From: a virus
Strand: one strand, 5' to 3'
IMG/VR virus record: IMGVR_UViG_3300032893_003200
Location: 1 to 38,342 of that record
DNA: 38,342 bases
The notes under the pieces are model-generated. The model ran no database searches. It worked only from the letters and a program-made list of their open reading frames with translations, and had not been told where the DNA came from. The translations under genes were made by a program, and so were the position numbers. This document shows, piece after piece, positions 1-38,342 of this stretch (position 1 is its first letter; the number at the start of each line of letters is the position of its first letter).

Positions 1-165
1 TCACGCGGAGGCTCCAATGCGAACCCCTTGCTGCGCGGCCAGGAGCCGGAGCCCCATCCGCAGCTGCGCCGAATAAGCTAAACCAAGCTTCTGCTTGAGC
101 AGCTTCACCAGTTCAATCTCTTCTGGCGTAGCCTTCAGGGAGATCGTGATTCTGGGATCAGGCAC
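1..165 (-). CDS. Small ribbon-helix-helix-like DNA-binding protein (54 aa)
   Basis: A GTG start at 165 and a TGA in the first three bases of the window give 54 residues. The layout fits a ribbon-helix-helix fold: a short strand (RITISL, residues 5-10), a helix beginning TPEEIE, a turn at about KLGL, and a second helix rich in Leu, Arg and Gln. Proteins of this shape are usually dimeric repressors or antitoxins that bind direct or inverted repeats near their own promoter. Upstream lie three 17-bp repeats and two palindromes (281-355), plausible targets. If the window closes on itself, this gene ends directly before the HTH gene that starts at 38342, making it the first gene of the early minus-strand operon. 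The fold is inferred from pattern only. Confidence 0.6.
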   Translation of the reverse strand: MPDPRITISLKATPEEIELVKLLKQKLGLAYSAQLRMGLRLLAAQQGVRIGASA

Positions 166-280
166 GGGGGAAAACCTACTCCCTATTCCGCCGTCCGGTC
201 AAGCAAAAACTCGCGCCGGTCACCATCGAGGGAACACTGTAGGGCACCCCGAGGGCGAAGAAACGGTGAAGGTACCTGCC

Positions 281-331
281 GCGTTTTGCGGCATGTAGCG
301 TTTTGCGGCATGCAGCATTTTGCGGCACAAA
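281..331. repeat. Three tandem 17-bp direct repeats (iteron-like)
   Basis: Three head-to-tail 17-bp units lie at 281-297, 298-314 and 315-331. The first is gcgttttgcggcatgta; the second differs at one position and the third at a few near its start and end. The core TTTTGCGGCA is kept in all three. Repeats of this length, phased at about 1.5 helical turns and followed by AT-rich DNA, are typical of iteron replication origins and also of multi-site operators. No initiator protein of a known Rep family was recognised, so origin versus operator is undecided. Confidence 0.75.
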
Positions 332-355
332 AGATCTTTAAGTATCTATTAGATA
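330..355. promoter_or_regulatory. AT-rich stretch with two palindromes beside the iterons
   Basis: AAAGATCTTT (330-339) is a perfect 10-bp palindrome. TATCTA-T-TAGATA (343-355) is a perfect inverted repeat around one base. The stretch from about 329 to 365 is much more AT-rich than the GC-rich window. It could be the unwinding element of an origin, or the -10 region and operator of the minus-strand early promoter that would drive the gene ending at position 1. No clear -35/-10 pair could be fixed. Confidence 0.45.
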
Positions 356-367
356 GATAGAGAAAAG

Positions 368-384
368 CCCCCCCTACCCCCCCC
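368..384. other. Paired C7 and C8 tracts (G-tracts on the minus strand)
   Basis: Seven C, then TA, then eight C. On the minus strand this is two long G runs, which could form a G-quadruplex or make a slippery homopolymer. It lies between the AT-rich palindromes and the hairpins at 449-581. No coding role is seen. Confidence 0.4.
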
Positions 385-448
385 AACACCGAAAGACAAA
401 TGGTGGCGCGCACACCCCGCGCGCAGTGCTGAAACTACATCTCTTGTG

Positions 449-468
449 CTGGGGGCTAACGCCCCCAG
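449..468. other. Perfect 8-bp GC-rich hairpin
   Basis: CTGGGGGC, loop TAAC, GCCCCCAG gives a perfect 8-bp stem with a 4-base loop. There is no adjacent T run on either strand, so it is not a canonical intrinsic terminator. It may back up the terminator at 556-581 or act as a protein or RNA structure in the 166-589 intergenic region. No gene is supported in that region. Confidence 0.45.
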
Positions 469-555
469 ACCCCCGGCTCCGCGAAGGAAAAATCGCAAGG
501 CAAGGGCCAAACGTCAGGAACGGAACCTTCAGAGCTGGGGTACTGCCGGCGGGGG

Positions 556-581
556 AAAAAAAGCAACACCGTGAAGCGGTG
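556..581 (-). terminator. Intrinsic terminator of the late operon
   Basis: On the minus strand a CACCG/CGGTG stem with a 5-base loop is followed four bases later by seven T. It lies just past the stop codon of the last minus-strand late gene (590), where the late transcript should end. The stem is short (5 bp), so efficiency may be modest. Confidence 0.6.
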
Positions 582-589
582 ACGGGAGT

Positions 590-853
590 CTACTCCGACT
601 CTTGCACGGGTTTCAGTTTCAGTTTGTAGCGGTGGGCGAAGCCGGGCGCAAAGGCCTTGATCGTGCCGCGGAATTGGTCCTCGATTTCGAGCACGTGGCC
701 CTCGTCGACGCGCGCGGTTTTGTTTTTCTTCCAGGCGCGGACCAGCTTTTTCAGCACGGAATCTTTCTGGTCGTAGAGCGCCTTCGCCTTGGCGGCGAGA
801 TCCTCGTGCAGTTCGTAGAGCTCGGCGACCGACTTGGGGGACTTTGAGGCCAT
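590..853 (-). CDS. Hypothetical basic helical protein, last late gene (87 aa)
   Basis: No family recognised. The 87 residues begin MASKSPKSVAELYELHEDL and are largely predicted helix with alternating charge, a possible coiled coil up to about residue 40. A Lys-rich middle (WKKNK) and an acidic patch around EGHVLEIEDQ follow. There is no membrane segment or signal peptide. It starts five bases after the stop of the Acb2-like gene and is followed by the terminator at 556-581, so the two are probably co-transcribed and it could act with the Acb2-like protein. ATG at 853 was chosen; no strong ribosome-binding site is visible. Confidence 0.7.
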   Translation of the reverse strand: MASKSPKSVAELYELHEDLAAKAKALYDQKDSVLKKLVRAWKKNKTARVDEGHVLEIEDQFRGTIKAFAPGFAHRYKLKLKPVQESE

Positions 854-857
854 CGTG

Positions 858-1187
858 TCAGTACAGCGACAACCCATTCAGCGCGATCGCGCGGTTCGCG
901 GTCATGCGCGCATTTTGCAGTTCACGGATCGCGGCAGTCCGATCGGCCGAGCGCGGGCAATTCGCCAGGATCACTTCGGCGAAATTCTTTGCGGCCTGGT
1001 TGATCGCAGCGTATTTCGGCAGCGTCTCGTCGGTGGGCGGATGGTACTTGAACATCTCCGCGACGATTTCAGAGTCACTGAGGGCGCGGCCTGCGGCGTA
1101 CATAGCCTGCTCGGCCTGCATTTTGAGACGAACGTCCCGCAAGTCGCGCGGTTCAACGCCTTGAGTTTTTTCCTGGTCGTAATCCAT
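858..1187 (-). CDS. acb2: Acb2-like anti-CBASS cyclic-nucleotide sponge
   Basis: Residues about 46-104 match the Acb2 pattern: an FKYHPP motif (Y48, H49), a helix with AAKNFA (K67), a CPRSADR turn and a last helix with ARMTANRAIA. Acb2 proteins (from Pseudomonas phage PaMx33 and related to T4 Vs.4) are small helical hexamers. They bind cyclic di- and trinucleotides made by CBASS cyclases, so the effector nuclease or membrane killer is not activated. The conserved Tyr in YHxP and the Lys of the AK motif are, as I recall, ligand contacts. Unusual here is an N-terminal extension of about 45 residues, charged and helical, absent from minimal Acb2 proteins of about 65-95 residues. It is the second-last gene of the late operon. 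The alternative is a housekeeping member of the same fold not tested for sponge activity. Confidence 0.8.
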   Translation of the reverse strand: MDYDQEKTQGVEPRDLRDVRLKMQAEQAMYAAGRALSDSEIVAEMFKYHPPTDETLPKYAAINQAAKNFAEVILANCPRSADRTAAIRELQNARMTANRAIALNGLSLY

Positions 1188-1278
1188 GCGGCCAATGTAC
1201 TTTCGTGCGCTGTTGACCGACTAGATTCCCGAAGTAACTTCCACAGCCAGAGCTTGACCAGGATGCGACACTGGGAGG

Positions 1279-1300
1279 CGTGCTAGCACGTGCTAGCACG
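1279..1300. promoter_or_regulatory. Two tandem copies of the palindrome GTGCTAGCAC
   Basis: GTGCTAGCAC is its own reverse complement and occurs twice in direct succession, so the whole 22 bp is also a dyad. It sits in the divergent gap between the Acb2-like gene (start 1187, minus) and the gene at 1330 (plus). Two TTGACC hexamers (1213-1218, 1254-1259) lie just upstream on the plus strand and resemble -35 boxes, the first followed 16 bases later by TAACTT. A repressor operator controlling one or both genes is the likeliest reading. Confidence 0.6.
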
Positions 1301-1329
1301 AAACTGACGCGGGTTTCAGGAGGACGTCC

Positions 1330-1719
1330 ATGGCGAACCGGGAACGCACAAGTTGCCGCCGTTGCGGCTCGATCATCGAATCGACGGAGAAGGCTCTGGC
1401 CGTCTTCATGTTCTGCCAAACGGCGGGAATGAAGCCGCGGCGCAAGGCCTCGGCTCCGGTGATCTACATCTGCCCGGGCTGCACCATGGTGCTCGCCATC
1501 CGGCCTGGTCCGCCCGAGCCCGACTTCTTCAACTTCGCCGCTTTCGAGATGATCTCAAAGCTCATCGGAACGCAGCGCCCGGAAGTACTCGCGGCCTTCC
1601 AGGAGATGTTCGAGTTGGTGATCGAGCGCGAAGGCCGGATACAGGACGCAGACTTCGAGAACATGCTTCCCGAGCCGGAAGTGATTCCCCCACCGCGCCG
1701 GCTCAAGGAAGCCAGTTAA
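1330..1719 (+). CDS. Zinc-ribbon-like hypothetical protein, divergent from acb2 (129 aa)
   Basis: Family not recognised. Two CxxC knuckles, C9-x2-C12 and C48-x2-C51, about 36 residues apart, suggest one structural zinc site. A helical acidic C-terminal half (about 68-129) ends in a Pro-rich tail. ATG at 1330 is preceded by AGGAGG at an ideal distance, so the start is secure. It is one of few plus-strand genes in the late region and is transcribed away from the Acb2-like gene, with tandem palindromes in the shared promoter gap. It overlaps the 3' end of the convergent gene at 1716 by four bases. Separate promoter and strand suggest expression independent of the late operon, perhaps from a prophage. 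Confidence 0.8.
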   Translation: MANRERTSCRRCGSIIESTEKALAVFMFCQTAGMKPRRKASAPVIYICPGCTMVLAIRPGPPEPDFFNFAAFEMISKLIGTQRPEVLAAFQEMFELVIEREGRIQDADFENMLPEPEVIPPPRRLKEAS

Positions 1720-2081
1720 CTCGCGGCCGGCGCCGGCGTTGTGTTCAGCACGGTCACCACCGCGCTGATGTACGCCTGCACCTTCTGCTCAGTCACTTCC
1801 GAAACGCCGGCGTCTTTCAAACCTTGCGTGATCAGGTTCCCCGCGGCGGTGAGAACGGCCGCAAGTTTCTCCTGTCCGGTCCCGCTCGATTTTCCCACGG
1901 CCGCGAAGTTCTGCTCGGCTGTGATCACAGCTTGCGCGGTGACATTAAACAGCGGTCCCATCGCCGGGAAAGCAAGTCCGATAACGGTTTCGGCCACCTT
2001 CTCGCCGACCTGGAAGGGTTTCGACTCGAAGACCTTCTCGACATCCTCGACAATTTTCTTCATCACAGATTTGAAGCTCAT
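1716..2081 (-). CDS. Hypothetical Ala/Val-rich phage protein (121 aa)
   Basis: Function unknown. ATG at 2081 follows an AGGAGAG ribosome-binding site and overlaps the stop of the preceding gene as ATGA. The N-terminus (MSFKSVMKKIVEDVEKVF) is amphipathic and charged. The middle (about 30-60) is weakly hydrophobic and could be membrane-associated, and the C-terminal half is helical and small-residue rich, ending in a Pro-Ala tail. Similar short proteins beginning MSFKS occur near lysis genes in phages of GC-rich soil bacteria. The position after lysozyme and a holin-like gene would fit an accessory lysis or membrane protein, but this is inference. Confidence 0.75.
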   Translation of the reverse strand: MSFKSVMKKIVEDVEKVFESKPFQVGEKVAETVIGLAFPAMGPLFNVTAQAVITAEQNFAAVGKSSGTGQEKLAAVLTAAGNLITQGLKDAGVSEVTEQKVQAYISAVVTVLNTTPAPAAS

Positions 2082-2257
2082 TTGCGTTCTCTCCTGGCGA
2101 TCGGTTTTTTCATGGTGAGCCGCAGAGGCGTCCCGATGGGAAGCTGCAGCGCTTCGATGGTGACTTCGTGCACCAGCCCGCATTTGCAGCAGTGCAGGCG
2201 GAACATTTCGCCGTCGCGCACCTTCACGCTAGGCGTTGAGGTAGTGATCCGGCGCAC
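2078..2257 (-). CDS. Small CCxC-motif phage protein (59 aa)
   Basis: A short gene filling the gap between two larger ones. GTG at 2257 lies eight bases after the upstream stop; a second in-frame GTG at 2227 is possible. The protein has a CCKCGLVH motif in the middle and a basic tail (KKPIARRERK). I recognise this as a recurrent phage pattern: VRxG, then a CCxCGLxH knuckle, then a basic end. It is presumably a small metal-binding protein of unknown role. Its stop overlaps the next start as ATGA, consistent with translational coupling. The codon pattern and coupling support a real gene. Confidence 0.7.
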   Translation of the reverse strand: MRRITTSTPSVKVRDGEMFRLHCCKCGLVHEVTIEALQLPIGTPLRLTMKKPIARRERK

Positions 2258-2264
2258 TTAGCTT

Positions 2265-2519
2265 TTAGCTTTGCGTCGCCGCCGGCGGATTCTTCCCGTT
2301 TGGCATGCGATAGAACGCCCAGGCGGAAACCATGCCCGCTGCCGCGGCCCGGCCGACGAGGTGTTTCGCGTCGAGCCAGGTGTGCGGAAGTTGCCCCATC
2401 TCGATCACGTGCTCGATGCTCTCGCCGGCGGCCGAAGCGCCGACGATGACGGCGGCCTGCACCTGGTGGGGAAGGGAAGCCCAAATAGCTTTCAGCTTTG
2501 CGAACAGCTTTGCGATCAT
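2265..2519 (-). CDS. Holin-like membrane protein (84 aa)
   Basis: The start is decided by the sequence: AGGAG lies seven bases before the ATG at 2519, and that ATG overlaps the lysozyme stop as ATGA. The in-frame ATG at 2525 would be only one base from AGGAG. The N-terminus is amphipathic and basic (MIAKLFAKLKAIWASLP). Hydrophobic segments follow at about 20-36 and 56-72, separated by a polar stretch, with a polar C-terminus. Two short membrane segments immediately downstream of lysozyme are typical of small holins, which form pores so that endolysin reaches peptidoglycan. Holin families are diverse, so the call rests on topology and position. Confidence 0.6.
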   Translation of the reverse strand: MIAKLFAKLKAIWASLPHQVQAAVIVGASAAGESIEHVIEMGQLPHTWLDAKHLVGRAAAAGMVSAWAFYRMPNGKNPPAATQS

Positions 2520-2941
2520 TGCCATACTCCTGTTTTGATCTGCTCCGCCAGGCGCCGCGCTCGATCGCCGACCTGGTTGACCCACAACGAATTGAGCATC
2601 TCGGCCGCGGCGGTGTCGTAATCCTTGCGCGCGAGAGCGGCGAGAAAATGCTGAAACTCGAGAAGTCCATCGACGCCCAGGTTGAAAGCCATATTCACCA
2701 GGGCGTCGGCGCGGACCGGATCCAGTTCCGAAACCCAGGGCAGGCGCCGGCCGATCGCGGCCTTGGCGAGGTTGATCCGGTTGCGCAGCAGCAGAAGCGC
2801 CTCGTCGTGCGTGATGCCGCCGCCCTTGCGTTCGTCGATCAGCGTGCCGATGCCGATCGTCCAGTAACCTTCCGAGTCCTGGTAGGCGTGCAGCACTTCG
2901 CGCTCGTCGCGGACGAGCTGCTCTTCGAGGGATGTGATCAT
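2516..2941 (-). CDS. T4-type lysozyme (endolysin, glycoside hydrolase 24)
   Basis: Cleaves the N-acetylmuramic acid to N-acetylglucosamine bond of peptidoglycan at the end of infection. With ATG at 2941 the protein has 141 residues. The T4 lysozyme triad is preserved with exact spacing: E13, D22 (nine later) and T28 (six later), within ER-x7-QDSEGYWTIGIG. The GYWTIGIG block and the later NMAFNLG and GDRARRLAEQI blocks are family hallmarks. No signal-anchor is present in this frame, so release should need the holin-like product translated next (ATGA overlap). This is a complete single-domain enzyme. The gene starts nine bases from a possible divergent plus-strand ORF. Confidence 0.93.
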   Translation of the reverse strand: MITSLEEQLVRDEREVLHAYQDSEGYWTIGIGTLIDERKGGGITHDEALLLLRNRINLAKAAIGRRLPWVSELDPVRADALVNMAFNLGVDGLLEFQHFLAALARKDYDTAAAEMLNSLWVNQVGDRARRLAEQIKTGVWQ

Positions 2942-2950
2942 CGGTGTAGA

Positions 2951-3088
2951 ATGGCCGGCATGCCGCGGTGGCTTTGGATCCCGATCGCAGTCGGCGTCGT
3001 CATTTGGGGGAACTTCGCCTATCACCTAATCGGCGGAGTGATCCGCTACCTGCGCAATCACCCGCTGAGAGTCCGCCGCGACTTCTAG
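2951..3088 (+). CDS. Possible small membrane protein on the opposite strand (45 aa)
   Basis: A short ORF fills the 144-bp gap between the tail-tip gene and lysozyme. It has an N-terminal membrane segment (PRWLWIPIAVGVVIWGNF), a short loop and a basic tail (RYLRNHPLRVRRDF), obeying the positive-inside rule. Its TAG overlaps the TAG of the convergent gene within CTAG. No ribosome-binding site is visible and there is almost no room for a promoter, so it may instead be antisense to the lysozyme leader. If real, its place beside lysis genes suggests a lysis or membrane role. Confidence 0.4.
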   Translation: MAGMPRWLWIPIAVGVVIWGNFAYHLIGGVIRYLRNHPLRVRRDF

Positions 3089-3840
3089 TTCGCCGAGCAG
3101 AAAATCACTTTTACAAAAGCTGGCCGCGGATCAAGCGGCGTTCCCGTGAAGGTCGGCCGCGACACCGTTCCACTCGGCGTCACCGAGGACACGCCGCCGG
3201 CCGGGTTGGACGTCGAGGCTGTGATCCCGGTCGTGCTGGAGTTGTTGGTGGCCGTCGTCGACGTCGTCGACTGCGCCGCGCTGCGTAAGCTTCCGCCGGT
3301 GGATGCCGAGCCCATGAGATTCGTGCCGGTGGTGGATCCCGTCGTGCCGCCCTGCAGCTGCTCGGTGTGCGAGTGCGCGTTTTGCGTGTGATTGTGCCCG
3401 GGATCCGTGATGGTCACGGCGTGGGTGTGATTGATCACCTGCGTGATCGGATCTCCTGTGAAGGTCGGCTGCGAGATCGTGCCCGCCGGCGTGATCGTCG
3501 CGTTGCCGCCAGTGGTGCCGACGTCGCCGTGCGCGGCCAGCGTGCCTTGAATAAAAAAGCCGTCCAGCGCGGTGACCTGCGAAAAGCCCGTCGGGCACGA
3601 GGTCAGCGACAGCACGATCGCGCCCGAGGGAAGGGAAGAGCTTCCGTTCTGACAGTCGGATCCGGTGCCGCCCAGCTCGCCGTTGACGAAATGCGCGCAT
3701 TGCGTGCCTGAAACCGAAGAGACGCTCAGGTATTTTGCGTTGACGCGCTCGGCCGAAAGCGACGGACCGGCCCACACCTGCGCATAGGCACAGAGCGACG
3801 CGAGCGAAAGCAGCGGCAGGAGCAGGAGAGGGCGCTTCAT
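3085..3840 (-). CDS. Signal-peptide-bearing tail fibre tip/collar-like protein (251 aa)
   Basis: ATG at 3840 overlaps the previous stop as ATGA. Residues 1-20 (MKRPLLLLPLLSLASLCAYA) form a Sec signal peptide, likely cut before QVWAG. The rest resembles the distal part of phage fibres of the tail-collar type: CPTGF near residue 90, a GFFIQG segment, then repeated His motifs (NHTHAV, GHNHT, HSHTE). HxH motifs coordinate metal ions in T4 gp37- and lambda Stf-type tips. The end, PLDPRPAFVKVIFC, is also typical of collar domains. The mature part has four cysteines. It is the last of three fibre genes. A signal peptide on such a protein is unexpected and suggests export or an uncleaved hydrophobic start. 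Confidence 0.8.
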   Translation of the reverse strand: MKRPLLLLPLLSLASLCAYAQVWAGPSLSAERVNAKYLSVSSVSGTQCAHFVNGELGGTGSDCQNGSSSLPSGAIVLSLTSCPTGFSQVTALDGFFIQGTLAAHGDVGTTGGNATITPAGTISQPTFTGDPITQVINHTHAVTITDPGHNHTQNAHSHTEQLQGGTTGSTTGTNLMGSASTGGSLRSAAQSTTSTTATNNSSTTGITASTSNPAGGVSSVTPSGTVSRPTFTGTPLDPRPAFVKVIFCSAN

Positions 3841-6335
3841 TGGATCACGGTCCAGGCACACAGCGGCGACGACGCGCTCGACACAGTCGCCTGCAGGATC
3901 CGGACCTGGTTGGTAGAGATCGACAGCGAAGAAGAGCCGTCGATCAGATCATTGCCGAACGGCACGATGGTCGAAGAGCTGCCGTTGATGTTCTTGATGT
4001 AGATCTTCTGCCCGGTGTAGCCGCCGCAGGGTTGCAGGGTGAAATTTCCGGTCCCGAAATTCAGGATGGAGTAGACATCGGCGTCCTGCTGCAGCGGCAC
4101 GCTGGCGCTGCCGAAGACCGTTCCATTGCCGAGCCCCGAGGTCCAGTTGTAGTAAGTGAAGCTCGAAGCGGAAGTGGTGAGCACGTTCCAGCACTCGCCG
4201 GAAACGTTGTTGTAGCCGCTCGGAGTCACACCGGAAATGACGACGCAGGATCCCACCGGCGGGTTGAGCGTAGAGGTAACGGTGACGGTGTTGGTGGATT
4301 CGCTGGTCCCGGTGATCGCGGTTGCCGCCGGCGCCGCGCTGTTGTAAGTGGTCGCGCTCGACCAGTCCAGATGCCCATAGGCGCGATTCAGGCCGCGCTG
4401 AATGTACGGTGCCAGGATGTTGTTCGCTGTCCCGGTAGTGGGATGCAGTCCCGTGGAAAAGTAGGTTGTGTTGGCCGCGCAGCCATCGCAGCCGAGCAGT
4501 GGATCCGCGCCGGGATCGACCAAAAAGTCCGCGAAGACGGGCCAATAGGTGCGGATCGCGGTGTTGTAGCTGTTCTTAAACGTGTCCGCTCCGCTCCGGT
4601 CCATCATGGTCATCACGCCGCATTTGAAGCCGCGCAGGTGGCGGGCGCGACAGTAGCCGTTCAGGTAGTTGAGCGTGGTGGTGGCGCTTCCGCCCGAATC
4701 GTTCGTGCCGCCCCACATGAGAACCGCTTCGCGATTGGCTGCGGTCTGGTAGAAGGGGTCGACTGCGTTGGGAGCATCGGCCGTCAGTTGCTCGATCGTG
4801 TAGCCAGAGGCGCTCAGGTTGTAGATGTTGACCGTGGCCGGGATGCTCATCATCGCATTGGTGACGAAGCCGATTTCAGAGTCGCCATCGAGCACGTAGG
4901 TGTCGGTGGTGGATGTGCTGAGCAGGTTCAGCGGCAGTCCGCGCGCCGACATGGTGTTCTGCAGGAATTCGACGTTCGAGTTCACTTCCGCCTGCGTGAG
5001 CTGGCGGTTATAAACAACGACGTAATAGATCTGGCCCAGGTAGTACATCGCGGCCGCCGGGCATCCGCCGCCCAGGCCGCCGGCAGATCCGCCCAGCTGA
5101 AAATTCCCGCTGCTCAGCAAGCCCGTGTCGGTGCCCGACACCAGCGTCTGATTGTTGATGGCCATCGATTCGGTGCCGCCATTGCCGATTTCCCATGTCA
5201 CCACAGCCGAGCCTTGGAGCGTATAGCGCCAGGTGGAGCGAAAATTCGTCTTCCAGGTCTCGAAGTGGTAGTTCGTGTTGGCATTGGTGACATTGTGCTG
5301 ATCGTCAAGAAAGAACCGGCTGCAGTTCGAAGGAGCGCCTGGTCCGCCGGCGATGAGCGCGTTGTATTGATTCGCACCGGAAAACTGGAAAGCGGCCACG
5401 AACTGAAACGTGACGCCTGAGTTCAGGGCGGAAGGCAGACTCACGGCTCCGTTGCCGGTGAAGTTCAGGCCGCCCGTGCCGGCGATGATGGTAGGCGCGG
5501 TTCCGACGGTGCCGGTCGCGTTGTTGCCATTGCCTGAATAGTCGACCAGTGAGCCCGCACTTTCTGAGGAAAGAATGCGGTATTCAGCGAGCAGGCCGGA
5601 CTGCACGACTTGCGTCGGCACCGAAGAGGGCGCGACGCACGGATTCCCGAAGTCCTGCACTCCGACCTGAGTGCCACTCACACTAAACTTCGCGCAGTCG
5701 CCACCGGTGGGCGTCGAGCCGATCAGCGGAATTAATTTCGCCGTGGTCGACCCGTTGCCCGAGACCGGTTGATTCGCGGTGGAGTCATACGCCAAAGTGC
5801 CGGCTGCGGTGGGAGCGGCGCCCGGAGCCGAGGGCAGCACGAAGCCGTTGGTGGCCGACATGGCGCTGCCGTCGATCGTGCCCGATCCGGTCATCGTATT
5901 TGCGGCGAAGGTTTTCATGTCCCCGCCGGCGCCGCCGAACAGGCTTGCATTGATGGCCGTCGATGCGTTCAGGTAGATCGTCGCCGAGCCCGAGACGTAG
6001 CTGGTCACGCAAACCAGGAAGGTATCGAAGCCGCCGACAGCGCCCTTGTATTTGCCGGCCGCGGTGATGGTCGACTGCGCCGTGGTGCTGGTCGAGGGAG
6101 TGACCTGCGTGTTCTGCGGCGTGCCGGCGTTTGAGCCATCGCGTGCGGTCATCGCGACTTCCGGCTGCAGCGTCATCGAAAAGGTGCCGGTGACCGTGAT
6201 GCCTACCGTCGAAAGACCGGAGACCGTGATTGAGGCGCACGGAGAGGTGCTGCTCGAAATGGTGAAAGGTCCAGCCTTCGATTGCCCCCACAAAGAGGCG
6301 GCGAGAAACAGAACGGTGAATAGAACCTTGCGCAT
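3837..6335 (-). CDS. Signal-peptide-bearing tailspike with LamG-like and SGNH-hydrolase domains (832 aa)
   Basis: AAGGAG precedes the ATG at 6335. Residues 1-20 are a Sec-type signal (LFTVLFLAASLWG). Residues about 24-245 are Ser/Thr/Gly-rich fibre-like sequence. About 248-465 resembles a LamG/concanavalin-like jelly roll (LVDYSGNGNNATG, then a YYVVVYNRQLTQAEV end), usually carbohydrate binding. About 478-655 is an SGNH/GDSL hydrolase: GDS with S486, GGTND with N545, and LHPT with H631. Such spike domains remove acetyl groups from capsule or O-antigen. The Asp expected three residues before the catalytic His is Thr here, so the triad is incomplete unless another acid serves. There are fourteen cysteines. 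The C-terminus (about 660-832) is beta-rich. It probably recognises and trims host surface polysaccharide. Confidence 0.82.
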   Translation of the reverse strand: MRKVLFTVLFLAASLWGQSKAGPFTISSSTSPCASITVSGLSTVGITVTGTFSMTLQPEVAMTARDGSNAGTPQNTQVTPSTSTTAQSTITAAGKYKGAVGGFDTFLVCVTSYVSGSATIYLNASTAINASLFGGAGGDMKTFAANTMTGSGTIDGSAMSATNGFVLPSAPGAAPTAAGTLAYDSTANQPVSGNGSTTAKLIPLIGSTPTGGDCAKFSVSGTQVGVQDFGNPCVAPSSVPTQVVQSGLLAEYRILSSESAGSLVDYSGNGNNATGTVGTAPTIIAGTGGLNFTGNGAVSLPSALNSGVTFQFVAAFQFSGANQYNALIAGGPGAPSNCSRFFLDDQHNVTNANTNYHFETWKTNFRSTWRYTLQGSAVVTWEIGNGGTESMAINNQTLVSGTDTGLLSSGNFQLGGSAGGLGGGCPAAAMYYLGQIYYVVVYNRQLTQAEVNSNVEFLQNTMSARGLPLNLLSTSTTDTYVLDGDSEIGFVTNAMMSIPATVNIYNLSASGYTIEQLTADAPNAVDPFYQTAANREAVLMWGGTNDSGGSATTTLNYLNGYCRARHLRGFKCGVMTMMDRSGADTFKNSYNTAIRTYWPVFADFLVDPGADPLLGCDGCAANTTYFSTGLHPTTGTANNILAPYIQRGLNRAYGHLDWSSATTYNSAAPAATAITGTSESTNTVTVTSTLNPPVGSCVVISGVTPSGYNNVSGECWNVLTTSASSFTYYNWTSGLGNGTVFGSASVPLQQDADVYSILNFGTGNFTLQPCGGYTGQKIYIKNINGSSSTIVPFGNDLIDGSSSLSISTNQVRILQATVSSASSPLCAWTVIQ

Positions 6336-6347
6336 AAAGCTCCTTTC

Positions 6348-7667
6348 CTAGTTGTGATGGCCGTGGCAATCGAAAGCCGTGAAGCCACCATCGTTGGAGA
6401 AACCTAACACAGTGATCGAGATGACAAAGGTTCCGGTGCTCTTCGACGAGATCCAATAGGCCGCGCTGCTGGTGTCGAGGCCGGTCGGAGTGCAATTCAC
6501 GAAATAGCTGTTATCCGCGAAGGACGAGCCCCACGTACCAGTCACCGTGCAAGGGCTGCCTCCAGATGCTTTACAGCCACTCGTCGATACGTACTGATCG
6601 ACAGGACACGAGAAGGCGTGCGTTGACGTGTTGTAGGTCAAAGTGCCCGAGCACAGCGAAGTCGCCGACGGATCCGCCGAGGTGCGGCCCACGGGCAATT
6701 GATCGTTGGTTAAAGTGACGCCGGTTTCGGCCGAGCCGTCGCCCTGGTTCAGCGTCATCGAGTGCGCAGTGGCTCCGGCATTCACGTTACCCGAGTTGCC
6801 GAGCGCAACCGTCTGCCCGTTGTAGGTGAGTGAAGAGTGCTGCAGCGCGGAGTTCGGGATCAGCCCGGTGCAGGTCGACGTCAGAATCTTGTTGGCGTCG
6901 GTGCAGACCACCGAGCTCGCCGTCAGCCCGGAATCCAGGATTGATCCCGCCGTGATCGCCGGCCCGGTACCGGTGATGCACGGGCCAGTCGCGGTCGCAT
7001 TGGTGCCGTTGTAGACGAAGGCCTGCGTGGTGGTCACGCCGGCGCCGCTTGCGATGGTGCAGCCGCCGACGGTGTTGGCCGGCCAGGTGAAGGTGTGCCC
7101 GCCCGACCCATCCTGCGTGATCTGGAAATAGATCAGCCCGGGCGGCGTCACGCCGACAAACGTCATGGGCTGTGCGGTGGCATCGCCGGTGAGGGTCAGC
7201 TCGAACAGCTGGATCTGCGCCGCATCCTGAAACGATGGCGTCGGGGAATAAGGCACGACCGTGGTGAGCACCGTGGATCCGCCGCCGATGCCGTCGACCG
7301 TGTAGAGCGTCGACCCGGTGGCGCAGTGCGTGCCGCCGGCGGAAGCGACTTTGAAGGTGTAGGCGAGGCCTGCCTGCAGCCAGATGCCATTCGAGCCCGT
7401 GCCCACGAAGCCACCGGCGGTGAGAATCACGGGATTGGTGTTCTGCACCGTGCCCGTGTAATCGGTATAAGTGGCCAGCGGCGTGGTGGTCGCGACTTTG
7501 TAGGTGAAGACGCAGCCAAACGACAGCGGGCGGCCGGAATTGTCGAAAAACTGCAGTTTCGGCACCGGAGCCAGCACGACGGCCGTCTGTGATGAGGCGA
7601 AGCAGCACAGCAGCCCGACAGCGCACAGCAGAGGCAAGGCGAAGCGAGAAGGTTTAGATCGTGGCAA
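6348..7667 (-). CDS. Signal-peptide-bearing tail fibre with P22-tailspike-type head-binding domain (439 aa)
   Basis: The start is TTG at 7667, chosen because GGGGAG lies eight to nine bases upstream. Residues 1-27 form a basic then hydrophobic signal (FALPLLCAVGLLCCFA). About 35-110 matches the virion-attachment domain of podovirus fibres: PKLQFFDNSGRPL, then TTTPLATYTDYTGTVQNTNPVILTA-like phrases split by a short loop. That domain normally begins the protein and docks on the portal/tail hub in the cytoplasm, so a signal in front is odd. The remainder is Thr/Gly/Ser-rich beta structure with twelve mature-region cysteines, many in short CxnC loops, and ends in His-rich CHGHH. It is the first and virion-proximal gene of the fibre cluster. 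Repeated GTAACC motifs lie upstream (7710-7749). Confidence 0.82.
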   Translation of the reverse strand: MPRSKPSRFALPLLCAVGLLCCFASSQTAVVLAPVPKLQFFDNSGRPLSFGCVFTYKVATTTPLATYTDYTGTVQNTNPVILTAGGFVGTGSNGIWLQAGLAYTFKVASAGGTHCATGSTLYTVDGIGGGSTVLTTVVPYSPTPSFQDAAQIQLFELTLTGDATAQPMTFVGVTPPGLIYFQITQDGSGGHTFTWPANTVGGCTIASGAGVTTTQAFVYNGTNATATGPCITGTGPAITAGSILDSGLTASSVVCTDANKILTSTCTGLIPNSALQHSSLTYNGQTVALGNSGNVNAGATAHSMTLNQGDGSAETGVTLTNDQLPVGRTSADPSATSLCSGTLTYNTSTHAFSCPVDQYVSTSGCKASGGSPCTVTGTWGSSFADNSYFVNCTPTGLDTSSAAYWISSKSTGTFVISITVLGFSNDGGFTAFDCHGHHN

Positions 7668-7709
7668 AGTTGTTCTCCCCGTTGCTTAGTCGTTGCGGCG
7701 GGACGCGAA

Positions 7710-7749
7710 GGTAACCGCCAGTAACCACACTAAAGCGCGCCCGGTAACC
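7710..7749. promoter_or_regulatory. Three GTAACC repeats in a divergent promoter gap
   Basis: GGTAACC at 7710-7716, AGTAACC at 7720-7726 and GGTAACC at 7743-7749 lie between the fibre gene (minus, start 7667) and a plus-strand gene (start 7799). The same element in the other orientation, GGTTAC(T/C), occurs in the 31645-31670 gap and at 32325-32331, just upstream of the recombination-operon promoter. Shared sites in three non-coding gaps suggest a common regulator. The motif also occurs in coding DNA (22385-22391), so it is not exclusive. Confidence 0.4.
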
Positions 7750-7798
7750 ACCCGTTCGAGGTCTAGCCGAAAGCCGCGCTGGACGCCACAATTGGAGC

Positions 7799-8158
7799 AT
7801 GATCTACCAATACAAAGAAGGTCGCGTCACCTGGCACGAGCTTGAAAACGGCCGCGAGATCGTAAAATCAGTTCCCTTGCCCATCGACGAATCGCTCAGC
7901 CTTGGCGAGCGCGTCATCTTCGCCATGCTGCTGCACTGGCTCGAAAATGAAACCCACGCCCGCGCCCTGGTGAAGGCCACGGTGAAGATGTTTCCCAAGA
8001 AACTCGGTCGCGGCGAGGGCGGCGAATTTCGCATCGATGTGGACGAGTTGCGCGATGCCGTGTTGCTGGCCTTCAGCCGCGCGCTGGATCAGGTTTCCGA
8101 AACGCCGCGCCTCGAATACATGGGCGGCCAGCGGCGCGACACTCTGCGCATCAATTAG
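7799..8158 (+). CDS. Hypothetical plus-strand protein inside the late region (119 aa)
   Basis: No family recognised. TTGGAGC just before the ATG gives a close ribosome-binding site. The protein starts with a strand-rich part (MIYQYKEGRVTWHELENG), followed by a helical part with basic and acidic patches, without a signal peptide or membrane segment and without Cys motifs. It ends with a four-base overlap on the convergent virion gene at 8155. It is isolated on the opposite strand with its own repeat-containing promoter gap, so it probably has separate timing. It could be a regulator or a moron gene (a gene expressed independently of the phage programme). Confidence 0.7.
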   Translation: MIYQYKEGRVTWHELENGREIVKSVPLPIDESLSLGERVIFAMLLHWLENETHARALVKATVKMFPKKLGRGEGGEFRIDVDELRDAVLLAFSRALDQVSETPRLEYMGGQRRDTLRIN

Positions 8159-9552
8159 CGCGCCGTTCCTTTCGCCCGATAGGGCCGCGCCCGCACTCCC
8201 TGGTCGAGCACGGTTTCGCCTTTGGGACTGCGCGCCACGATGACGTCGTACGGTCCGGCCACAGCGTCGACAGCGTCGGCTCCGAACAGTGGAATCTCCT
8301 GCCCGCTCCGGGTGTCGATCCGGTAGCGTTTCAGCCCTTGCGCCTTTTCCGATGCCACCCGATTGATGGCTTCCTGCGAGGCGGCGCTTTCTCCCGAAGC
8401 ATTGGTCGCGACCGGTTGCGGAGCTTCCGCGGCGGGCCGCGCTGCCATTTTCCGCGCCCGCACGGCATCGAGCGATTTCTGCAGCAGGTCGGTGAGGTCT
8501 TCTTCCGGAGCTGGGACGGCCGCTTCTTCCGGCTGGCTGGCGTACTGGCGCAGGCGTTCCAGGATCGGATCCGCCGCCGGCGGCGCAGTTGCTTCTGGCG
8601 GGGCTGCCGCGGCGACTTGCTGCCGGGCTGCGATGACGTCGGAAAATTCCGGTGCGCCGGTGGCCGGATCCAGAACGATCGTGCGGGGCGGAATCTTGCC
8701 CAGCGCCGCGGACTGCTGAAGCGGTTGTGCGGTCGCGGCCCGGGGTGCGGCTTTCGGCGCAGGCCTCGCGCCCGTGTGTTCATCCATGCCGCCGGCGAAG
8801 GGTTTGTTTTCGCTGGTAGCGTCCAGCTCCTTCGCGGGTTTGCGAGCTGGTTCGCCGGCGTAGTCTCTGTTCTCTCCGGTCGCGTCCAGTTCGGCGGCGG
8901 CTTCGGCGGGCGCTTCTTCCGTTAGCTTCGAAGCAATCTTGCCAGCTTTTTGTGCTACACGCAGCGCATGCGCCCCGCGTGGCGAAATCACTCCGACCAG
9001 ATCAGGATCGAGGCTTTCTCCGACCCCGGTCGCTACTTTTCCGGCTGCACGCAGCACGTTGCGCGCCGATGGAATTGCTTTCGCTACAGCGGGCACCGCT
9101 CTGCCCGCGCCTTCGGTGGCCAGCGCGGTCAGTGCCTGTCCTGCGCCCTGGCCCGCGGTTTCCTGCGCAACTTTGAGATAAGTGCCGGTCGGGTCAGCCG
9201 AGGAGTTGATGTCATGGATGGCGCCGACAATTTGCGTTGCGTCCTCGGCGGTGTGCCCGATGCCGCGCAAGGTGCGATAGAGAGGAAGAGCGGCAGGACT
9301 GAGCGCACTCACTACTTTTTCCGTTTTGTCTTGCGGCGGAGCTGCGAGCGAGCTCCACGTTCCCTTGATTGCATCGCGAACGCCTCGGCCGATGGACTGC
9401 AATCCCGATTCGGTGGCGTGCGTGTAGCTGTCGAGCGGGATCTCGCGATCGAGGATGCCGGGCTGCGGCTGCGACTGCGCCGCATGAGCTTCTTCGACCG
9501 GCGTCCACTGCGCCGTGTTTTCATCAACTGGCGTCCAGGCGGAGGCGGCCAT
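8155..9552 (-). CDS. Internal virion/DNA-ejection protein, gp16 position (465 aa)
   Basis: Assigned by position: last of three large Ala/Gln-rich proteins after gp10- and p32-like genes, where P22 has its ejection protein gp16. The sequence is low-complexity and Ala/Pro-rich. Near the N-terminus, WTPVDENTAQWTPVEE repeats a WTPV module. A helical amphipathic part (about 40-200) follows, then a long Ala/Pro/Glu linker containing two related ELDATxEN copies around 220-250. A structured C-terminal end (about 410-465, RYRIDTRSGQEIPLFG) closes it. There is no peptidase or transglycosylase motif. Ejection proteins leave the virion with the DNA and form a conduit across the envelope. Confidence 0.6.
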   Translation of the reverse strand: MAASAWTPVDENTAQWTPVEEAHAAQSQPQPGILDREIPLDSYTHATESGLQSIGRGVRDAIKGTWSSLAAPPQDKTEKVVSALSPAALPLYRTLRGIGHTAEDATQIVGAIHDINSSADPTGTYLKVAQETAGQGAGQALTALATEGAGRAVPAVAKAIPSARNVLRAAGKVATGVGESLDPDLVGVISPRGAHALRVAQKAGKIASKLTEEAPAEAAAELDATGENRDYAGEPARKPAKELDATSENKPFAGGMDEHTGARPAPKAAPRAATAQPLQQSAALGKIPPRTIVLDPATGAPEFSDVIAARQQVAAAAPPEATAPPAADPILERLRQYASQPEEAAVPAPEEDLTDLLQKSLDAVRARKMAARPAAEAPQPVATNASGESAASQEAINRVASEKAQGLKRYRIDTRSGQEIPLFGADAVDAVAGPYDVIVARSPKGETVLDQGVRARPYRAKGTAR

Positions 9553-11088
9553 TTATTGTCTCTGTTCTTGTTTCCAGCCTTGGGGCAGGGGAGTTCCGGC
9601 GGGAGCCTGGTGCAATTTGCCTTGCGGATCGCGCGCGTAGATCACACCGCTGGTTGCTGCTCCACTCTTGCCGTTGTCGCTGGCCTTTTTCCCGGGCAGC
9701 CGCTTCTGAATGTCCGCGATCTGGTCCTGATAGCTCTGGTGGCGGTTGGCCATGTCCTGCTTGAGGATCTGCGCCGCGGAATAGATTTGCTTCAGCGAGG
9801 CATTCGGCCCGATCAGCTGCTCGACTTCGTGGCGCGCGGAGTCGGACAAAACTCCGGAGGCATTGGAAGAGTTGAGCACCTTCGCAATCTCCGTGAGTGC
9901 CGTGGTGCGGGCGGCGTTGAAAGCAGCCTGGTCCTTGCCGCCGGCCAGCTCCGCGGCTCGGCGCAGAGGCATGTTCACCAGCGGTGAGCCGAAATCGACG
10001 ACGTCTTTCGCCGTGTTCAGGAAGGTGTCGAGGTTCTTGCCGGCGGTGTTCTCGAATGCCGTCACCTGGTCGAAGTTTTTCTGCAGCGCCTCGAGAGATT
10101 TCTTGTTGGAGGCATATTCTGCGGTGCCTTCCGACAGCGAGCCGGGATACAGCTCGGCCGCGCGGTTCATGATCTTGTGGTTCTGCGCCAGGCCTGCGGC
10201 GCCGCGGCCGCCTGGCGGCAGCTTGCCCGTCGAGTGGTTGTACTCGGCCGCCTGGTCGATCGCGCCCTGGTCCATGCCGCCGCCGGCCGCGTTGGCCACC
10301 GCGATCTGCGCCAGGGGCGTCTGCTTCGCTTTCCACGCCAGAAAATCGCTCGCGCCCTTGCCGGGATTTTTCTTCAGCCAGTCGGCGAGCTCGGCTTTGC
10401 TCGGGTCTTCGAGCGGGCCGCCAGGCAACTCTGCCTGCAGTCGTTGCGCGGTGGTCTGTGCTCCGGTGACCTTGGCCTGCGCTTCCTGTTCCTTGGCCGC
10501 GGTCTCGCGGTCCTTGCGCGCCTCCTCGACGATGGCCGAGTGCAGGCGGATCGCGGGCAAATGCTGCGAGAAGATGTCATCGCCGGGATATTGCGTCGGT
10601 TCGTTGTTCACGTTCACGCCGGCCGCGGCCAGGCGCTGCAGGCCTTCCTGGTACACCTGCTGCTTCTGTTCTGCGGGTGCCTGCGTGACGGCATCGTGCA
10701 CGCCGGCGATAAGATCGGCTTTGCGCTGCTCTTGTGCGAATTGTTCGTCAGACAGCGATGCCAGGTTGCGCCGCTGCTGGATCATGCCCTGCTGCGCTTG
10801 CAGTGCGGCCGAGCCGGATCCGCCGTTCGCGACCAGCTTCTTCGGCAGATCGTTGATCGAGTCTTTCTCCGGGTCGAAGCCGGCGATGGTGCGGGTGAGC
10901 GCGTCCTGGTCCTTCATCTGCTGGGCGCGGATCTGGTTCTGCTGCTGCTGCGCCTGCATTTCGAGGCCGGCCTGCTGCGCCTGCTGTTTGAGCTGGGCCG
11001 CGCGCTGAAATTCCTGCAGCGAGTCGTCGTAACCGCGCTGCCCGCTCGCGATGTCTGCAACAATGTTCGGTGCCGGTACGGTTCCCAT
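9553..11088 (-). CDS. Internal virion/DNA-ejection protein, gp20 position (511 aa)
   Basis: A large, mostly helical protein between the p32-like protein and the 465-aa protein, where P22 encodes gp20. The first 60 residues are Gln/Ala-rich coiled coil. Another helical Glu/Gln/Lys stretch is at about 120-225. A more globular C-terminal half (about 270-440) contains FENTAGKNLDTFL and LNSSNASGVLSDSARHEVEQ, followed by a Lys-rich tail and a short module ending PLPQGWKQEQ. Phrases such as LSDSARHEVEQLIGPNASL recur in internal virion proteins of soil podophages. No enzymatic motif is seen. The adjoining genes abut without gaps, implying a single late transcript. Confidence 0.6.
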   Translation of the reverse strand: MGTVPAPNIVADIASGQRGYDDSLQEFQRAAQLKQQAQQAGLEMQAQQQQNQIRAQQMKDQDALTRTIAGFDPEKDSINDLPKKLVANGGSGSAALQAQQGMIQQRRNLASLSDEQFAQEQRKADLIAGVHDAVTQAPAEQKQQVYQEGLQRLAAAGVNVNNEPTQYPGDDIFSQHLPAIRLHSAIVEEARKDRETAAKEQEAQAKVTGAQTTAQRLQAELPGGPLEDPSKAELADWLKKNPGKGASDFLAWKAKQTPLAQIAVANAAGGGMDQGAIDQAAEYNHSTGKLPPGGRGAAGLAQNHKIMNRAAELYPGSLSEGTAEYASNKKSLEALQKNFDQVTAFENTAGKNLDTFLNTAKDVVDFGSPLVNMPLRRAAELAGGKDQAAFNAARTTALTEIAKVLNSSNASGVLSDSARHEVEQLIGPNASLKQIYSAAQILKQDMANRHQSYQDQIADIQKRLPGKKASDNGKSGAATSGVIYARDPQGKLHQAPAGTPLPQGWKQEQRQ

Positions 11089-11835
11089 TTAGATGAACGC
11101 TCCTCCCGCGAGAGAGCTGAGCACGTCGCCGAATCCGCCGCCGCCCTGCAGCCCCTCGAAGATCGATCCCGCGGCGCCGCCGGCGCCGCCGAGCATGCCC
11201 TGGTAAGCCTGGTTCTTTCCCAGGTAGCCGGAGGCGCGGGCTGCGGCCGCGTTGTTGATCTGCTGCGCGATCGCCTGCGCCGACGTCAGATCGATGTTTG
11301 CGGTGTTGCCCGCGGTCGTCAGATTGGCGTTGGCCAGCTGGCCGGTGGAGTTCTCGCCAAGACCGGTCGCCTGCAGCAGCGGATTCACGTTCGCCTGGTA
11401 GGTGCTCAGCGCGTTGTTGTAGGCGTTCTCGTACTGCTGGGAGGCTAGGCCTTGCCCGAATTGTTCGAGCGCCGTGCCGGTGTTGCCCGAGAACAGCGTT
11501 CCGTTCGCCGCCGCGTTCTGATCGATCGCGCGCGTCCCCTGCTCCAGCGCGAACTTGTATTCGGGCGTGTTGGCGACGTCGTTTGGATTCGGCGCAGTGA
11601 AGCCCGAGGCGAGAATGTCGGCGAGATGATTCGCCGTCGTGGACCCGAGCGCCTGGTAAGGCTGCTCCGCCGTGGTGATGTTGCCGAGCGCGGTCTCTTG
11701 CGCCTTGTTGGCCGCGGTCTGGTTCTGCTCGATTGTTTTCTGCGCCTGCTGCGCGCCCTGGACTTCGGCGTTGGCCGCCTTGCCCGCGGCGTTGGCGCCT
11801 AAAATCCCACCGACGATGTTCGAGACGAAGCTCAT
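11089..11835 (-). CDS. DNA-transfer protein p32/P22 gp7-like (248 aa)
   Basis: Resembles p32 DNA-transfer proteins. It has a glycine-rich hydrophobic N-terminus (MSFVSNIVGGILGANAAG), a long Gln/Ala helix, then the block TPEYKFALEQGTRAIDQNAA. This is followed by GTLFSGNTGTALEQFGQGLA, the family's most recognisable stretch, and QQYENAYNNAL. The tail is Gly-rich. In P22 the homologous gp7 is packaged inside the capsid and released with DNA to help it cross the cell envelope. Its place just after the gp14-like gene and before two large internal proteins reproduces the P22 order. Confidence 0.8.
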   Translation of the reverse strand: MSFVSNIVGGILGANAAGKAANAEVQGAQQAQKTIEQNQTAANKAQETALGNITTAEQPYQALGSTTANHLADILASGFTAPNPNDVANTPEYKFALEQGTRAIDQNAAANGTLFSGNTGTALEQFGQGLASQQYENAYNNALSTYQANVNPLLQATGLGENSTGQLANANLTTAGNTANIDLTSAQAIAQQINNAAAARASGYLGKNQAYQGMLGGAGGAAGSIFEGLQGGGGFGDVLSSLAGGAFI

Positions 11836-11839
11836 AGGC

Positions 11840-12313
11840 TTATTCCGGTTTAAAGATTTCCATGCACACTTGATCGCGCAGCACGCCGGCGATCAGCTTC
11901 GAGCGCTGATTGATGGCGTAGGCGCGAAAGCCGGCGCGAGCGGCGAAGCGGATCGCGAGCCGGTTGGAGCGCTCGATCTCGCCGACGACTTTTCTGGCGG
12001 TAGTGTTCTGCCACATCCACGCGAGCATGCGGCGAAAGCAGTCGAGGGCCACGCTTCCATACGCCCGGGGGATAAAGCCGAAGTGCCCCTCGAAACAGAC
12101 CCGGTTGCGCGGGTGAAAAATACCCAGCCCGAGCGGTCCGTCGTCATCGAGTGCCAGAAGATAGACCACGTTCTCATCGCGCGGTGGCTCGTAGCTGCTT
12201 GCGTCTTTGGTGAAGTCATCGCAAATGTGCGGGAAAATCGACGGATCCGTGAGCAAAGCCCGGACCAGGGAATAGTCTCGGGAGCGAAAAACTTTTAGCC
12301 GACCTTCCACCAT
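11840..12313 (-). CDS. GNAT-fold protein at the P22 gp14 position (DUF2824-like, 157 aa)
   Basis: ATG at 12313 was chosen; an upstream in-frame extension would only shadow the neighbouring gene. The protein has the N-acetyltransferase fold order: an acidic N-terminal part, strands around VVYLLALDDDGPLGLGIF, a helix beginning ALDCFRRMLAWMW, then VVGEIERSNRLAIRFAARAGF, the usual last helix and strand of GNAT enzymes. The exact acyl-CoA pyrophosphate loop (Q/RxxGxG/A) is weak or missing, so the protein may be structural. P22-like phages encode such a DUF2824 protein next to the tail needle gene. It overlaps the preceding gene by 19 bases. Confidence 0.7.
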   Translation of the reverse strand: MVEGRLKVFRSRDYSLVRALLTDPSIFPHICDDFTKDASSYEPPRDENVVYLLALDDDGPLGLGIFHPRNRVCFEGHFGFIPRAYGSVALDCFRRMLAWMWQNTTARKVVGEIERSNRLAIRFAARAGFRAYAINQRSKLIAGVLRDQVCMEIFKPE

Positions 12314-12645
12314 GTCGTCCCATCGCTCTTGATGCGAAACAAGTCGTACTGCGTGGTCAAGGTCAGCGGACCTTCCGGCAGGGGCGCGTCGGCCGTGCCG
12401 GTCAGCGTGAACGTGTGCCCGTCGCTCGAAGTTTTTTTGTAGATCAGCTCCTGGTTTTGGTTGGACTGGCCGGTGGTTGCGTTCAGGCCAGGCGGCGGCG
12501 GCGCTTCGCCATAATCGCCGGCTGAGGTGTCGACGTTGCGCAGGGGCAGCAGGTTCTGCAGCGTCTGCAGAAAGCGGCCCAGTGAGTCGGAAACTTGCGC
12601 TCCGCGCAGGGGCGGCGGAAACAGCTGAGTTTGCGTGGTCGGCAT
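12295..12645 (-). CDS. Small virion protein at the tail-needle position (116 aa)
   Basis: Unrecognised by sequence. It lies between gp10-like and gp14-like genes, where P22 has the gp26 tail needle that plugs the portal. At 116 residues it is about half the length of gp26 and lacks a long trimeric coiled coil. It has a helical start with two Leu-rich runs (LGRFLQTLQNLLPL), a Pro/Gln linker and a C-terminal beta part (TFTLTGTAD, then LTTQYDLFRIKSDGTTWWKVG). It may be a short plug or tail protein. Confidence 0.6.
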   Translation of the reverse strand: MPTTQTQLFPPPLRGAQVSDSLGRFLQTLQNLLPLRNVDTSAGDYGEAPPPPGLNATTGQSNQNQELIYKKTSSDGHTFTLTGTADAPLPEGPLTLTTQYDLFRIKSDGTTWWKVG

Positions 12646-12649
12646 GCAA

Positions 12650-14110
12650 TCAGAAATCCTGCGGGCGAGCTCTCAGAAAAGCTTCGTTGAAGCGGATCGG
12701 GACCGCATCGGTCCAGGTCACGTCCCACAAACGTTTTCGCGCGCGGCCGAGCATGCGCTTGATGACTCGAGTTTCGTACTCGCCCGCCTTGCCGATGTCG
12801 AGGAAATACGTGTTCGACCAGGTGTTGCCGCCATCGTTAGACCAGCGCAGCATGATCTGCGGCGAGCGCTCGTTGCCCTCACCGTCAGTCAGCGGCGGTG
12901 TGGGACCGACTCCGGTCTGCATCACAAACTCGACCTGCTCGAAATACAGCCACTGGTTGGCGTCGGCGATGGTCGGAGTGCGGCGCCAGCCGCGGATCAT
13001 GGCTCCGTCGTCGTCGAAATATTTCGAGCTCAGCTCGTAGACGTTGCCGGAAGCCCAATCGCCCACCAGGTGCTTGCCGAAGTTGAAGGTGTGGCACATG
13101 GCGCGGTCCGCGATGTAGGTGCCGTTCTCCTCGACCCAGAAGGCGCGCTGGTGCCAAAGATTCTGCGAGATGTCGAAGGTCCAGGTGGCGTTCGCGGTGG
13201 GGAAGTAGATGTTCCAGAACGTGTGCCCGAATTCCTGATAGGTCCAGCCCACGGCGTCCGACGTCGTCGAGTATTGCTGCCAGGCGAGCTCGGTGGCGTG
13301 CGTGGAAACGCGCTCAGAGGAATTCACGCCGGAAAGCCGCTTCGCCATCAGGAAGCCGCGCTCGTCCTGCGTGAGATAGAACAGCGTATTGTCGACCTGC
13401 ACGGTGGCAAAGGCCGCGGCCGAGCCTTCCTCGATGAGCGCGCCCTGGTAGGGGATCAGCGGGGGAAAGCCGGCGCCGCCGTTGTAATAGCCGATCGCCT
13501 TCTTCGCCGAAAGAAACCAGACCTGCTCGTGATCCACTTTCATGCTCACGATATTGTCGGGGAAATAGGAGATAGTCGCGATGTCGAGCCCCGACCAGGT
13601 GGTGGCGTCTTCGAGGTTCGAGACCTGAAAGGTGTGCGAGTTCTGCAGCGTGGCGACGACGTAGCCGTCGAGGAAGTCGATCTGCGCCACCGGACCGTTG
13701 AACTGCATCATGTCGACGGCGACGAAAGCGTTCGTGCCCAGCGTGAGCACGAAGAGGTCGCCGTTGTTCAGCACGACGAGCTGGGTTTCGTTGGAAATGA
13801 TCTGCGTCGGGGTGACCGGGGCGACGCCCAGCGAGCCGCGGTTGGTCATGGCGCCCGAGGCATCGAGCTCCCACAGGTTCGAGGAAGCAAAAAACGTGCG
13901 GCCGTTGACGGTGAAGCTGCCCGGCACCGAGCCCTCGGGCAGCGTGGCGAATTTCTTGCGCCCGGGCGTGCGCAATAGCGCGATGCGTGTGGCGGCGCCT
14001 TCCGACTCCGAGGCCTCGCAATAGCAGTTCACGGCGATCTCGTCGTCGATGATGGGGCTCTGTGCGGCGTAGCTGGGACCGCAGAAGCCGAAAGGGAAGG
14101 GCTTGGGCAT
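12650..14110 (-). CDS. P22 gp10-like packaged-DNA stabilisation/tail hub protein (486 aa)
   Basis: Beta-propeller-like protein close in length to P22 gp10 (472 residues). Characteristic pieces are the N-terminal GPSYAAQSPIIDDEIAVNCY, LLRTPGRKKFATL, the repeated strands with VNGRTFFA and LVVLNNGDLFV, the GYVVATLQNS loop and the C-terminal LRWSNDGGNTWSN with RARKRLWDV. In P22, gp10 is added after packaging with gp4 and the needle to close the portal, and carries the tailspikes. Here it directly follows the 86-aa gene (one-base overlap) and the gp4-like gene. No signal peptide is present, in contrast to the fibre genes. Confidence 0.88.
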   Translation of the reverse strand: MPKPFPFGFCGPSYAAQSPIIDDEIAVNCYCEASESEGAATRIALLRTPGRKKFATLPEGSVPGSFTVNGRTFFASSNLWELDASGAMTNRGSLGVAPVTPTQIISNETQLVVLNNGDLFVLTLGTNAFVAVDMMQFNGPVAQIDFLDGYVVATLQNSHTFQVSNLEDATTWSGLDIATISYFPDNIVSMKVDHEQVWFLSAKKAIGYYNGGAGFPPLIPYQGALIEEGSAAAFATVQVDNTLFYLTQDERGFLMAKRLSGVNSSERVSTHATELAWQQYSTTSDAVGWTYQEFGHTFWNIYFPTANATWTFDISQNLWHQRAFWVEENGTYIADRAMCHTFNFGKHLVGDWASGNVYELSSKYFDDDGAMIRGWRRTPTIADANQWLYFEQVEFVMQTGVGPTPPLTDGEGNERSPQIMLRWSNDGGNTWSNTYFLDIGKAGEYETRVIKRMLGRARKRLWDVTWTDAVPIRFNEAFLRARPQDF

Positions 14111-14370
14111 CAGCTTTTCTTTTTCGCGCGCGGCGCAGGAACAGGCGCGGCAGCAGCTACAGGCGCGGGTTTTGCATTAAGCCGCACGGCGAAGTGTTCG
14201 AGCTCTTTGACCCGCGGCACGAGATGCTTCGCAGCGAAGTCCTCGGGCGCGAGATCGAGATCGGCACGCGGCACCTGCAGCACGACCCAGCTGGCGGAGA
14301 GCCTGGCGTTCTTTTTTTCCAGCGGATCGTGCAGGCGAAGGCTGAGGGTCAGGGTGTCAGCAGCTGGCAT
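14110..14370 (-). CDS. Hypothetical virion-region protein with Ala/Pro/Lys tail (86 aa)
   Basis: Not recognised. The first 65 residues look globular: a strand (LTLSLRLHD) followed by a mixed region with DLDLAPEDFAAKHLVPRVKEL. The last 20 are an Ala/Pro-rich linker ending in PRAKKKS, a basic disordered tail. It lies between the gp4-like adaptor and gp10-like protein, so a head-completion or chaperone role is possible. Its stop shares one base with the next start. Confidence 0.65.
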   Translation of the reverse strand: MPAADTLTLSLRLHDPLEKKNARLSASWVVLQVPRADLDLAPEDFAAKHLVPRVKELEHFAVRLNAKPAPVAAAAPVPAPRAKKKS

Positions 14371-14373
14371 AAA

Positions 14374-15198
14374 TCATTCCGCTCTCCCGCCTGGTGCCCC
14401 ACCCGTGTACCAGTTGAAGTCTCCCCGCGTTCCCACCCTGCCCGCCTTCGGCACGCCTGTATCCGTCGTACGCATCCGCGGCGACTTGGCATTATTGCCG
14501 AGCACGGCAGAACGCGCGAACAGCGCGGCTTTCGCGAGCGTCGTGTTGGCGTCGCGCTGCGAGCCCGGCAACAGCATCTCGGCCAGCGTGAGCTTGATCG
14601 CGTTGCGATAGCCTGGCGGCCAGATGCCGGCGCCGCCCGGTCCGCCGATGGGATCCGTGATGGCCTCGAACTGCTGCACCGCCTGCCAGAGCTGCAGCTC
14701 GACGATTGCCGCCGTGTTCGGCACCGGCCAGAAATAGAGCGAGCCCAGGGGCGACGTGGGATCGTAATAGAGATCGGTCACCACGTTGGTTTCGATCAGA
14801 TTGGTCTGTACGTTCTGCCACCAGTCTTTGTCGTGCTTGCAGTTGATCTCCAGGCGCACTTGCGTGGGCGTGCCGGGATTCTGCAGCTGCGCGGCACCGT
14901 CGATGCGCACCGGCCGCGGCAGATCTCCCGTGGAGAACGTGGGGACCGGCTGCCCCACTCCGCCGCCATCGGCCGGGCCGATGGTGTGCGGCTGCAGCCC
15001 GGGCACGAGCGTGTACTGCGTCCAGTCGTAGCCGTAGACCCAGGCGGCGAGCGCCTGCACGGTGTCGAGCAGGTCATTCAGCTTGCGCAAGCCCCATTGG
15101 GCTTCGTCGGCCGAAGGTTGCTCGCCGGGAGCGGTGGCGCCGATCTCGATGAAAGCGTCGGTGATCAGGTCGAGCGCAGTGTAGGTGGTTTCCGCCAT
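14374..15198 (-). CDS. P22 gp4-like tail accessory factor (head-tail adaptor, 274 aa)
   Basis: The N-terminal block (TALDLITDAFIEIGATAPGE, then QPSADEAQWGLRKLNDLLD) is the hallmark of the gp4 family (tail accessory factor). Later segments LGSLYFWPVPNT and a WPPGYRNAIKLTLAEMLLP block are also family-typical. P22 gp4 binds under the portal after DNA packaging, forms a ring and makes the platform for gp10; it also has a muramidase activity reported in P22. At 274 residues this version is longer than P22 gp4 (166), with a C-terminal basic tail. It sits in the expected order after coat. Confidence 0.88.
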   Translation of the reverse strand: MAETTYTALDLITDAFIEIGATAPGEQPSADEAQWGLRKLNDLLDTVQALAAWVYGYDWTQYTLVPGLQPHTIGPADGGGVGQPVPTFSTGDLPRPVRIDGAAQLQNPGTPTQVRLEINCKHDKDWWQNVQTNLIETNVVTDLYYDPTSPLGSLYFWPVPNTAAIVELQLWQAVQQFEAITDPIGGPGGAGIWPPGYRNAIKLTLAEMLLPGSQRDANTTLAKAALFARSAVLGNNAKSPRMRTTDTGVPKAGRVGTRGDFNWYTGGAPGGRAE

Positions 15199-15204
15199 GG
15201 CAGA

Positions 15205-15657
15205 TTAGGCGAGTTCCTTTTCTTCTTCCTGCTTTTTCACGTGCGGCCGCGGGCTGAATTTCTTTTTCAGCAGTTCCTTCTCGTGCTCTTCATCGCGCGC
15301 CACTACCGATTGCCGGCCGTCGGCCGAATACATGCACTTCGGATATTCCTGGTAGCGGTAGGGGGCGACGGGCGGCTTCGACAGGTCAAATTCCTGCCCG
15401 CCTTGCGGCTCGGCCAGCAGCGCCTTGGTCAGTTCCATCTTTTGCGCCGGCGTGAGCGATTTCAGCACGTCGGATAAATCGGTGGCGAAGGTGTTCTTCA
15501 CAACGGGTACGTTCATGCGAGTCTCCAAATCGGGCGAGTTCGAGCGCAGATCCTCAAGCATTTGCTCGCGGAGCTTCGCGTCGCGGGGCACGCCTTCCAG
15601 GTCGAACTGCAAAGGCCAGCGATCGCGCAGGCTGCGGTGCGAGTCACGGATGGACAT
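15205..15657 (-). CDS. Hypothetical Lys/Glu-rich protein of the capsid region (150 aa)
   Basis: No family recognised. The sequence is hydrophilic: an N-terminal stretch with RDRWPLQFDLEGVP, a helical middle (LSDVLKSLTPAQKMELTKAL), a PPVAPYRYQEYPKCMYSADG block and a highly charged C-terminus (KKQEEEKELA). The APYRYQEYPKCMY phrase with its Lys/Arg tail recurs in small phage proteins near coat genes. It follows the stem-loop at 15681-15706. Confidence 0.7.
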   Translation of the reverse strand: MSIRDSHRSLRDRWPLQFDLEGVPRDAKLREQMLEDLRSNSPDLETRMNVPVVKNTFATDLSDVLKSLTPAQKMELTKALLAEPQGGQEFDLSKPPVAPYRYQEYPKCMYSADGRQSVVARDEEHEKELLKKKFSPRPHVKKQEEEKELA

Positions 15658-15680
15658 GCCACAAACAGAAATCCACGACG

Positions 15681-15706
15681 GAGCCCAGCCAGGTTCGGCC
15701 GGGCTC
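15681..15706. terminator. Strong stem-loop between capsid and tail-adaptor genes
   Basis: GAGCCC pairs with GGGCTC and, after one mismatch, GCC with GGC, around loop AGGTTC. It lies in the only sizeable gap (15658-15731) downstream of the signal-peptide gene and coat. On the minus strand it is not followed by a continuous T run, so partial termination or RNA processing that lowers expression after coat is likelier than full termination. Confidence 0.45.
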
Positions 15707-15731
15707 TGCCGCTCGTGGGGTTACAGCAACT

Positions 15732-16703
15732 TCAATACAGCTGCCAGTAGGGACCGACCGCGGTGGTGAATGTGGTCGGAACCGTGATCGTCGCCGGGAT
15801 GGTGCCGAACGTCTGCCCGGTGACGCCTTTGGTGGTGTAGCCGTCCTGCACGCTGGTGATCAGCATGCGCACCGTGGCCGTGGTGCCATTGGTCTGCAGG
15901 CAACCGTAGTACTTGGCTGGCCCCACGAGGTAATACTTTTTCGTGAAGTCCAGGTGCTCATAAGTCGAAGCCGTTCCGGCCGTGGTGCCGGCCGTGGCCG
16001 AGTTCGCGAGCAGGTTGCCGGTGGCATCGTAGAGCACAGAGATGTGCTTGTCAGTGCCGCCGGTGGTGCCGAGCAGAGCCGCCAGGCCGGTCACGTTCTT
16101 CGACTGCTGCACGTCGAGCTCGGTGCAGTACATCGTAGTCGCGGCCAGCGTGGTGCCGTTGGTGTTGATGCCCGTGTAGAGCACTGCACCGGGCTGCGGA
16201 TGGTAGACCACCGAGAAGGTGGCGTTCGAGTTTTTTGCGTCGGCTACAACCCACTGCCCGCCTACGCAATCGGCGATCGACGACTCTGCGCCGCCGACAC
16301 CGAGGGCGATGACGGGAAGATACAGCTGGTTGGAGCGTGTGCAGCTCCCCGTCGGCGCCTGCGTGGCGATGGCATAGGGAGGCGCGACGAAAACGAGAGC
16401 GCCGGAGGCGTGGGTCGATGCCGCCTGGCTGCCGTTTGAGCCGCGCGTGACCCCGATGGTGGTGCCATTGACGGAATTCACGAACAGCAATTCGCCCAGC
16501 CCATCGGCCACGAAGAGCACGGTGGAGTTGGCGGTGATGCCGGTCGCCGAAGACACGGTCACAAAGGTCTGCGACGTGGAGGTGACGGCGGCGGCGAGCG
16601 TGGTTTGCGTCAGGATGGTCTGCGCGCTGGCGGGCGGAACCGCGAACAGGGCGACAGTCAAAAGGACCGCTGCGACGGAAGCGAAGAAGTTTTTGTTGGT
16701 CAT
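15732..16703 (-). CDS. Signal-peptide-bearing protein encoded next to the coat gene (323 aa)
   Basis: AAGGAG precedes the ATG at 16703. Residues 1-28 are a textbook Sec signal ending PPASA, cut before QTILTQ. The mature protein is Thr/Ser/Ala/Gly-rich beta structure. About residues 30-105 (TTLAAAVTSTSQTFVTVSSA and a later FVADGLGELLFVNSV) resemble the beta-sandwich repeats of phage decoration and fibre proteins. The C-terminal half has VYHPQPGAVLYTG, HISVLYDATGN and TFTTAVGPYWQLY. There are four mature cysteines. Placed directly after coat, a cytoplasmic decoration protein would be expected, yet the signal is strong. Either the signal is uncleaved or the protein acts outside the cytoplasm. 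Confidence 0.75.
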   Translation of the reverse strand: MTNKNFFASVAAVLLTVALFAVPPASAQTILTQTTLAAAVTSTSQTFVTVSSATGITANSTVLFVADGLGELLFVNSVNGTTIGVTRGSNGSQAASTHASGALVFVAPPYAIATQAPTGSCTRSNQLYLPVIALGVGGAESSIADCVGGQWVVADAKNSNATFSVVYHPQPGAVLYTGINTNGTTLAATTMYCTELDVQQSKNVTGLAALLGTTGGTDKHISVLYDATGNLLANSATAGTTAGTASTYEHLDFTKKYYLVGPAKYYGCLQTNGTTATVRMLITSVQDGYTTKGVTGQTFGTIPATITVPTTFTTAVGPYWQLY

Positions 16704-16714
16704 GTGAGTTCTCC

Positions 16715-17953
16715 TTATGCTCCCAACAGCGCAACCGCGCAGTTGTCCTGGTACAAGTTGCCGAATCCGCAGACGGTGTCGAATCTGTGGATCTGCATGG
16801 AGTGCACCGGATCCCAGGCTTTGACGAAACGCACCGGGATGCCGGTGAGCTTGTCCTCCGCCTGCGACCGCGCCTCAACCGCCTTCGGCAAATAGAAGCG
16901 CATGCCGACGATGGCGAACGAGTACTTGGTGAGGGCCAGGCCGACGGTGCCGGTGGCTCCGTTCGGATTGGGCGTTCCGGGGAACAGCGTCAAAGCCGCG
17001 CCGTTGGCGGGCAGGGCATCGACGTTCTGGTACTGCGTACCCGGTCCGTAGATCGCGGGCAGGATGGTGATGGTGTCCGCGCCTCCGGTCAGCGTGAAGT
17101 CCTGCGTGGCCGTGAAGGTCATCGGAGTCAGCGGTCCAGGAGTGCGCCGCGTTCTCGGGTTGACCAGGTTCACGTTCGCGATCGAGAACTTGTCGCCCTG
17201 CTTGATGGTGTCGTTCAGCGTGCCGGTGATGACGAGCGAGGATCCGCTCTGGCCCGCACCGGTCACTGTGACCGCTCCCGCCCATGTGCCGGCGGTGTGC
17301 GAATAGAGCGACTGCTCTTCAAACACGCGGAAAGCTTTCAGCCGTCCCAGCGAGCCTTCCTTGAAGGCCTCGTCGATCTCATCCGACGGGTTGAACAGCG
17401 ACGTCACCGGCGTATTGATCGAGTTGACCTGCATGGAGGACGAGATCAGTGCGGCGCGATTGCGATCGGGCGGGCACGCCTTCTGCAACAGCTTCTGGCG
17501 GGCCTGGTCGAGAAACACAATCGATGTCGGATCGGTGCCGAGCGTGCCGACGATCTGGCTGGTGTTGTTTTTGGCGAACAGCGCGGCGCGGGAATCGATC
17601 TCCTGCGACAGCTGCACGCCGGCCGGTTCCAAGTACTGCTCGCGGATTTCTTCCTCGGTGCGCTCCGCCTTGACCGCGGCTTCGTAATCGTCCCATTGGA
17701 AGTCGATGCCGAACGGCTGGTCGAGCGAGATGGTGGTCGAAATCCGATTGATGCCTTGCGGGTTGTATCCGAGACCGTCCCGGATGGTGAACTGTTGCGG
17801 GAACTTGACCTGAATCGTCGTCCCTACAGCGAACGTCTTTTCATAGTCCTTCTCCCAGTCTGTGTTGAAAATGGACGCAACCTTGTTGGCGTTCATCAGG
17901 TTGCGCAACACTTCCATGGAGATCCACGAAGTGTTTAGAAACTGGTTGGCCAT
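16715..17953 (-). CDS. Major capsid (coat) protein, P22 gp5-like (412 aa)
   Basis: Matches P22-type coat proteins in length (P22 gp5 has 430), position and features. The start (MANQFLNTSWISMEVLRNLMN) carries the N-arm helix, followed by FNTDWEKDYEKTFAVGTTIQVKFP. Residues about 85-130 form the long helix (DDYEAAVKAERTEEEIREQYL). The ALISSSMQVNSINTPVTSLF region follows, then an inserted beta domain at about 225-330 (GAVTVTGAGQSGSSLVITG, then PMTFTATQDFTLTGG), equivalent to the I-domain. The C-terminus is the A-domain-like AIVGMRFYLPKAVEARSQAE. It should assemble with the scaffold encoded just upstream into an HK97-fold procapsid. There is no signal peptide. Confidence 0.9.
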   Translation of the reverse strand: MANQFLNTSWISMEVLRNLMNANKVASIFNTDWEKDYEKTFAVGTTIQVKFPQQFTIRDGLGYNPQGINRISTTISLDQPFGIDFQWDDYEAAVKAERTEEEIREQYLEPAGVQLSQEIDSRAALFAKNNTSQIVGTLGTDPTSIVFLDQARQKLLQKACPPDRNRAALISSSMQVNSINTPVTSLFNPSDEIDEAFKEGSLGRLKAFRVFEEQSLYSHTAGTWAGAVTVTGAGQSGSSLVITGTLNDTIKQGDKFSIANVNLVNPRTRRTPGPLTPMTFTATQDFTLTGGADTITILPAIYGPGTQYQNVDALPANGAALTLFPGTPNPNGATGTVGLALTKYSFAIVGMRFYLPKAVEARSQAEDKLTGIPVRFVKAWDPVHSMQIHRFDTVCGFGNLYQDNCAVALLGA

Positions 17954-17956
17954 GGC

Positions 17957-19075
17957 TTATTTCCTTGATCTGCGCACGGCCAGCAGGCGGGGATCGCGCG
18001 AGTTTTGCTCGCGGTTATACGCCGACTGGTCCTGGTGCTCGATGGCATCGTCGACCGTGTCCTTCGCCACGGTTCCCTTGCCGGAAACCTGGTGCGGCGG
18101 CCGCGGTGCCTGGGTAACGGAGCGGGCAGAAGAGGAAGCCGAACGAGCGCCGGAAACCTTCATCTCGATTTCGGAAAGCGCGTAGGCGGCGTCGATCTGG
18201 TTCATCCCGTTGATCTGGTCGAGCACGTCCGGGTTTTGACCGAGGTAATACAGAACCTTCGGCCCGGCCGGGCGGCTCAGGATGAACACGTCGGCGACGG
18301 AGCCCTGCTTGATCGGCAAATCGGGATTCAGCGCGACTTCCTGGAAGTCGGGCATGTCCTTCATCACCGCCTCGCAGCGCCTGGCGAATTCGCGATTGAC
18401 GGTTTCAACAGCCTGCTGCTGCGCGCGTTCCCGCTCGGTCCTGGCGTTCGTCTCCTGAAATTTCCGGATAGCCTCGTCCTGTAGCCACTGGTCCTTGGCC
18501 GCTTCATAATCGGCATAGGTCGCGTACTTGGGCTTTCCGGTTTTCTCGTCGACGTCGTCGATCTTGGGCCGGGGTGTTGCCTTGTCGACCGCTGCAGATT
18601 GCGAGGCCTGCTGGGTTTCACGCTGTGCGGACGTTTCGGTACGAGCTTCCTGCCGGCCTTCGACCCGGGCGAGTTTCTCGCGCAGTTCGCGGTTCTCGCG
18701 CGAAAGCTTGGCCCAGCGCGACTCGCCCTGCTGGCGGGTGCGCTGCTGCGCCTGCTCTCGGGATCTCTCCTGCTCAGTGGCGGCTTGCGAGGCCGCGCGA
18801 TCGCCATCCTGTGCGCCGGATGAGGCGGAATCCTGCTGGCCGCGCCGAGCGCCGTCCTGATCGCTATCCTGATCGGCGTCCTGCTCGGCGAGCTGCTGTT
18901 CGTATTCCTGCTGCTCTTCCTCGTCGGACTTGTCTGCTTGGGACCGGTCTTCGCTGGCGGCAAACTTGCCCGTTTTGCGATATTCGCGATCGGTGGGCAG
19001 AAATCCCGAGTCGAGCGCCTGCTCGATCGAGGAAGCAGACGCTACCGAGGCGTCCTGAGTGACGGTGGTTTTCAT
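17957..19075 (-). CDS. Scaffolding protein (P22 gp8 position, 372 aa)
   Basis: Very hydrophilic, mostly helical and disordered. An N-terminal part (SSIEQALDSGFLPTDREYRK) is followed by a long Gln/Asp/Glu/Arg-rich region (about 45-150) and a helical stretch with RELREKLARVEGRQE. The segment PKYATYADYEAAKDQWLQDE and a C-terminal half with DLPIKQGSVADVFILSRP, then LYYLGQNPDVLDQINGMN, are typical of phage scaffolds of this group. The basic end (RDPRLLAVRRSRK) may bind coat. It lies between portal and coat as in P22. Scaffolds guide coat assembly, then leave. AAGGAAAA precedes the ATG. Confidence 0.82.
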   Translation of the reverse strand: MKTTVTQDASVASASSIEQALDSGFLPTDREYRKTGKFAASEDRSQADKSDEEEQQEYEQQLAEQDADQDSDQDGARRGQQDSASSGAQDGDRAASQAATEQERSREQAQQRTRQQGESRWAKLSRENRELREKLARVEGRQEARTETSAQRETQQASQSAAVDKATPRPKIDDVDEKTGKPKYATYADYEAAKDQWLQDEAIRKFQETNARTERERAQQQAVETVNREFARRCEAVMKDMPDFQEVALNPDLPIKQGSVADVFILSRPAGPKVLYYLGQNPDVLDQINGMNQIDAAYALSEIEMKVSGARSASSSARSVTQAPRPPHQVSGKGTVAKDTVDDAIEHQDQSAYNREQNSRDPRLLAVRRSRK

Positions 19076-19137
19076 GAGGATTTTCCTTGGTGGTGCGAGT
19101 GCCGGATGTGACGCGGGACCGGCGGCGCGATGGAAAT

Positions 19138-21294
19138 CTAAACTTGGGACTGGTCGTTAGGCTGCTGCTGATCCGGCTGCGCCGCCGCCAAAGTAGCCGC
19201 GTGCTGCTGCGCCTGGTGCTGCATGGCAAACTCGTGCGCGGCGTTGTGGTTCTCGATCCAGAATTCCTTGTACATCTGCTGCCGCTCGGCGTCGTCCTGC
19301 GCCTTGGTCTGAATTTCCGCCAGCAGCACCTTGATGTCGTTTGCCAATTGCGATCGCAGGTTTTCGTTCTCCTGCTTCATCTGCTCGATCGTCACCTTGG
19401 TCTGCTGCTCCAGCACGCGGCCGGCGCGGTCCTGGTGCAGGGCGGCGTTTTCCTGCTGCAGTGCGACGAGCTGCGACTGCATCTGCTGAATCGCGGCCTG
19501 CGCTTCGGGCGGCAGGTTCGAGGGATCCGGCGGGTCAAAGACGTCGGCGATCTGCTTGCCGATCGGACCGAGCGTCGGCCGCATGCGGATCCCGAGAGCG
19601 AGCACTTTTGCCTGCGGCGTGCCCGGCTGCGGCAGGTTCGCCATGTTCTCGATCAGCTGGTCGACAAATGAGCTTTGCTCGTCGCGCTCGGAGTCGTAGC
19701 TCGGCCCGGTCGAGATGGTGACGTCGAATTCGCCCTTGGCGGTGTGGACGTGTTCCGGATCGAGATCCTGCACTTCGTACGCGCCCTGCTCGTCGATCGG
19801 GTGCGACGTCTGTCCCACGATCTGCGTGAGCTTGCGCTTGCCGTCGGGCAGCGCCATCGGCATCTGCCGCTCGGTGTCATAGATGGGCGTGATCAGCTGG
19901 TTGATTTGCCAGCCCAGGTTGTGCAGGAAGCAATTCTCATAGCGATCGATGAAGTGGAAGCTGCCGAGCGACTCCATGTCCTCGACTTTTTCCAGCGCCA
20001 CGCCGGACTTCTCATTGCGCCGGGCCGCGGCCGTCGGCAGCGGCGTGATGCCCATCGAGGACTGCAGCGCACGCGCAGCCGCGTCCTTCGCGCCTTCCCA
20101 CTCGCTGAAGGCGACCTGATATTGCGTGAAGGTCGGCGAGGGAGGGAACTGCCCGGTCTGCGCGAAGATCTCGGCCCAATCCCACTGCAGGTAAGCGAAG
20201 CCTTCGTCGGTGCAGTTCTCCCATGCCTCCTTGTCGCTTTCAAACGTGCCTTTCGGGCCGACCCACGGCACCTTGGGAACTTTCTTCGCGACTTCTGCCT
20301 CGGAGCTGGCCAGATAGTCGTACATCATCTGCGGATCCCGGGCGAAGCGGACCATGGAGAGCAGCTCGCGCTTCGATTGCCCGCCGACCATGACCCAGCG
20401 CTCCGGGCCGAAGCAGGCGATGATGGGAATGCGCGTGCCCGCCCACTCGATCTCGTCGAGGATCTCGACGCCGTTGGTCAGATACTGCATCACATAAGGC
20501 GTTTCGATGGTGCGCTCGCGCTTCACCTCACCGCGCACCAGCTCCTTCGCCTGCTTCCACTCGTCCTCGGTGAAAATCTGCAGTCCTTCCTTGGTTTCGA
20601 CCAGCAGTAGTTGCGAGCGCTTGTGCTCTACGCGCCAGTTTTCGGCGACCTGCACGAAGTGGTCGGTGATCCAGTCGGAGACGTGATCCTCGCCCATGAT
20701 CTCGCCCGCAAAATCGGTGATGCGGGCTTTGGGATACTTGCGCTTGAAATCGCGCTTCGGGATCCGGTCGAGCAGGAAGGCTTCGGGCACGTCGGAGGCA
20801 TCGGGCTGCTTGTAGTGCGGGGAAAACAGCACGGTGTCGGGATTCATCACCGGCTTGATGACGATCGACTGGTTGAAGCTCTCGTCGTCGTCGTACTCAG
20901 TCGCCAGGCGAGCGAAGCCGTAGCTGCGCTCGATCATGCACTCGAAGGCGTAGAGGTAAATGGGCTGCGCCTGCGAGCGCTCCTCGATGCCCATGATCAG
21001 CGCGCCGCGGCGCTCGGCGTCCTGGTCGCTGGCGCCGTCGCCTTTGGGCTGCGCCTTGATGGCGCGCTTCGACTTGCGCACGTTGCCGATCACCTGGTTC
21101 AGGAACTGGTTGATCTGGTCGAAGTGGATGCAGGGGCGGCCCTTGGTCTCGCGCGACTGGCGGTCTTCCGGATCCCACGGTCCTTCGACCGAAATGGCCT
21201 GCATGTCGGCCGAGGCTTCCTTGCGGATCTCGTCCCAGTCGTTGCGGTAGTCGCGGAAGCTCTCGCGGATCTCTTTAGTGGAGGGAGTGGGCAT
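19138..21294 (-). CDS. Portal protein (P22 gp1-like, 718 aa)
   Basis: Length fits P22 portal (725). Family landmarks are the N-terminal SFRDYRNDWDEIRKEASADM, a GRPCIHFDQINQFLNQVIGN block, KRAIKAQPKGDG, and the YAFECMIERSYGFARLATEY helix. Later come FGPERWVMVGGQSKRELLS and RFARDPQMMYDYLASSEAEV, with KVPWVGPKGTFE. The C-terminal third (about 590-718) is a Gln-rich coiled coil (QAAIQQMQSQLVALQQENA), like the barrel of the P22 portal. The dodecameric ring is the packaging gate and the tail attachment point. It starts 13 bases from a possible divergent small gene. Confidence 0.92.
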   Translation of the reverse strand: MPTPSTKEIRESFRDYRNDWDEIRKEASADMQAISVEGPWDPEDRQSRETKGRPCIHFDQINQFLNQVIGNVRKSKRAIKAQPKGDGASDQDAERRGALIMGIEERSQAQPIYLYAFECMIERSYGFARLATEYDDDESFNQSIVIKPVMNPDTVLFSPHYKQPDASDVPEAFLLDRIPKRDFKRKYPKARITDFAGEIMGEDHVSDWITDHFVQVAENWRVEHKRSQLLLVETKEGLQIFTEDEWKQAKELVRGEVKRERTIETPYVMQYLTNGVEILDEIEWAGTRIPIIACFGPERWVMVGGQSKRELLSMVRFARDPQMMYDYLASSEAEVAKKVPKVPWVGPKGTFESDKEAWENCTDEGFAYLQWDWAEIFAQTGQFPPSPTFTQYQVAFSEWEGAKDAAARALQSSMGITPLPTAAARRNEKSGVALEKVEDMESLGSFHFIDRYENCFLHNLGWQINQLITPIYDTERQMPMALPDGKRKLTQIVGQTSHPIDEQGAYEVQDLDPEHVHTAKGEFDVTISTGPSYDSERDEQSSFVDQLIENMANLPQPGTPQAKVLALGIRMRPTLGPIGKQIADVFDPPDPSNLPPEAQAAIQQMQSQLVALQQENAALHQDRAGRVLEQQTKVTIEQMKQENENLRSQLANDIKVLLAEIQTKAQDDAERQQMYKEFWIENHNAAHEFAMQHQAQQHAATLAAAQPDQQQPNDQSQV

Positions 21295-21307
21295 TTAGAA
21301 TCTGCGC

Positions 21308-21466
21308 ATGGTCAAATTCGAACTGTCGAACGGGAAGCAGTTTGATCTGTGCCCGCAATGTTCTGAAAAAGCAGAAGGTGTAAAGGAAGACGCATCGGTC
21401 ACGGCGTTCGAGCTTTGCGCCGAATGCTGCGAAAAACTTCTGGCATTGCAAGAAACCGTTCAGTGA
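21308..21466 (+). CDS. Small zinc-ribbon protein on the plus strand (52 aa)
   Basis: A short ORF fills the gap between portal and the next minus gene. ATG at 21308 gives 52 residues with C15-x2-C18 and C37-x2-C40-C41, a compact zinc ribbon like those in small phage or host regulators. Codon use looks coding, and the ends fit: it starts 13 bases from the portal start and overlaps the convergent stop by seven bases. No ribosome-binding site is clear, so the start is uncertain. Antisense expression within the late operon would need its own promoter. Confidence 0.5.
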   Translation: MVKFELSNGKQFDLCPQCSEKAEGVKEDASVTAFELCAECCEKLLALQETVQ

Positions 21467-22164
21467 ATCAGCACCCTTGTCGCGCAGCCCGGGCAGGTGC
21501 AGTCGTCGGCGATGACCCAGCCCGCCAGGCGCGCCTTCAGATATCCGTCCTGCTCATCCCAAACGCGCAGCGCGTGTTTCTTCTCGCACTTGGCGCACTC
21601 GATCATCATGGTTGCGCGCCCGGGCACGTGCTGCGGACAGTAGGTTTTCTTCGTGCCGTTGCGATCTTCCCAGCGCCAGCCTTCGTCGTGCGCCAGGCGC
21701 GTCGCTTCCCGACGGTTCACTGCAGGAAAGAACTTCTGCAAGGTGCAGCGCGTGCAGACCAGCTCCAGCCGGCCGCCGGCTTTTTCGTGCGCGACCTGGT
21801 CGAGAGCTTCCTGCGCCTGGCGCGCCAGCCGGTACTCGTCCGACTCGATTTCGCCGACCTTGAACTTGTCGGGGTAGGCGGTGCCGTTCCACACGTCCCA
21901 CTGCTCGCGCTCGGCCTTTTCCTTGATCTCGCGCTCGTAGACGTCGAGCGGCTTTGCCGCGAAGCAGAGATGTGGCCGCAGCGCTTCATAGGCGATGCGG
22001 CGCTGGTCGGGCGCCGTCGACATCAGCAGGCCGCGGAAGGATTCGTGCGTGCGGTAGAGCGTCGCGATCTGCGAAAACAAATTCGGATCGTCGAGCCCGC
22101 CAAAGCCGACTTCCTTCAGCTTGCGGTTGATGACCTGGCGTTCTTTCAGGGTGACTGCGGGCAT
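21460..22164 (-). CDS. Cys-rich zinc-binding hypothetical protein (234 aa)
   Basis: ATG at 22164 was chosen because it follows the previous stop closely. The N-terminal 130 residues are helical (TLKERQVINRKLKEVGFGG, then LYRTHESFRGLLMSTAPDQ). The C-terminal half has three metal-knuckle clusters: CTRC near 138-141, CPQH near 176-179 plus CAKC near 190-193, and DCTCPGC near 222-227. Together these could bind two zinc ions. No enzymatic motif was recognised. It is the gene just upstream of portal in the transcript, within the extra block between terL and portal. Function unknown. Confidence 0.75.
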   Translation of the reverse strand: MPAVTLKERQVINRKLKEVGFGGLDDPNLFSQIATLYRTHESFRGLLMSTAPDQRRIAYEALRPHLCFAAKPLDVYEREIKEKAEREQWDVWNGTAYPDKFKVGEIESDEYRLARQAQEALDQVAHEKAGGRLELVCTRCTLQKFFPAVNRREATRLAHDEGWRWEDRNGTKKTYCPQHVPGRATMMIECAKCEKKHALRVWDEQDGYLKARLAGWVIADDCTCPGCATRVLIH

Positions 22165-22166
22165 GG

Positions 22167-22598
22167 CTACTCTTCGTAGTCTCCGCCGCCGTCCTCGCCT
22201 TCGGCAGCTTCTGCGCCGGCGACTTTTTCGGCCATCTGTTTGGCTCCGCCCAGCGCGGAAGCAATGTGCTTCATCATGCCGGCGTGGTCTTTGGGACCGA
22301 AGGGAAACGAGTGGTGGGTTTCTTCCATGAAGGCGCCCGACTTCGCGGTGGCCTTCGGCATCATGTGGTGGTGCACGGTGTGGCCGGTAACCTGGCCGCC
22401 TTTGCCGCGGTGGATCTCGATGCGCATTTCGCGCATGTTGCCCATCTCCGGTGCTTTTTTCATGGCTGAACTTCCTTTCTGGTGGTGACCGAGCGAGGGA
22501 TCGGCGTGCAGTTCCCGGTTCATCTTTGCTTTCTGCGCTTCGGTCAGCGGCGAGCTGCTCGACTCGAGAAAGCGAACTTGTTTTTCGGTGTAAGGCAT
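22167..22598 (-). CDS. Hypothetical His/Met-rich phage protein of two modules (143 aa)
   Basis: Two pieces that recur in phages of GC-rich bacteria seem joined. The first (MPYTEKQVRFLESSSSPLTE, then HADPSLGH and KGSSAMKK) runs to about residue 50. The second (MREMRIEIHRGKGGQVTGHT, then VHHHMMPK and SGAFMEETHHSFPFG) runs to about 118. The end is acidic (EGEDGGGDYEE). Histidines are clustered, so metal binding is possible. There is no membrane segment. Probably a minor virion or head-region protein. Confidence 0.75.
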   Translation of the reverse strand: MPYTEKQVRFLESSSSPLTEAQKAKMNRELHADPSLGHHQKGSSAMKKAPEMGNMREMRIEIHRGKGGQVTGHTVHHHMMPKATAKSGAFMEETHHSFPFGPKDHAGMMKHIASALGGAKQMAEKVAGAEAAEGEDGGGDYEE

Positions 22599-22606
22599 GT
22601 GCGCGT

Positions 22607-22693
22607 TCAGTGCCGCCGCGGCGGCTCACAGCCATAGACCACAAAAAACATGTTGAGCCCGTAATAAACGCCGGCGACGTTGGTCATCTGCAT
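22607..22693 (-). CDS. Candidate 28-aa membrane peptide coupled by TGATG
   Basis: The gap between two minus genes holds an ORF whose ATG overlaps the upstream stop as TGATG, the arrangement seen in translationally coupled genes. The peptide has a hydrophobic aromatic core (VAGVYYGLNMFFVVYGC) and a basic end (EPPRRH), suggesting a single membrane-spanning peptide. It is too short for family assignment. Confidence 0.45.
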   Translation of the reverse strand: MQMTNVAGVYYGLNMFFVVYGCEPPRRH

Positions 22694-22998
22694 CAGCGTT
22701 CTCCCCCGCTCATCGTCGGGCGCCTCAGCTGCGCCTGTTCCCAGCGCTGCCACGCCTGGTCAAGTTCGAGATCGGCGGCGTCGCCGGGATCCTGCTGCTC
22801 GTCCGGATCCGGATCGGAGTAGCAGCGCACCGTGATGCTGTCGGCGTCGGAACTGATCTCCTGCCACGAGTGCCCGTCGGCGCAGTGGTGCGAGGGGTAC
22901 AGCGTTTCCGTGGGCGCGTCGGTCGAATAGTCGGTCCGGTTCTCGGGCACCAGGCAAATCGCCAGCCACACCGCCATCACCGCAAAAACGAAACGCAC
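22693..22998 (-). CDS. N-terminally membrane-anchored hypothetical protein (101 aa)
   Basis: Residues 1-17 (MRFVFAVMAVWLAICLV) form a signal-anchor. No clear signal-peptidase site follows, so it may stay in the inner membrane with the rest outside. The outer part is acidic (DPDPDEQQDPGDAADLELDQ), with two cysteines (HHC, VRC) and aromatic residues. The protein ends in a helical Gln/Arg stretch. Family unknown. It is the eighth product of this window with an N-terminal export-type segment and follows three secreted-type genes directly, by two-base spacing. Confidence 0.65.
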   Translation of the reverse strand: MRFVFAVMAVWLAICLVPENRTDYSTDAPTETLYPSHHCADGHSWQEISSDADSITVRCYSDPDPDEQQDPGDAADLELDQAWQRWEQAQLRRPTMSGGER

Positions 22999-23000
22999 CG

Positions 23001-23705
23001 TCAGTTCACTCCCAGCGTCAGCAGCCCGGTCTGCGTGCCCTGCGGGGGATAGATTTCGACCGCCGTCGTAACCCAGCTCGAACTAACATTTGTCGTCGTG
23101 ATGGTCAGCACACTTGAGCCGATGGTGGTGCCGGTGTTGTCGATCAGTGCGACCGCATTGGAGTTGCCGCCCCCTCCGGCCTGACTCTGGCGCAGATTCC
23201 CGGTCGTCGACGAGTATGAGGTCACGTTCGCCCCCATCGAGTAACCATTCACAACCAAGCTGTTTGTTTTCGTGGTCGTGTAGGTGTAGGTGGGGTTGGT
23301 TGAAGAGCTGCTGAAAATAGAACTGGTGCCGACAAATCCCGCTTGCCCCGAGTACTCTTCGCACGCAATAGAGGCCTTGCGTGAAGTAGTCCATGAAAAA
23401 TGATAGGTACTGGCCCCACTGACCACGGTTCCGTATGCGATGGAAAAATTGACGCTGGTGACGGTGGTCGAGATGGAAAGCGCATTCGAGTTGTTGTCGG
23501 CGGCGGTGATGTTTGAAACGCCTCCAGCGGTGACCAGCGCGCAGACCATCGCGTTCCCTGCGGTCGGAGAAAAACTGCTGCTAGCCACGGTTGTGGCCAG
23601 CGACGCGCCGGTCGTGCCTGTCGCGCCTCCCACGGGAGCGATCGCGCCCCAGGCCACGCTCGTCAGCGCAACAAACAGGCAAAGTTTGAGCAGAATCTTG
23701 CGCAT
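23001..23705 (-). CDS. Signal-peptide-bearing beta-rich protein (234 aa)
   Basis: ATG at 23705 was chosen because a longer frame would only add unlikely sequence overlapping the next gene. Residues 1-20 (KILLKLCLFVALTSVAWG) are a Sec signal; cleavage may be after WG or AIA. The mature protein is a Ser/Thr/Asn/Gly-rich beta sandwich. FSPTAGNAMVCALVTAGG, YHFSWTTSRKASIACEEYSG and a C-terminal WVTTAVEIYP strand resemble phage adhesion or host surface jelly rolls of a kind common in Acidobacteria and their viruses. Two mature cysteines could pair. It lies in a run of four export-type genes between terL and portal. Confidence 0.7.
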   Translation of the reverse strand: MRKILLKLCLFVALTSVAWGAIAPVGGATGTTGASLATTVASSSFSPTAGNAMVCALVTAGGVSNITAADNNSNALSISTTVTSVNFSIAYGTVVSGASTYHFSWTTSRKASIACEEYSGQAGFVGTSSIFSSSSTNPTYTYTTTKTNSLVVNGYSMGANVTSYSSTTGNLRQSQAGGGGNSNAVALIDNTGTTIGSSVLTITTTNVSSSWVTTAVEIYPPQGTQTGLLTLGVN

Positions 23706-23710
23706 CTTCG

Positions 23711-24346
23711 TCAGTTGCAGCCCGTCACATCGCACTGCTTCCCGGTGAAGCCGCCGGGCGCGAGTTGCTGCAGCTGGTAGCTGAACTGCAGCGCCTGGAA
23801 GAACTGCTGGATGGTGGCCGCGGTGGAAGAATTCGAGAAGGCGTGCGTCTGTTCGTACTCGACCCACGTGCCGGCCGCGATCGCCGCGTTTACCTGCGTC
23901 TGCAGCGCGCCCGAAAACTGACCGGAGCAGTTCGAGGTCGCGCCCGAGATCGGAATGCCGCTGGTCACAAATACAAACAGGCAAGCCGAAACGTTCAGCT
24001 GTCCGAAGCTCGGCGTCGAGCCCTTCACCATGAACACCGGAGCGGGCTGCGAGGTGCCGCACGATGAAGAACAGTTCGCCATCGTGGCCGAGACCACGGT
24101 GTAGGTGGTCGACGTCGGAACGGTGGAGGCGGCGCCGCAGATGTTGTCGGCCGAGACCGACGAGCTCAGGATGCAGAAGCCGGGATCGTTCAGCGGGATC
24201 GAGTGCGCCGAAGCCGTGGTCACGGTGCAGGTGCCAGCCGAACAGGTCACGGAAGAAATGGTGACCGGCGTGGCCAGCGTGGCGTGCGCCGGCAAAGACA
24301 CGATTGCCGATAAAAACAGAAGCAAAAGCAGGACGCGCTTAGTCAT
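23711..24346 (-). CDS. Signal-peptide-bearing Cys-rich protein (211 aa)
   Basis: GGAG nine bases before ATG 24346 decides the start over the in-frame ATG at 24361. Residues 1-21 (TKRVLLLLLFLSAIVSLP, then AHA) are a strong Sec signal, cut before TLATP. The first mature part (VTISSVTCSAGTCTVTTASA) with AHSIPLNDPGFCILSS looks like an adhesin-type beta domain. Ten cysteines occur in the mature region, many in C-x2-4-C pairs, including KQCDVTGC near the end. This is unusual for a phage cytoplasmic protein and fits oxidative folding outside the cytoplasm. The C-terminal third is helical (ATIQQFFQALQFSYQLQQLA). Family unknown. Confidence 0.72.
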   Translation of the reverse strand: MTKRVLLLLLFLSAIVSLPAHATLATPVTISSVTCSAGTCTVTTASAHSIPLNDPGFCILSSSVSADNICGAASTVPTSTTYTVVSATMANCSSSCGTSQPAPVFMVKGSTPSFGQLNVSACLFVFVTSGIPISGATSNCSGQFSGALQTQVNAAIAAGTWVEYEQTHAFSNSSTAATIQQFFQALQFSYQLQQLAPGGFTGKQCDVTGCN

Positions 24347-25376
24347 AGCGAATTTCTCCAAAGACGCCCGCGGCGGCGTTGGTGTTGTCGGTCGAGGTCG
24401 AGCCGCCCGTGATGCAATAGCCGATGCCGGTCGAGTAGTTCACCGGGTAGGTCTGGTTCGAGACGATGCCGCCCACCAGGCCGGAAGCTGCGCCAGGCGG
24501 AACCGGGATCGAGCGGATGAAGCCGGTCGCGGAGGAGCAGGTGGGCGCGGACGCTGTGTTATAGAGGCGCAGGTAGTACACCGTTGTCGTCGTGTTGTAG
24601 ACGTCGAAGCCGTAAAGATTTCCCGCCGAGCCCTTGCACGAGGTCGCGTTGGTCGAAGCCGTCGACAGGATGTTGCAGGCCGAAAGCGCGGTCGCCGATG
24701 TCGCGCCCGGCGTGGGCGTGGTCAGCCAGGGCGTGGTATTCGCCGTGTTCCCCGGCTGCACCGTCCACGTGCCGGATTGAGAGACGGCCGGCGTGTTGGT
24801 GATGAAGGCATTGACGCCTGGCACCTTCACTGCGCCCGGCGAGGTGCCATAGTTCGCCATGGCCCCTAAAACGACCCCGCCCAGCGATTCCAGGTCGATT
24901 TGGGCCGCGAAAACGCTCCCGGTGGGGTTGACGCCCGTCCACGCCTGCTGGTTTCCAGCGACGTTCAGCCCGGCCAGGCAGGCCTGCGCCGGCACCGCGG
25001 CGCCGGTGTTCGAGGCGCAGGGGTTGGTGGCGGAAATCGAGCCCGTGATGGGCAGGGGATTTGTGGCCGAGACTGCGGTCCACTTGAATGTGGAGGTGTT
25101 GTAGTAGTAAACGCCCGCCGATGCCGGCCCGGACTGCCCGTGAGCGTGTTCGACCACCAGCAGGAGCAAAAGCAACAGCGCGATCACGGCGAGCAGGATC
25201 CGGCTCATGGGATCGTGGCGGTGATTGACGTGCACGATGGTGGGCGGATGCAGCGGCGCGGACTCAGGTTCGTTTTTGATGGTGTTTTCCGGCGCCTCTT
25301 TGGCTGTTTCGGTCCGAACTGGCGCCTGAACCATCGTCTCGCAGTGGTTTCGGGCACGGATGTGAAACGGAGGCAT
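24339..25376 (-). CDS. Membrane-anchored or secreted fibre-like protein (345 aa; 289 aa from internal start)
   Basis: ATG at 25376 follows the previous stop immediately. This gives a 56-residue hydrophilic lead, then a very hydrophobic run (ILLAVIALLLLLLLVV) at about 60-75. An in-frame ATG at 25208 would remove the lead and leave a classical Sec signal ending AHG before QSGPA. No ribosome-binding site decides between them. From the long start, the product would be a type II membrane protein. The mature part is Thr/Ser/Asn-rich beta structure with six cysteines (NPC, QAC, SAC, TSC, PTC, GYC). The phrases WTAVSATNPLPITG and YYLRLYNTASAPTCSS resemble host-range or decoration proteins. It heads the run of export-type genes. 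Confidence 0.68.
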   Translation of the reverse strand: MPPFHIRARNHCETMVQAPVRTETAKEAPENTIKNEPESAPLHPPTIVHVNHRHDPMSRILLAVIALLLLLLLVVEHAHGQSGPASAGVYYYNTSTFKWTAVSATNPLPITGSISATNPCASNTGAAVPAQACLAGLNVAGNQQAWTGVNPTGSVFAAQIDLESLGGVVLGAMANYGTSPGAVKVPGVNAFITNTPAVSQSGTWTVQPGNTANTTPWLTTPTPGATSATALSACNILSTASTNATSCKGSAGNLYGFDVYNTTTTVYYLRLYNTASAPTCSSATGFIRSIPVPPGAASGLVGGIVSNQTYPVNYSTGIGYCITGGSTSTDNTNAAAGVFGEIRYD

Positions 25377-25697
25377 TTAGTTCAGGCTTTCGACGATGAT
25401 CGTGAGCGCACCCGAGGTCGACTTCAGCGCGCACACCGGCGGGCAGTTCTGCGGAAAGCGAAAGCCGCCTTCCTTCTGCGGCGTGCCGATCGGAAAATAC
25501 TGCCCCGCGGCCACCGTCACCTCGGACGCGCTGTTTGAGGGATCGGAGCGCAACAGGATGTCGGTCCCGGTGTCGTTGTAGACGATCACCTCGTTGCAGT
25601 TGATCGGCAGCACGGCCAGGCCTTTTACGTCGGTGAATCCGGTGTCGACGATGGCCAGCGTGCGGATGGCGAAGCGCGATTCGTAAGGTGGCGTCAT
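25377..25697 (-). CDS. Small beta-rich structural-type protein (106 aa)
   Basis: ATG overlaps the upstream stop as ATGA. The 106 residues look like one beta sandwich: LAVLPINCNEVIVYNDTGTD, ILLRSDPSNSASEVTVAAGQ and FPIGTPQKEGGFRFP. This pattern of short strands with a glycine-framed sugar- or metal-binding-like loop is common in small phage decoration proteins. There is no signal peptide, and the two cysteines (PINC, PPVC) differ from the export-type genes' pattern. It lies between a zinc-knuckle gene and the membrane-anchored fibre-like gene. Confidence 0.65.
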   Translation of the reverse strand: MTPPYESRFAIRTLAIVDTGFTDVKGLAVLPINCNEVIVYNDTGTDILLRSDPSNSASEVTVAAGQYFPIGTPQKEGGFRFPQNCPPVCALKSTSGALTIIVESLN

Positions 25698-25888
25698 GAT
25701 TTCCCGGGCCAGCGCTCACACCAGCCGTTCAGATAAATCGGGGATCGCACCGTCTTGCAGCGGATCCCGTCGGTCGACTCAATCAGCGACCGGCAATTGG
25801 CGCAGTAGTGGCCGGCGTGCTCGGAAGGCCGCTCGTAGCGGACTTCTGTGTGCGTAGCCTTGTCCTTCGCAGCGAGCTCGCCGGCCAT
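25694..25888 (-). CDS. Small Cys-knuckle protein (64 aa)
   Basis: C29-x2-C32, C44 and C57 in a compact end (CANCRSLI, IRC, WCERW) suggest a zinc- or iron-binding fold. The first 27 residues are charged and disordered. Its stop overlaps the next start as ATGA. Family unknown, though small proteins with HYCxNCxxxI then C and WCERW recur in phages. Confidence 0.65.
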   Translation of the reverse strand: MAGELAAKDKATHTEVRYERPSEHAGHYCANCRSLIESTDGIRCKTVRSPIYLNGWCERWPGKS

Positions 25889-25892
25889 GGGG

Positions 25893-26918
25893 TTATGTTG
25901 CGACGATCATCTTGCCGCCGGTGTTCACGCCGGCCACTCCGCCCATGTACGTCAAGGCCTTCGTGGTAGCGTCGCCCACCGCGGTCGCGATCCAGTTGCA
26001 GCGGGAATCGAGCAGCGCGATGCCGCCCGTGGCCGCGGCCAGCTTGAGCAGCTCGGCCAGGATGGTCGACCCCGAGCCGAGCGCGTTCATGAAGATGCAG
26101 TTGCGGAACAGCACGAAGCGATCCATCGCCGCCGCAGCTGCGGTCAGCAGGATGTGCTGCAGGCCGTCCGAGGAGTAGATGGGGAACATGCAATCTTCGA
26201 AGATGTTGCGCGCGGCGCCGCCCGAGATCTCGACCGAGGCGTTGGCGTTCGTGCGCGTCACCGTGTCGAGCCCGATGTTGCAGTGACGGAAGTAGTTCTC
26301 GCCGCCCGAGAGCAGCAGGTTGCGCGAGCCGGCATCGGTGGCCGAGGTGGCATCGCCCATGCCTTCGACGTCGCAGTTGACGAAGGCGTTGCGCTGTCCG
26401 GAAACCGTGAGGCAGATGGCAGCCGCGATTCCGGTCTGCCCTGCGCCGGCGCCCTGGAACCAGCTCAGGTTCGAGAACAGGCAGCCGTTTCCGGAAACGA
26501 TGAAGAAGTTTGCCGTGATGGTCAGGCCTGCGGTTGTCGGGTTGGCGATGCGCGCGCGCTGAGACACAGCCGAAGGCGCGCAAATGCCGAACAGGTGCGC
26601 GGCGTTCTTTGCCCACGTGAACGTGGTGATGCGCGCGGATCCGGATGCGGCACCGTTGCCGATCAGCACCAGGACGTCGTTGTAGCCAGAGCGCAGAAGC
26701 GCGTAGCCGGCGGCGAGCGTGGCCACCGGTCCCTGGCCGGGCACACCGACGGAGGCGGGGAGCTGGCCGTTGTTGGTATCGAGACCGTTGACCGGATCGC
26801 AGTAGTAGATCTTGCCGGTTGTGCCGAAGCCGGCGTTCGCGATCGCTTGCTGAATCAGCTGCGCGGTTTGCAGAGTGAAGGCACCCAGCTGCGTGATGCC
26901 CATCGGTGTGGTGCTCAT
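25893..26918 (-). CDS. Parallel beta-helix structural/fibre protein (341 aa)
   Basis: No signal peptide. The first 60 residues include a helical part (LGAFTLQTAQLIQQAIANAG) followed by IYYCDPVNGLDTNNGQLPAS, a common entry to phage right-handed beta-helices. From about 110 the sequence reads as stacked rungs of alternating strands and small turns: LFGICAPSAVSQRARI, FFIVSGNGCLFSNLSWFQG, NAFVNCDVEGMG, NYFRHCNIGLD, NIFEDCMFPIY and VLFRNCIFMNAL. Cys/Asn stacks (NC, HC, DC, NC) recur at rung positions. Such folds occur in tailspikes and polysaccharide-active proteins, but no catalytic acids could be assigned. Nine cysteines fit stacked beta-helix ladders, not disulfides. It lies between terL and the export-type genes. 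Confidence 0.78.
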   Translation of the reverse strand: MSTTPMGITQLGAFTLQTAQLIQQAIANAGFGTTGKIYYCDPVNGLDTNNGQLPASVGVPGQGPVATLAAGYALLRSGYNDVLVLIGNGAASGSARITTFTWAKNAAHLFGICAPSAVSQRARIANPTTAGLTITANFFIVSGNGCLFSNLSWFQGAGAGQTGIAAAICLTVSGQRNAFVNCDVEGMGDATSATDAGSRNLLLSGGENYFRHCNIGLDTVTRTNANASVEISGGAARNIFEDCMFPIYSSDGLQHILLTAAAAAMDRFVLFRNCIFMNALGSGSTILAELLKLAAATGGIALLDSRCNWIATAVGDATTKALTYMGGVAGVNTGGKMIVAT

Positions 26919-26982
26919 GGTCGTTTCCTTGTGTTGCCCGGGCTCTGAGGGTGAGACGGTAGATTCCGCTGCACCTGGTTCA

Positions 26983-27192
26983 TTAAGCCCGTTTACCTAA
27001 AATCCGGTTGGCTTTGGCGTCGATGCGCTTTTTCTGTGCTCGTGTGATGTTGCCGACGTGCAGCGCGTGCGATGCGCCGCTTTTCGCGAGCCGAGCGTGA
27101 TTTTTATCTGGCATAGGGTACTCGCGAGTTTTGGGCAGTCCGAAGACGCGATCGGCGAGCGCGTTGCGCGAGCTTGCTTTCAGTTTCGCCAT
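26983..27192 (-). CDS. Small basic phage protein of the NALxDxxF/YPxPDKxHAR type (69 aa)
   Basis: The sequence has SRNALADRVFGLP, REYPMPDKNHARLAKSGAS and NITRAQKKRIDAKANRILG. I recognise a family of short phage and bacterial proteins with a KxxxRNALPD start and a YPxPDxxHARxA block. It is strongly basic and helical at the end. Function is unknown; nucleic-acid contact is possible. It lies in the transcript after terL. Confidence 0.7.
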   Translation of the reverse strand: MAKLKASSRNALADRVFGLPKTREYPMPDKNHARLAKSGASHALHVGNITRAQKKRIDAKANRILGKRA

Positions 27193-27194
27193 GG

Positions 27195-27506
27195 CTAGAG
27201 CCTCATCCCCTGCAGGCGCTGCGCGAGGTAGTTTCCCGGCATTGGCATCTGCGGCATCGCCTGCTGGGGCATCTGCACCGGCATCTGCGGTTGCGCCGGC
27301 ATCATTTGCGGCTGGCCGTTGAAGCCCGCGAGGCGCGGCATCTGGCGCGATTGCACGATCGCCTTGAACTTGTCGATGAACGGCAGGTTTGCGATCGCAT
27401 TGTTCGAGAGGGGCTGCTGCTGCATCGGCTGCGGCTGTGGCTGAGCTGCTGCCGGCGGCGGCGTCATTCCCATGCGGGCGGCGAAGATATTCTGAACGGG
27501 CATCAT
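27195..27506 (-). CDS. Gln/Met/Pro-rich low-complexity protein (103 aa)
   Basis: Composition is dominated by Gln, Met and Pro, with repeats such as QPQPQPMQQQ and PQMPVQMPQQ around a more ordered core (NAIANLPFIDKFKAIVQSRQ). No domain is recognised. It may be a disordered packaging or virion-linked protein following terL. Gln/Pro repeats of this sort can be sites of slippage, so the length may vary. Confidence 0.6.
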   Translation of the reverse strand: MMPVQNIFAARMGMTPPPAAAQPQPQPMQQQPLSNNAIANLPFIDKFKAIVQSRQMPRLAGFNGQPQMMPAQPQMPVQMPQQAMPQMPMPGNYLAQRLQGMRL

Positions 27507-27513
27507 AGGCGTC

Positions 27514-29037
27514 TCAGTTCCATGCAGATTTGCGCGCCGGCCGCGGGCGAGCTGCGTCCGGTTTCCGCGGCGCCACCGGCACCGCGAACGTCAAGGCCAG
27601 CGCATCGGCGTCGTCGGGCGAAGAGGAATCTCCGCCCAGCTTGGCGAGGCGCTTTTTCATCACGTCCTTGGACTCGAGTTTGATGCGCTGCTTGATATCC
27701 GACACCAGCATCGGCTTCGCCAGGTCCGCGGCCAGGCCGGGATCGGTATCGATGGCGCCGCCTTCGCGCAGCCAGTCGCGCATCTTGGCCCACATCTCGT
27801 CGCGGCGATAGGCGTAATGGATGGAATCGATCGCGTCGTGGCCGAAGTTCACTTCCTGAATATTGGTGAAGCCGAGCGCGCGCACGCGGGCGACGACAGA
27901 GCCGGCGTTGCCGCCCACTCCGCTGCCGTCGACGAACATCATGGCCACGCGCGTGCCGTTGAAGCTCTGGCGCAGCACGTCGGCGATCTTGCCCGCCATC
28001 ACCGCCGGGTCGCGCGTGAATTCGCCTTTCACCTTCTGCGGCGGGATCGAGCGCGCGTCGTTGCCCTTGCGGAAGCGGATCACGTTGTCGTCGGAGCCGC
28101 CCCAGGCGAAGTCGACGCCGGCGATGAGTGGATCGTCGGGAAGCGATCGCGCCGGCGTGCGCTGTGCTTTGGAAATCACGCCGAGATCGATGAATTGCCC
28201 CGAGCCGCCTTTCGGGAACAGCCCGCGGGCCCGGACGCGGAAGTAATCCGCATCTTCGTCGCCATTGCACTCGGCCAGCCATGCTGCGATTTCTGTGGCA
28301 TCGTGGCCTTCGACGTCGCGCGAATCGATCACGCGCGGATTCCAGCGATCGCGCAGCGTGCCGAAGCAGGCCTCGTAGAACGGTCCTGTGTTCAGCGTGG
28401 GGTTGCCGATGATGATGAAGATGCGCTCGGTGTCGGCATCGGTGAGCGCGCCGTTCGCGACGCGGAAGATCTCCTGCGGGATCGGGCTTGCTTCCTCGAA
28501 GCCGAACAGCATGCGCCGGCCGGCGTTGTGCTTGCCGGCGAAGGCCTGCGAGTTTTCTTCCGACCAGGGCACGAAGTCGAGCCGCCAGGTGTTCTCATGC
28601 CGCGAGTCGTTGGCCTTGATGGCCGAGGTCTGGATGTTGAACCAGTGCGAGTTGATGGCCAGGCGGAACCAGCGCGCAAATTCGGGCGAGGTCGTCGTGG
28701 TCAGCTGGCGATCAGTGTTGGCCGTGATGCGCGCCATGGAGTCGAGAAACGTCGATTGCGCCCACCAGGCGATGAACGCCATCAGCGTGGTCTTGCCCGT
28801 GCCGTGCCCGGACGAGATCGCGCGCCGGTAAACGTCGTTGCCGCCATGCTCGCGCAGAAAAGCTCCCAGCCGATCGAGCTCCTCGCACTGCCACAGCCGC
28901 GGGCCTTTGAAGCGGGCCAGTTCGCCTTCGCCCCAGGGAAAGCCGAAAAGAACAGCGCCCAAGGGATCGTGACGGAATTCCGCCAGGCGTTCCCGGAGCT
29001 CCTGCTCGTGTGTGAGATCAGCGGCGATTGCGGACAC
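27514..29037 (-). CDS. terL: Terminase large subunit (packaging ATPase-nuclease)
   Basis: GTG at 29037 overlaps the small-subunit gene by 20 bases. The N-terminal ATPase has a Walker A SGHGTGKT (76-83), an adenine-type LWQ motif near 48-50, and a Walker B MLFGFEEA (176-183) with catalytic E181/E182. A C-motif region (IIIGNPTLNTG) is near 208-218. The C-terminal RNase H-like nuclease has AGVDFAWGGSDD (D309), a second acidic strand VAMMFVDGSG (D370) and a later DEMW at about 413. Length (507) is close to P22 gp2 (499). It cuts concatemeric DNA and drives it through the portal. P22-like phages usually use headful packaging. Confidence 0.93.
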   Translation of the reverse strand: MSAIAADLTHEQELRERLAEFRHDPLGAVLFGFPWGEGELARFKGPRLWQCEELDRLGAFLREHGGNDVYRRAISSGHGTGKTTLMAFIAWWAQSTFLDSMARITANTDRQLTTTTSPEFARWFRLAINSHWFNIQTSAIKANDSRHENTWRLDFVPWSEENSQAFAGKHNAGRRMLFGFEEASPIPQEIFRVANGALTDADTERIFIIIGNPTLNTGPFYEACFGTLRDRWNPRVIDSRDVEGHDATEIAAWLAECNGDEDADYFRVRARGLFPKGGSGQFIDLGVISKAQRTPARSLPDDPLIAGVDFAWGGSDDNVIRFRKGNDARSIPPQKVKGEFTRDPAVMAGKIADVLRQSFNGTRVAMMFVDGSGVGGNAGSVVARVRALGFTNIQEVNFGHDAIDSIHYAYRRDEMWAKMRDWLREGGAIDTDPGLAADLAKPMLVSDIKQRIKLESKDVMKKRLAKLGGDSSSPDDADALALTFAVPVAPRKPDAARPRPARKSAWN

Positions 29038-29476
29038 GTTGCTCGGCTTTCTCCATGGCCAGGCGCATGCCTTCGCCCAGGGTGAGCGTGGCGTTTACCT
29101 CGAGGGGTTTGTCGTGCAGATGGTTCACGGTATCGACGGGGCGGCCGTAGGCGCGATCTTCGAGGTAGCGCAACAGATTGACCAGCGGAATGATTGAAAA
29201 TTTTCCTTGGTAGTCGGGGCCATCGATCGCTCCTTGCTGCTCTGCATCATCGAAAACTTCCGCGCCGTTTTCATCGAGAGTTTTCTTTTTCCGAGGCTTC
29301 AGTTCGAGGAGCTGTCCATCCAGGCCGATGCCCAGACGTTTTTTCTCCAGTTCGATCATTGAGAGCCAGAGTCGTTCCGCTCTGGCTTGGGCGAGAACCT
29401 TCGAGGCGACGTTGGCGTTGGTCGGGCGTTCCTGCTTCTTCCGTCCGGCTCCGGGCCGGGCTCCTCCGCGTGGCAT
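29018..29476 (-). CDS. Terminase small subunit-like protein (152 aa)
   Basis: The N-terminus MPRGGARPGAGRKK is the basic, Gly/Pro-rich lead typical of terminase small subunits of this type, followed by a helical region with KVLAQARAERLWLSMIELEK. A linker with an acidic segment and the C-terminal IIPLVNLLRYLEDRAYGRP, as seen in such subunits, follow. It starts within TGATG at the stop of the endonuclease VII gene and overlaps terL. Small subunits bind the packaging start (pac) and recruit terL. No pac site was identified. Confidence 0.8.
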   Translation of the reverse strand: MPRGGARPGAGRKKQERPTNANVASKVLAQARAERLWLSMIELEKKRLGIGLDGQLLELKPRKKKTLDENGAEVFDDAEQQGAIDGPDYQGKFSIIPLVNLLRYLEDRAYGRPVDTVNHLHDKPLEVNATLTLGEGMRLAMEKAEQRVRNRR

Positions 29477-29835
29477 CAGGGTAAGAACTTATTGTGCTTC
29501 CGCAGATAGGCTGCGGCCTTTTCTAAGCGAATCGGATCGTCTTTGGCGAGGCCGAGAAGCTGGTTGCAGCGCGCGTGTAACAATCCCCGCACCTGCAACG
29601 TCATGTGATCGTGATCGACGACCCAGCCATCGGTGAGAAGTTCTGCACATACTGCGCAACGGCCTTCCTGCTCTTCCAGTTGCCGATGAAAGTCCCTCGG
29701 AGAAACTCCCCAGCGGGCTAGTCGCGCGGCAAGCCATGCAGTTGCAACTTGTTCTGATGTAAGGAATTGCTTTGGTTTTGATGGCCTGCCTATTTTCTTC
29801 CCAGGCCCGGCAATTCTGCGTCCGCCTCTCGGCAT
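29476..29835 (-). CDS. Endonuclease VII-like junction resolvase (HNH/His-Me finger, 119 aa)
   Basis: A basic, Pro-rich lead (MPRGGRRIAGPGKKIGRPSK) precedes the nuclease. In residues 55-105, EEQEGRCAVC gives C60 and C63, VVDHDHM gives the catalytic D74-H75-D76-H77, and RGLLHARCNQLLG gives C90 and N91. Family members normally have Cys-x2-Cys at the second knuckle (LLCxxCN); here the first is H87, giving a likely C-C-H-C zinc site. T4 endonuclease VII trims branched DNA, often before packaging. Its place at the front of the packaging genes fits. The start follows a terminator-like hairpin. Confidence 0.88.
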   Translation of the reverse strand: MPRGGRRIAGPGKKIGRPSKPKQFLTSEQVATAWLAARLARWGVSPRDFHRQLEEQEGRCAVCAELLTDGWVVDHDHMTLQVRGLLHARCNQLLGLAKDDPIRLEKAAAYLRKHNKFLP

Positions 29836-29869
29836 AAAAACCCCCGACCGGAACGTGCAGCCGGAGGGC
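29836..29869 (-). terminator. Terminator between integrase and packaging genes
   Basis: On the minus strand an imperfect GC-rich stem (CCC-T-CCGG paired with CCGG-TC-GGG) leads into TTTTT directly before the ATG of the endonuclease VII gene. It should stop transcription coming from the integrase side and so separate the late operon. A late promoter between 29870 and 29903 could not be confirmed. Confidence 0.55.
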
Positions 29870-29903
29870 CATATGGGCGGACTAAATCAATCCAATCAAA
29901 CCC

Positions 29904-30440
29904 CTAGATCGCAGCAAAAGCTTCACTCACGAGCCTTTCGGTGACGGCTTTCTTGGGGTGCAGATAAATTCCCAGCGATCCAAGTTCGACGTGACCGCTG
30001 CGATCCTGCAGTTGCTCAACATCCATCGTTTGAGCGAGATAGGTAAGCACGGAATGCTTCAGGGTGTGCGGATGGCAATACAGTTCCGGCAGACCCGCAG
30101 CTTCTCCGTAGGTGTGCATGCGGCGTTGAAACGTGCGCGCTGAGATCGGAAAGAGCCGTTGATTCCCGCGCGTATTTCGAACCAGATTCAATAGCGCCTG
30201 GCGCTCGTTCAGCAGCGGGTTTTTGTGCTCGAGCAGTTCGTCTTCGACGGGCCGCGATTTCTTCAGCCGCTTGACGACCAGCTTCGTGCCCACGATGTTT
30301 TCTGCTTTCAGCCCAACAGCTTCTGAGGCGCGCAGCGCGTGCACGAAGGTGACGCAAATCAGCAACCAGTCGCGCTCGCTGTGCTTTCTGGCTTCAGCCA
30401 GGAGCTTCAACATTTGGTCGATTTCAAAGCAGTGCGGCAT
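29904..30440 (-). CDS. Short tyrosine recombinase (integrase catalytic domain only)
   Basis: ATG at 30440 gives 178 residues; a TTG at 30452 would add four. The catalytic layout is present: R37 in HALRASE, K58/K60 in the beta-hairpin VVKRLKK, H125, H150 in SGH and Y159 in GIYLH. The second catalytic Arg, normally in HxLRH, is Lys here (H125-T-L-K128-H). The N-terminal core-binding and arm-binding domains of typical phage integrases (about 170 residues) are missing; FimB/FimE-type recombinases are similarly short. It should recombine a short site, either integrating the phage or inverting a segment. HxLKH occurs in some relatives, so activity cannot be excluded. Confidence 0.82.
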   Translation of the reverse strand: MPHCFEIDQMLKLLAEARKHSERDWLLICVTFVHALRASEAVGLKAENIVGTKLVVKRLKKSRPVEDELLEHKNPLLNERQALLNLVRNTRGNQRLFPISARTFQRRMHTYGEAAGLPELYCHPHTLKHSVLTYLAQTMDVEQLQDRSGHVELGSLGIYLHPKKAVTERLVSEAFAAI

Positions 30441-30468
30441 TTGAATAATCAAAAAAGATTCAACTTTT

Positions 30469-30491
30469 GTCCGAGTTCCCCGAAGTCGGAC
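30469..30491. promoter_or_regulatory. Inverted repeat upstream of the integrase gene
   Basis: GTCCGA and TCGGAC are perfect 6-bp arms, with TTC/GAA pairs inside separated by mismatches. It lies in the 63-bp gap (30441-30503) before the integrase. This could be an operator or a recombination-site arm. An AT-rich stretch on the integrase side could hold the promoter, although no good hexamers are seen. Confidence 0.4.
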
Positions 30492-30503
30492 AGCTTGCGC
30501 AGC

Positions 30504-30812
30504 CTAGGTGATTCCCAGCCACCGCAGCACGATCGGCATCAGGTGCTTCACGCCTTCCCAGGCGAGGCCGGTGAAGATGGAAATCAGAGCCGTGTTGGCC
30601 ACGCGGTAGCTGCGCACCTTCGCCTGCATGATTCCGATCTCGACGTCTTTCTGCAGCACGCTCTGCTCGAGCCGGCGGATCTTCGACCAGGCTTCGTTCA
30701 GCGAGCGCAGTAGTTCCGGGTTGTCGGCCCGGGTGTATTGTTTGGAGCGATCGATGGCGTTGTAGGTGCCGGCTCGCTGGGCAGCATTCGGGACCAGGCG
30801 CGGGTCGGTCAT
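30504..30812 (-). CDS. Coiled-coil protein with C-terminal membrane segment (102 aa)
   Basis: Residues about 30-65 are predicted helical coil (LRSLNEAWSKIRRLEQSVL). A hydrophobic stretch at about 72-100 (VANTALISIFTGLAWEGVKH, then LMPIVLRWLG) suggests a weak C-terminal membrane anchor. Rod-then-membrane layouts occur in phage lysis (spanin-like) or superinfection proteins, but no lysis cassette is next to it. Family unknown. Confidence 0.6.
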   Translation of the reverse strand: MTDPRLVPNAAQRAGTYNAIDRSKQYTRADNPELLRSLNEAWSKIRRLEQSVLQKDVEIGIMQAKVRSYRVANTALISIFTGLAWEGVKHLMPIVLRWLGIT

Positions 30813-30833
30813 ATTTGGCTCACTGCTGCGGGA

Positions 30834-31076
30834 TCACTTCTTCCCGGGCTGGGGATCGGGGAACAACTCGTAGCCGCCGAAAATCACCAAAGCAAGCCAC
30901 ATCGTCATCTCCTCCGAGATCGGCTTCCCAGAAGAAGCAGCGACATCCGCCGTGCGCCAGGGCCAGTTGCCCACAGCGCGGCGCAATTCCAACAGGGTGG
31001 CGGAGCGAGGCGGTTCCACACATAGCTCAAGCACGCGGCCGAGCGAGAACTCCAAAACGCTCCGCGGCGCCTTCAT
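30834..31076 (-). CDS. Hypothetical protein with HTH-like middle (80 aa)
   Basis: ATG at 31076 makes an 80-residue protein that overlaps the upstream gene by 50 bases. GTG at 31034 would make 66 residues and overlap by 8, with GGAG upstream, and may be the true start. The middle (SATLLELRRAVGNWPWRTAD, then VAASSGK) could be a short helix-turn-helix. The end is hydrophobic then polar (MTMWLALVIFGGYELFP, then PQPGKK). No family recognised. Confidence 0.5.
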   Translation of the reverse strand: MKAPRSVLEFSLGRVLELCVEPPRSATLLELRRAVGNWPWRTADVAASSGKPISEEMTMWLALVIFGGYELFPDPQPGKK

Positions 31077-31197
31077 CGCGGTGCTCGGTGATTTGAAAAG
31101 TTGTGTGCTTCCACTGCGCAAAGGGAGCTGGGGGGATGCCCATATTCTTGCACCAGGCGACGTAAAGCGCGTAACGATCCTCGAAGCTCACGCTCAT
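31027..31197 (-). CDS. Small hypothetical protein (56 aa)
   Basis: ATG at 31197 overlaps the preceding stop as ATGA. It has an aromatic, mixed-charge sequence (SFEDRYALYVAWCKNMGIPP, then FAQWKHTTFQI) with no motif recognised. It may be a small DNA-binding or accessory factor, but nothing decides this. Confidence 0.55.
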   Translation of the reverse strand: MSVSFEDRYALYVAWCKNMGIPPAPFAQWKHTTFQITEHRDEGAAERFGVLARPRA

Positions 31198-31547
31198 GCC
31201 GTGGCCGGCTCCATTTGCCAATCCCAGCCCGGCATCGCTTCCGACTTTGGATAGATCCGCACCGCGGCGATCAGATCGTTCTCGTAATGGGTCGGGCGGT
31301 CCGGCTGGCAGTACCTGCAGTTCGCGATGAATCGCGTCTTCAGGTCTGAAAGGTCACGCGGGTCGGCCGCAAAGACCTTGCCGGAGGGAAGAAACTCACG
31401 GGCGACGATGCCGCGCGAGTGATCGAGCGGATCCACCCAGTCGGCCAGGCACTGGTTGACCTGGTCCTCTGCGTAGTGCGCAGACTTTCTCAAGATGGGG
31501 CGGCTGGTGCGCGGATCGGCGCCGCGCGGATACACGGGTACTCTCAT
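31194..31547 (-). CDS. Hypothetical protein (117 aa)
   Basis: Not recognised. Features are an N-terminal basic stretch (RVPVYPRGADPRTSRPILRK), then YAEDQVNQCLADWVDP. The pair RFIANCRYCQPD (C-x2-C) could be half of a metal site, with other ligands unclear. The end has IAAVRIYPKSEAMPGWDWQM. It is first in a four-gene minus run (31547 to 30504) preceded by a 229-bp gap with GGTTAC motifs, so that gap probably holds its promoter. Confidence 0.6.
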   Translation of the reverse strand: MRVPVYPRGADPRTSRPILRKSAHYAEDQVNQCLADWVDPLDHSRGIVAREFLPSGKVFAADPRDLSDLKTRFIANCRYCQPDRPTHYENDLIAAVRIYPKSEAMPGWDWQMEPATA

Positions 31548-31644
31548 GTGGGGTGGGTCTGATCGGCGTCGCTTTATTTCCGGCGCGCGGCGGTGGGACT
31601 CGGTGAGGGCTTCAGCTTAACCGACCAGGCTCGGTGCGGCGCAA

Positions 31645-31670
31645 GTTACCGTGGCCCATGACCGGTTACT
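31645..31670. promoter_or_regulatory. GGTTAC-type motifs in the 31548-31776 gap
   Basis: GTTACC (31645-31650) and GGTTACT (31664-31670) lie in the 229-bp gap between the minus gene at 31547 and the small plus ORF at 31777. They match the GTAACC repeats upstream of the tail fibre gene and the site at 32325. CTAAAG follows the second site and recurs at about 31692 and 7731. A divergent control region is likely; exact promoters are not visible. Confidence 0.35.
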
Positions 31671-31776
31671 AAAGGCCAATGCCGGCCCTGTCCTAAAGTG
31701 CATGACCCGATGTAACTGGAGCAAATTACGGAAGTTATCGACGGCTCGCCGCTTCAGTTCTGACAGAATCATCTGT

Positions 31777-31941
31777 ATGAGTGGAATGCGGGAACTGGAG
31801 CTCAAAGCGCGGCTGGATCAGCAGATCGAGGCCTTGCTGCGCCTGGTGGAGCGGGCGGAGAAGAAAAAGCCGCGGGGGGCAGCGCGAAAGGTCAGGCGTT
31901 CAGCTCAGATTCCAGCTGGGCGATCCGCCGCCGCATCATGA
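31777..31941 (+). CDS. Possible small coiled-coil basic protein (54 aa)
   Basis: ATG at 31777 (or 31786) leads a short charged helix (RELELKARLDQQIEALLRLV) ending in a Lys/Arg-rich tail (KKKPRGAARKVRR). The pattern resembles small regulatory or antitoxin-type proteins. It overlaps the 3' end of the minus gene at 31892 by 50 bases and lacks a clear ribosome-binding site, so it remains tentative. Confidence 0.4.
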   Translation: MSGMRELELKARLDQQIEALLRLVERAEKKKPRGAARKVRRSAQIPAGRSAAAS

Positions 31942-32089
31942 CCTTCGCCACTTTCTTCAACACGAGTGGAGTCAGCAGGCAAATCGCGCACCACCAATAG
32001 TGCCCGAGAATCCCCACGACCAGGCCGATGATGCGCCAGCTGGCATCCTCGATGAGGTCTTTGATCTGTTCGTAGTCTTCGCTGCTCAT
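31892..32089 (-). CDS. Small membrane protein (65 aa)
   Basis: ATG overlaps the previous stop as ATGA. A short acidic lead (SSEDYEQIKDLIEDASW) is followed by one hydrophobic hairpin or two short membrane segments (IIGLVVGILGHYWWCAICLL, then TPLVLKKV), with a basic cytoplasmic tail (MMRRRIAQLESELNA). It may be a holin, superinfection-exclusion or other inner-membrane protein. No family match from memory. Confidence 0.55.
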   Translation of the reverse strand: MSSEDYEQIKDLIEDASWRIIGLVVGILGHYWWCAICLLTPLVLKKVAKVMMRRRIAQLESELNA

Positions 32090-32262
32090 TTTGCCCCCTT
32101 TTTGCTCTTCGCTTTCGCGGCACGAGCGGCAGCGGCGGCTTTCGATGCCTTGATGGCACTTTCCCGGCGCTGCTTCGCCGTCATCTTTTCCGCGCGGGCC
32201 AATCCGCCCCGGCTTCCGAGTTCCCGCATCACCTGGTTGATCGTGTTCTGGTCGACGCTCAT
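32086..32262 (-). CDS. Small basic GGxARA-type putative DNA-binding protein (58 aa)
   Basis: ATG at 32262 was preferred over a TTG at 32271. The motif GSRGGLARAEKMTAKQRRES, then AIKASKAAA, is common in small antitoxin or DNA-binding proteins that end in Lys/Ala repeats. It is highly basic (Lys/Arg/Ala) and lies with the membrane-protein gene on a minus transcript opposite the recombination operon. It may be a nucleoid-like or regulatory protein. Confidence 0.6.
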   Translation of the reverse strand: MSVDQNTINQVMRELGSRGGLARAEKMTAKQRRESAIKASKAAAAARAAKAKSKKGAK

Positions 32263-32350
32263 GGCAAGCAATCTAGCACCGTAGCGGCCTAGATGGCAAC
32301 TGCCCGAAAGTACTAGGACTGGAAGGTTACCGAAGGCAGTAAAAATCGCG

Positions 32351-32379
32351 TTGACACCGTAGCGGGCAGGGTATAGGAT
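32351..32379 (+). promoter_or_regulatory. Sigma-70-type promoter for the recombination operon
   Basis: TTGACA (perfect -35, 32351-32356), a 17-bp spacer and TAGGAT (-10, 32374-32379). The 11-mer CACCGTAGCGG overlaps the -35 (32355-32365) and also occurs at 32277-32287, and GGTTACC is at 32325-32331. Either could be a repressor site. A palindrome CCTAGCTAGG (32438-32447) overlaps the AGGAGG ribosome-binding site (32445-32450) of the first gene, suggesting translational or operator control. Confidence 0.7.
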
Positions 32380-32454
32380 GGTCGTGTAGTCGGGAAGGCC
32401 GGATGCGTCAACATTCGACCCTCCCTCACCAAAGAGACCTAGCTAGGAGGCTCC

Positions 32455-32700
32455 ATGGCTGCACCCACTCTATCAGTCCTCACCTCCCCTGATTTTCCAC
32501 AGACCTTTGACCGCGTTTTGTCCCGGCTCGAACGCCTGGTCATCCGCGCCGAAGCCCGCGCCGCCCAGCTCGAGCTCAGCCTCTGCGACTTCGAGGACGA
32601 GCACTGCGACTGCCGCCGGCTGGCCACGGTTCACCACCTGGCAAGCGAGCACGAGTACTGCGATCGGCACTTTCAGCAAATCGAAAAGGGGAGGGAGTAA
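32455..32700 (+). CDS. Small hypothetical protein, first in recombination operon (81 aa)
   Basis: A strong AGGAGG precedes ATG 32455. The protein is mostly helical with C52, C59 and C61 in DFEDEHCDC, plus an HHLASEHEYCDRH block with C77. These may form a small metal site. The heptad-like stretch VLSRLERLVIRAEARAAQLE suggests dimerisation. No family recognised. It is the lead gene before the annealing-protein candidate, so it may regulate or assist recombination. Confidence 0.7.
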   Translation: MAAPTLSVLTSPDFPQTFDRVLSRLERLVIRAEARAAQLELSLCDFEDEHCDCRRLATVHHLASEHEYCDRHFQQIEKGRE

Positions 32701-32705
32701 CTCAC

Positions 32706-33488
32706 ATGTCTACCAATGGTCACTATCACGAACCAGCCGCCGCCGCTCTGATTCCGGTCGTTGCGCCGCCGGAACTTCCGCATGCACTGGCCATCCAGCG
32801 CGCTCCGGAAGTGGTGCTCGAAGAAGCCCGCCGGGCTGCTGCTGCCCTGGCGGACGTGCTCAGCAAAAAGCCGAAGAAGGTCATCATCGACGGCAAGCAA
32901 TACCTCCAGTTCGAGGACTGGCAAACACTCGGCCGCTTCTACGGTGTGACGGCCGCCGCGCGCACCACGGAGCACGTGGAGTTTGGCGACACGGTCGGCT
33001 TTGCCGCCACGGCTGATGCGCTGCTGGTGGTCAACGGCCAAACGGTGAAGATCAGTTCGGCCGAGGCCATGTGCCTCAACGACGAGTGGAAGTGGCAGGA
33101 CAAGCCGCTCTATCAGCTGAAGTCGATGGCGCAGACGCGAGCGTGCGCGAAGGTATTGCGCAACGTGCTCGCGTGGATCGTCGTGCTCGCCGGCTACCAG
33201 CCGACCCCGGCTGAAGAGATGGACAACGAGGAAAAGCCTGCCGCCGTCGCGCCCCCGAAGCGCAAATCGGAACGCGCGGCCGCTTCGCCGGATCCCGCGG
33301 CGCCCGACACCCGGAAGATCTCAGACGCGCAGCACAACCGGCTGTGGGCAATCGCTCGCGAGTCGACCGTGCTCAAGACCGAAGTCCGCGAACTGGTGCA
33401 GCACTTCGGCTTTGAGGACACCAAGGACATCACCCGCGACAAGTACCAGCAGATTTGTGCGCGGCTGTTCGAGCTGGGGAAGGAGTAG
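32706..33488 (+). CDS. Candidate single-strand annealing protein (260 aa)
   Basis: A core (about 55-165) with KKVIIDGKQYLQFEDWQTLG, RFYGVTAAARTTEHVEFGD and MAQTRACAKVLRNVLAWIVV recurs in phage genomes next to exonuclease genes. SMAQTRA-x-AKxLRN is the strongest signature. A Pro/Ala/Lys linker (about 166-203) is followed by a C-terminal helical module (KISDAQHNRLWAIARE, then EVRELVQHFGFEDTKDI). That module is like the tails of ERF/RecT-type annealing proteins that carry partner contacts. I cannot assign it to Rad52, ERF or RecT precisely. With the adjacent nuclease it resembles a lambda Red-like pair that joins or circularises DNA ends. Confidence 0.62.
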   Translation: MSTNGHYHEPAAAALIPVVAPPELPHALAIQRAPEVVLEEARRAAAALADVLSKKPKKVIIDGKQYLQFEDWQTLGRFYGVTAAARTTEHVEFGDTVGFAATADALLVVNGQTVKISSAEAMCLNDEWKWQDKPLYQLKSMAQTRACAKVLRNVLAWIVVLAGYQPTPAEEMDNEEKPAAVAPPKRKSERAAASPDPAAPDTRKISDAQHNRLWAIARESTVLKTEVRELVQHFGFEDTKDITRDKYQQICARLFELGKE

Positions 33489-33491
33489 GCG

Positions 33492-34088
33492 ATGGCCGCG
33501 CCCGCCACATTTGAAGCCCGCGGCCACGTCTACCGCTACGAAGGCCGCATCGTGCCCAGCGTGACGCAGGTGCTCAGCCTGGCTGGCATCGACGAACTGG
33601 CGAACGTCCCGCGGCGCTGCCTGGCCCGCGCCGCGGAATTGGGAACCGCGGTGCACCAGGCCTGCGAATTTCTAGACCAGGACGATCTCGATCTCGACTC
33701 GCTGGATCCCGAAATTGTGGGCTATGTGCTCGCCTGGCAGCGCTTCAAGCAGGAGCACGACTTCGCGCCCGTCGTGATCGAGCGCCGCGGCATCGCGGTG
33801 GGAGATCGCAATTATGGCTTCTGCCTGGACCGGATCGGCGTCATCGGCGAGCACGAACTGCTGGTCGAAATCAAAACCGGGACAAAGCCGATGCCGAGCT
33901 GGGCGATCCAGACTGCGGCATACGCCGAAGCGGAGGAATTCGACGGAGCCAGGCTAACCGTGCACGTGGCCGCAGATGGCAGCTACAACCTGATTCCGCA
34001 TCCGGATCCGAATGATTTCAAGGTGTGGCATCATGCGCTGGAAGTGGCATGGTGGAAACTGCAACACGGTGCAAAAATTCGCGCGTGA
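33492..34088 (+). CDS. PD-(D/E)XK exonuclease (YqaJ/Cas4/lambda-exonuclease type, 198 aa)
   Basis: Residues 51-55 (GTAVH) with a following CEFL match the helical entry motif. D113 in CLDRIG and E126-x-K128 in LLVEIKTG form the core nuclease motif, and Q140/Y144 in WAIQTAAYAE give the QxxxY motif of RecB-type nucleases. The start (EARGHVYRYEGRIVPSVTQV) is typical of phage members. It should digest one strand of duplex ends, exposing DNA for the annealing protein encoded three bases upstream. Alone, a Cas4-like role is possible, but no Cas genes are present. Confidence 0.82.
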   Translation: MAAPATFEARGHVYRYEGRIVPSVTQVLSLAGIDELANVPRRCLARAAELGTAVHQACEFLDQDDLDLDSLDPEIVGYVLAWQRFKQEHDFAPVVIERRGIAVGDRNYGFCLDRIGVIGEHELLVEIKTGTKPMPSWAIQTAAYAEAEEFDGARLTVHVAADGSYNLIPHPDPNDFKVWHHALEVAWWKLQHGAKIRA

Positions 34089-34111
34089 AGCGCGCACTGA
34101 GGAGACCAACC

Positions 34112-34339
34112 ATGAGCTTGGGAATCGGACCACACGATCACGATTGCACGTGCCCGCGCTGCGAATCGCGTAGGCGGATCAACGACATCCCTGTGGCTTT
34201 TCTTTGCCCGAGTTGCGAGTCGGTTCACTTCAACGTGCGTTGGAGCATCCGCTTCTTCATCTGGCAGATTTGCTGCGAAGGATGCGGCTCGGTCTATGAC
34301 CTTATCGCGAGCGGAACTGCGCAGGTGCATTCTCGATGA
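34112..34339 (+). CDS. Zinc-ribbon protein (75 aa)
   Basis: GGAG precedes ATG 34112. There are three Cys pairs: CTCPRC (with C12/C14-x2-C17), CPSC (C32-x2-C35) and CCEGC (C54/C55-x2-C58). DHDC and HFN add further ligands. Two zinc sites are likely, as in small transcription-factor-like ribbons. Its stop overlaps the next start (ATGA). Function unknown; perhaps a recombination- or transcription-linked factor. Confidence 0.65.
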   Translation: MSLGIGPHDHDCTCPRCESRRRINDIPVAFLCPSCESVHFNVRWSIRFFIWQICCEGCGSVYDLIASGTAQVHSR

Positions 34340-34698
34340 TCCGCCGCCGCCCCATCCCGCGCTTCCGGCCCTACCCGGAATCCTCCCTGCGCTACGACTC
34401 CATCCTCGACGGAGCCGTGCGCGTCTACCGCAACGCGCAGGGAGACGTGGTGCGCGAAGTCTGCCAGAACTCGAAGGCCGGATGGCTCGAATACAACCGC
34501 CGGGTGAAGGTGATGGTAGAACGCCAGGTACGGCGTTGCTGCCTCTGTAATCGCCCGCTAGCGCTCGCAAACGCTACTTTCGAGCACCAGCGACGCCGAG
34601 GGATGGGCGCAGCGTTCAGGGACGACCGGATCGAAGATGCGAAAGGGAACTGGATCAACGGCGCGGCGCACTGGAGTTGCAACGTGGAGAGGGGCTGA
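34336..34698 (+). CDS. HNH-type nuclease-like protein (120 aa)
   Basis: The C-terminal half has RRCCLCNRPL (C68/C69-x2-C71), ATFEHQRRRGMG (H84, the position of the catalytic His with E83) and GAAHWSCNVERG (H112, C115). This layout of two knuckles around a His-Arg centre is like small phage HNH endonucleases of the kind with a DDRI block (FRDDRIED). The N-terminus (about 1-60) is basic and may bind DNA. The ATG overlaps the previous stop. It could process branched or nicked DNA in recombination. The tail overlaps the convergent gene at 34655 by 44 bases. Confidence 0.65.
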   Translation: MIRRRPIPRFRPYPESSLRYDSILDGAVRVYRNAQGDVVREVCQNSKAGWLEYNRRVKVMVERQVRRCCLCNRPLALANATFEHQRRRGMGAAFRDDRIEDAKGNWINGAAHWSCNVERG

Positions 34699-34861
34699 CT
34701 TGTTGCAGGATGTCTTCGAGCTGCCCGAGGGTGACGTAGTAATCGTTCTTCTCGCCGACGACCTGGTTCTGAGAGTGAGCGAGTCGGATTGCCCGCGCGT
34801 AAATGTGTCCGGTCAACGTGATCTGAATATTCGGCCGAGAATCAGGATGCGGTGCGCTCAT
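34655..34861 (-). CDS. Small hypothetical protein, last of the right-hand operon (68 aa)
   Basis: ATG overlaps the previous stop as ATGA. It has a globular-looking middle (IQITLTGHIYARAIRLAHSQ, then VVGEKNDYYVTLGQLEDILQ) with a Pro/Ser/Arg tail. Unknown family. Its 3' end overlaps the HNH gene of the opposing operon. Confidence 0.6.
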   Translation of the reverse strand: MSAPHPDSRPNIQITLTGHIYARAIRLAHSQNQVVGEKNDYYVTLGQLEDILQQVSPSPRCNSSAPRR

Positions 34862-35124
34862 GGCTTCTCCTCCTCGTTCTTCACAGCCCTGCGAACCTCC
34901 ACTACGCCGTCTTCGATTCTGCGAATCGTGCCGAGACCGTAGAGGTGATCTGCGCAGTATCCCCACAGCGCGAAGCCTGAAAGAAATCTTCGATGCCTTC
35001 GTCGCAGAAGAGCAATCGCTGGCTTGAGGCAGCCCGCGCTGGAACATTTCCGCCCATCGGTCTCGCTCCAGCCTTCGTCGCGAGCCCATTCGTAGTGGTA
35101 GCCTTCCGGCGCTTGTTCGCTCAC
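34858..35124 (-). CDS. Hypothetical Cys-containing protein (88 aa)
   Basis: The GTG start at 35124 overlaps the previous stop (GTGA). YEWARDEGWSETDGRKCSSA and GCLKPAIALLRRRHRRFLSG show a CxxxxC pair (KCSSAGC) and Arg/His cluster. A third Cys (GYCADH) gives a possible zinc site. The end is charged. Unknown family. Confidence 0.6.
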   Translation of the reverse strand: MSEQAPEGYHYEWARDEGWSETDGRKCSSAGCLKPAIALLRRRHRRFLSGFALWGYCADHLYGLGTIRRIEDGVVEVRRAVKNEEEKP

Positions 35125-35306
35125 CCTTCCTGCCTCCAGATCTCCTGCCGCGCCTGGTCGACGTCGGACTCGAGTTTGATGATCCACTCTTCGGCGTCGC
35201 GCCGGCCTTTTTCGTAGCCGCGATCGTAGCCGCGCCGGCCGGAAGCACGACACAGAAGCAGGATCAGCGCGATCTGCAGCGTGAACCAGCCGACACCATA
35301 AATCAT
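35121..35306 (-). CDS. Small single-span membrane protein with charged tail (61 aa)
   Basis: ATG overlaps the previous stop. Residues 1-20 (MIYGVGWFTLQIALILLLCR) are a membrane segment, then Arg-rich and acidic helical stretches (GRRGYDRGYEKGRRDAEEWI, then ESDVDQARQEIW). It resembles small phage membrane or i-spanin-like proteins, but no partner is evident. Confidence 0.6.
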   Translation of the reverse strand: MIYGVGWFTLQIALILLLCRASGRRGYDRGYEKGRRDAEEWIIKLESDVDQARQEIWRQEG

Positions 35307-35641
35307 GCCGTCACCTTTGCTTCGCAGCGGCAGAACTTGCCCTCGCCGAGGTACTTCGAACATTCGGTGCGACCTTCATGCTCGTGCTGACATTCGGGGC
35401 AGGAGTGATCACGCACTCGCCCGGTCGATCGCAGAGGCTGAGCGGCCGTGTTGAGTGGCTCGGGAACTTCTTCCACCAGGGAGGCGGCTTCGGCAAGCAC
35501 CCACTCCAGCGCCGCTTTGTGGGCGTCGTGCAGAGTTTTTTCCGCCGGCAGCACGGGATGGTCGATGGCCCGGATTCGCTCGCGGATCCGCTTCTCCATT
35601 TCGTCGGAGAGCGGTGGCGATTTGTAAGCGGACAGGTTCAT
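35303..35641 (-). CDS. Hypothetical protein with Cys-rich end (112 aa)
   Basis: ATG overlaps the previous stop as ATGA. The first 60 residues are helical (LSDEMEKRIRERIRAIDHP, then EWVLAEAASLVEE). The end has CPECQHEHEGRTECSKYLGE and GKFCRC, with C81, C84, C94, C104 and C106, forming a zinc-knuckle cluster. Known phage small proteins of this layout exist, but no function is assigned. Confidence 0.65.
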   Translation of the reverse strand: MNLSAYKSPPLSDEMEKRIRERIRAIDHPVLPAEKTLHDAHKAALEWVLAEAASLVEEVPEPLNTAAQPLRSTGRVRDHSCPECQHEHEGRTECSKYLGEGKFCRCEAKVTA

Positions 35642-35811
35642 GCGCTTTTCTCCAGCTGAAACGGCGACATGCAATTGCACTTGGGGCAAAGAATCACAGC
35701 GTAATTGGCATACAGTTCGACAGGCGAGGAAGGACGTAGCCTGCAGGAACAGTGCATGCAAAAAAGCGGGAGCGGCACGGAAAAATCAGCGAGAGTCATA
35801 GCCTTCTTCAT
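35638..35811 (-). CDS. Small zinc-ribbon protein (57 aa)
   Basis: ATGA overlap. C18-x2-C21-x-C23 in FCMHCSC and C42-x2-C45-x-C47 in LCPKCNC form a compact two-knuckle zinc ribbon across the whole protein. Unknown role in the early operon. Confidence 0.62.
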   Translation of the reverse strand: MKKAMTLADFSVPLPLFCMHCSCRLRPSSPVELYANYAVILCPKCNCMSPFQLEKSA

Positions 35812-36062
35812 GCTTTCTCCTCGAACAACTTCGGCTGCTCGCCGCTCTTCCGCGTCTTGAGCGGATGCGTGCGAAACCAGCTCAGGCAGGCCATGAAGGC
35901 CTCCTCGAAGCCGGATCCGAAGCGCTTCCATAGCGAGCTCTGCAGCGCCTTCGGCAGCTCGCGGTAGCACCAGGTGCAGAACGCAGTGCTTTGGCGTTTC
36001 GTTCCGCCGCAGACTTCGCACTTGCGAGACATGAAGACAGCGAAGATCTCGTCGGAAGTCAT
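35808..36062 (-). CDS. Zinc-ribbon protein with helical tail (84 aa)
   Basis: ATG at 36062 overlaps the previous stop as ATGA. C15-x2-C18 and C29-x2-C32 (RKCEVCGGTKR and FCTWCYRELP) form a ribbon, followed by an amphipathic helix (FEEAFMACLSWFRTHPLK). It resembles small transcription- or host-takeover-type phage proteins. No family name. Confidence 0.65.
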   Translation of the reverse strand: MTSDEIFAVFMSRKCEVCGGTKRQSTAFCTWCYRELPKALQSSLWKRFGSGFEEAFMACLSWFRTHPLKTRKSGEQPKLFEEKA

Positions 36063-36244
36063 GAGGCTATCCTGAAAATTTTGCGTTCGATCAGCGCACA
36101 CACAAAACACGTCGTGAGATCGCCTTCGCATTTCAACAAATGGCGACGCAACGGATCGGGCAAACAATCCATCATCACAGCGAGCCCTAACACCGTGCGA
36201 TCGATACTCGCCAACAAAACCGGCACCGCCATACCGTCGTTCAT
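36059..36244 (-). CDS. Small hypothetical protein with duplicated start region (61 aa)
   Basis: ATG at 36244 lies in the ATGA junction of the 38-bp tandem duplication. The 61 residues have a mixed, helical pattern (LLASIDRTVLGLAVMMDCLP) and two later cysteines (HLLKCEG, TTCFVCA). The first 8 codons are repeated upstream in the mini-ORF at 36282. Unknown function. Confidence 0.6.
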   Translation of the reverse strand: MNDGMAVPVLLASIDRTVLGLAVMMDCLPDPLRRHLLKCEGDLTTCFVCALIERKIFRIAS

Positions 36245-36297
36245 GCGTACCACTCCTCCGGCACCGCCATACCGTCGTTCATGCGTACCACTCCTCC
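36220..36297. repeat. Perfect 38-bp tandem duplication at a gene junction
   Basis: Two exact 38-bp copies (36222-36259 and 36260-36297), with two extra matching bases at the left edge. Each contains the overlapping stop/start junction ATGA and the end of the upstream gene (EEWYA). The copy length is not a multiple of three, but the junction stop codons keep the frames separate. Confidence 0.85.
36241..36282 (-). CDS. 13-codon mini-ORF created by the tandem duplication
   Basis: ATG at 36282 reads eight codons of the downstream gene's start (MNDGMAVP), then the end of the upstream gene (EEWYA), then stops at the next ATGA. It is bounded on both sides by overlapping stop/start codons, so ribosomes could reinitiate through it. 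It is probably a by-product of duplication, or a short leader that adjusts coupling. Confidence 0.45.
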   Translation of the reverse strand: MNDGMAVPEEWYA

Positions 36298-36593
36298 AGA
36301 ATTTCCGGCGGAACTTCGTTCTCCGCCGGCCGGCGCCGCTGCTGGGGACGTTCGCCCACGTCGCCGCGTTGCTCCCAGGTGCGCCAGTCCCAATCACCGC
36401 GCAGTTCGCGATGGCGTTTCGGATCGTGCGCCAGGCGAAACGAGAGGCAGCTGCAGACGGGACCGACCAGGACTTCGGCGCGCGGGCCGAACAGGTAGCG
36501 CGCGGTGGCCTGGTTCACGCGCACGACTTCCTTTCCCTTGTGCTTCTCGACGGGAATCCCCGCCATCAGGGCGAGCTGCTTGGCGGCGCTCAC
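36279..36593 (-). CDS. Hypothetical Arg/Glu-rich protein (104 aa)
   Basis: ATG at 36593 overlaps the previous stop as ATGA. The N-terminal half has KQLALMAGIPVEKHKGKEV and VRVNQATARYLFGPRAEVLV, with the pair VCSC (C47, C49). The C-terminal half is basic then acidic (RGDVGERPQQRRRPAENEVP). Unknown family. The 3' end was the source of the 38-bp duplication. Confidence 0.65.
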   Translation of the reverse strand: MSAAKQLALMAGIPVEKHKGKEVVRVNQATARYLFGPRAEVLVGPVCSCLSFRLAHDPKRHRELRGDWDWRTWEQRGDVGERPQQRRRPAENEVPPEILEEWYA

Positions 36594-36832
36594 CGTGCAA
36601 TTCCTTGAGTGGTGCCTTCCACGAGATAGGTCACACCATCCGTGGGATGATAGTTTCCGGCGTGCTTCGCCCCATCCAGCAGCACGCAGATGTACGCACC
36701 ATCGGCATCTGTGATCACACCCGGCTTCCCGTACACGTTGACCCGCATGCCCCTATAGGCCGGGACTCCGTAGTAATCGCGTATGTACTGGAACTTGTCG
36801 AACGACGGCGTCTTCCTCATGCTTGCCCTCAT
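36590..36832 (-). CDS. Small beta-barrel-like hypothetical protein (80 aa)
   Basis: TGATG overlap with the upstream gene gives ATG 36832; an internal ATG at 36820 with AGGG upstream is a possible alternative. From about residue 20, VPAYRGMRVNVYGKPGVITD and ADGAYICVLLDGAKHAGNYH form a SH3/KOW-like beta pattern I recognise in small phage proteins (FQYIRDYYGVPAYRGMRV). Its function is unknown. Confidence 0.7.
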   Translation of the reverse strand: MRASMRKTPSFDKFQYIRDYYGVPAYRGMRVNVYGKPGVITDADGAYICVLLDGAKHAGNYHPTDGVTYLVEGTTQGIAR

Positions 36833-37038
36833 CAGTTGTGCTCGTGCTTCGCGATGAATTCGCGCATCGCCGCGATCATGCCGTCGCGCTCGGCGCTGGA
36901 GATGTAGAACATCGATCCCGGCTGATAGCTGAAGATCAGCAGAGTGAAGCCGAAGCCGGCAGGCATGTCGCGCTTGATGGAACGCCCGATCTCCCGCAGC
37001 TTCTCCTCGATCTCAGGATTGCGAACTTCGAATTTCAT
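36832..37038 (-). CDS. Small alpha/beta hypothetical protein (68 aa)
   Basis: ATGA overlap. A helix (EIEEKLREIGRSIKRDMPAG) is followed by two strands (FGFTLLIFSY, SMFYISS) and a helix (ERDGMIAAMREFIAKHEH). This fold recurs in small phage proteins of unknown role, some in recombination or lysis-control regions. No catalytic motif. Confidence 0.68.
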   Translation of the reverse strand: MKFEVRNPEIEEKLREIGRSIKRDMPAGFGFTLLIFSYQPGSMFYISSAERDGMIAAMREFIAKHEHN

Positions 37039-37244
37039 GCGGCCCTCACCATAGCTTCCGGAGCGGACTTGTTGCCGTCGCTTAGAGCAACGCTGGTACT
37101 GTGGCTAACTGCCCGCTCCGGAATCTCTTCGAATCCGACCGAGTGAATCCGGTCGCCAAAAAGCAAAAGCAAAACTGCGGGCGCGAAGCCGCACAGGATG
37201 GCGACTTTCGCGAGCAGCAGGACGAAGAGCAAGAGATTGCTCAT
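37035..37244 (-). CDS. Small membrane protein (69 aa)
   Basis: ATG at 37244 overlaps the previous stop as ATGA. Residues 2-30 (SNLLLFVLLLAKVAILCGFA, then PAVLLLLFG) form a membrane hairpin or two short spans, and the rest is a polar tail (DRIHSVGFEEIPERAV). A role at the membrane, such as superinfection exclusion, is possible but unproven. Confidence 0.65.
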   Translation of the reverse strand: MSNLLLFVLLLAKVAILCGFAPAVLLLLFGDRIHSVGFEEIPERAVSHSTSVALSDGNKSAPEAMVRAA

Positions 37245-37663
37245 GCGACCTGCTTTCTCCGCGGCGAAACTTGCGACGGCACAAGGCAACTGCCGTGCTG
37301 CCAGTGGATGATGTGACCGCGGAAGGGAAGACGGCCAGCCCAGAAGTCGAGCATCTCGTCGAAGCTCTCGAAGCCGTCGCGTTTTGCGAACGCCTCGCGC
37401 TCGGACTCGCTCAGTTCGACGCCGTCGATTGCGACAAAGGGATCGCAGTTGCATTCATGTCCACAGGCATCGATCTCGACTGATTCAACCTTCACGCAAA
37501 TCGTGCGCATCAACAGCCGCGCTTTCTTTGTGCGCAGGCCGGTGTAGAGATGCAGCACGTTGCCCGCCTTATCAGGATTCGCACGCTCGGCGCGGATCGT
37601 GTGCGTTTTTTCCCCGGAGAGAATTTTCGGAACGAAGCGCTGCTGAAAGTTGTAGAGGCCCAT
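37241..37663 (-). CDS. ASCH/PUA-like domain protein (140 aa)
   Basis: The block FVPKILSGEKTHTIRAERAN, then KAGNVLHLYTGLRTKKARLL, is the ASCH pattern: a basic cleft with a GxKxxTxR motif and a YTG turn. ASCH domains belong to the PUA-like beta-barrel group that binds RNA or modified bases. C-terminal part (about 60-140) carries ACGHECNCDPF (three Cys) and a helical ESFDEMLDFW. In phages, ASCH proteins may contact RNA or modified DNA and regulate translation. It follows the zinc-knuckle gene directly (TAG then ATG). Confidence 0.82.
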   Translation of the reverse strand: MGLYNFQQRFVPKILSGEKTHTIRAERANPDKAGNVLHLYTGLRTKKARLLMRTICVKVESVEIDACGHECNCDPFVAIDGVELSESEREAFAKRDGFESFDEMLDFWAGRLPFRGHIIHWQHGSCLVPSQVSPRRKQVA

Positions 37664-37921
37664 CTACGCCACCTCCCGCGAGAACGGCACGAACTTCTCC
37701 TGCTCACAGCCGAGACAGATCCCCACGCGTCCCGATTCCACTTCGTAGAGCTGCAGGAAAAGTTTTTCCCCGGCACAGTCCGCGCACCAGCGCATGTCCT
37801 GGTAGACGGAGAGGTCGAGGACGGCGAACGCGCGCGGCGGGTGAGCGTCCGCGGCGACGATGGGGACTCCGCCGTCCTCGACTGGGGGCTGGGCCGGGGG
37901 GAGACTTTTCAATTCGCACAT
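37664..37921 (-). CDS. Zinc-knuckle hypothetical protein (85 aa)
   Basis: ATG at 37921 overlaps the previous gene by 13 bases. CADC (C46-x2-C49) and CLGC (C70-x2-C73, from GICLGCEQE) form two zinc knuckles, with a strand-rich middle (KLFLQLYEVESGRVG). The first 30 residues are Pro/Ala-rich. Unknown role in the early operon. Confidence 0.65.
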   Translation of the reverse strand: MCELKSLPPAQPPVEDGGVPIVAADAHPPRAFAVLDLSVYQDMRWCADCAGEKLFLQLYEVESGRVGICLGCEQEKFVPFSREVA

Positions 37922-38085
37922 AACAAACTCCCAAACAGGAACTGCTTTTTGCTGCGCTCGAGCTCAGCGAAATCAACGCTGATGTTCGTCGGAATCTCGA
38001 CGCCAACCTGGTAGTAGGCGTGCATGTGCAACGGGACACAGACATAATGCCAGGGGCAGAGCGGATCGCGGCGCAAGTAGGTCAC
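37909..38085 (-). CDS. Small hypothetical protein bridging two operon genes (58 aa)
   Basis: GTG at 38085 overlaps the HTH-gene stop as GTGA, with AGGAAG upstream. The 58 residues have an aromatic N-terminus (TYLRRDPLCPWHYVCVPLHM) and a helical end (VDFAELERSKKQFLFGSLLC). C10, C16 and C56 may matter. This short gene fills what would otherwise be a gap and keeps the operon fully coupled. Confidence 0.65.
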   Translation of the reverse strand: MTYLRRDPLCPWHYVCVPLHMHAYYQVGVEIPTNISVDFAELERSKKQFLFGSLLCAN

Positions 38086-38342
38086 AGCGTTTCTTCCTTT
38101 CTTGCCAAGCTGCCGTTCGCCATCTTTCCAGTCGCAGGGAAATAAACCGATCTCGCAGCTAGCACCGCTTTCTCTCGACGCTTCAGAAAATCACGAACCG
38201 CTTGCTCGTGGAACCGGATGGTTTTGTGTCCGAAATGGACGTAGGCGATCTTGCGGCGCATGCGCAGCGACTGCAGCGCCTGGGGGCTGATGCGCAGCAG
38301 GGCGCAGACTTCATTGATGGTCAGGAGATTGTCGGGGTTCAC
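38082..38342 (-). CDS. Excisionase/MerR-type helix-turn-helix protein (86 aa)
   Basis: Residues about 6-55 (LLTINEVCALLRISPQALQS, then RRKIAYVHFGHKTIRFHEQA and VRDFLKRR) match the small winged HTH of excisionases and MerR-type DNA-binding domains (helix-turn-helix with a wing reading YVHFGHKTIRF). It probably binds DNA to control integration or early transcription. The start is GTG at the last base of the window; if the window is a complete circle, an in-frame TGA of the RHH-like gene lies directly before it. If not, it could extend beyond the edge. Confidence 0.8.
   Translation of the reverse strand: MNPDNLLTINEVCALLRISPQALQSLRMRRKIAYVHFGHKTIRFHEQAVRDFLKRREKAVLAARSVYFPATGKMANGSLARKEETL

Follow-up and report, generated by a model that had tools for sequence, protein, structure and literature searches.

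Predicted Sec export and disulfide bonding of tailspike, fibre and decoration-like proteins in a family of P22-like phages

The window, i.e., the whole stretch of DNA analysed here, is a virus contig of 38,342 bases from a phage family of soil and water related to P22, in which export signals are found on the presumed outer proteins (decoration protein, tailspikes and fibres) and on none of the core ones. At the level of sequence, Sec export of this outer set with oxidative folding is nearly certain, an inference made without data on the periplasm or on N-terminal processing. We also lean, with less assurance, towards the view that this lineage builds its virion in two compartments, the outer set being exported and oxidised and then joined to the rest at or after lysis.

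The late genes of the window are all located on the minus strand, in the order terminase region, portal, scaffold, coat, the 15732-16703 gene, a gene in the gp4 position, a gp10-like gene, a gp7-like gene, two more ejection-type genes, three fibre-type genes and the phage lysozyme. This gene order is common to P22-like podoviruses such as P22, Sf6, Rhodoferax phage P26218 and Xanthomonas phage PBR31, which also have in common homologous portal, scaffold, coat, gp10 and gp7 proteins and the tailspike head-binding domain (7eeq). The P22-type portal, scaffold, coat and gp10 are all encoded in the late operon of the window, and an integrase is encoded in the genome. On the basis of this gene content, and without information on particle morphology, we infer that the window is a P22-like podovirus. 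The core genes and the controls are the following:

19138-21294, minus strand: P22-like portal (phrog_156), without signal
17957-19075, minus strand: scaffold (phrog_8865), without signal
16715-17953, minus strand: major coat protein (phrog_283), without signal; negative control
12650-14110, minus strand: gp10-like head closure protein (phrog_578), without signal
8155-11835, minus strand: three ejection-type genes (gp7-like, phrog_598, and two more), with no cysteine and no signal in the window
2516-2941, minus strand: cytoplasmic phage lysozyme (PF00959), without signal
25893-26918, minus strand: cysteine-rich beta-helix-like protein, non-exported, 9 cysteines; internal control

The original prediction proposed seven Sec-type signals plus an eighth protein with a signal-anchor. 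The start positions, the N-termini and the mature cysteine counts (4, 14, 12, 4, 2, 10 and 6, plus 2) were all reproduced exactly on recomputation. Signals were scored with our own rule-based n-h-c predictor, not with SignalP or DeepTMHMM, and six of the eight N-termini (3085, 3837, 6348, 15732, 23001 and 23711) were classified as Sec signals. Thus, the claim held for six proteins. The signal of 24339-25376 is ambiguous, since the internal ATG at 25208 has no clear Shine-Dalgarno sequence and 41-57 in-frame residues lie ahead of it, and the anchor of 22693-22998 held only in part, being borderline in the predictor. The products concerned are:

3085-3840, minus strand: small fibre/collar-like protein, predicted export; 4 mature cysteines
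3837-6335, minus strand: 832-aa fibre/spike, predicted export; 14 mature cysteines, weak GDSL/SGNH esterase match
6348-7667, minus strand: tailspike/fibre, predicted export; Sec signal followed by a P22/Pam1-type head-binding domain, 12 mature cysteines
15732-16703, minus strand: decoration-like protein, gene directly after the coat gene; Sec signal MTNKNFFASVAAVLLTVALFAVPPASA/QTIL, 4 mature cysteines
22693-22998, minus strand: small protein with an N-terminal hydrophobic anchor, uncertain; 2 cysteines outside the anchor
23001-23705, minus strand: accessory protein, predicted export; signal MRKILLKLCLFVALTSVAWG, 2 mature cysteines
23711-24346, minus strand: accessory protein, predicted export; strong signal MTKRVLLLLLFLSAIVSLPAHA, 10 mature cysteines
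24339-25376, minus strand: accessory protein, export uncertain; signal- or anchor-like segment at the internal ATG 25208, 6 cysteines after it

Good Shine-Dalgarno sequences precede 3837, 6348 (a TTG start), 15732 and 23711. Mis-called starts as a source of the signals were rejected by considering all possible starts and the control phages, with the exception of 24339-25376.

A search of IMG/VR with the coat protein yielded 41 related loci, and 21 records were analysed in full or for the greater part. The portal, coat, scaffold and gp10 families of these relatives contained no signal according to the rule-based predictor. Using a permissive setting on ORFs of at least 150 aa, signals were found in 104 of 624 products of the family (16.7%) versus 13 of 343 (3.8%) in a control set of 13 P22-like phages.

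The gene that follows the coat gene provides the most uniform case. Its product carries a Sec signal in 20 of the 21 family members, the sole exception (G001) having a signal-like stretch that holds one charged residue. These proteins share 28-65% identity with the window protein, the mean identity being 37% in the signal and 45% in the mature part. The signal thus diverges faster than the mature part and yet retains its pattern, suggesting that the n-h-c pattern is kept by selection. The cysteine number is even in 21/21, and extra cysteines in the mature part arrive in twos. The AlphaFold model of 15732-16703 is all-beta (pLDDT 78.6), and its best fold match in the PDB is a capsid chain of cyanophage A4 (9jwb_Z, E 5e-5), with a TM-score of only 0.33 normalised by query length and 0.51 by target length. 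No match was found in 50,697 annotated phage records, nor any convincing sequence match in the PDB. The protein resembles a capsid protein, and a decoration role, inferred from the fold match and the gene position, is a possibility.

The 6348-7667 gene encodes a protein in which a docking domain comes immediately after the signal. The P22-type docking domain proposed in the original prediction held for this protein: the profile of its family hits 7eeq, a tailspike head-binding domain (E 0.003), as well as the tail spike chains of 9vyg (E 0.03), and the protein itself matches phrog_26190 (8.6e-6). P22/Pam1-type tailspikes are expected to fold in the cytoplasm and to have no signal peptide, and 6348-7667 departs from this in having a Sec-type signal and paired cysteines. 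Within its family, the predictor recognised a signal in 13 of 17 members, and the other four have hydrophobic N-termini by eye; including one further divergent member, a signal or a signal-like hydrophobic N-terminus is present in 18/18. Most of the genes behind the homologues of 6348-7667, which encode unrelated bodies, likewise begin with signals.

In PBR31, DSL-LC05 and ctn9Y15 the head-binding domain begins at or near Met1 and has neither signal nor cysteine pair, unlike that of the window. In the alignment with PBR31, the first residue of the window tailspike beyond the predicted AQ cleavage corresponds to Met1 of its PBR31 counterpart. No signal was found in the tailspikes of P22 and Sf6. 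The head-binding domain of 6348-7667 holds an extra cysteine pair (C52 and C115), the second of which sits in a six-residue insertion that is missing from the signal-less relatives. Of the 80 loci found to encode this domain, 26 combine the signal with both cysteines and 46 lack all of these, with few exceptions, such as L129 and L139, which have a signal without the pair; four more loci have both cysteines and hydrophobic N-termini that were missed by the predictor, giving a total of 30. On the poorly resolved tree of the domain, the split between signal and no signal needs only two state changes, and therefore the 80 loci are not independent events and represent an old, stable division. The exported form is not limited to the close coat clade, and the more distant phages with it that were examined all encode relatives of the gp10 or gp7 of the window.

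The cysteine number of the tailspike family is even in 18/18, and three cysteine pairs (columns 249/276, 309/340 and 582/667) are jointly present or absent. The AlphaFold model of the tailspike is poor (pLDDT 45), and thus the evidence for pairing comes from counts and covariation, not from distances.

As for the two other fibre-type genes, the 3837-6335 protein and its homologue in G008 both have a signal and 14 cysteines; the SGNH domain previously assigned to it is supported only weakly (PF13472, E 0.0041, under the Pfam cutoff). The homologues of 3085-3840 have a signal in 3/3 and contain 4, 4 and 2 mature cysteines, and the collar assignment for this protein found no confirmation in Pfam or PHROGs. 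Between the terminase and portal genes, which adjoin in P22, the window has a gene block (22693-25697) in which most products bear signals. This block has no homologues in the 21 relatives, and those of 23001-23705 and 23711-24346 are absent among them.

The parity of the cysteines, counted after the signal, was analysed in cysteine-containing proteins that are complete and no shorter than 120 aa. The number was even in 60 of 64 signal-bearing proteins, with counts up to 38, versus 111 of 260 (43%) signal-less ones, and in 28 of 30 when each homology cluster was given one vote. A replicate on loci outside the first set showed even numbers in 20/25 signal-bearing proteins versus 37/81 others. 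Related sequences are not independent, and the p-values of these tests are only indicative. Cysteine content was 2.0% in the signal-bearing proteins versus 0.84% in other proteins of the same genomes. The beta-helix protein, which had been described as non-exported, does contain the nine cysteines previously counted, and its signal-less family varies freely in cysteine number (7, 8, 8, 8, 9, 9, 9, 9 and 10).

Even cysteine numbers could in principle arise from an oxidising host cytoplasm or from composition, with the signals appearing by chance. Disulfide-rich cytoplasm is known from some hyperthermophiles. This explanation, for which no support was found, can be practically ruled out, because in the remaining proteins of these genomes a parity bias is lacking and the cysteine content is lower, and because the cysteine-rich beta-helix family has mixed parity. 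The results for the signal-less proteins, for the beta-helix family and for the replicate set led us to reject both chance parity and an oxidising cytoplasm. The earlier reading of export with disulfide bonding is therefore supported by three sequence tests, i.e., the signals are kept in diverged homologues, the even-cysteine bias is limited to signal-bearing proteins, and cysteines are gained and lost in pairs.

Two other explanations accept the hydrophobic N-termini and dispute their use. They might be uncleaved elements of the virion, serving for example as a membrane anchor during entry or as a link to the inner membrane while the particle is assembled. The long n-regions of several fibre-family signals and the anchor-like appearance of 22693 and 24339 would favour this possibility, which we nevertheless regard as very improbable: cleavage motifs of the small-x-small-Q type are common in the signal-bearing proteins (the signal peptidase I-like motif [AVST]x[AG]Q occurs in 45 of 72 of them versus 38 of 398 other proteins), the predicted mature N-termini match the signal-less homologue, and the even, paired cysteines indicate an oxidising compartment. 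Alternatively, internal starts might yield signal-less copies for the virion while the full-length product is exported for another purpose. Several genes do offer alternative candidate starts close to the signal; however, as the cysteines are paired throughout the mature protein, selection seems to act on the exported form, and no conserved internal start was noticed, although no systematic search was made. Such a dual localisation seems hardly probable.

In the two-compartment model that we favour, the coat, scaffold, portal, head-completion and ejection proteins would remain in the cytoplasm and form a DNA-filled head with a tail stub. The decoration-like protein, the tailspike, and further fibres and enzymes would be made as preproteins that pass through Sec and lose their signal to signal peptidase I, and would acquire their disulfide-bonded fold in the periplasm. 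Holin and lysozyme would then open the cell, so that the freed heads could meet the finished parts and the head-binding domain attach. The lysozyme gene (2516-2941) is a conventional lysis gene, downstream of the exported fibre genes in the late operon. That the outer-set proteins are virion parts is inferred from docking domain homology, the fold match and gene position, without virion data.

The main rival to post-lysis joining is surface display in the lysogen, in which the exported proteins would stay unassembled, released or on the cell surface, and would alter the envelope, prevent superinfection or hide receptors, as a form of lysogenic conversion. In its favour, the phage encodes an integrase, a number of the exported genes are located away from the tail module (22693-25376), and phage-encoded exported surface proteins are known. 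An example is lambda Lom, which has a signal peptide (PMC12309495) and is an outer-membrane protein of the lysogen without a virion docking domain, unlike the exported tailspike. Against it, the exported tailspike retains its conserved head-binding domain and is the only protein with this domain found in each relative, so that its absence would leave these phages devoid of this type of tailspike; moreover, the gene of the decoration-like protein is located behind the coat gene in the relatives, and this protein resembles a capsid protein. For these reasons, we consider surface display unlikely. Among the three uses put forward in the original prediction (joining particles after lysis, decorating the lysogen surface or mimicking host surface proteins), post-lysis joining fits best and is the likeliest, incorporation itself being only inferred, since there is no virion or periplasm experiment.

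No precedent for an exported tailspike or decoration protein was found in the open-access literature searched or in the phage collection; the papers yielded only exported endolysins and Lom-like proteins. The endolysins (Lys44 of fOg44 and the SAR endolysin of P1, the latter under disulfide control) are tailed-phage late proteins that use Sec (PMC6116005), but they are lysis enzymes and not virion parts. Filamentous phages have virion proteins with Sec signals (Inovirus pIII and pVIII), with disulfides in pIII. They are extruded through the membrane without lysis, whereas the window is a tailed dsDNA phage, and an inovirus was rejected given the coat, portal and lysozyme genes present. Acetobacter phage phiAX1 (LC644973; L095), which is P22-like, has two proteins with Sec-like signals between gp4 and gp10 (L095:17120-18085 and about 18194-20014, with 4 and 6 mature cysteines), whose homology to the window proteins is not demonstrated. 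In the paper that describes it, virion proteomics is absent and the prophage is predicted as incomplete (PMC8566455). This phage, a mitomycin-inducible prophage of Acetobacter sp. ATCC 21760, has a cultured host.

Tailed-phage virions are taken as built entirely in the cytoplasm, and export of their outer parts, if true, would change that. It would also explain how such phages get disulfide-hardened fibres, and would make the timing of the last assembly step, as well as a possible action of exported fibres on neighbouring cells before lysis, testable questions. With the paired-cysteine test, metagenomes might also be screened at low cost for further exported virion proteins.

A contig of the family (L100, JAHFRL010000053.1), which also encodes an exported coat-neighbour protein with 4 cysteines, lies within a groundwater Betaproteobacteria MAG. 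It is probably a free phage contig, and a search of 300 genomes of the order of that MAG gave just distant matches on small contigs. Small genes between gp4 and gp10 at several loci encode a twin-arginine-like leader (RRxFL, then GRVWSFPxKIV or similar) and run opposite to the late operon:

L066:17839-18312, minus strand: twin-arginine-like-leader gene
L066:18309-18743, minus strand: twin-arginine-like-leader gene
L052:5484-5918, minus strand: twin-arginine-like-leader gene
L078:10166-10657, minus strand: twin-arginine-like-leader gene
L082:12148-12468, plus strand: twin-arginine-like-leader gene

In four of these five genes, short stretches of 31-61 aa show an unexplained similarity (35-42% identity, E 7e-6 to 6e-3) to the coat protein, each time to another part of it. 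Finally, the window encodes at 858-1187 (minus strand) an Acb2/Tad1 hairpin-domain protein (PF24729, E 1.7e-13), likely a counter-defence sponge against cyclic-nucleotide signalling.
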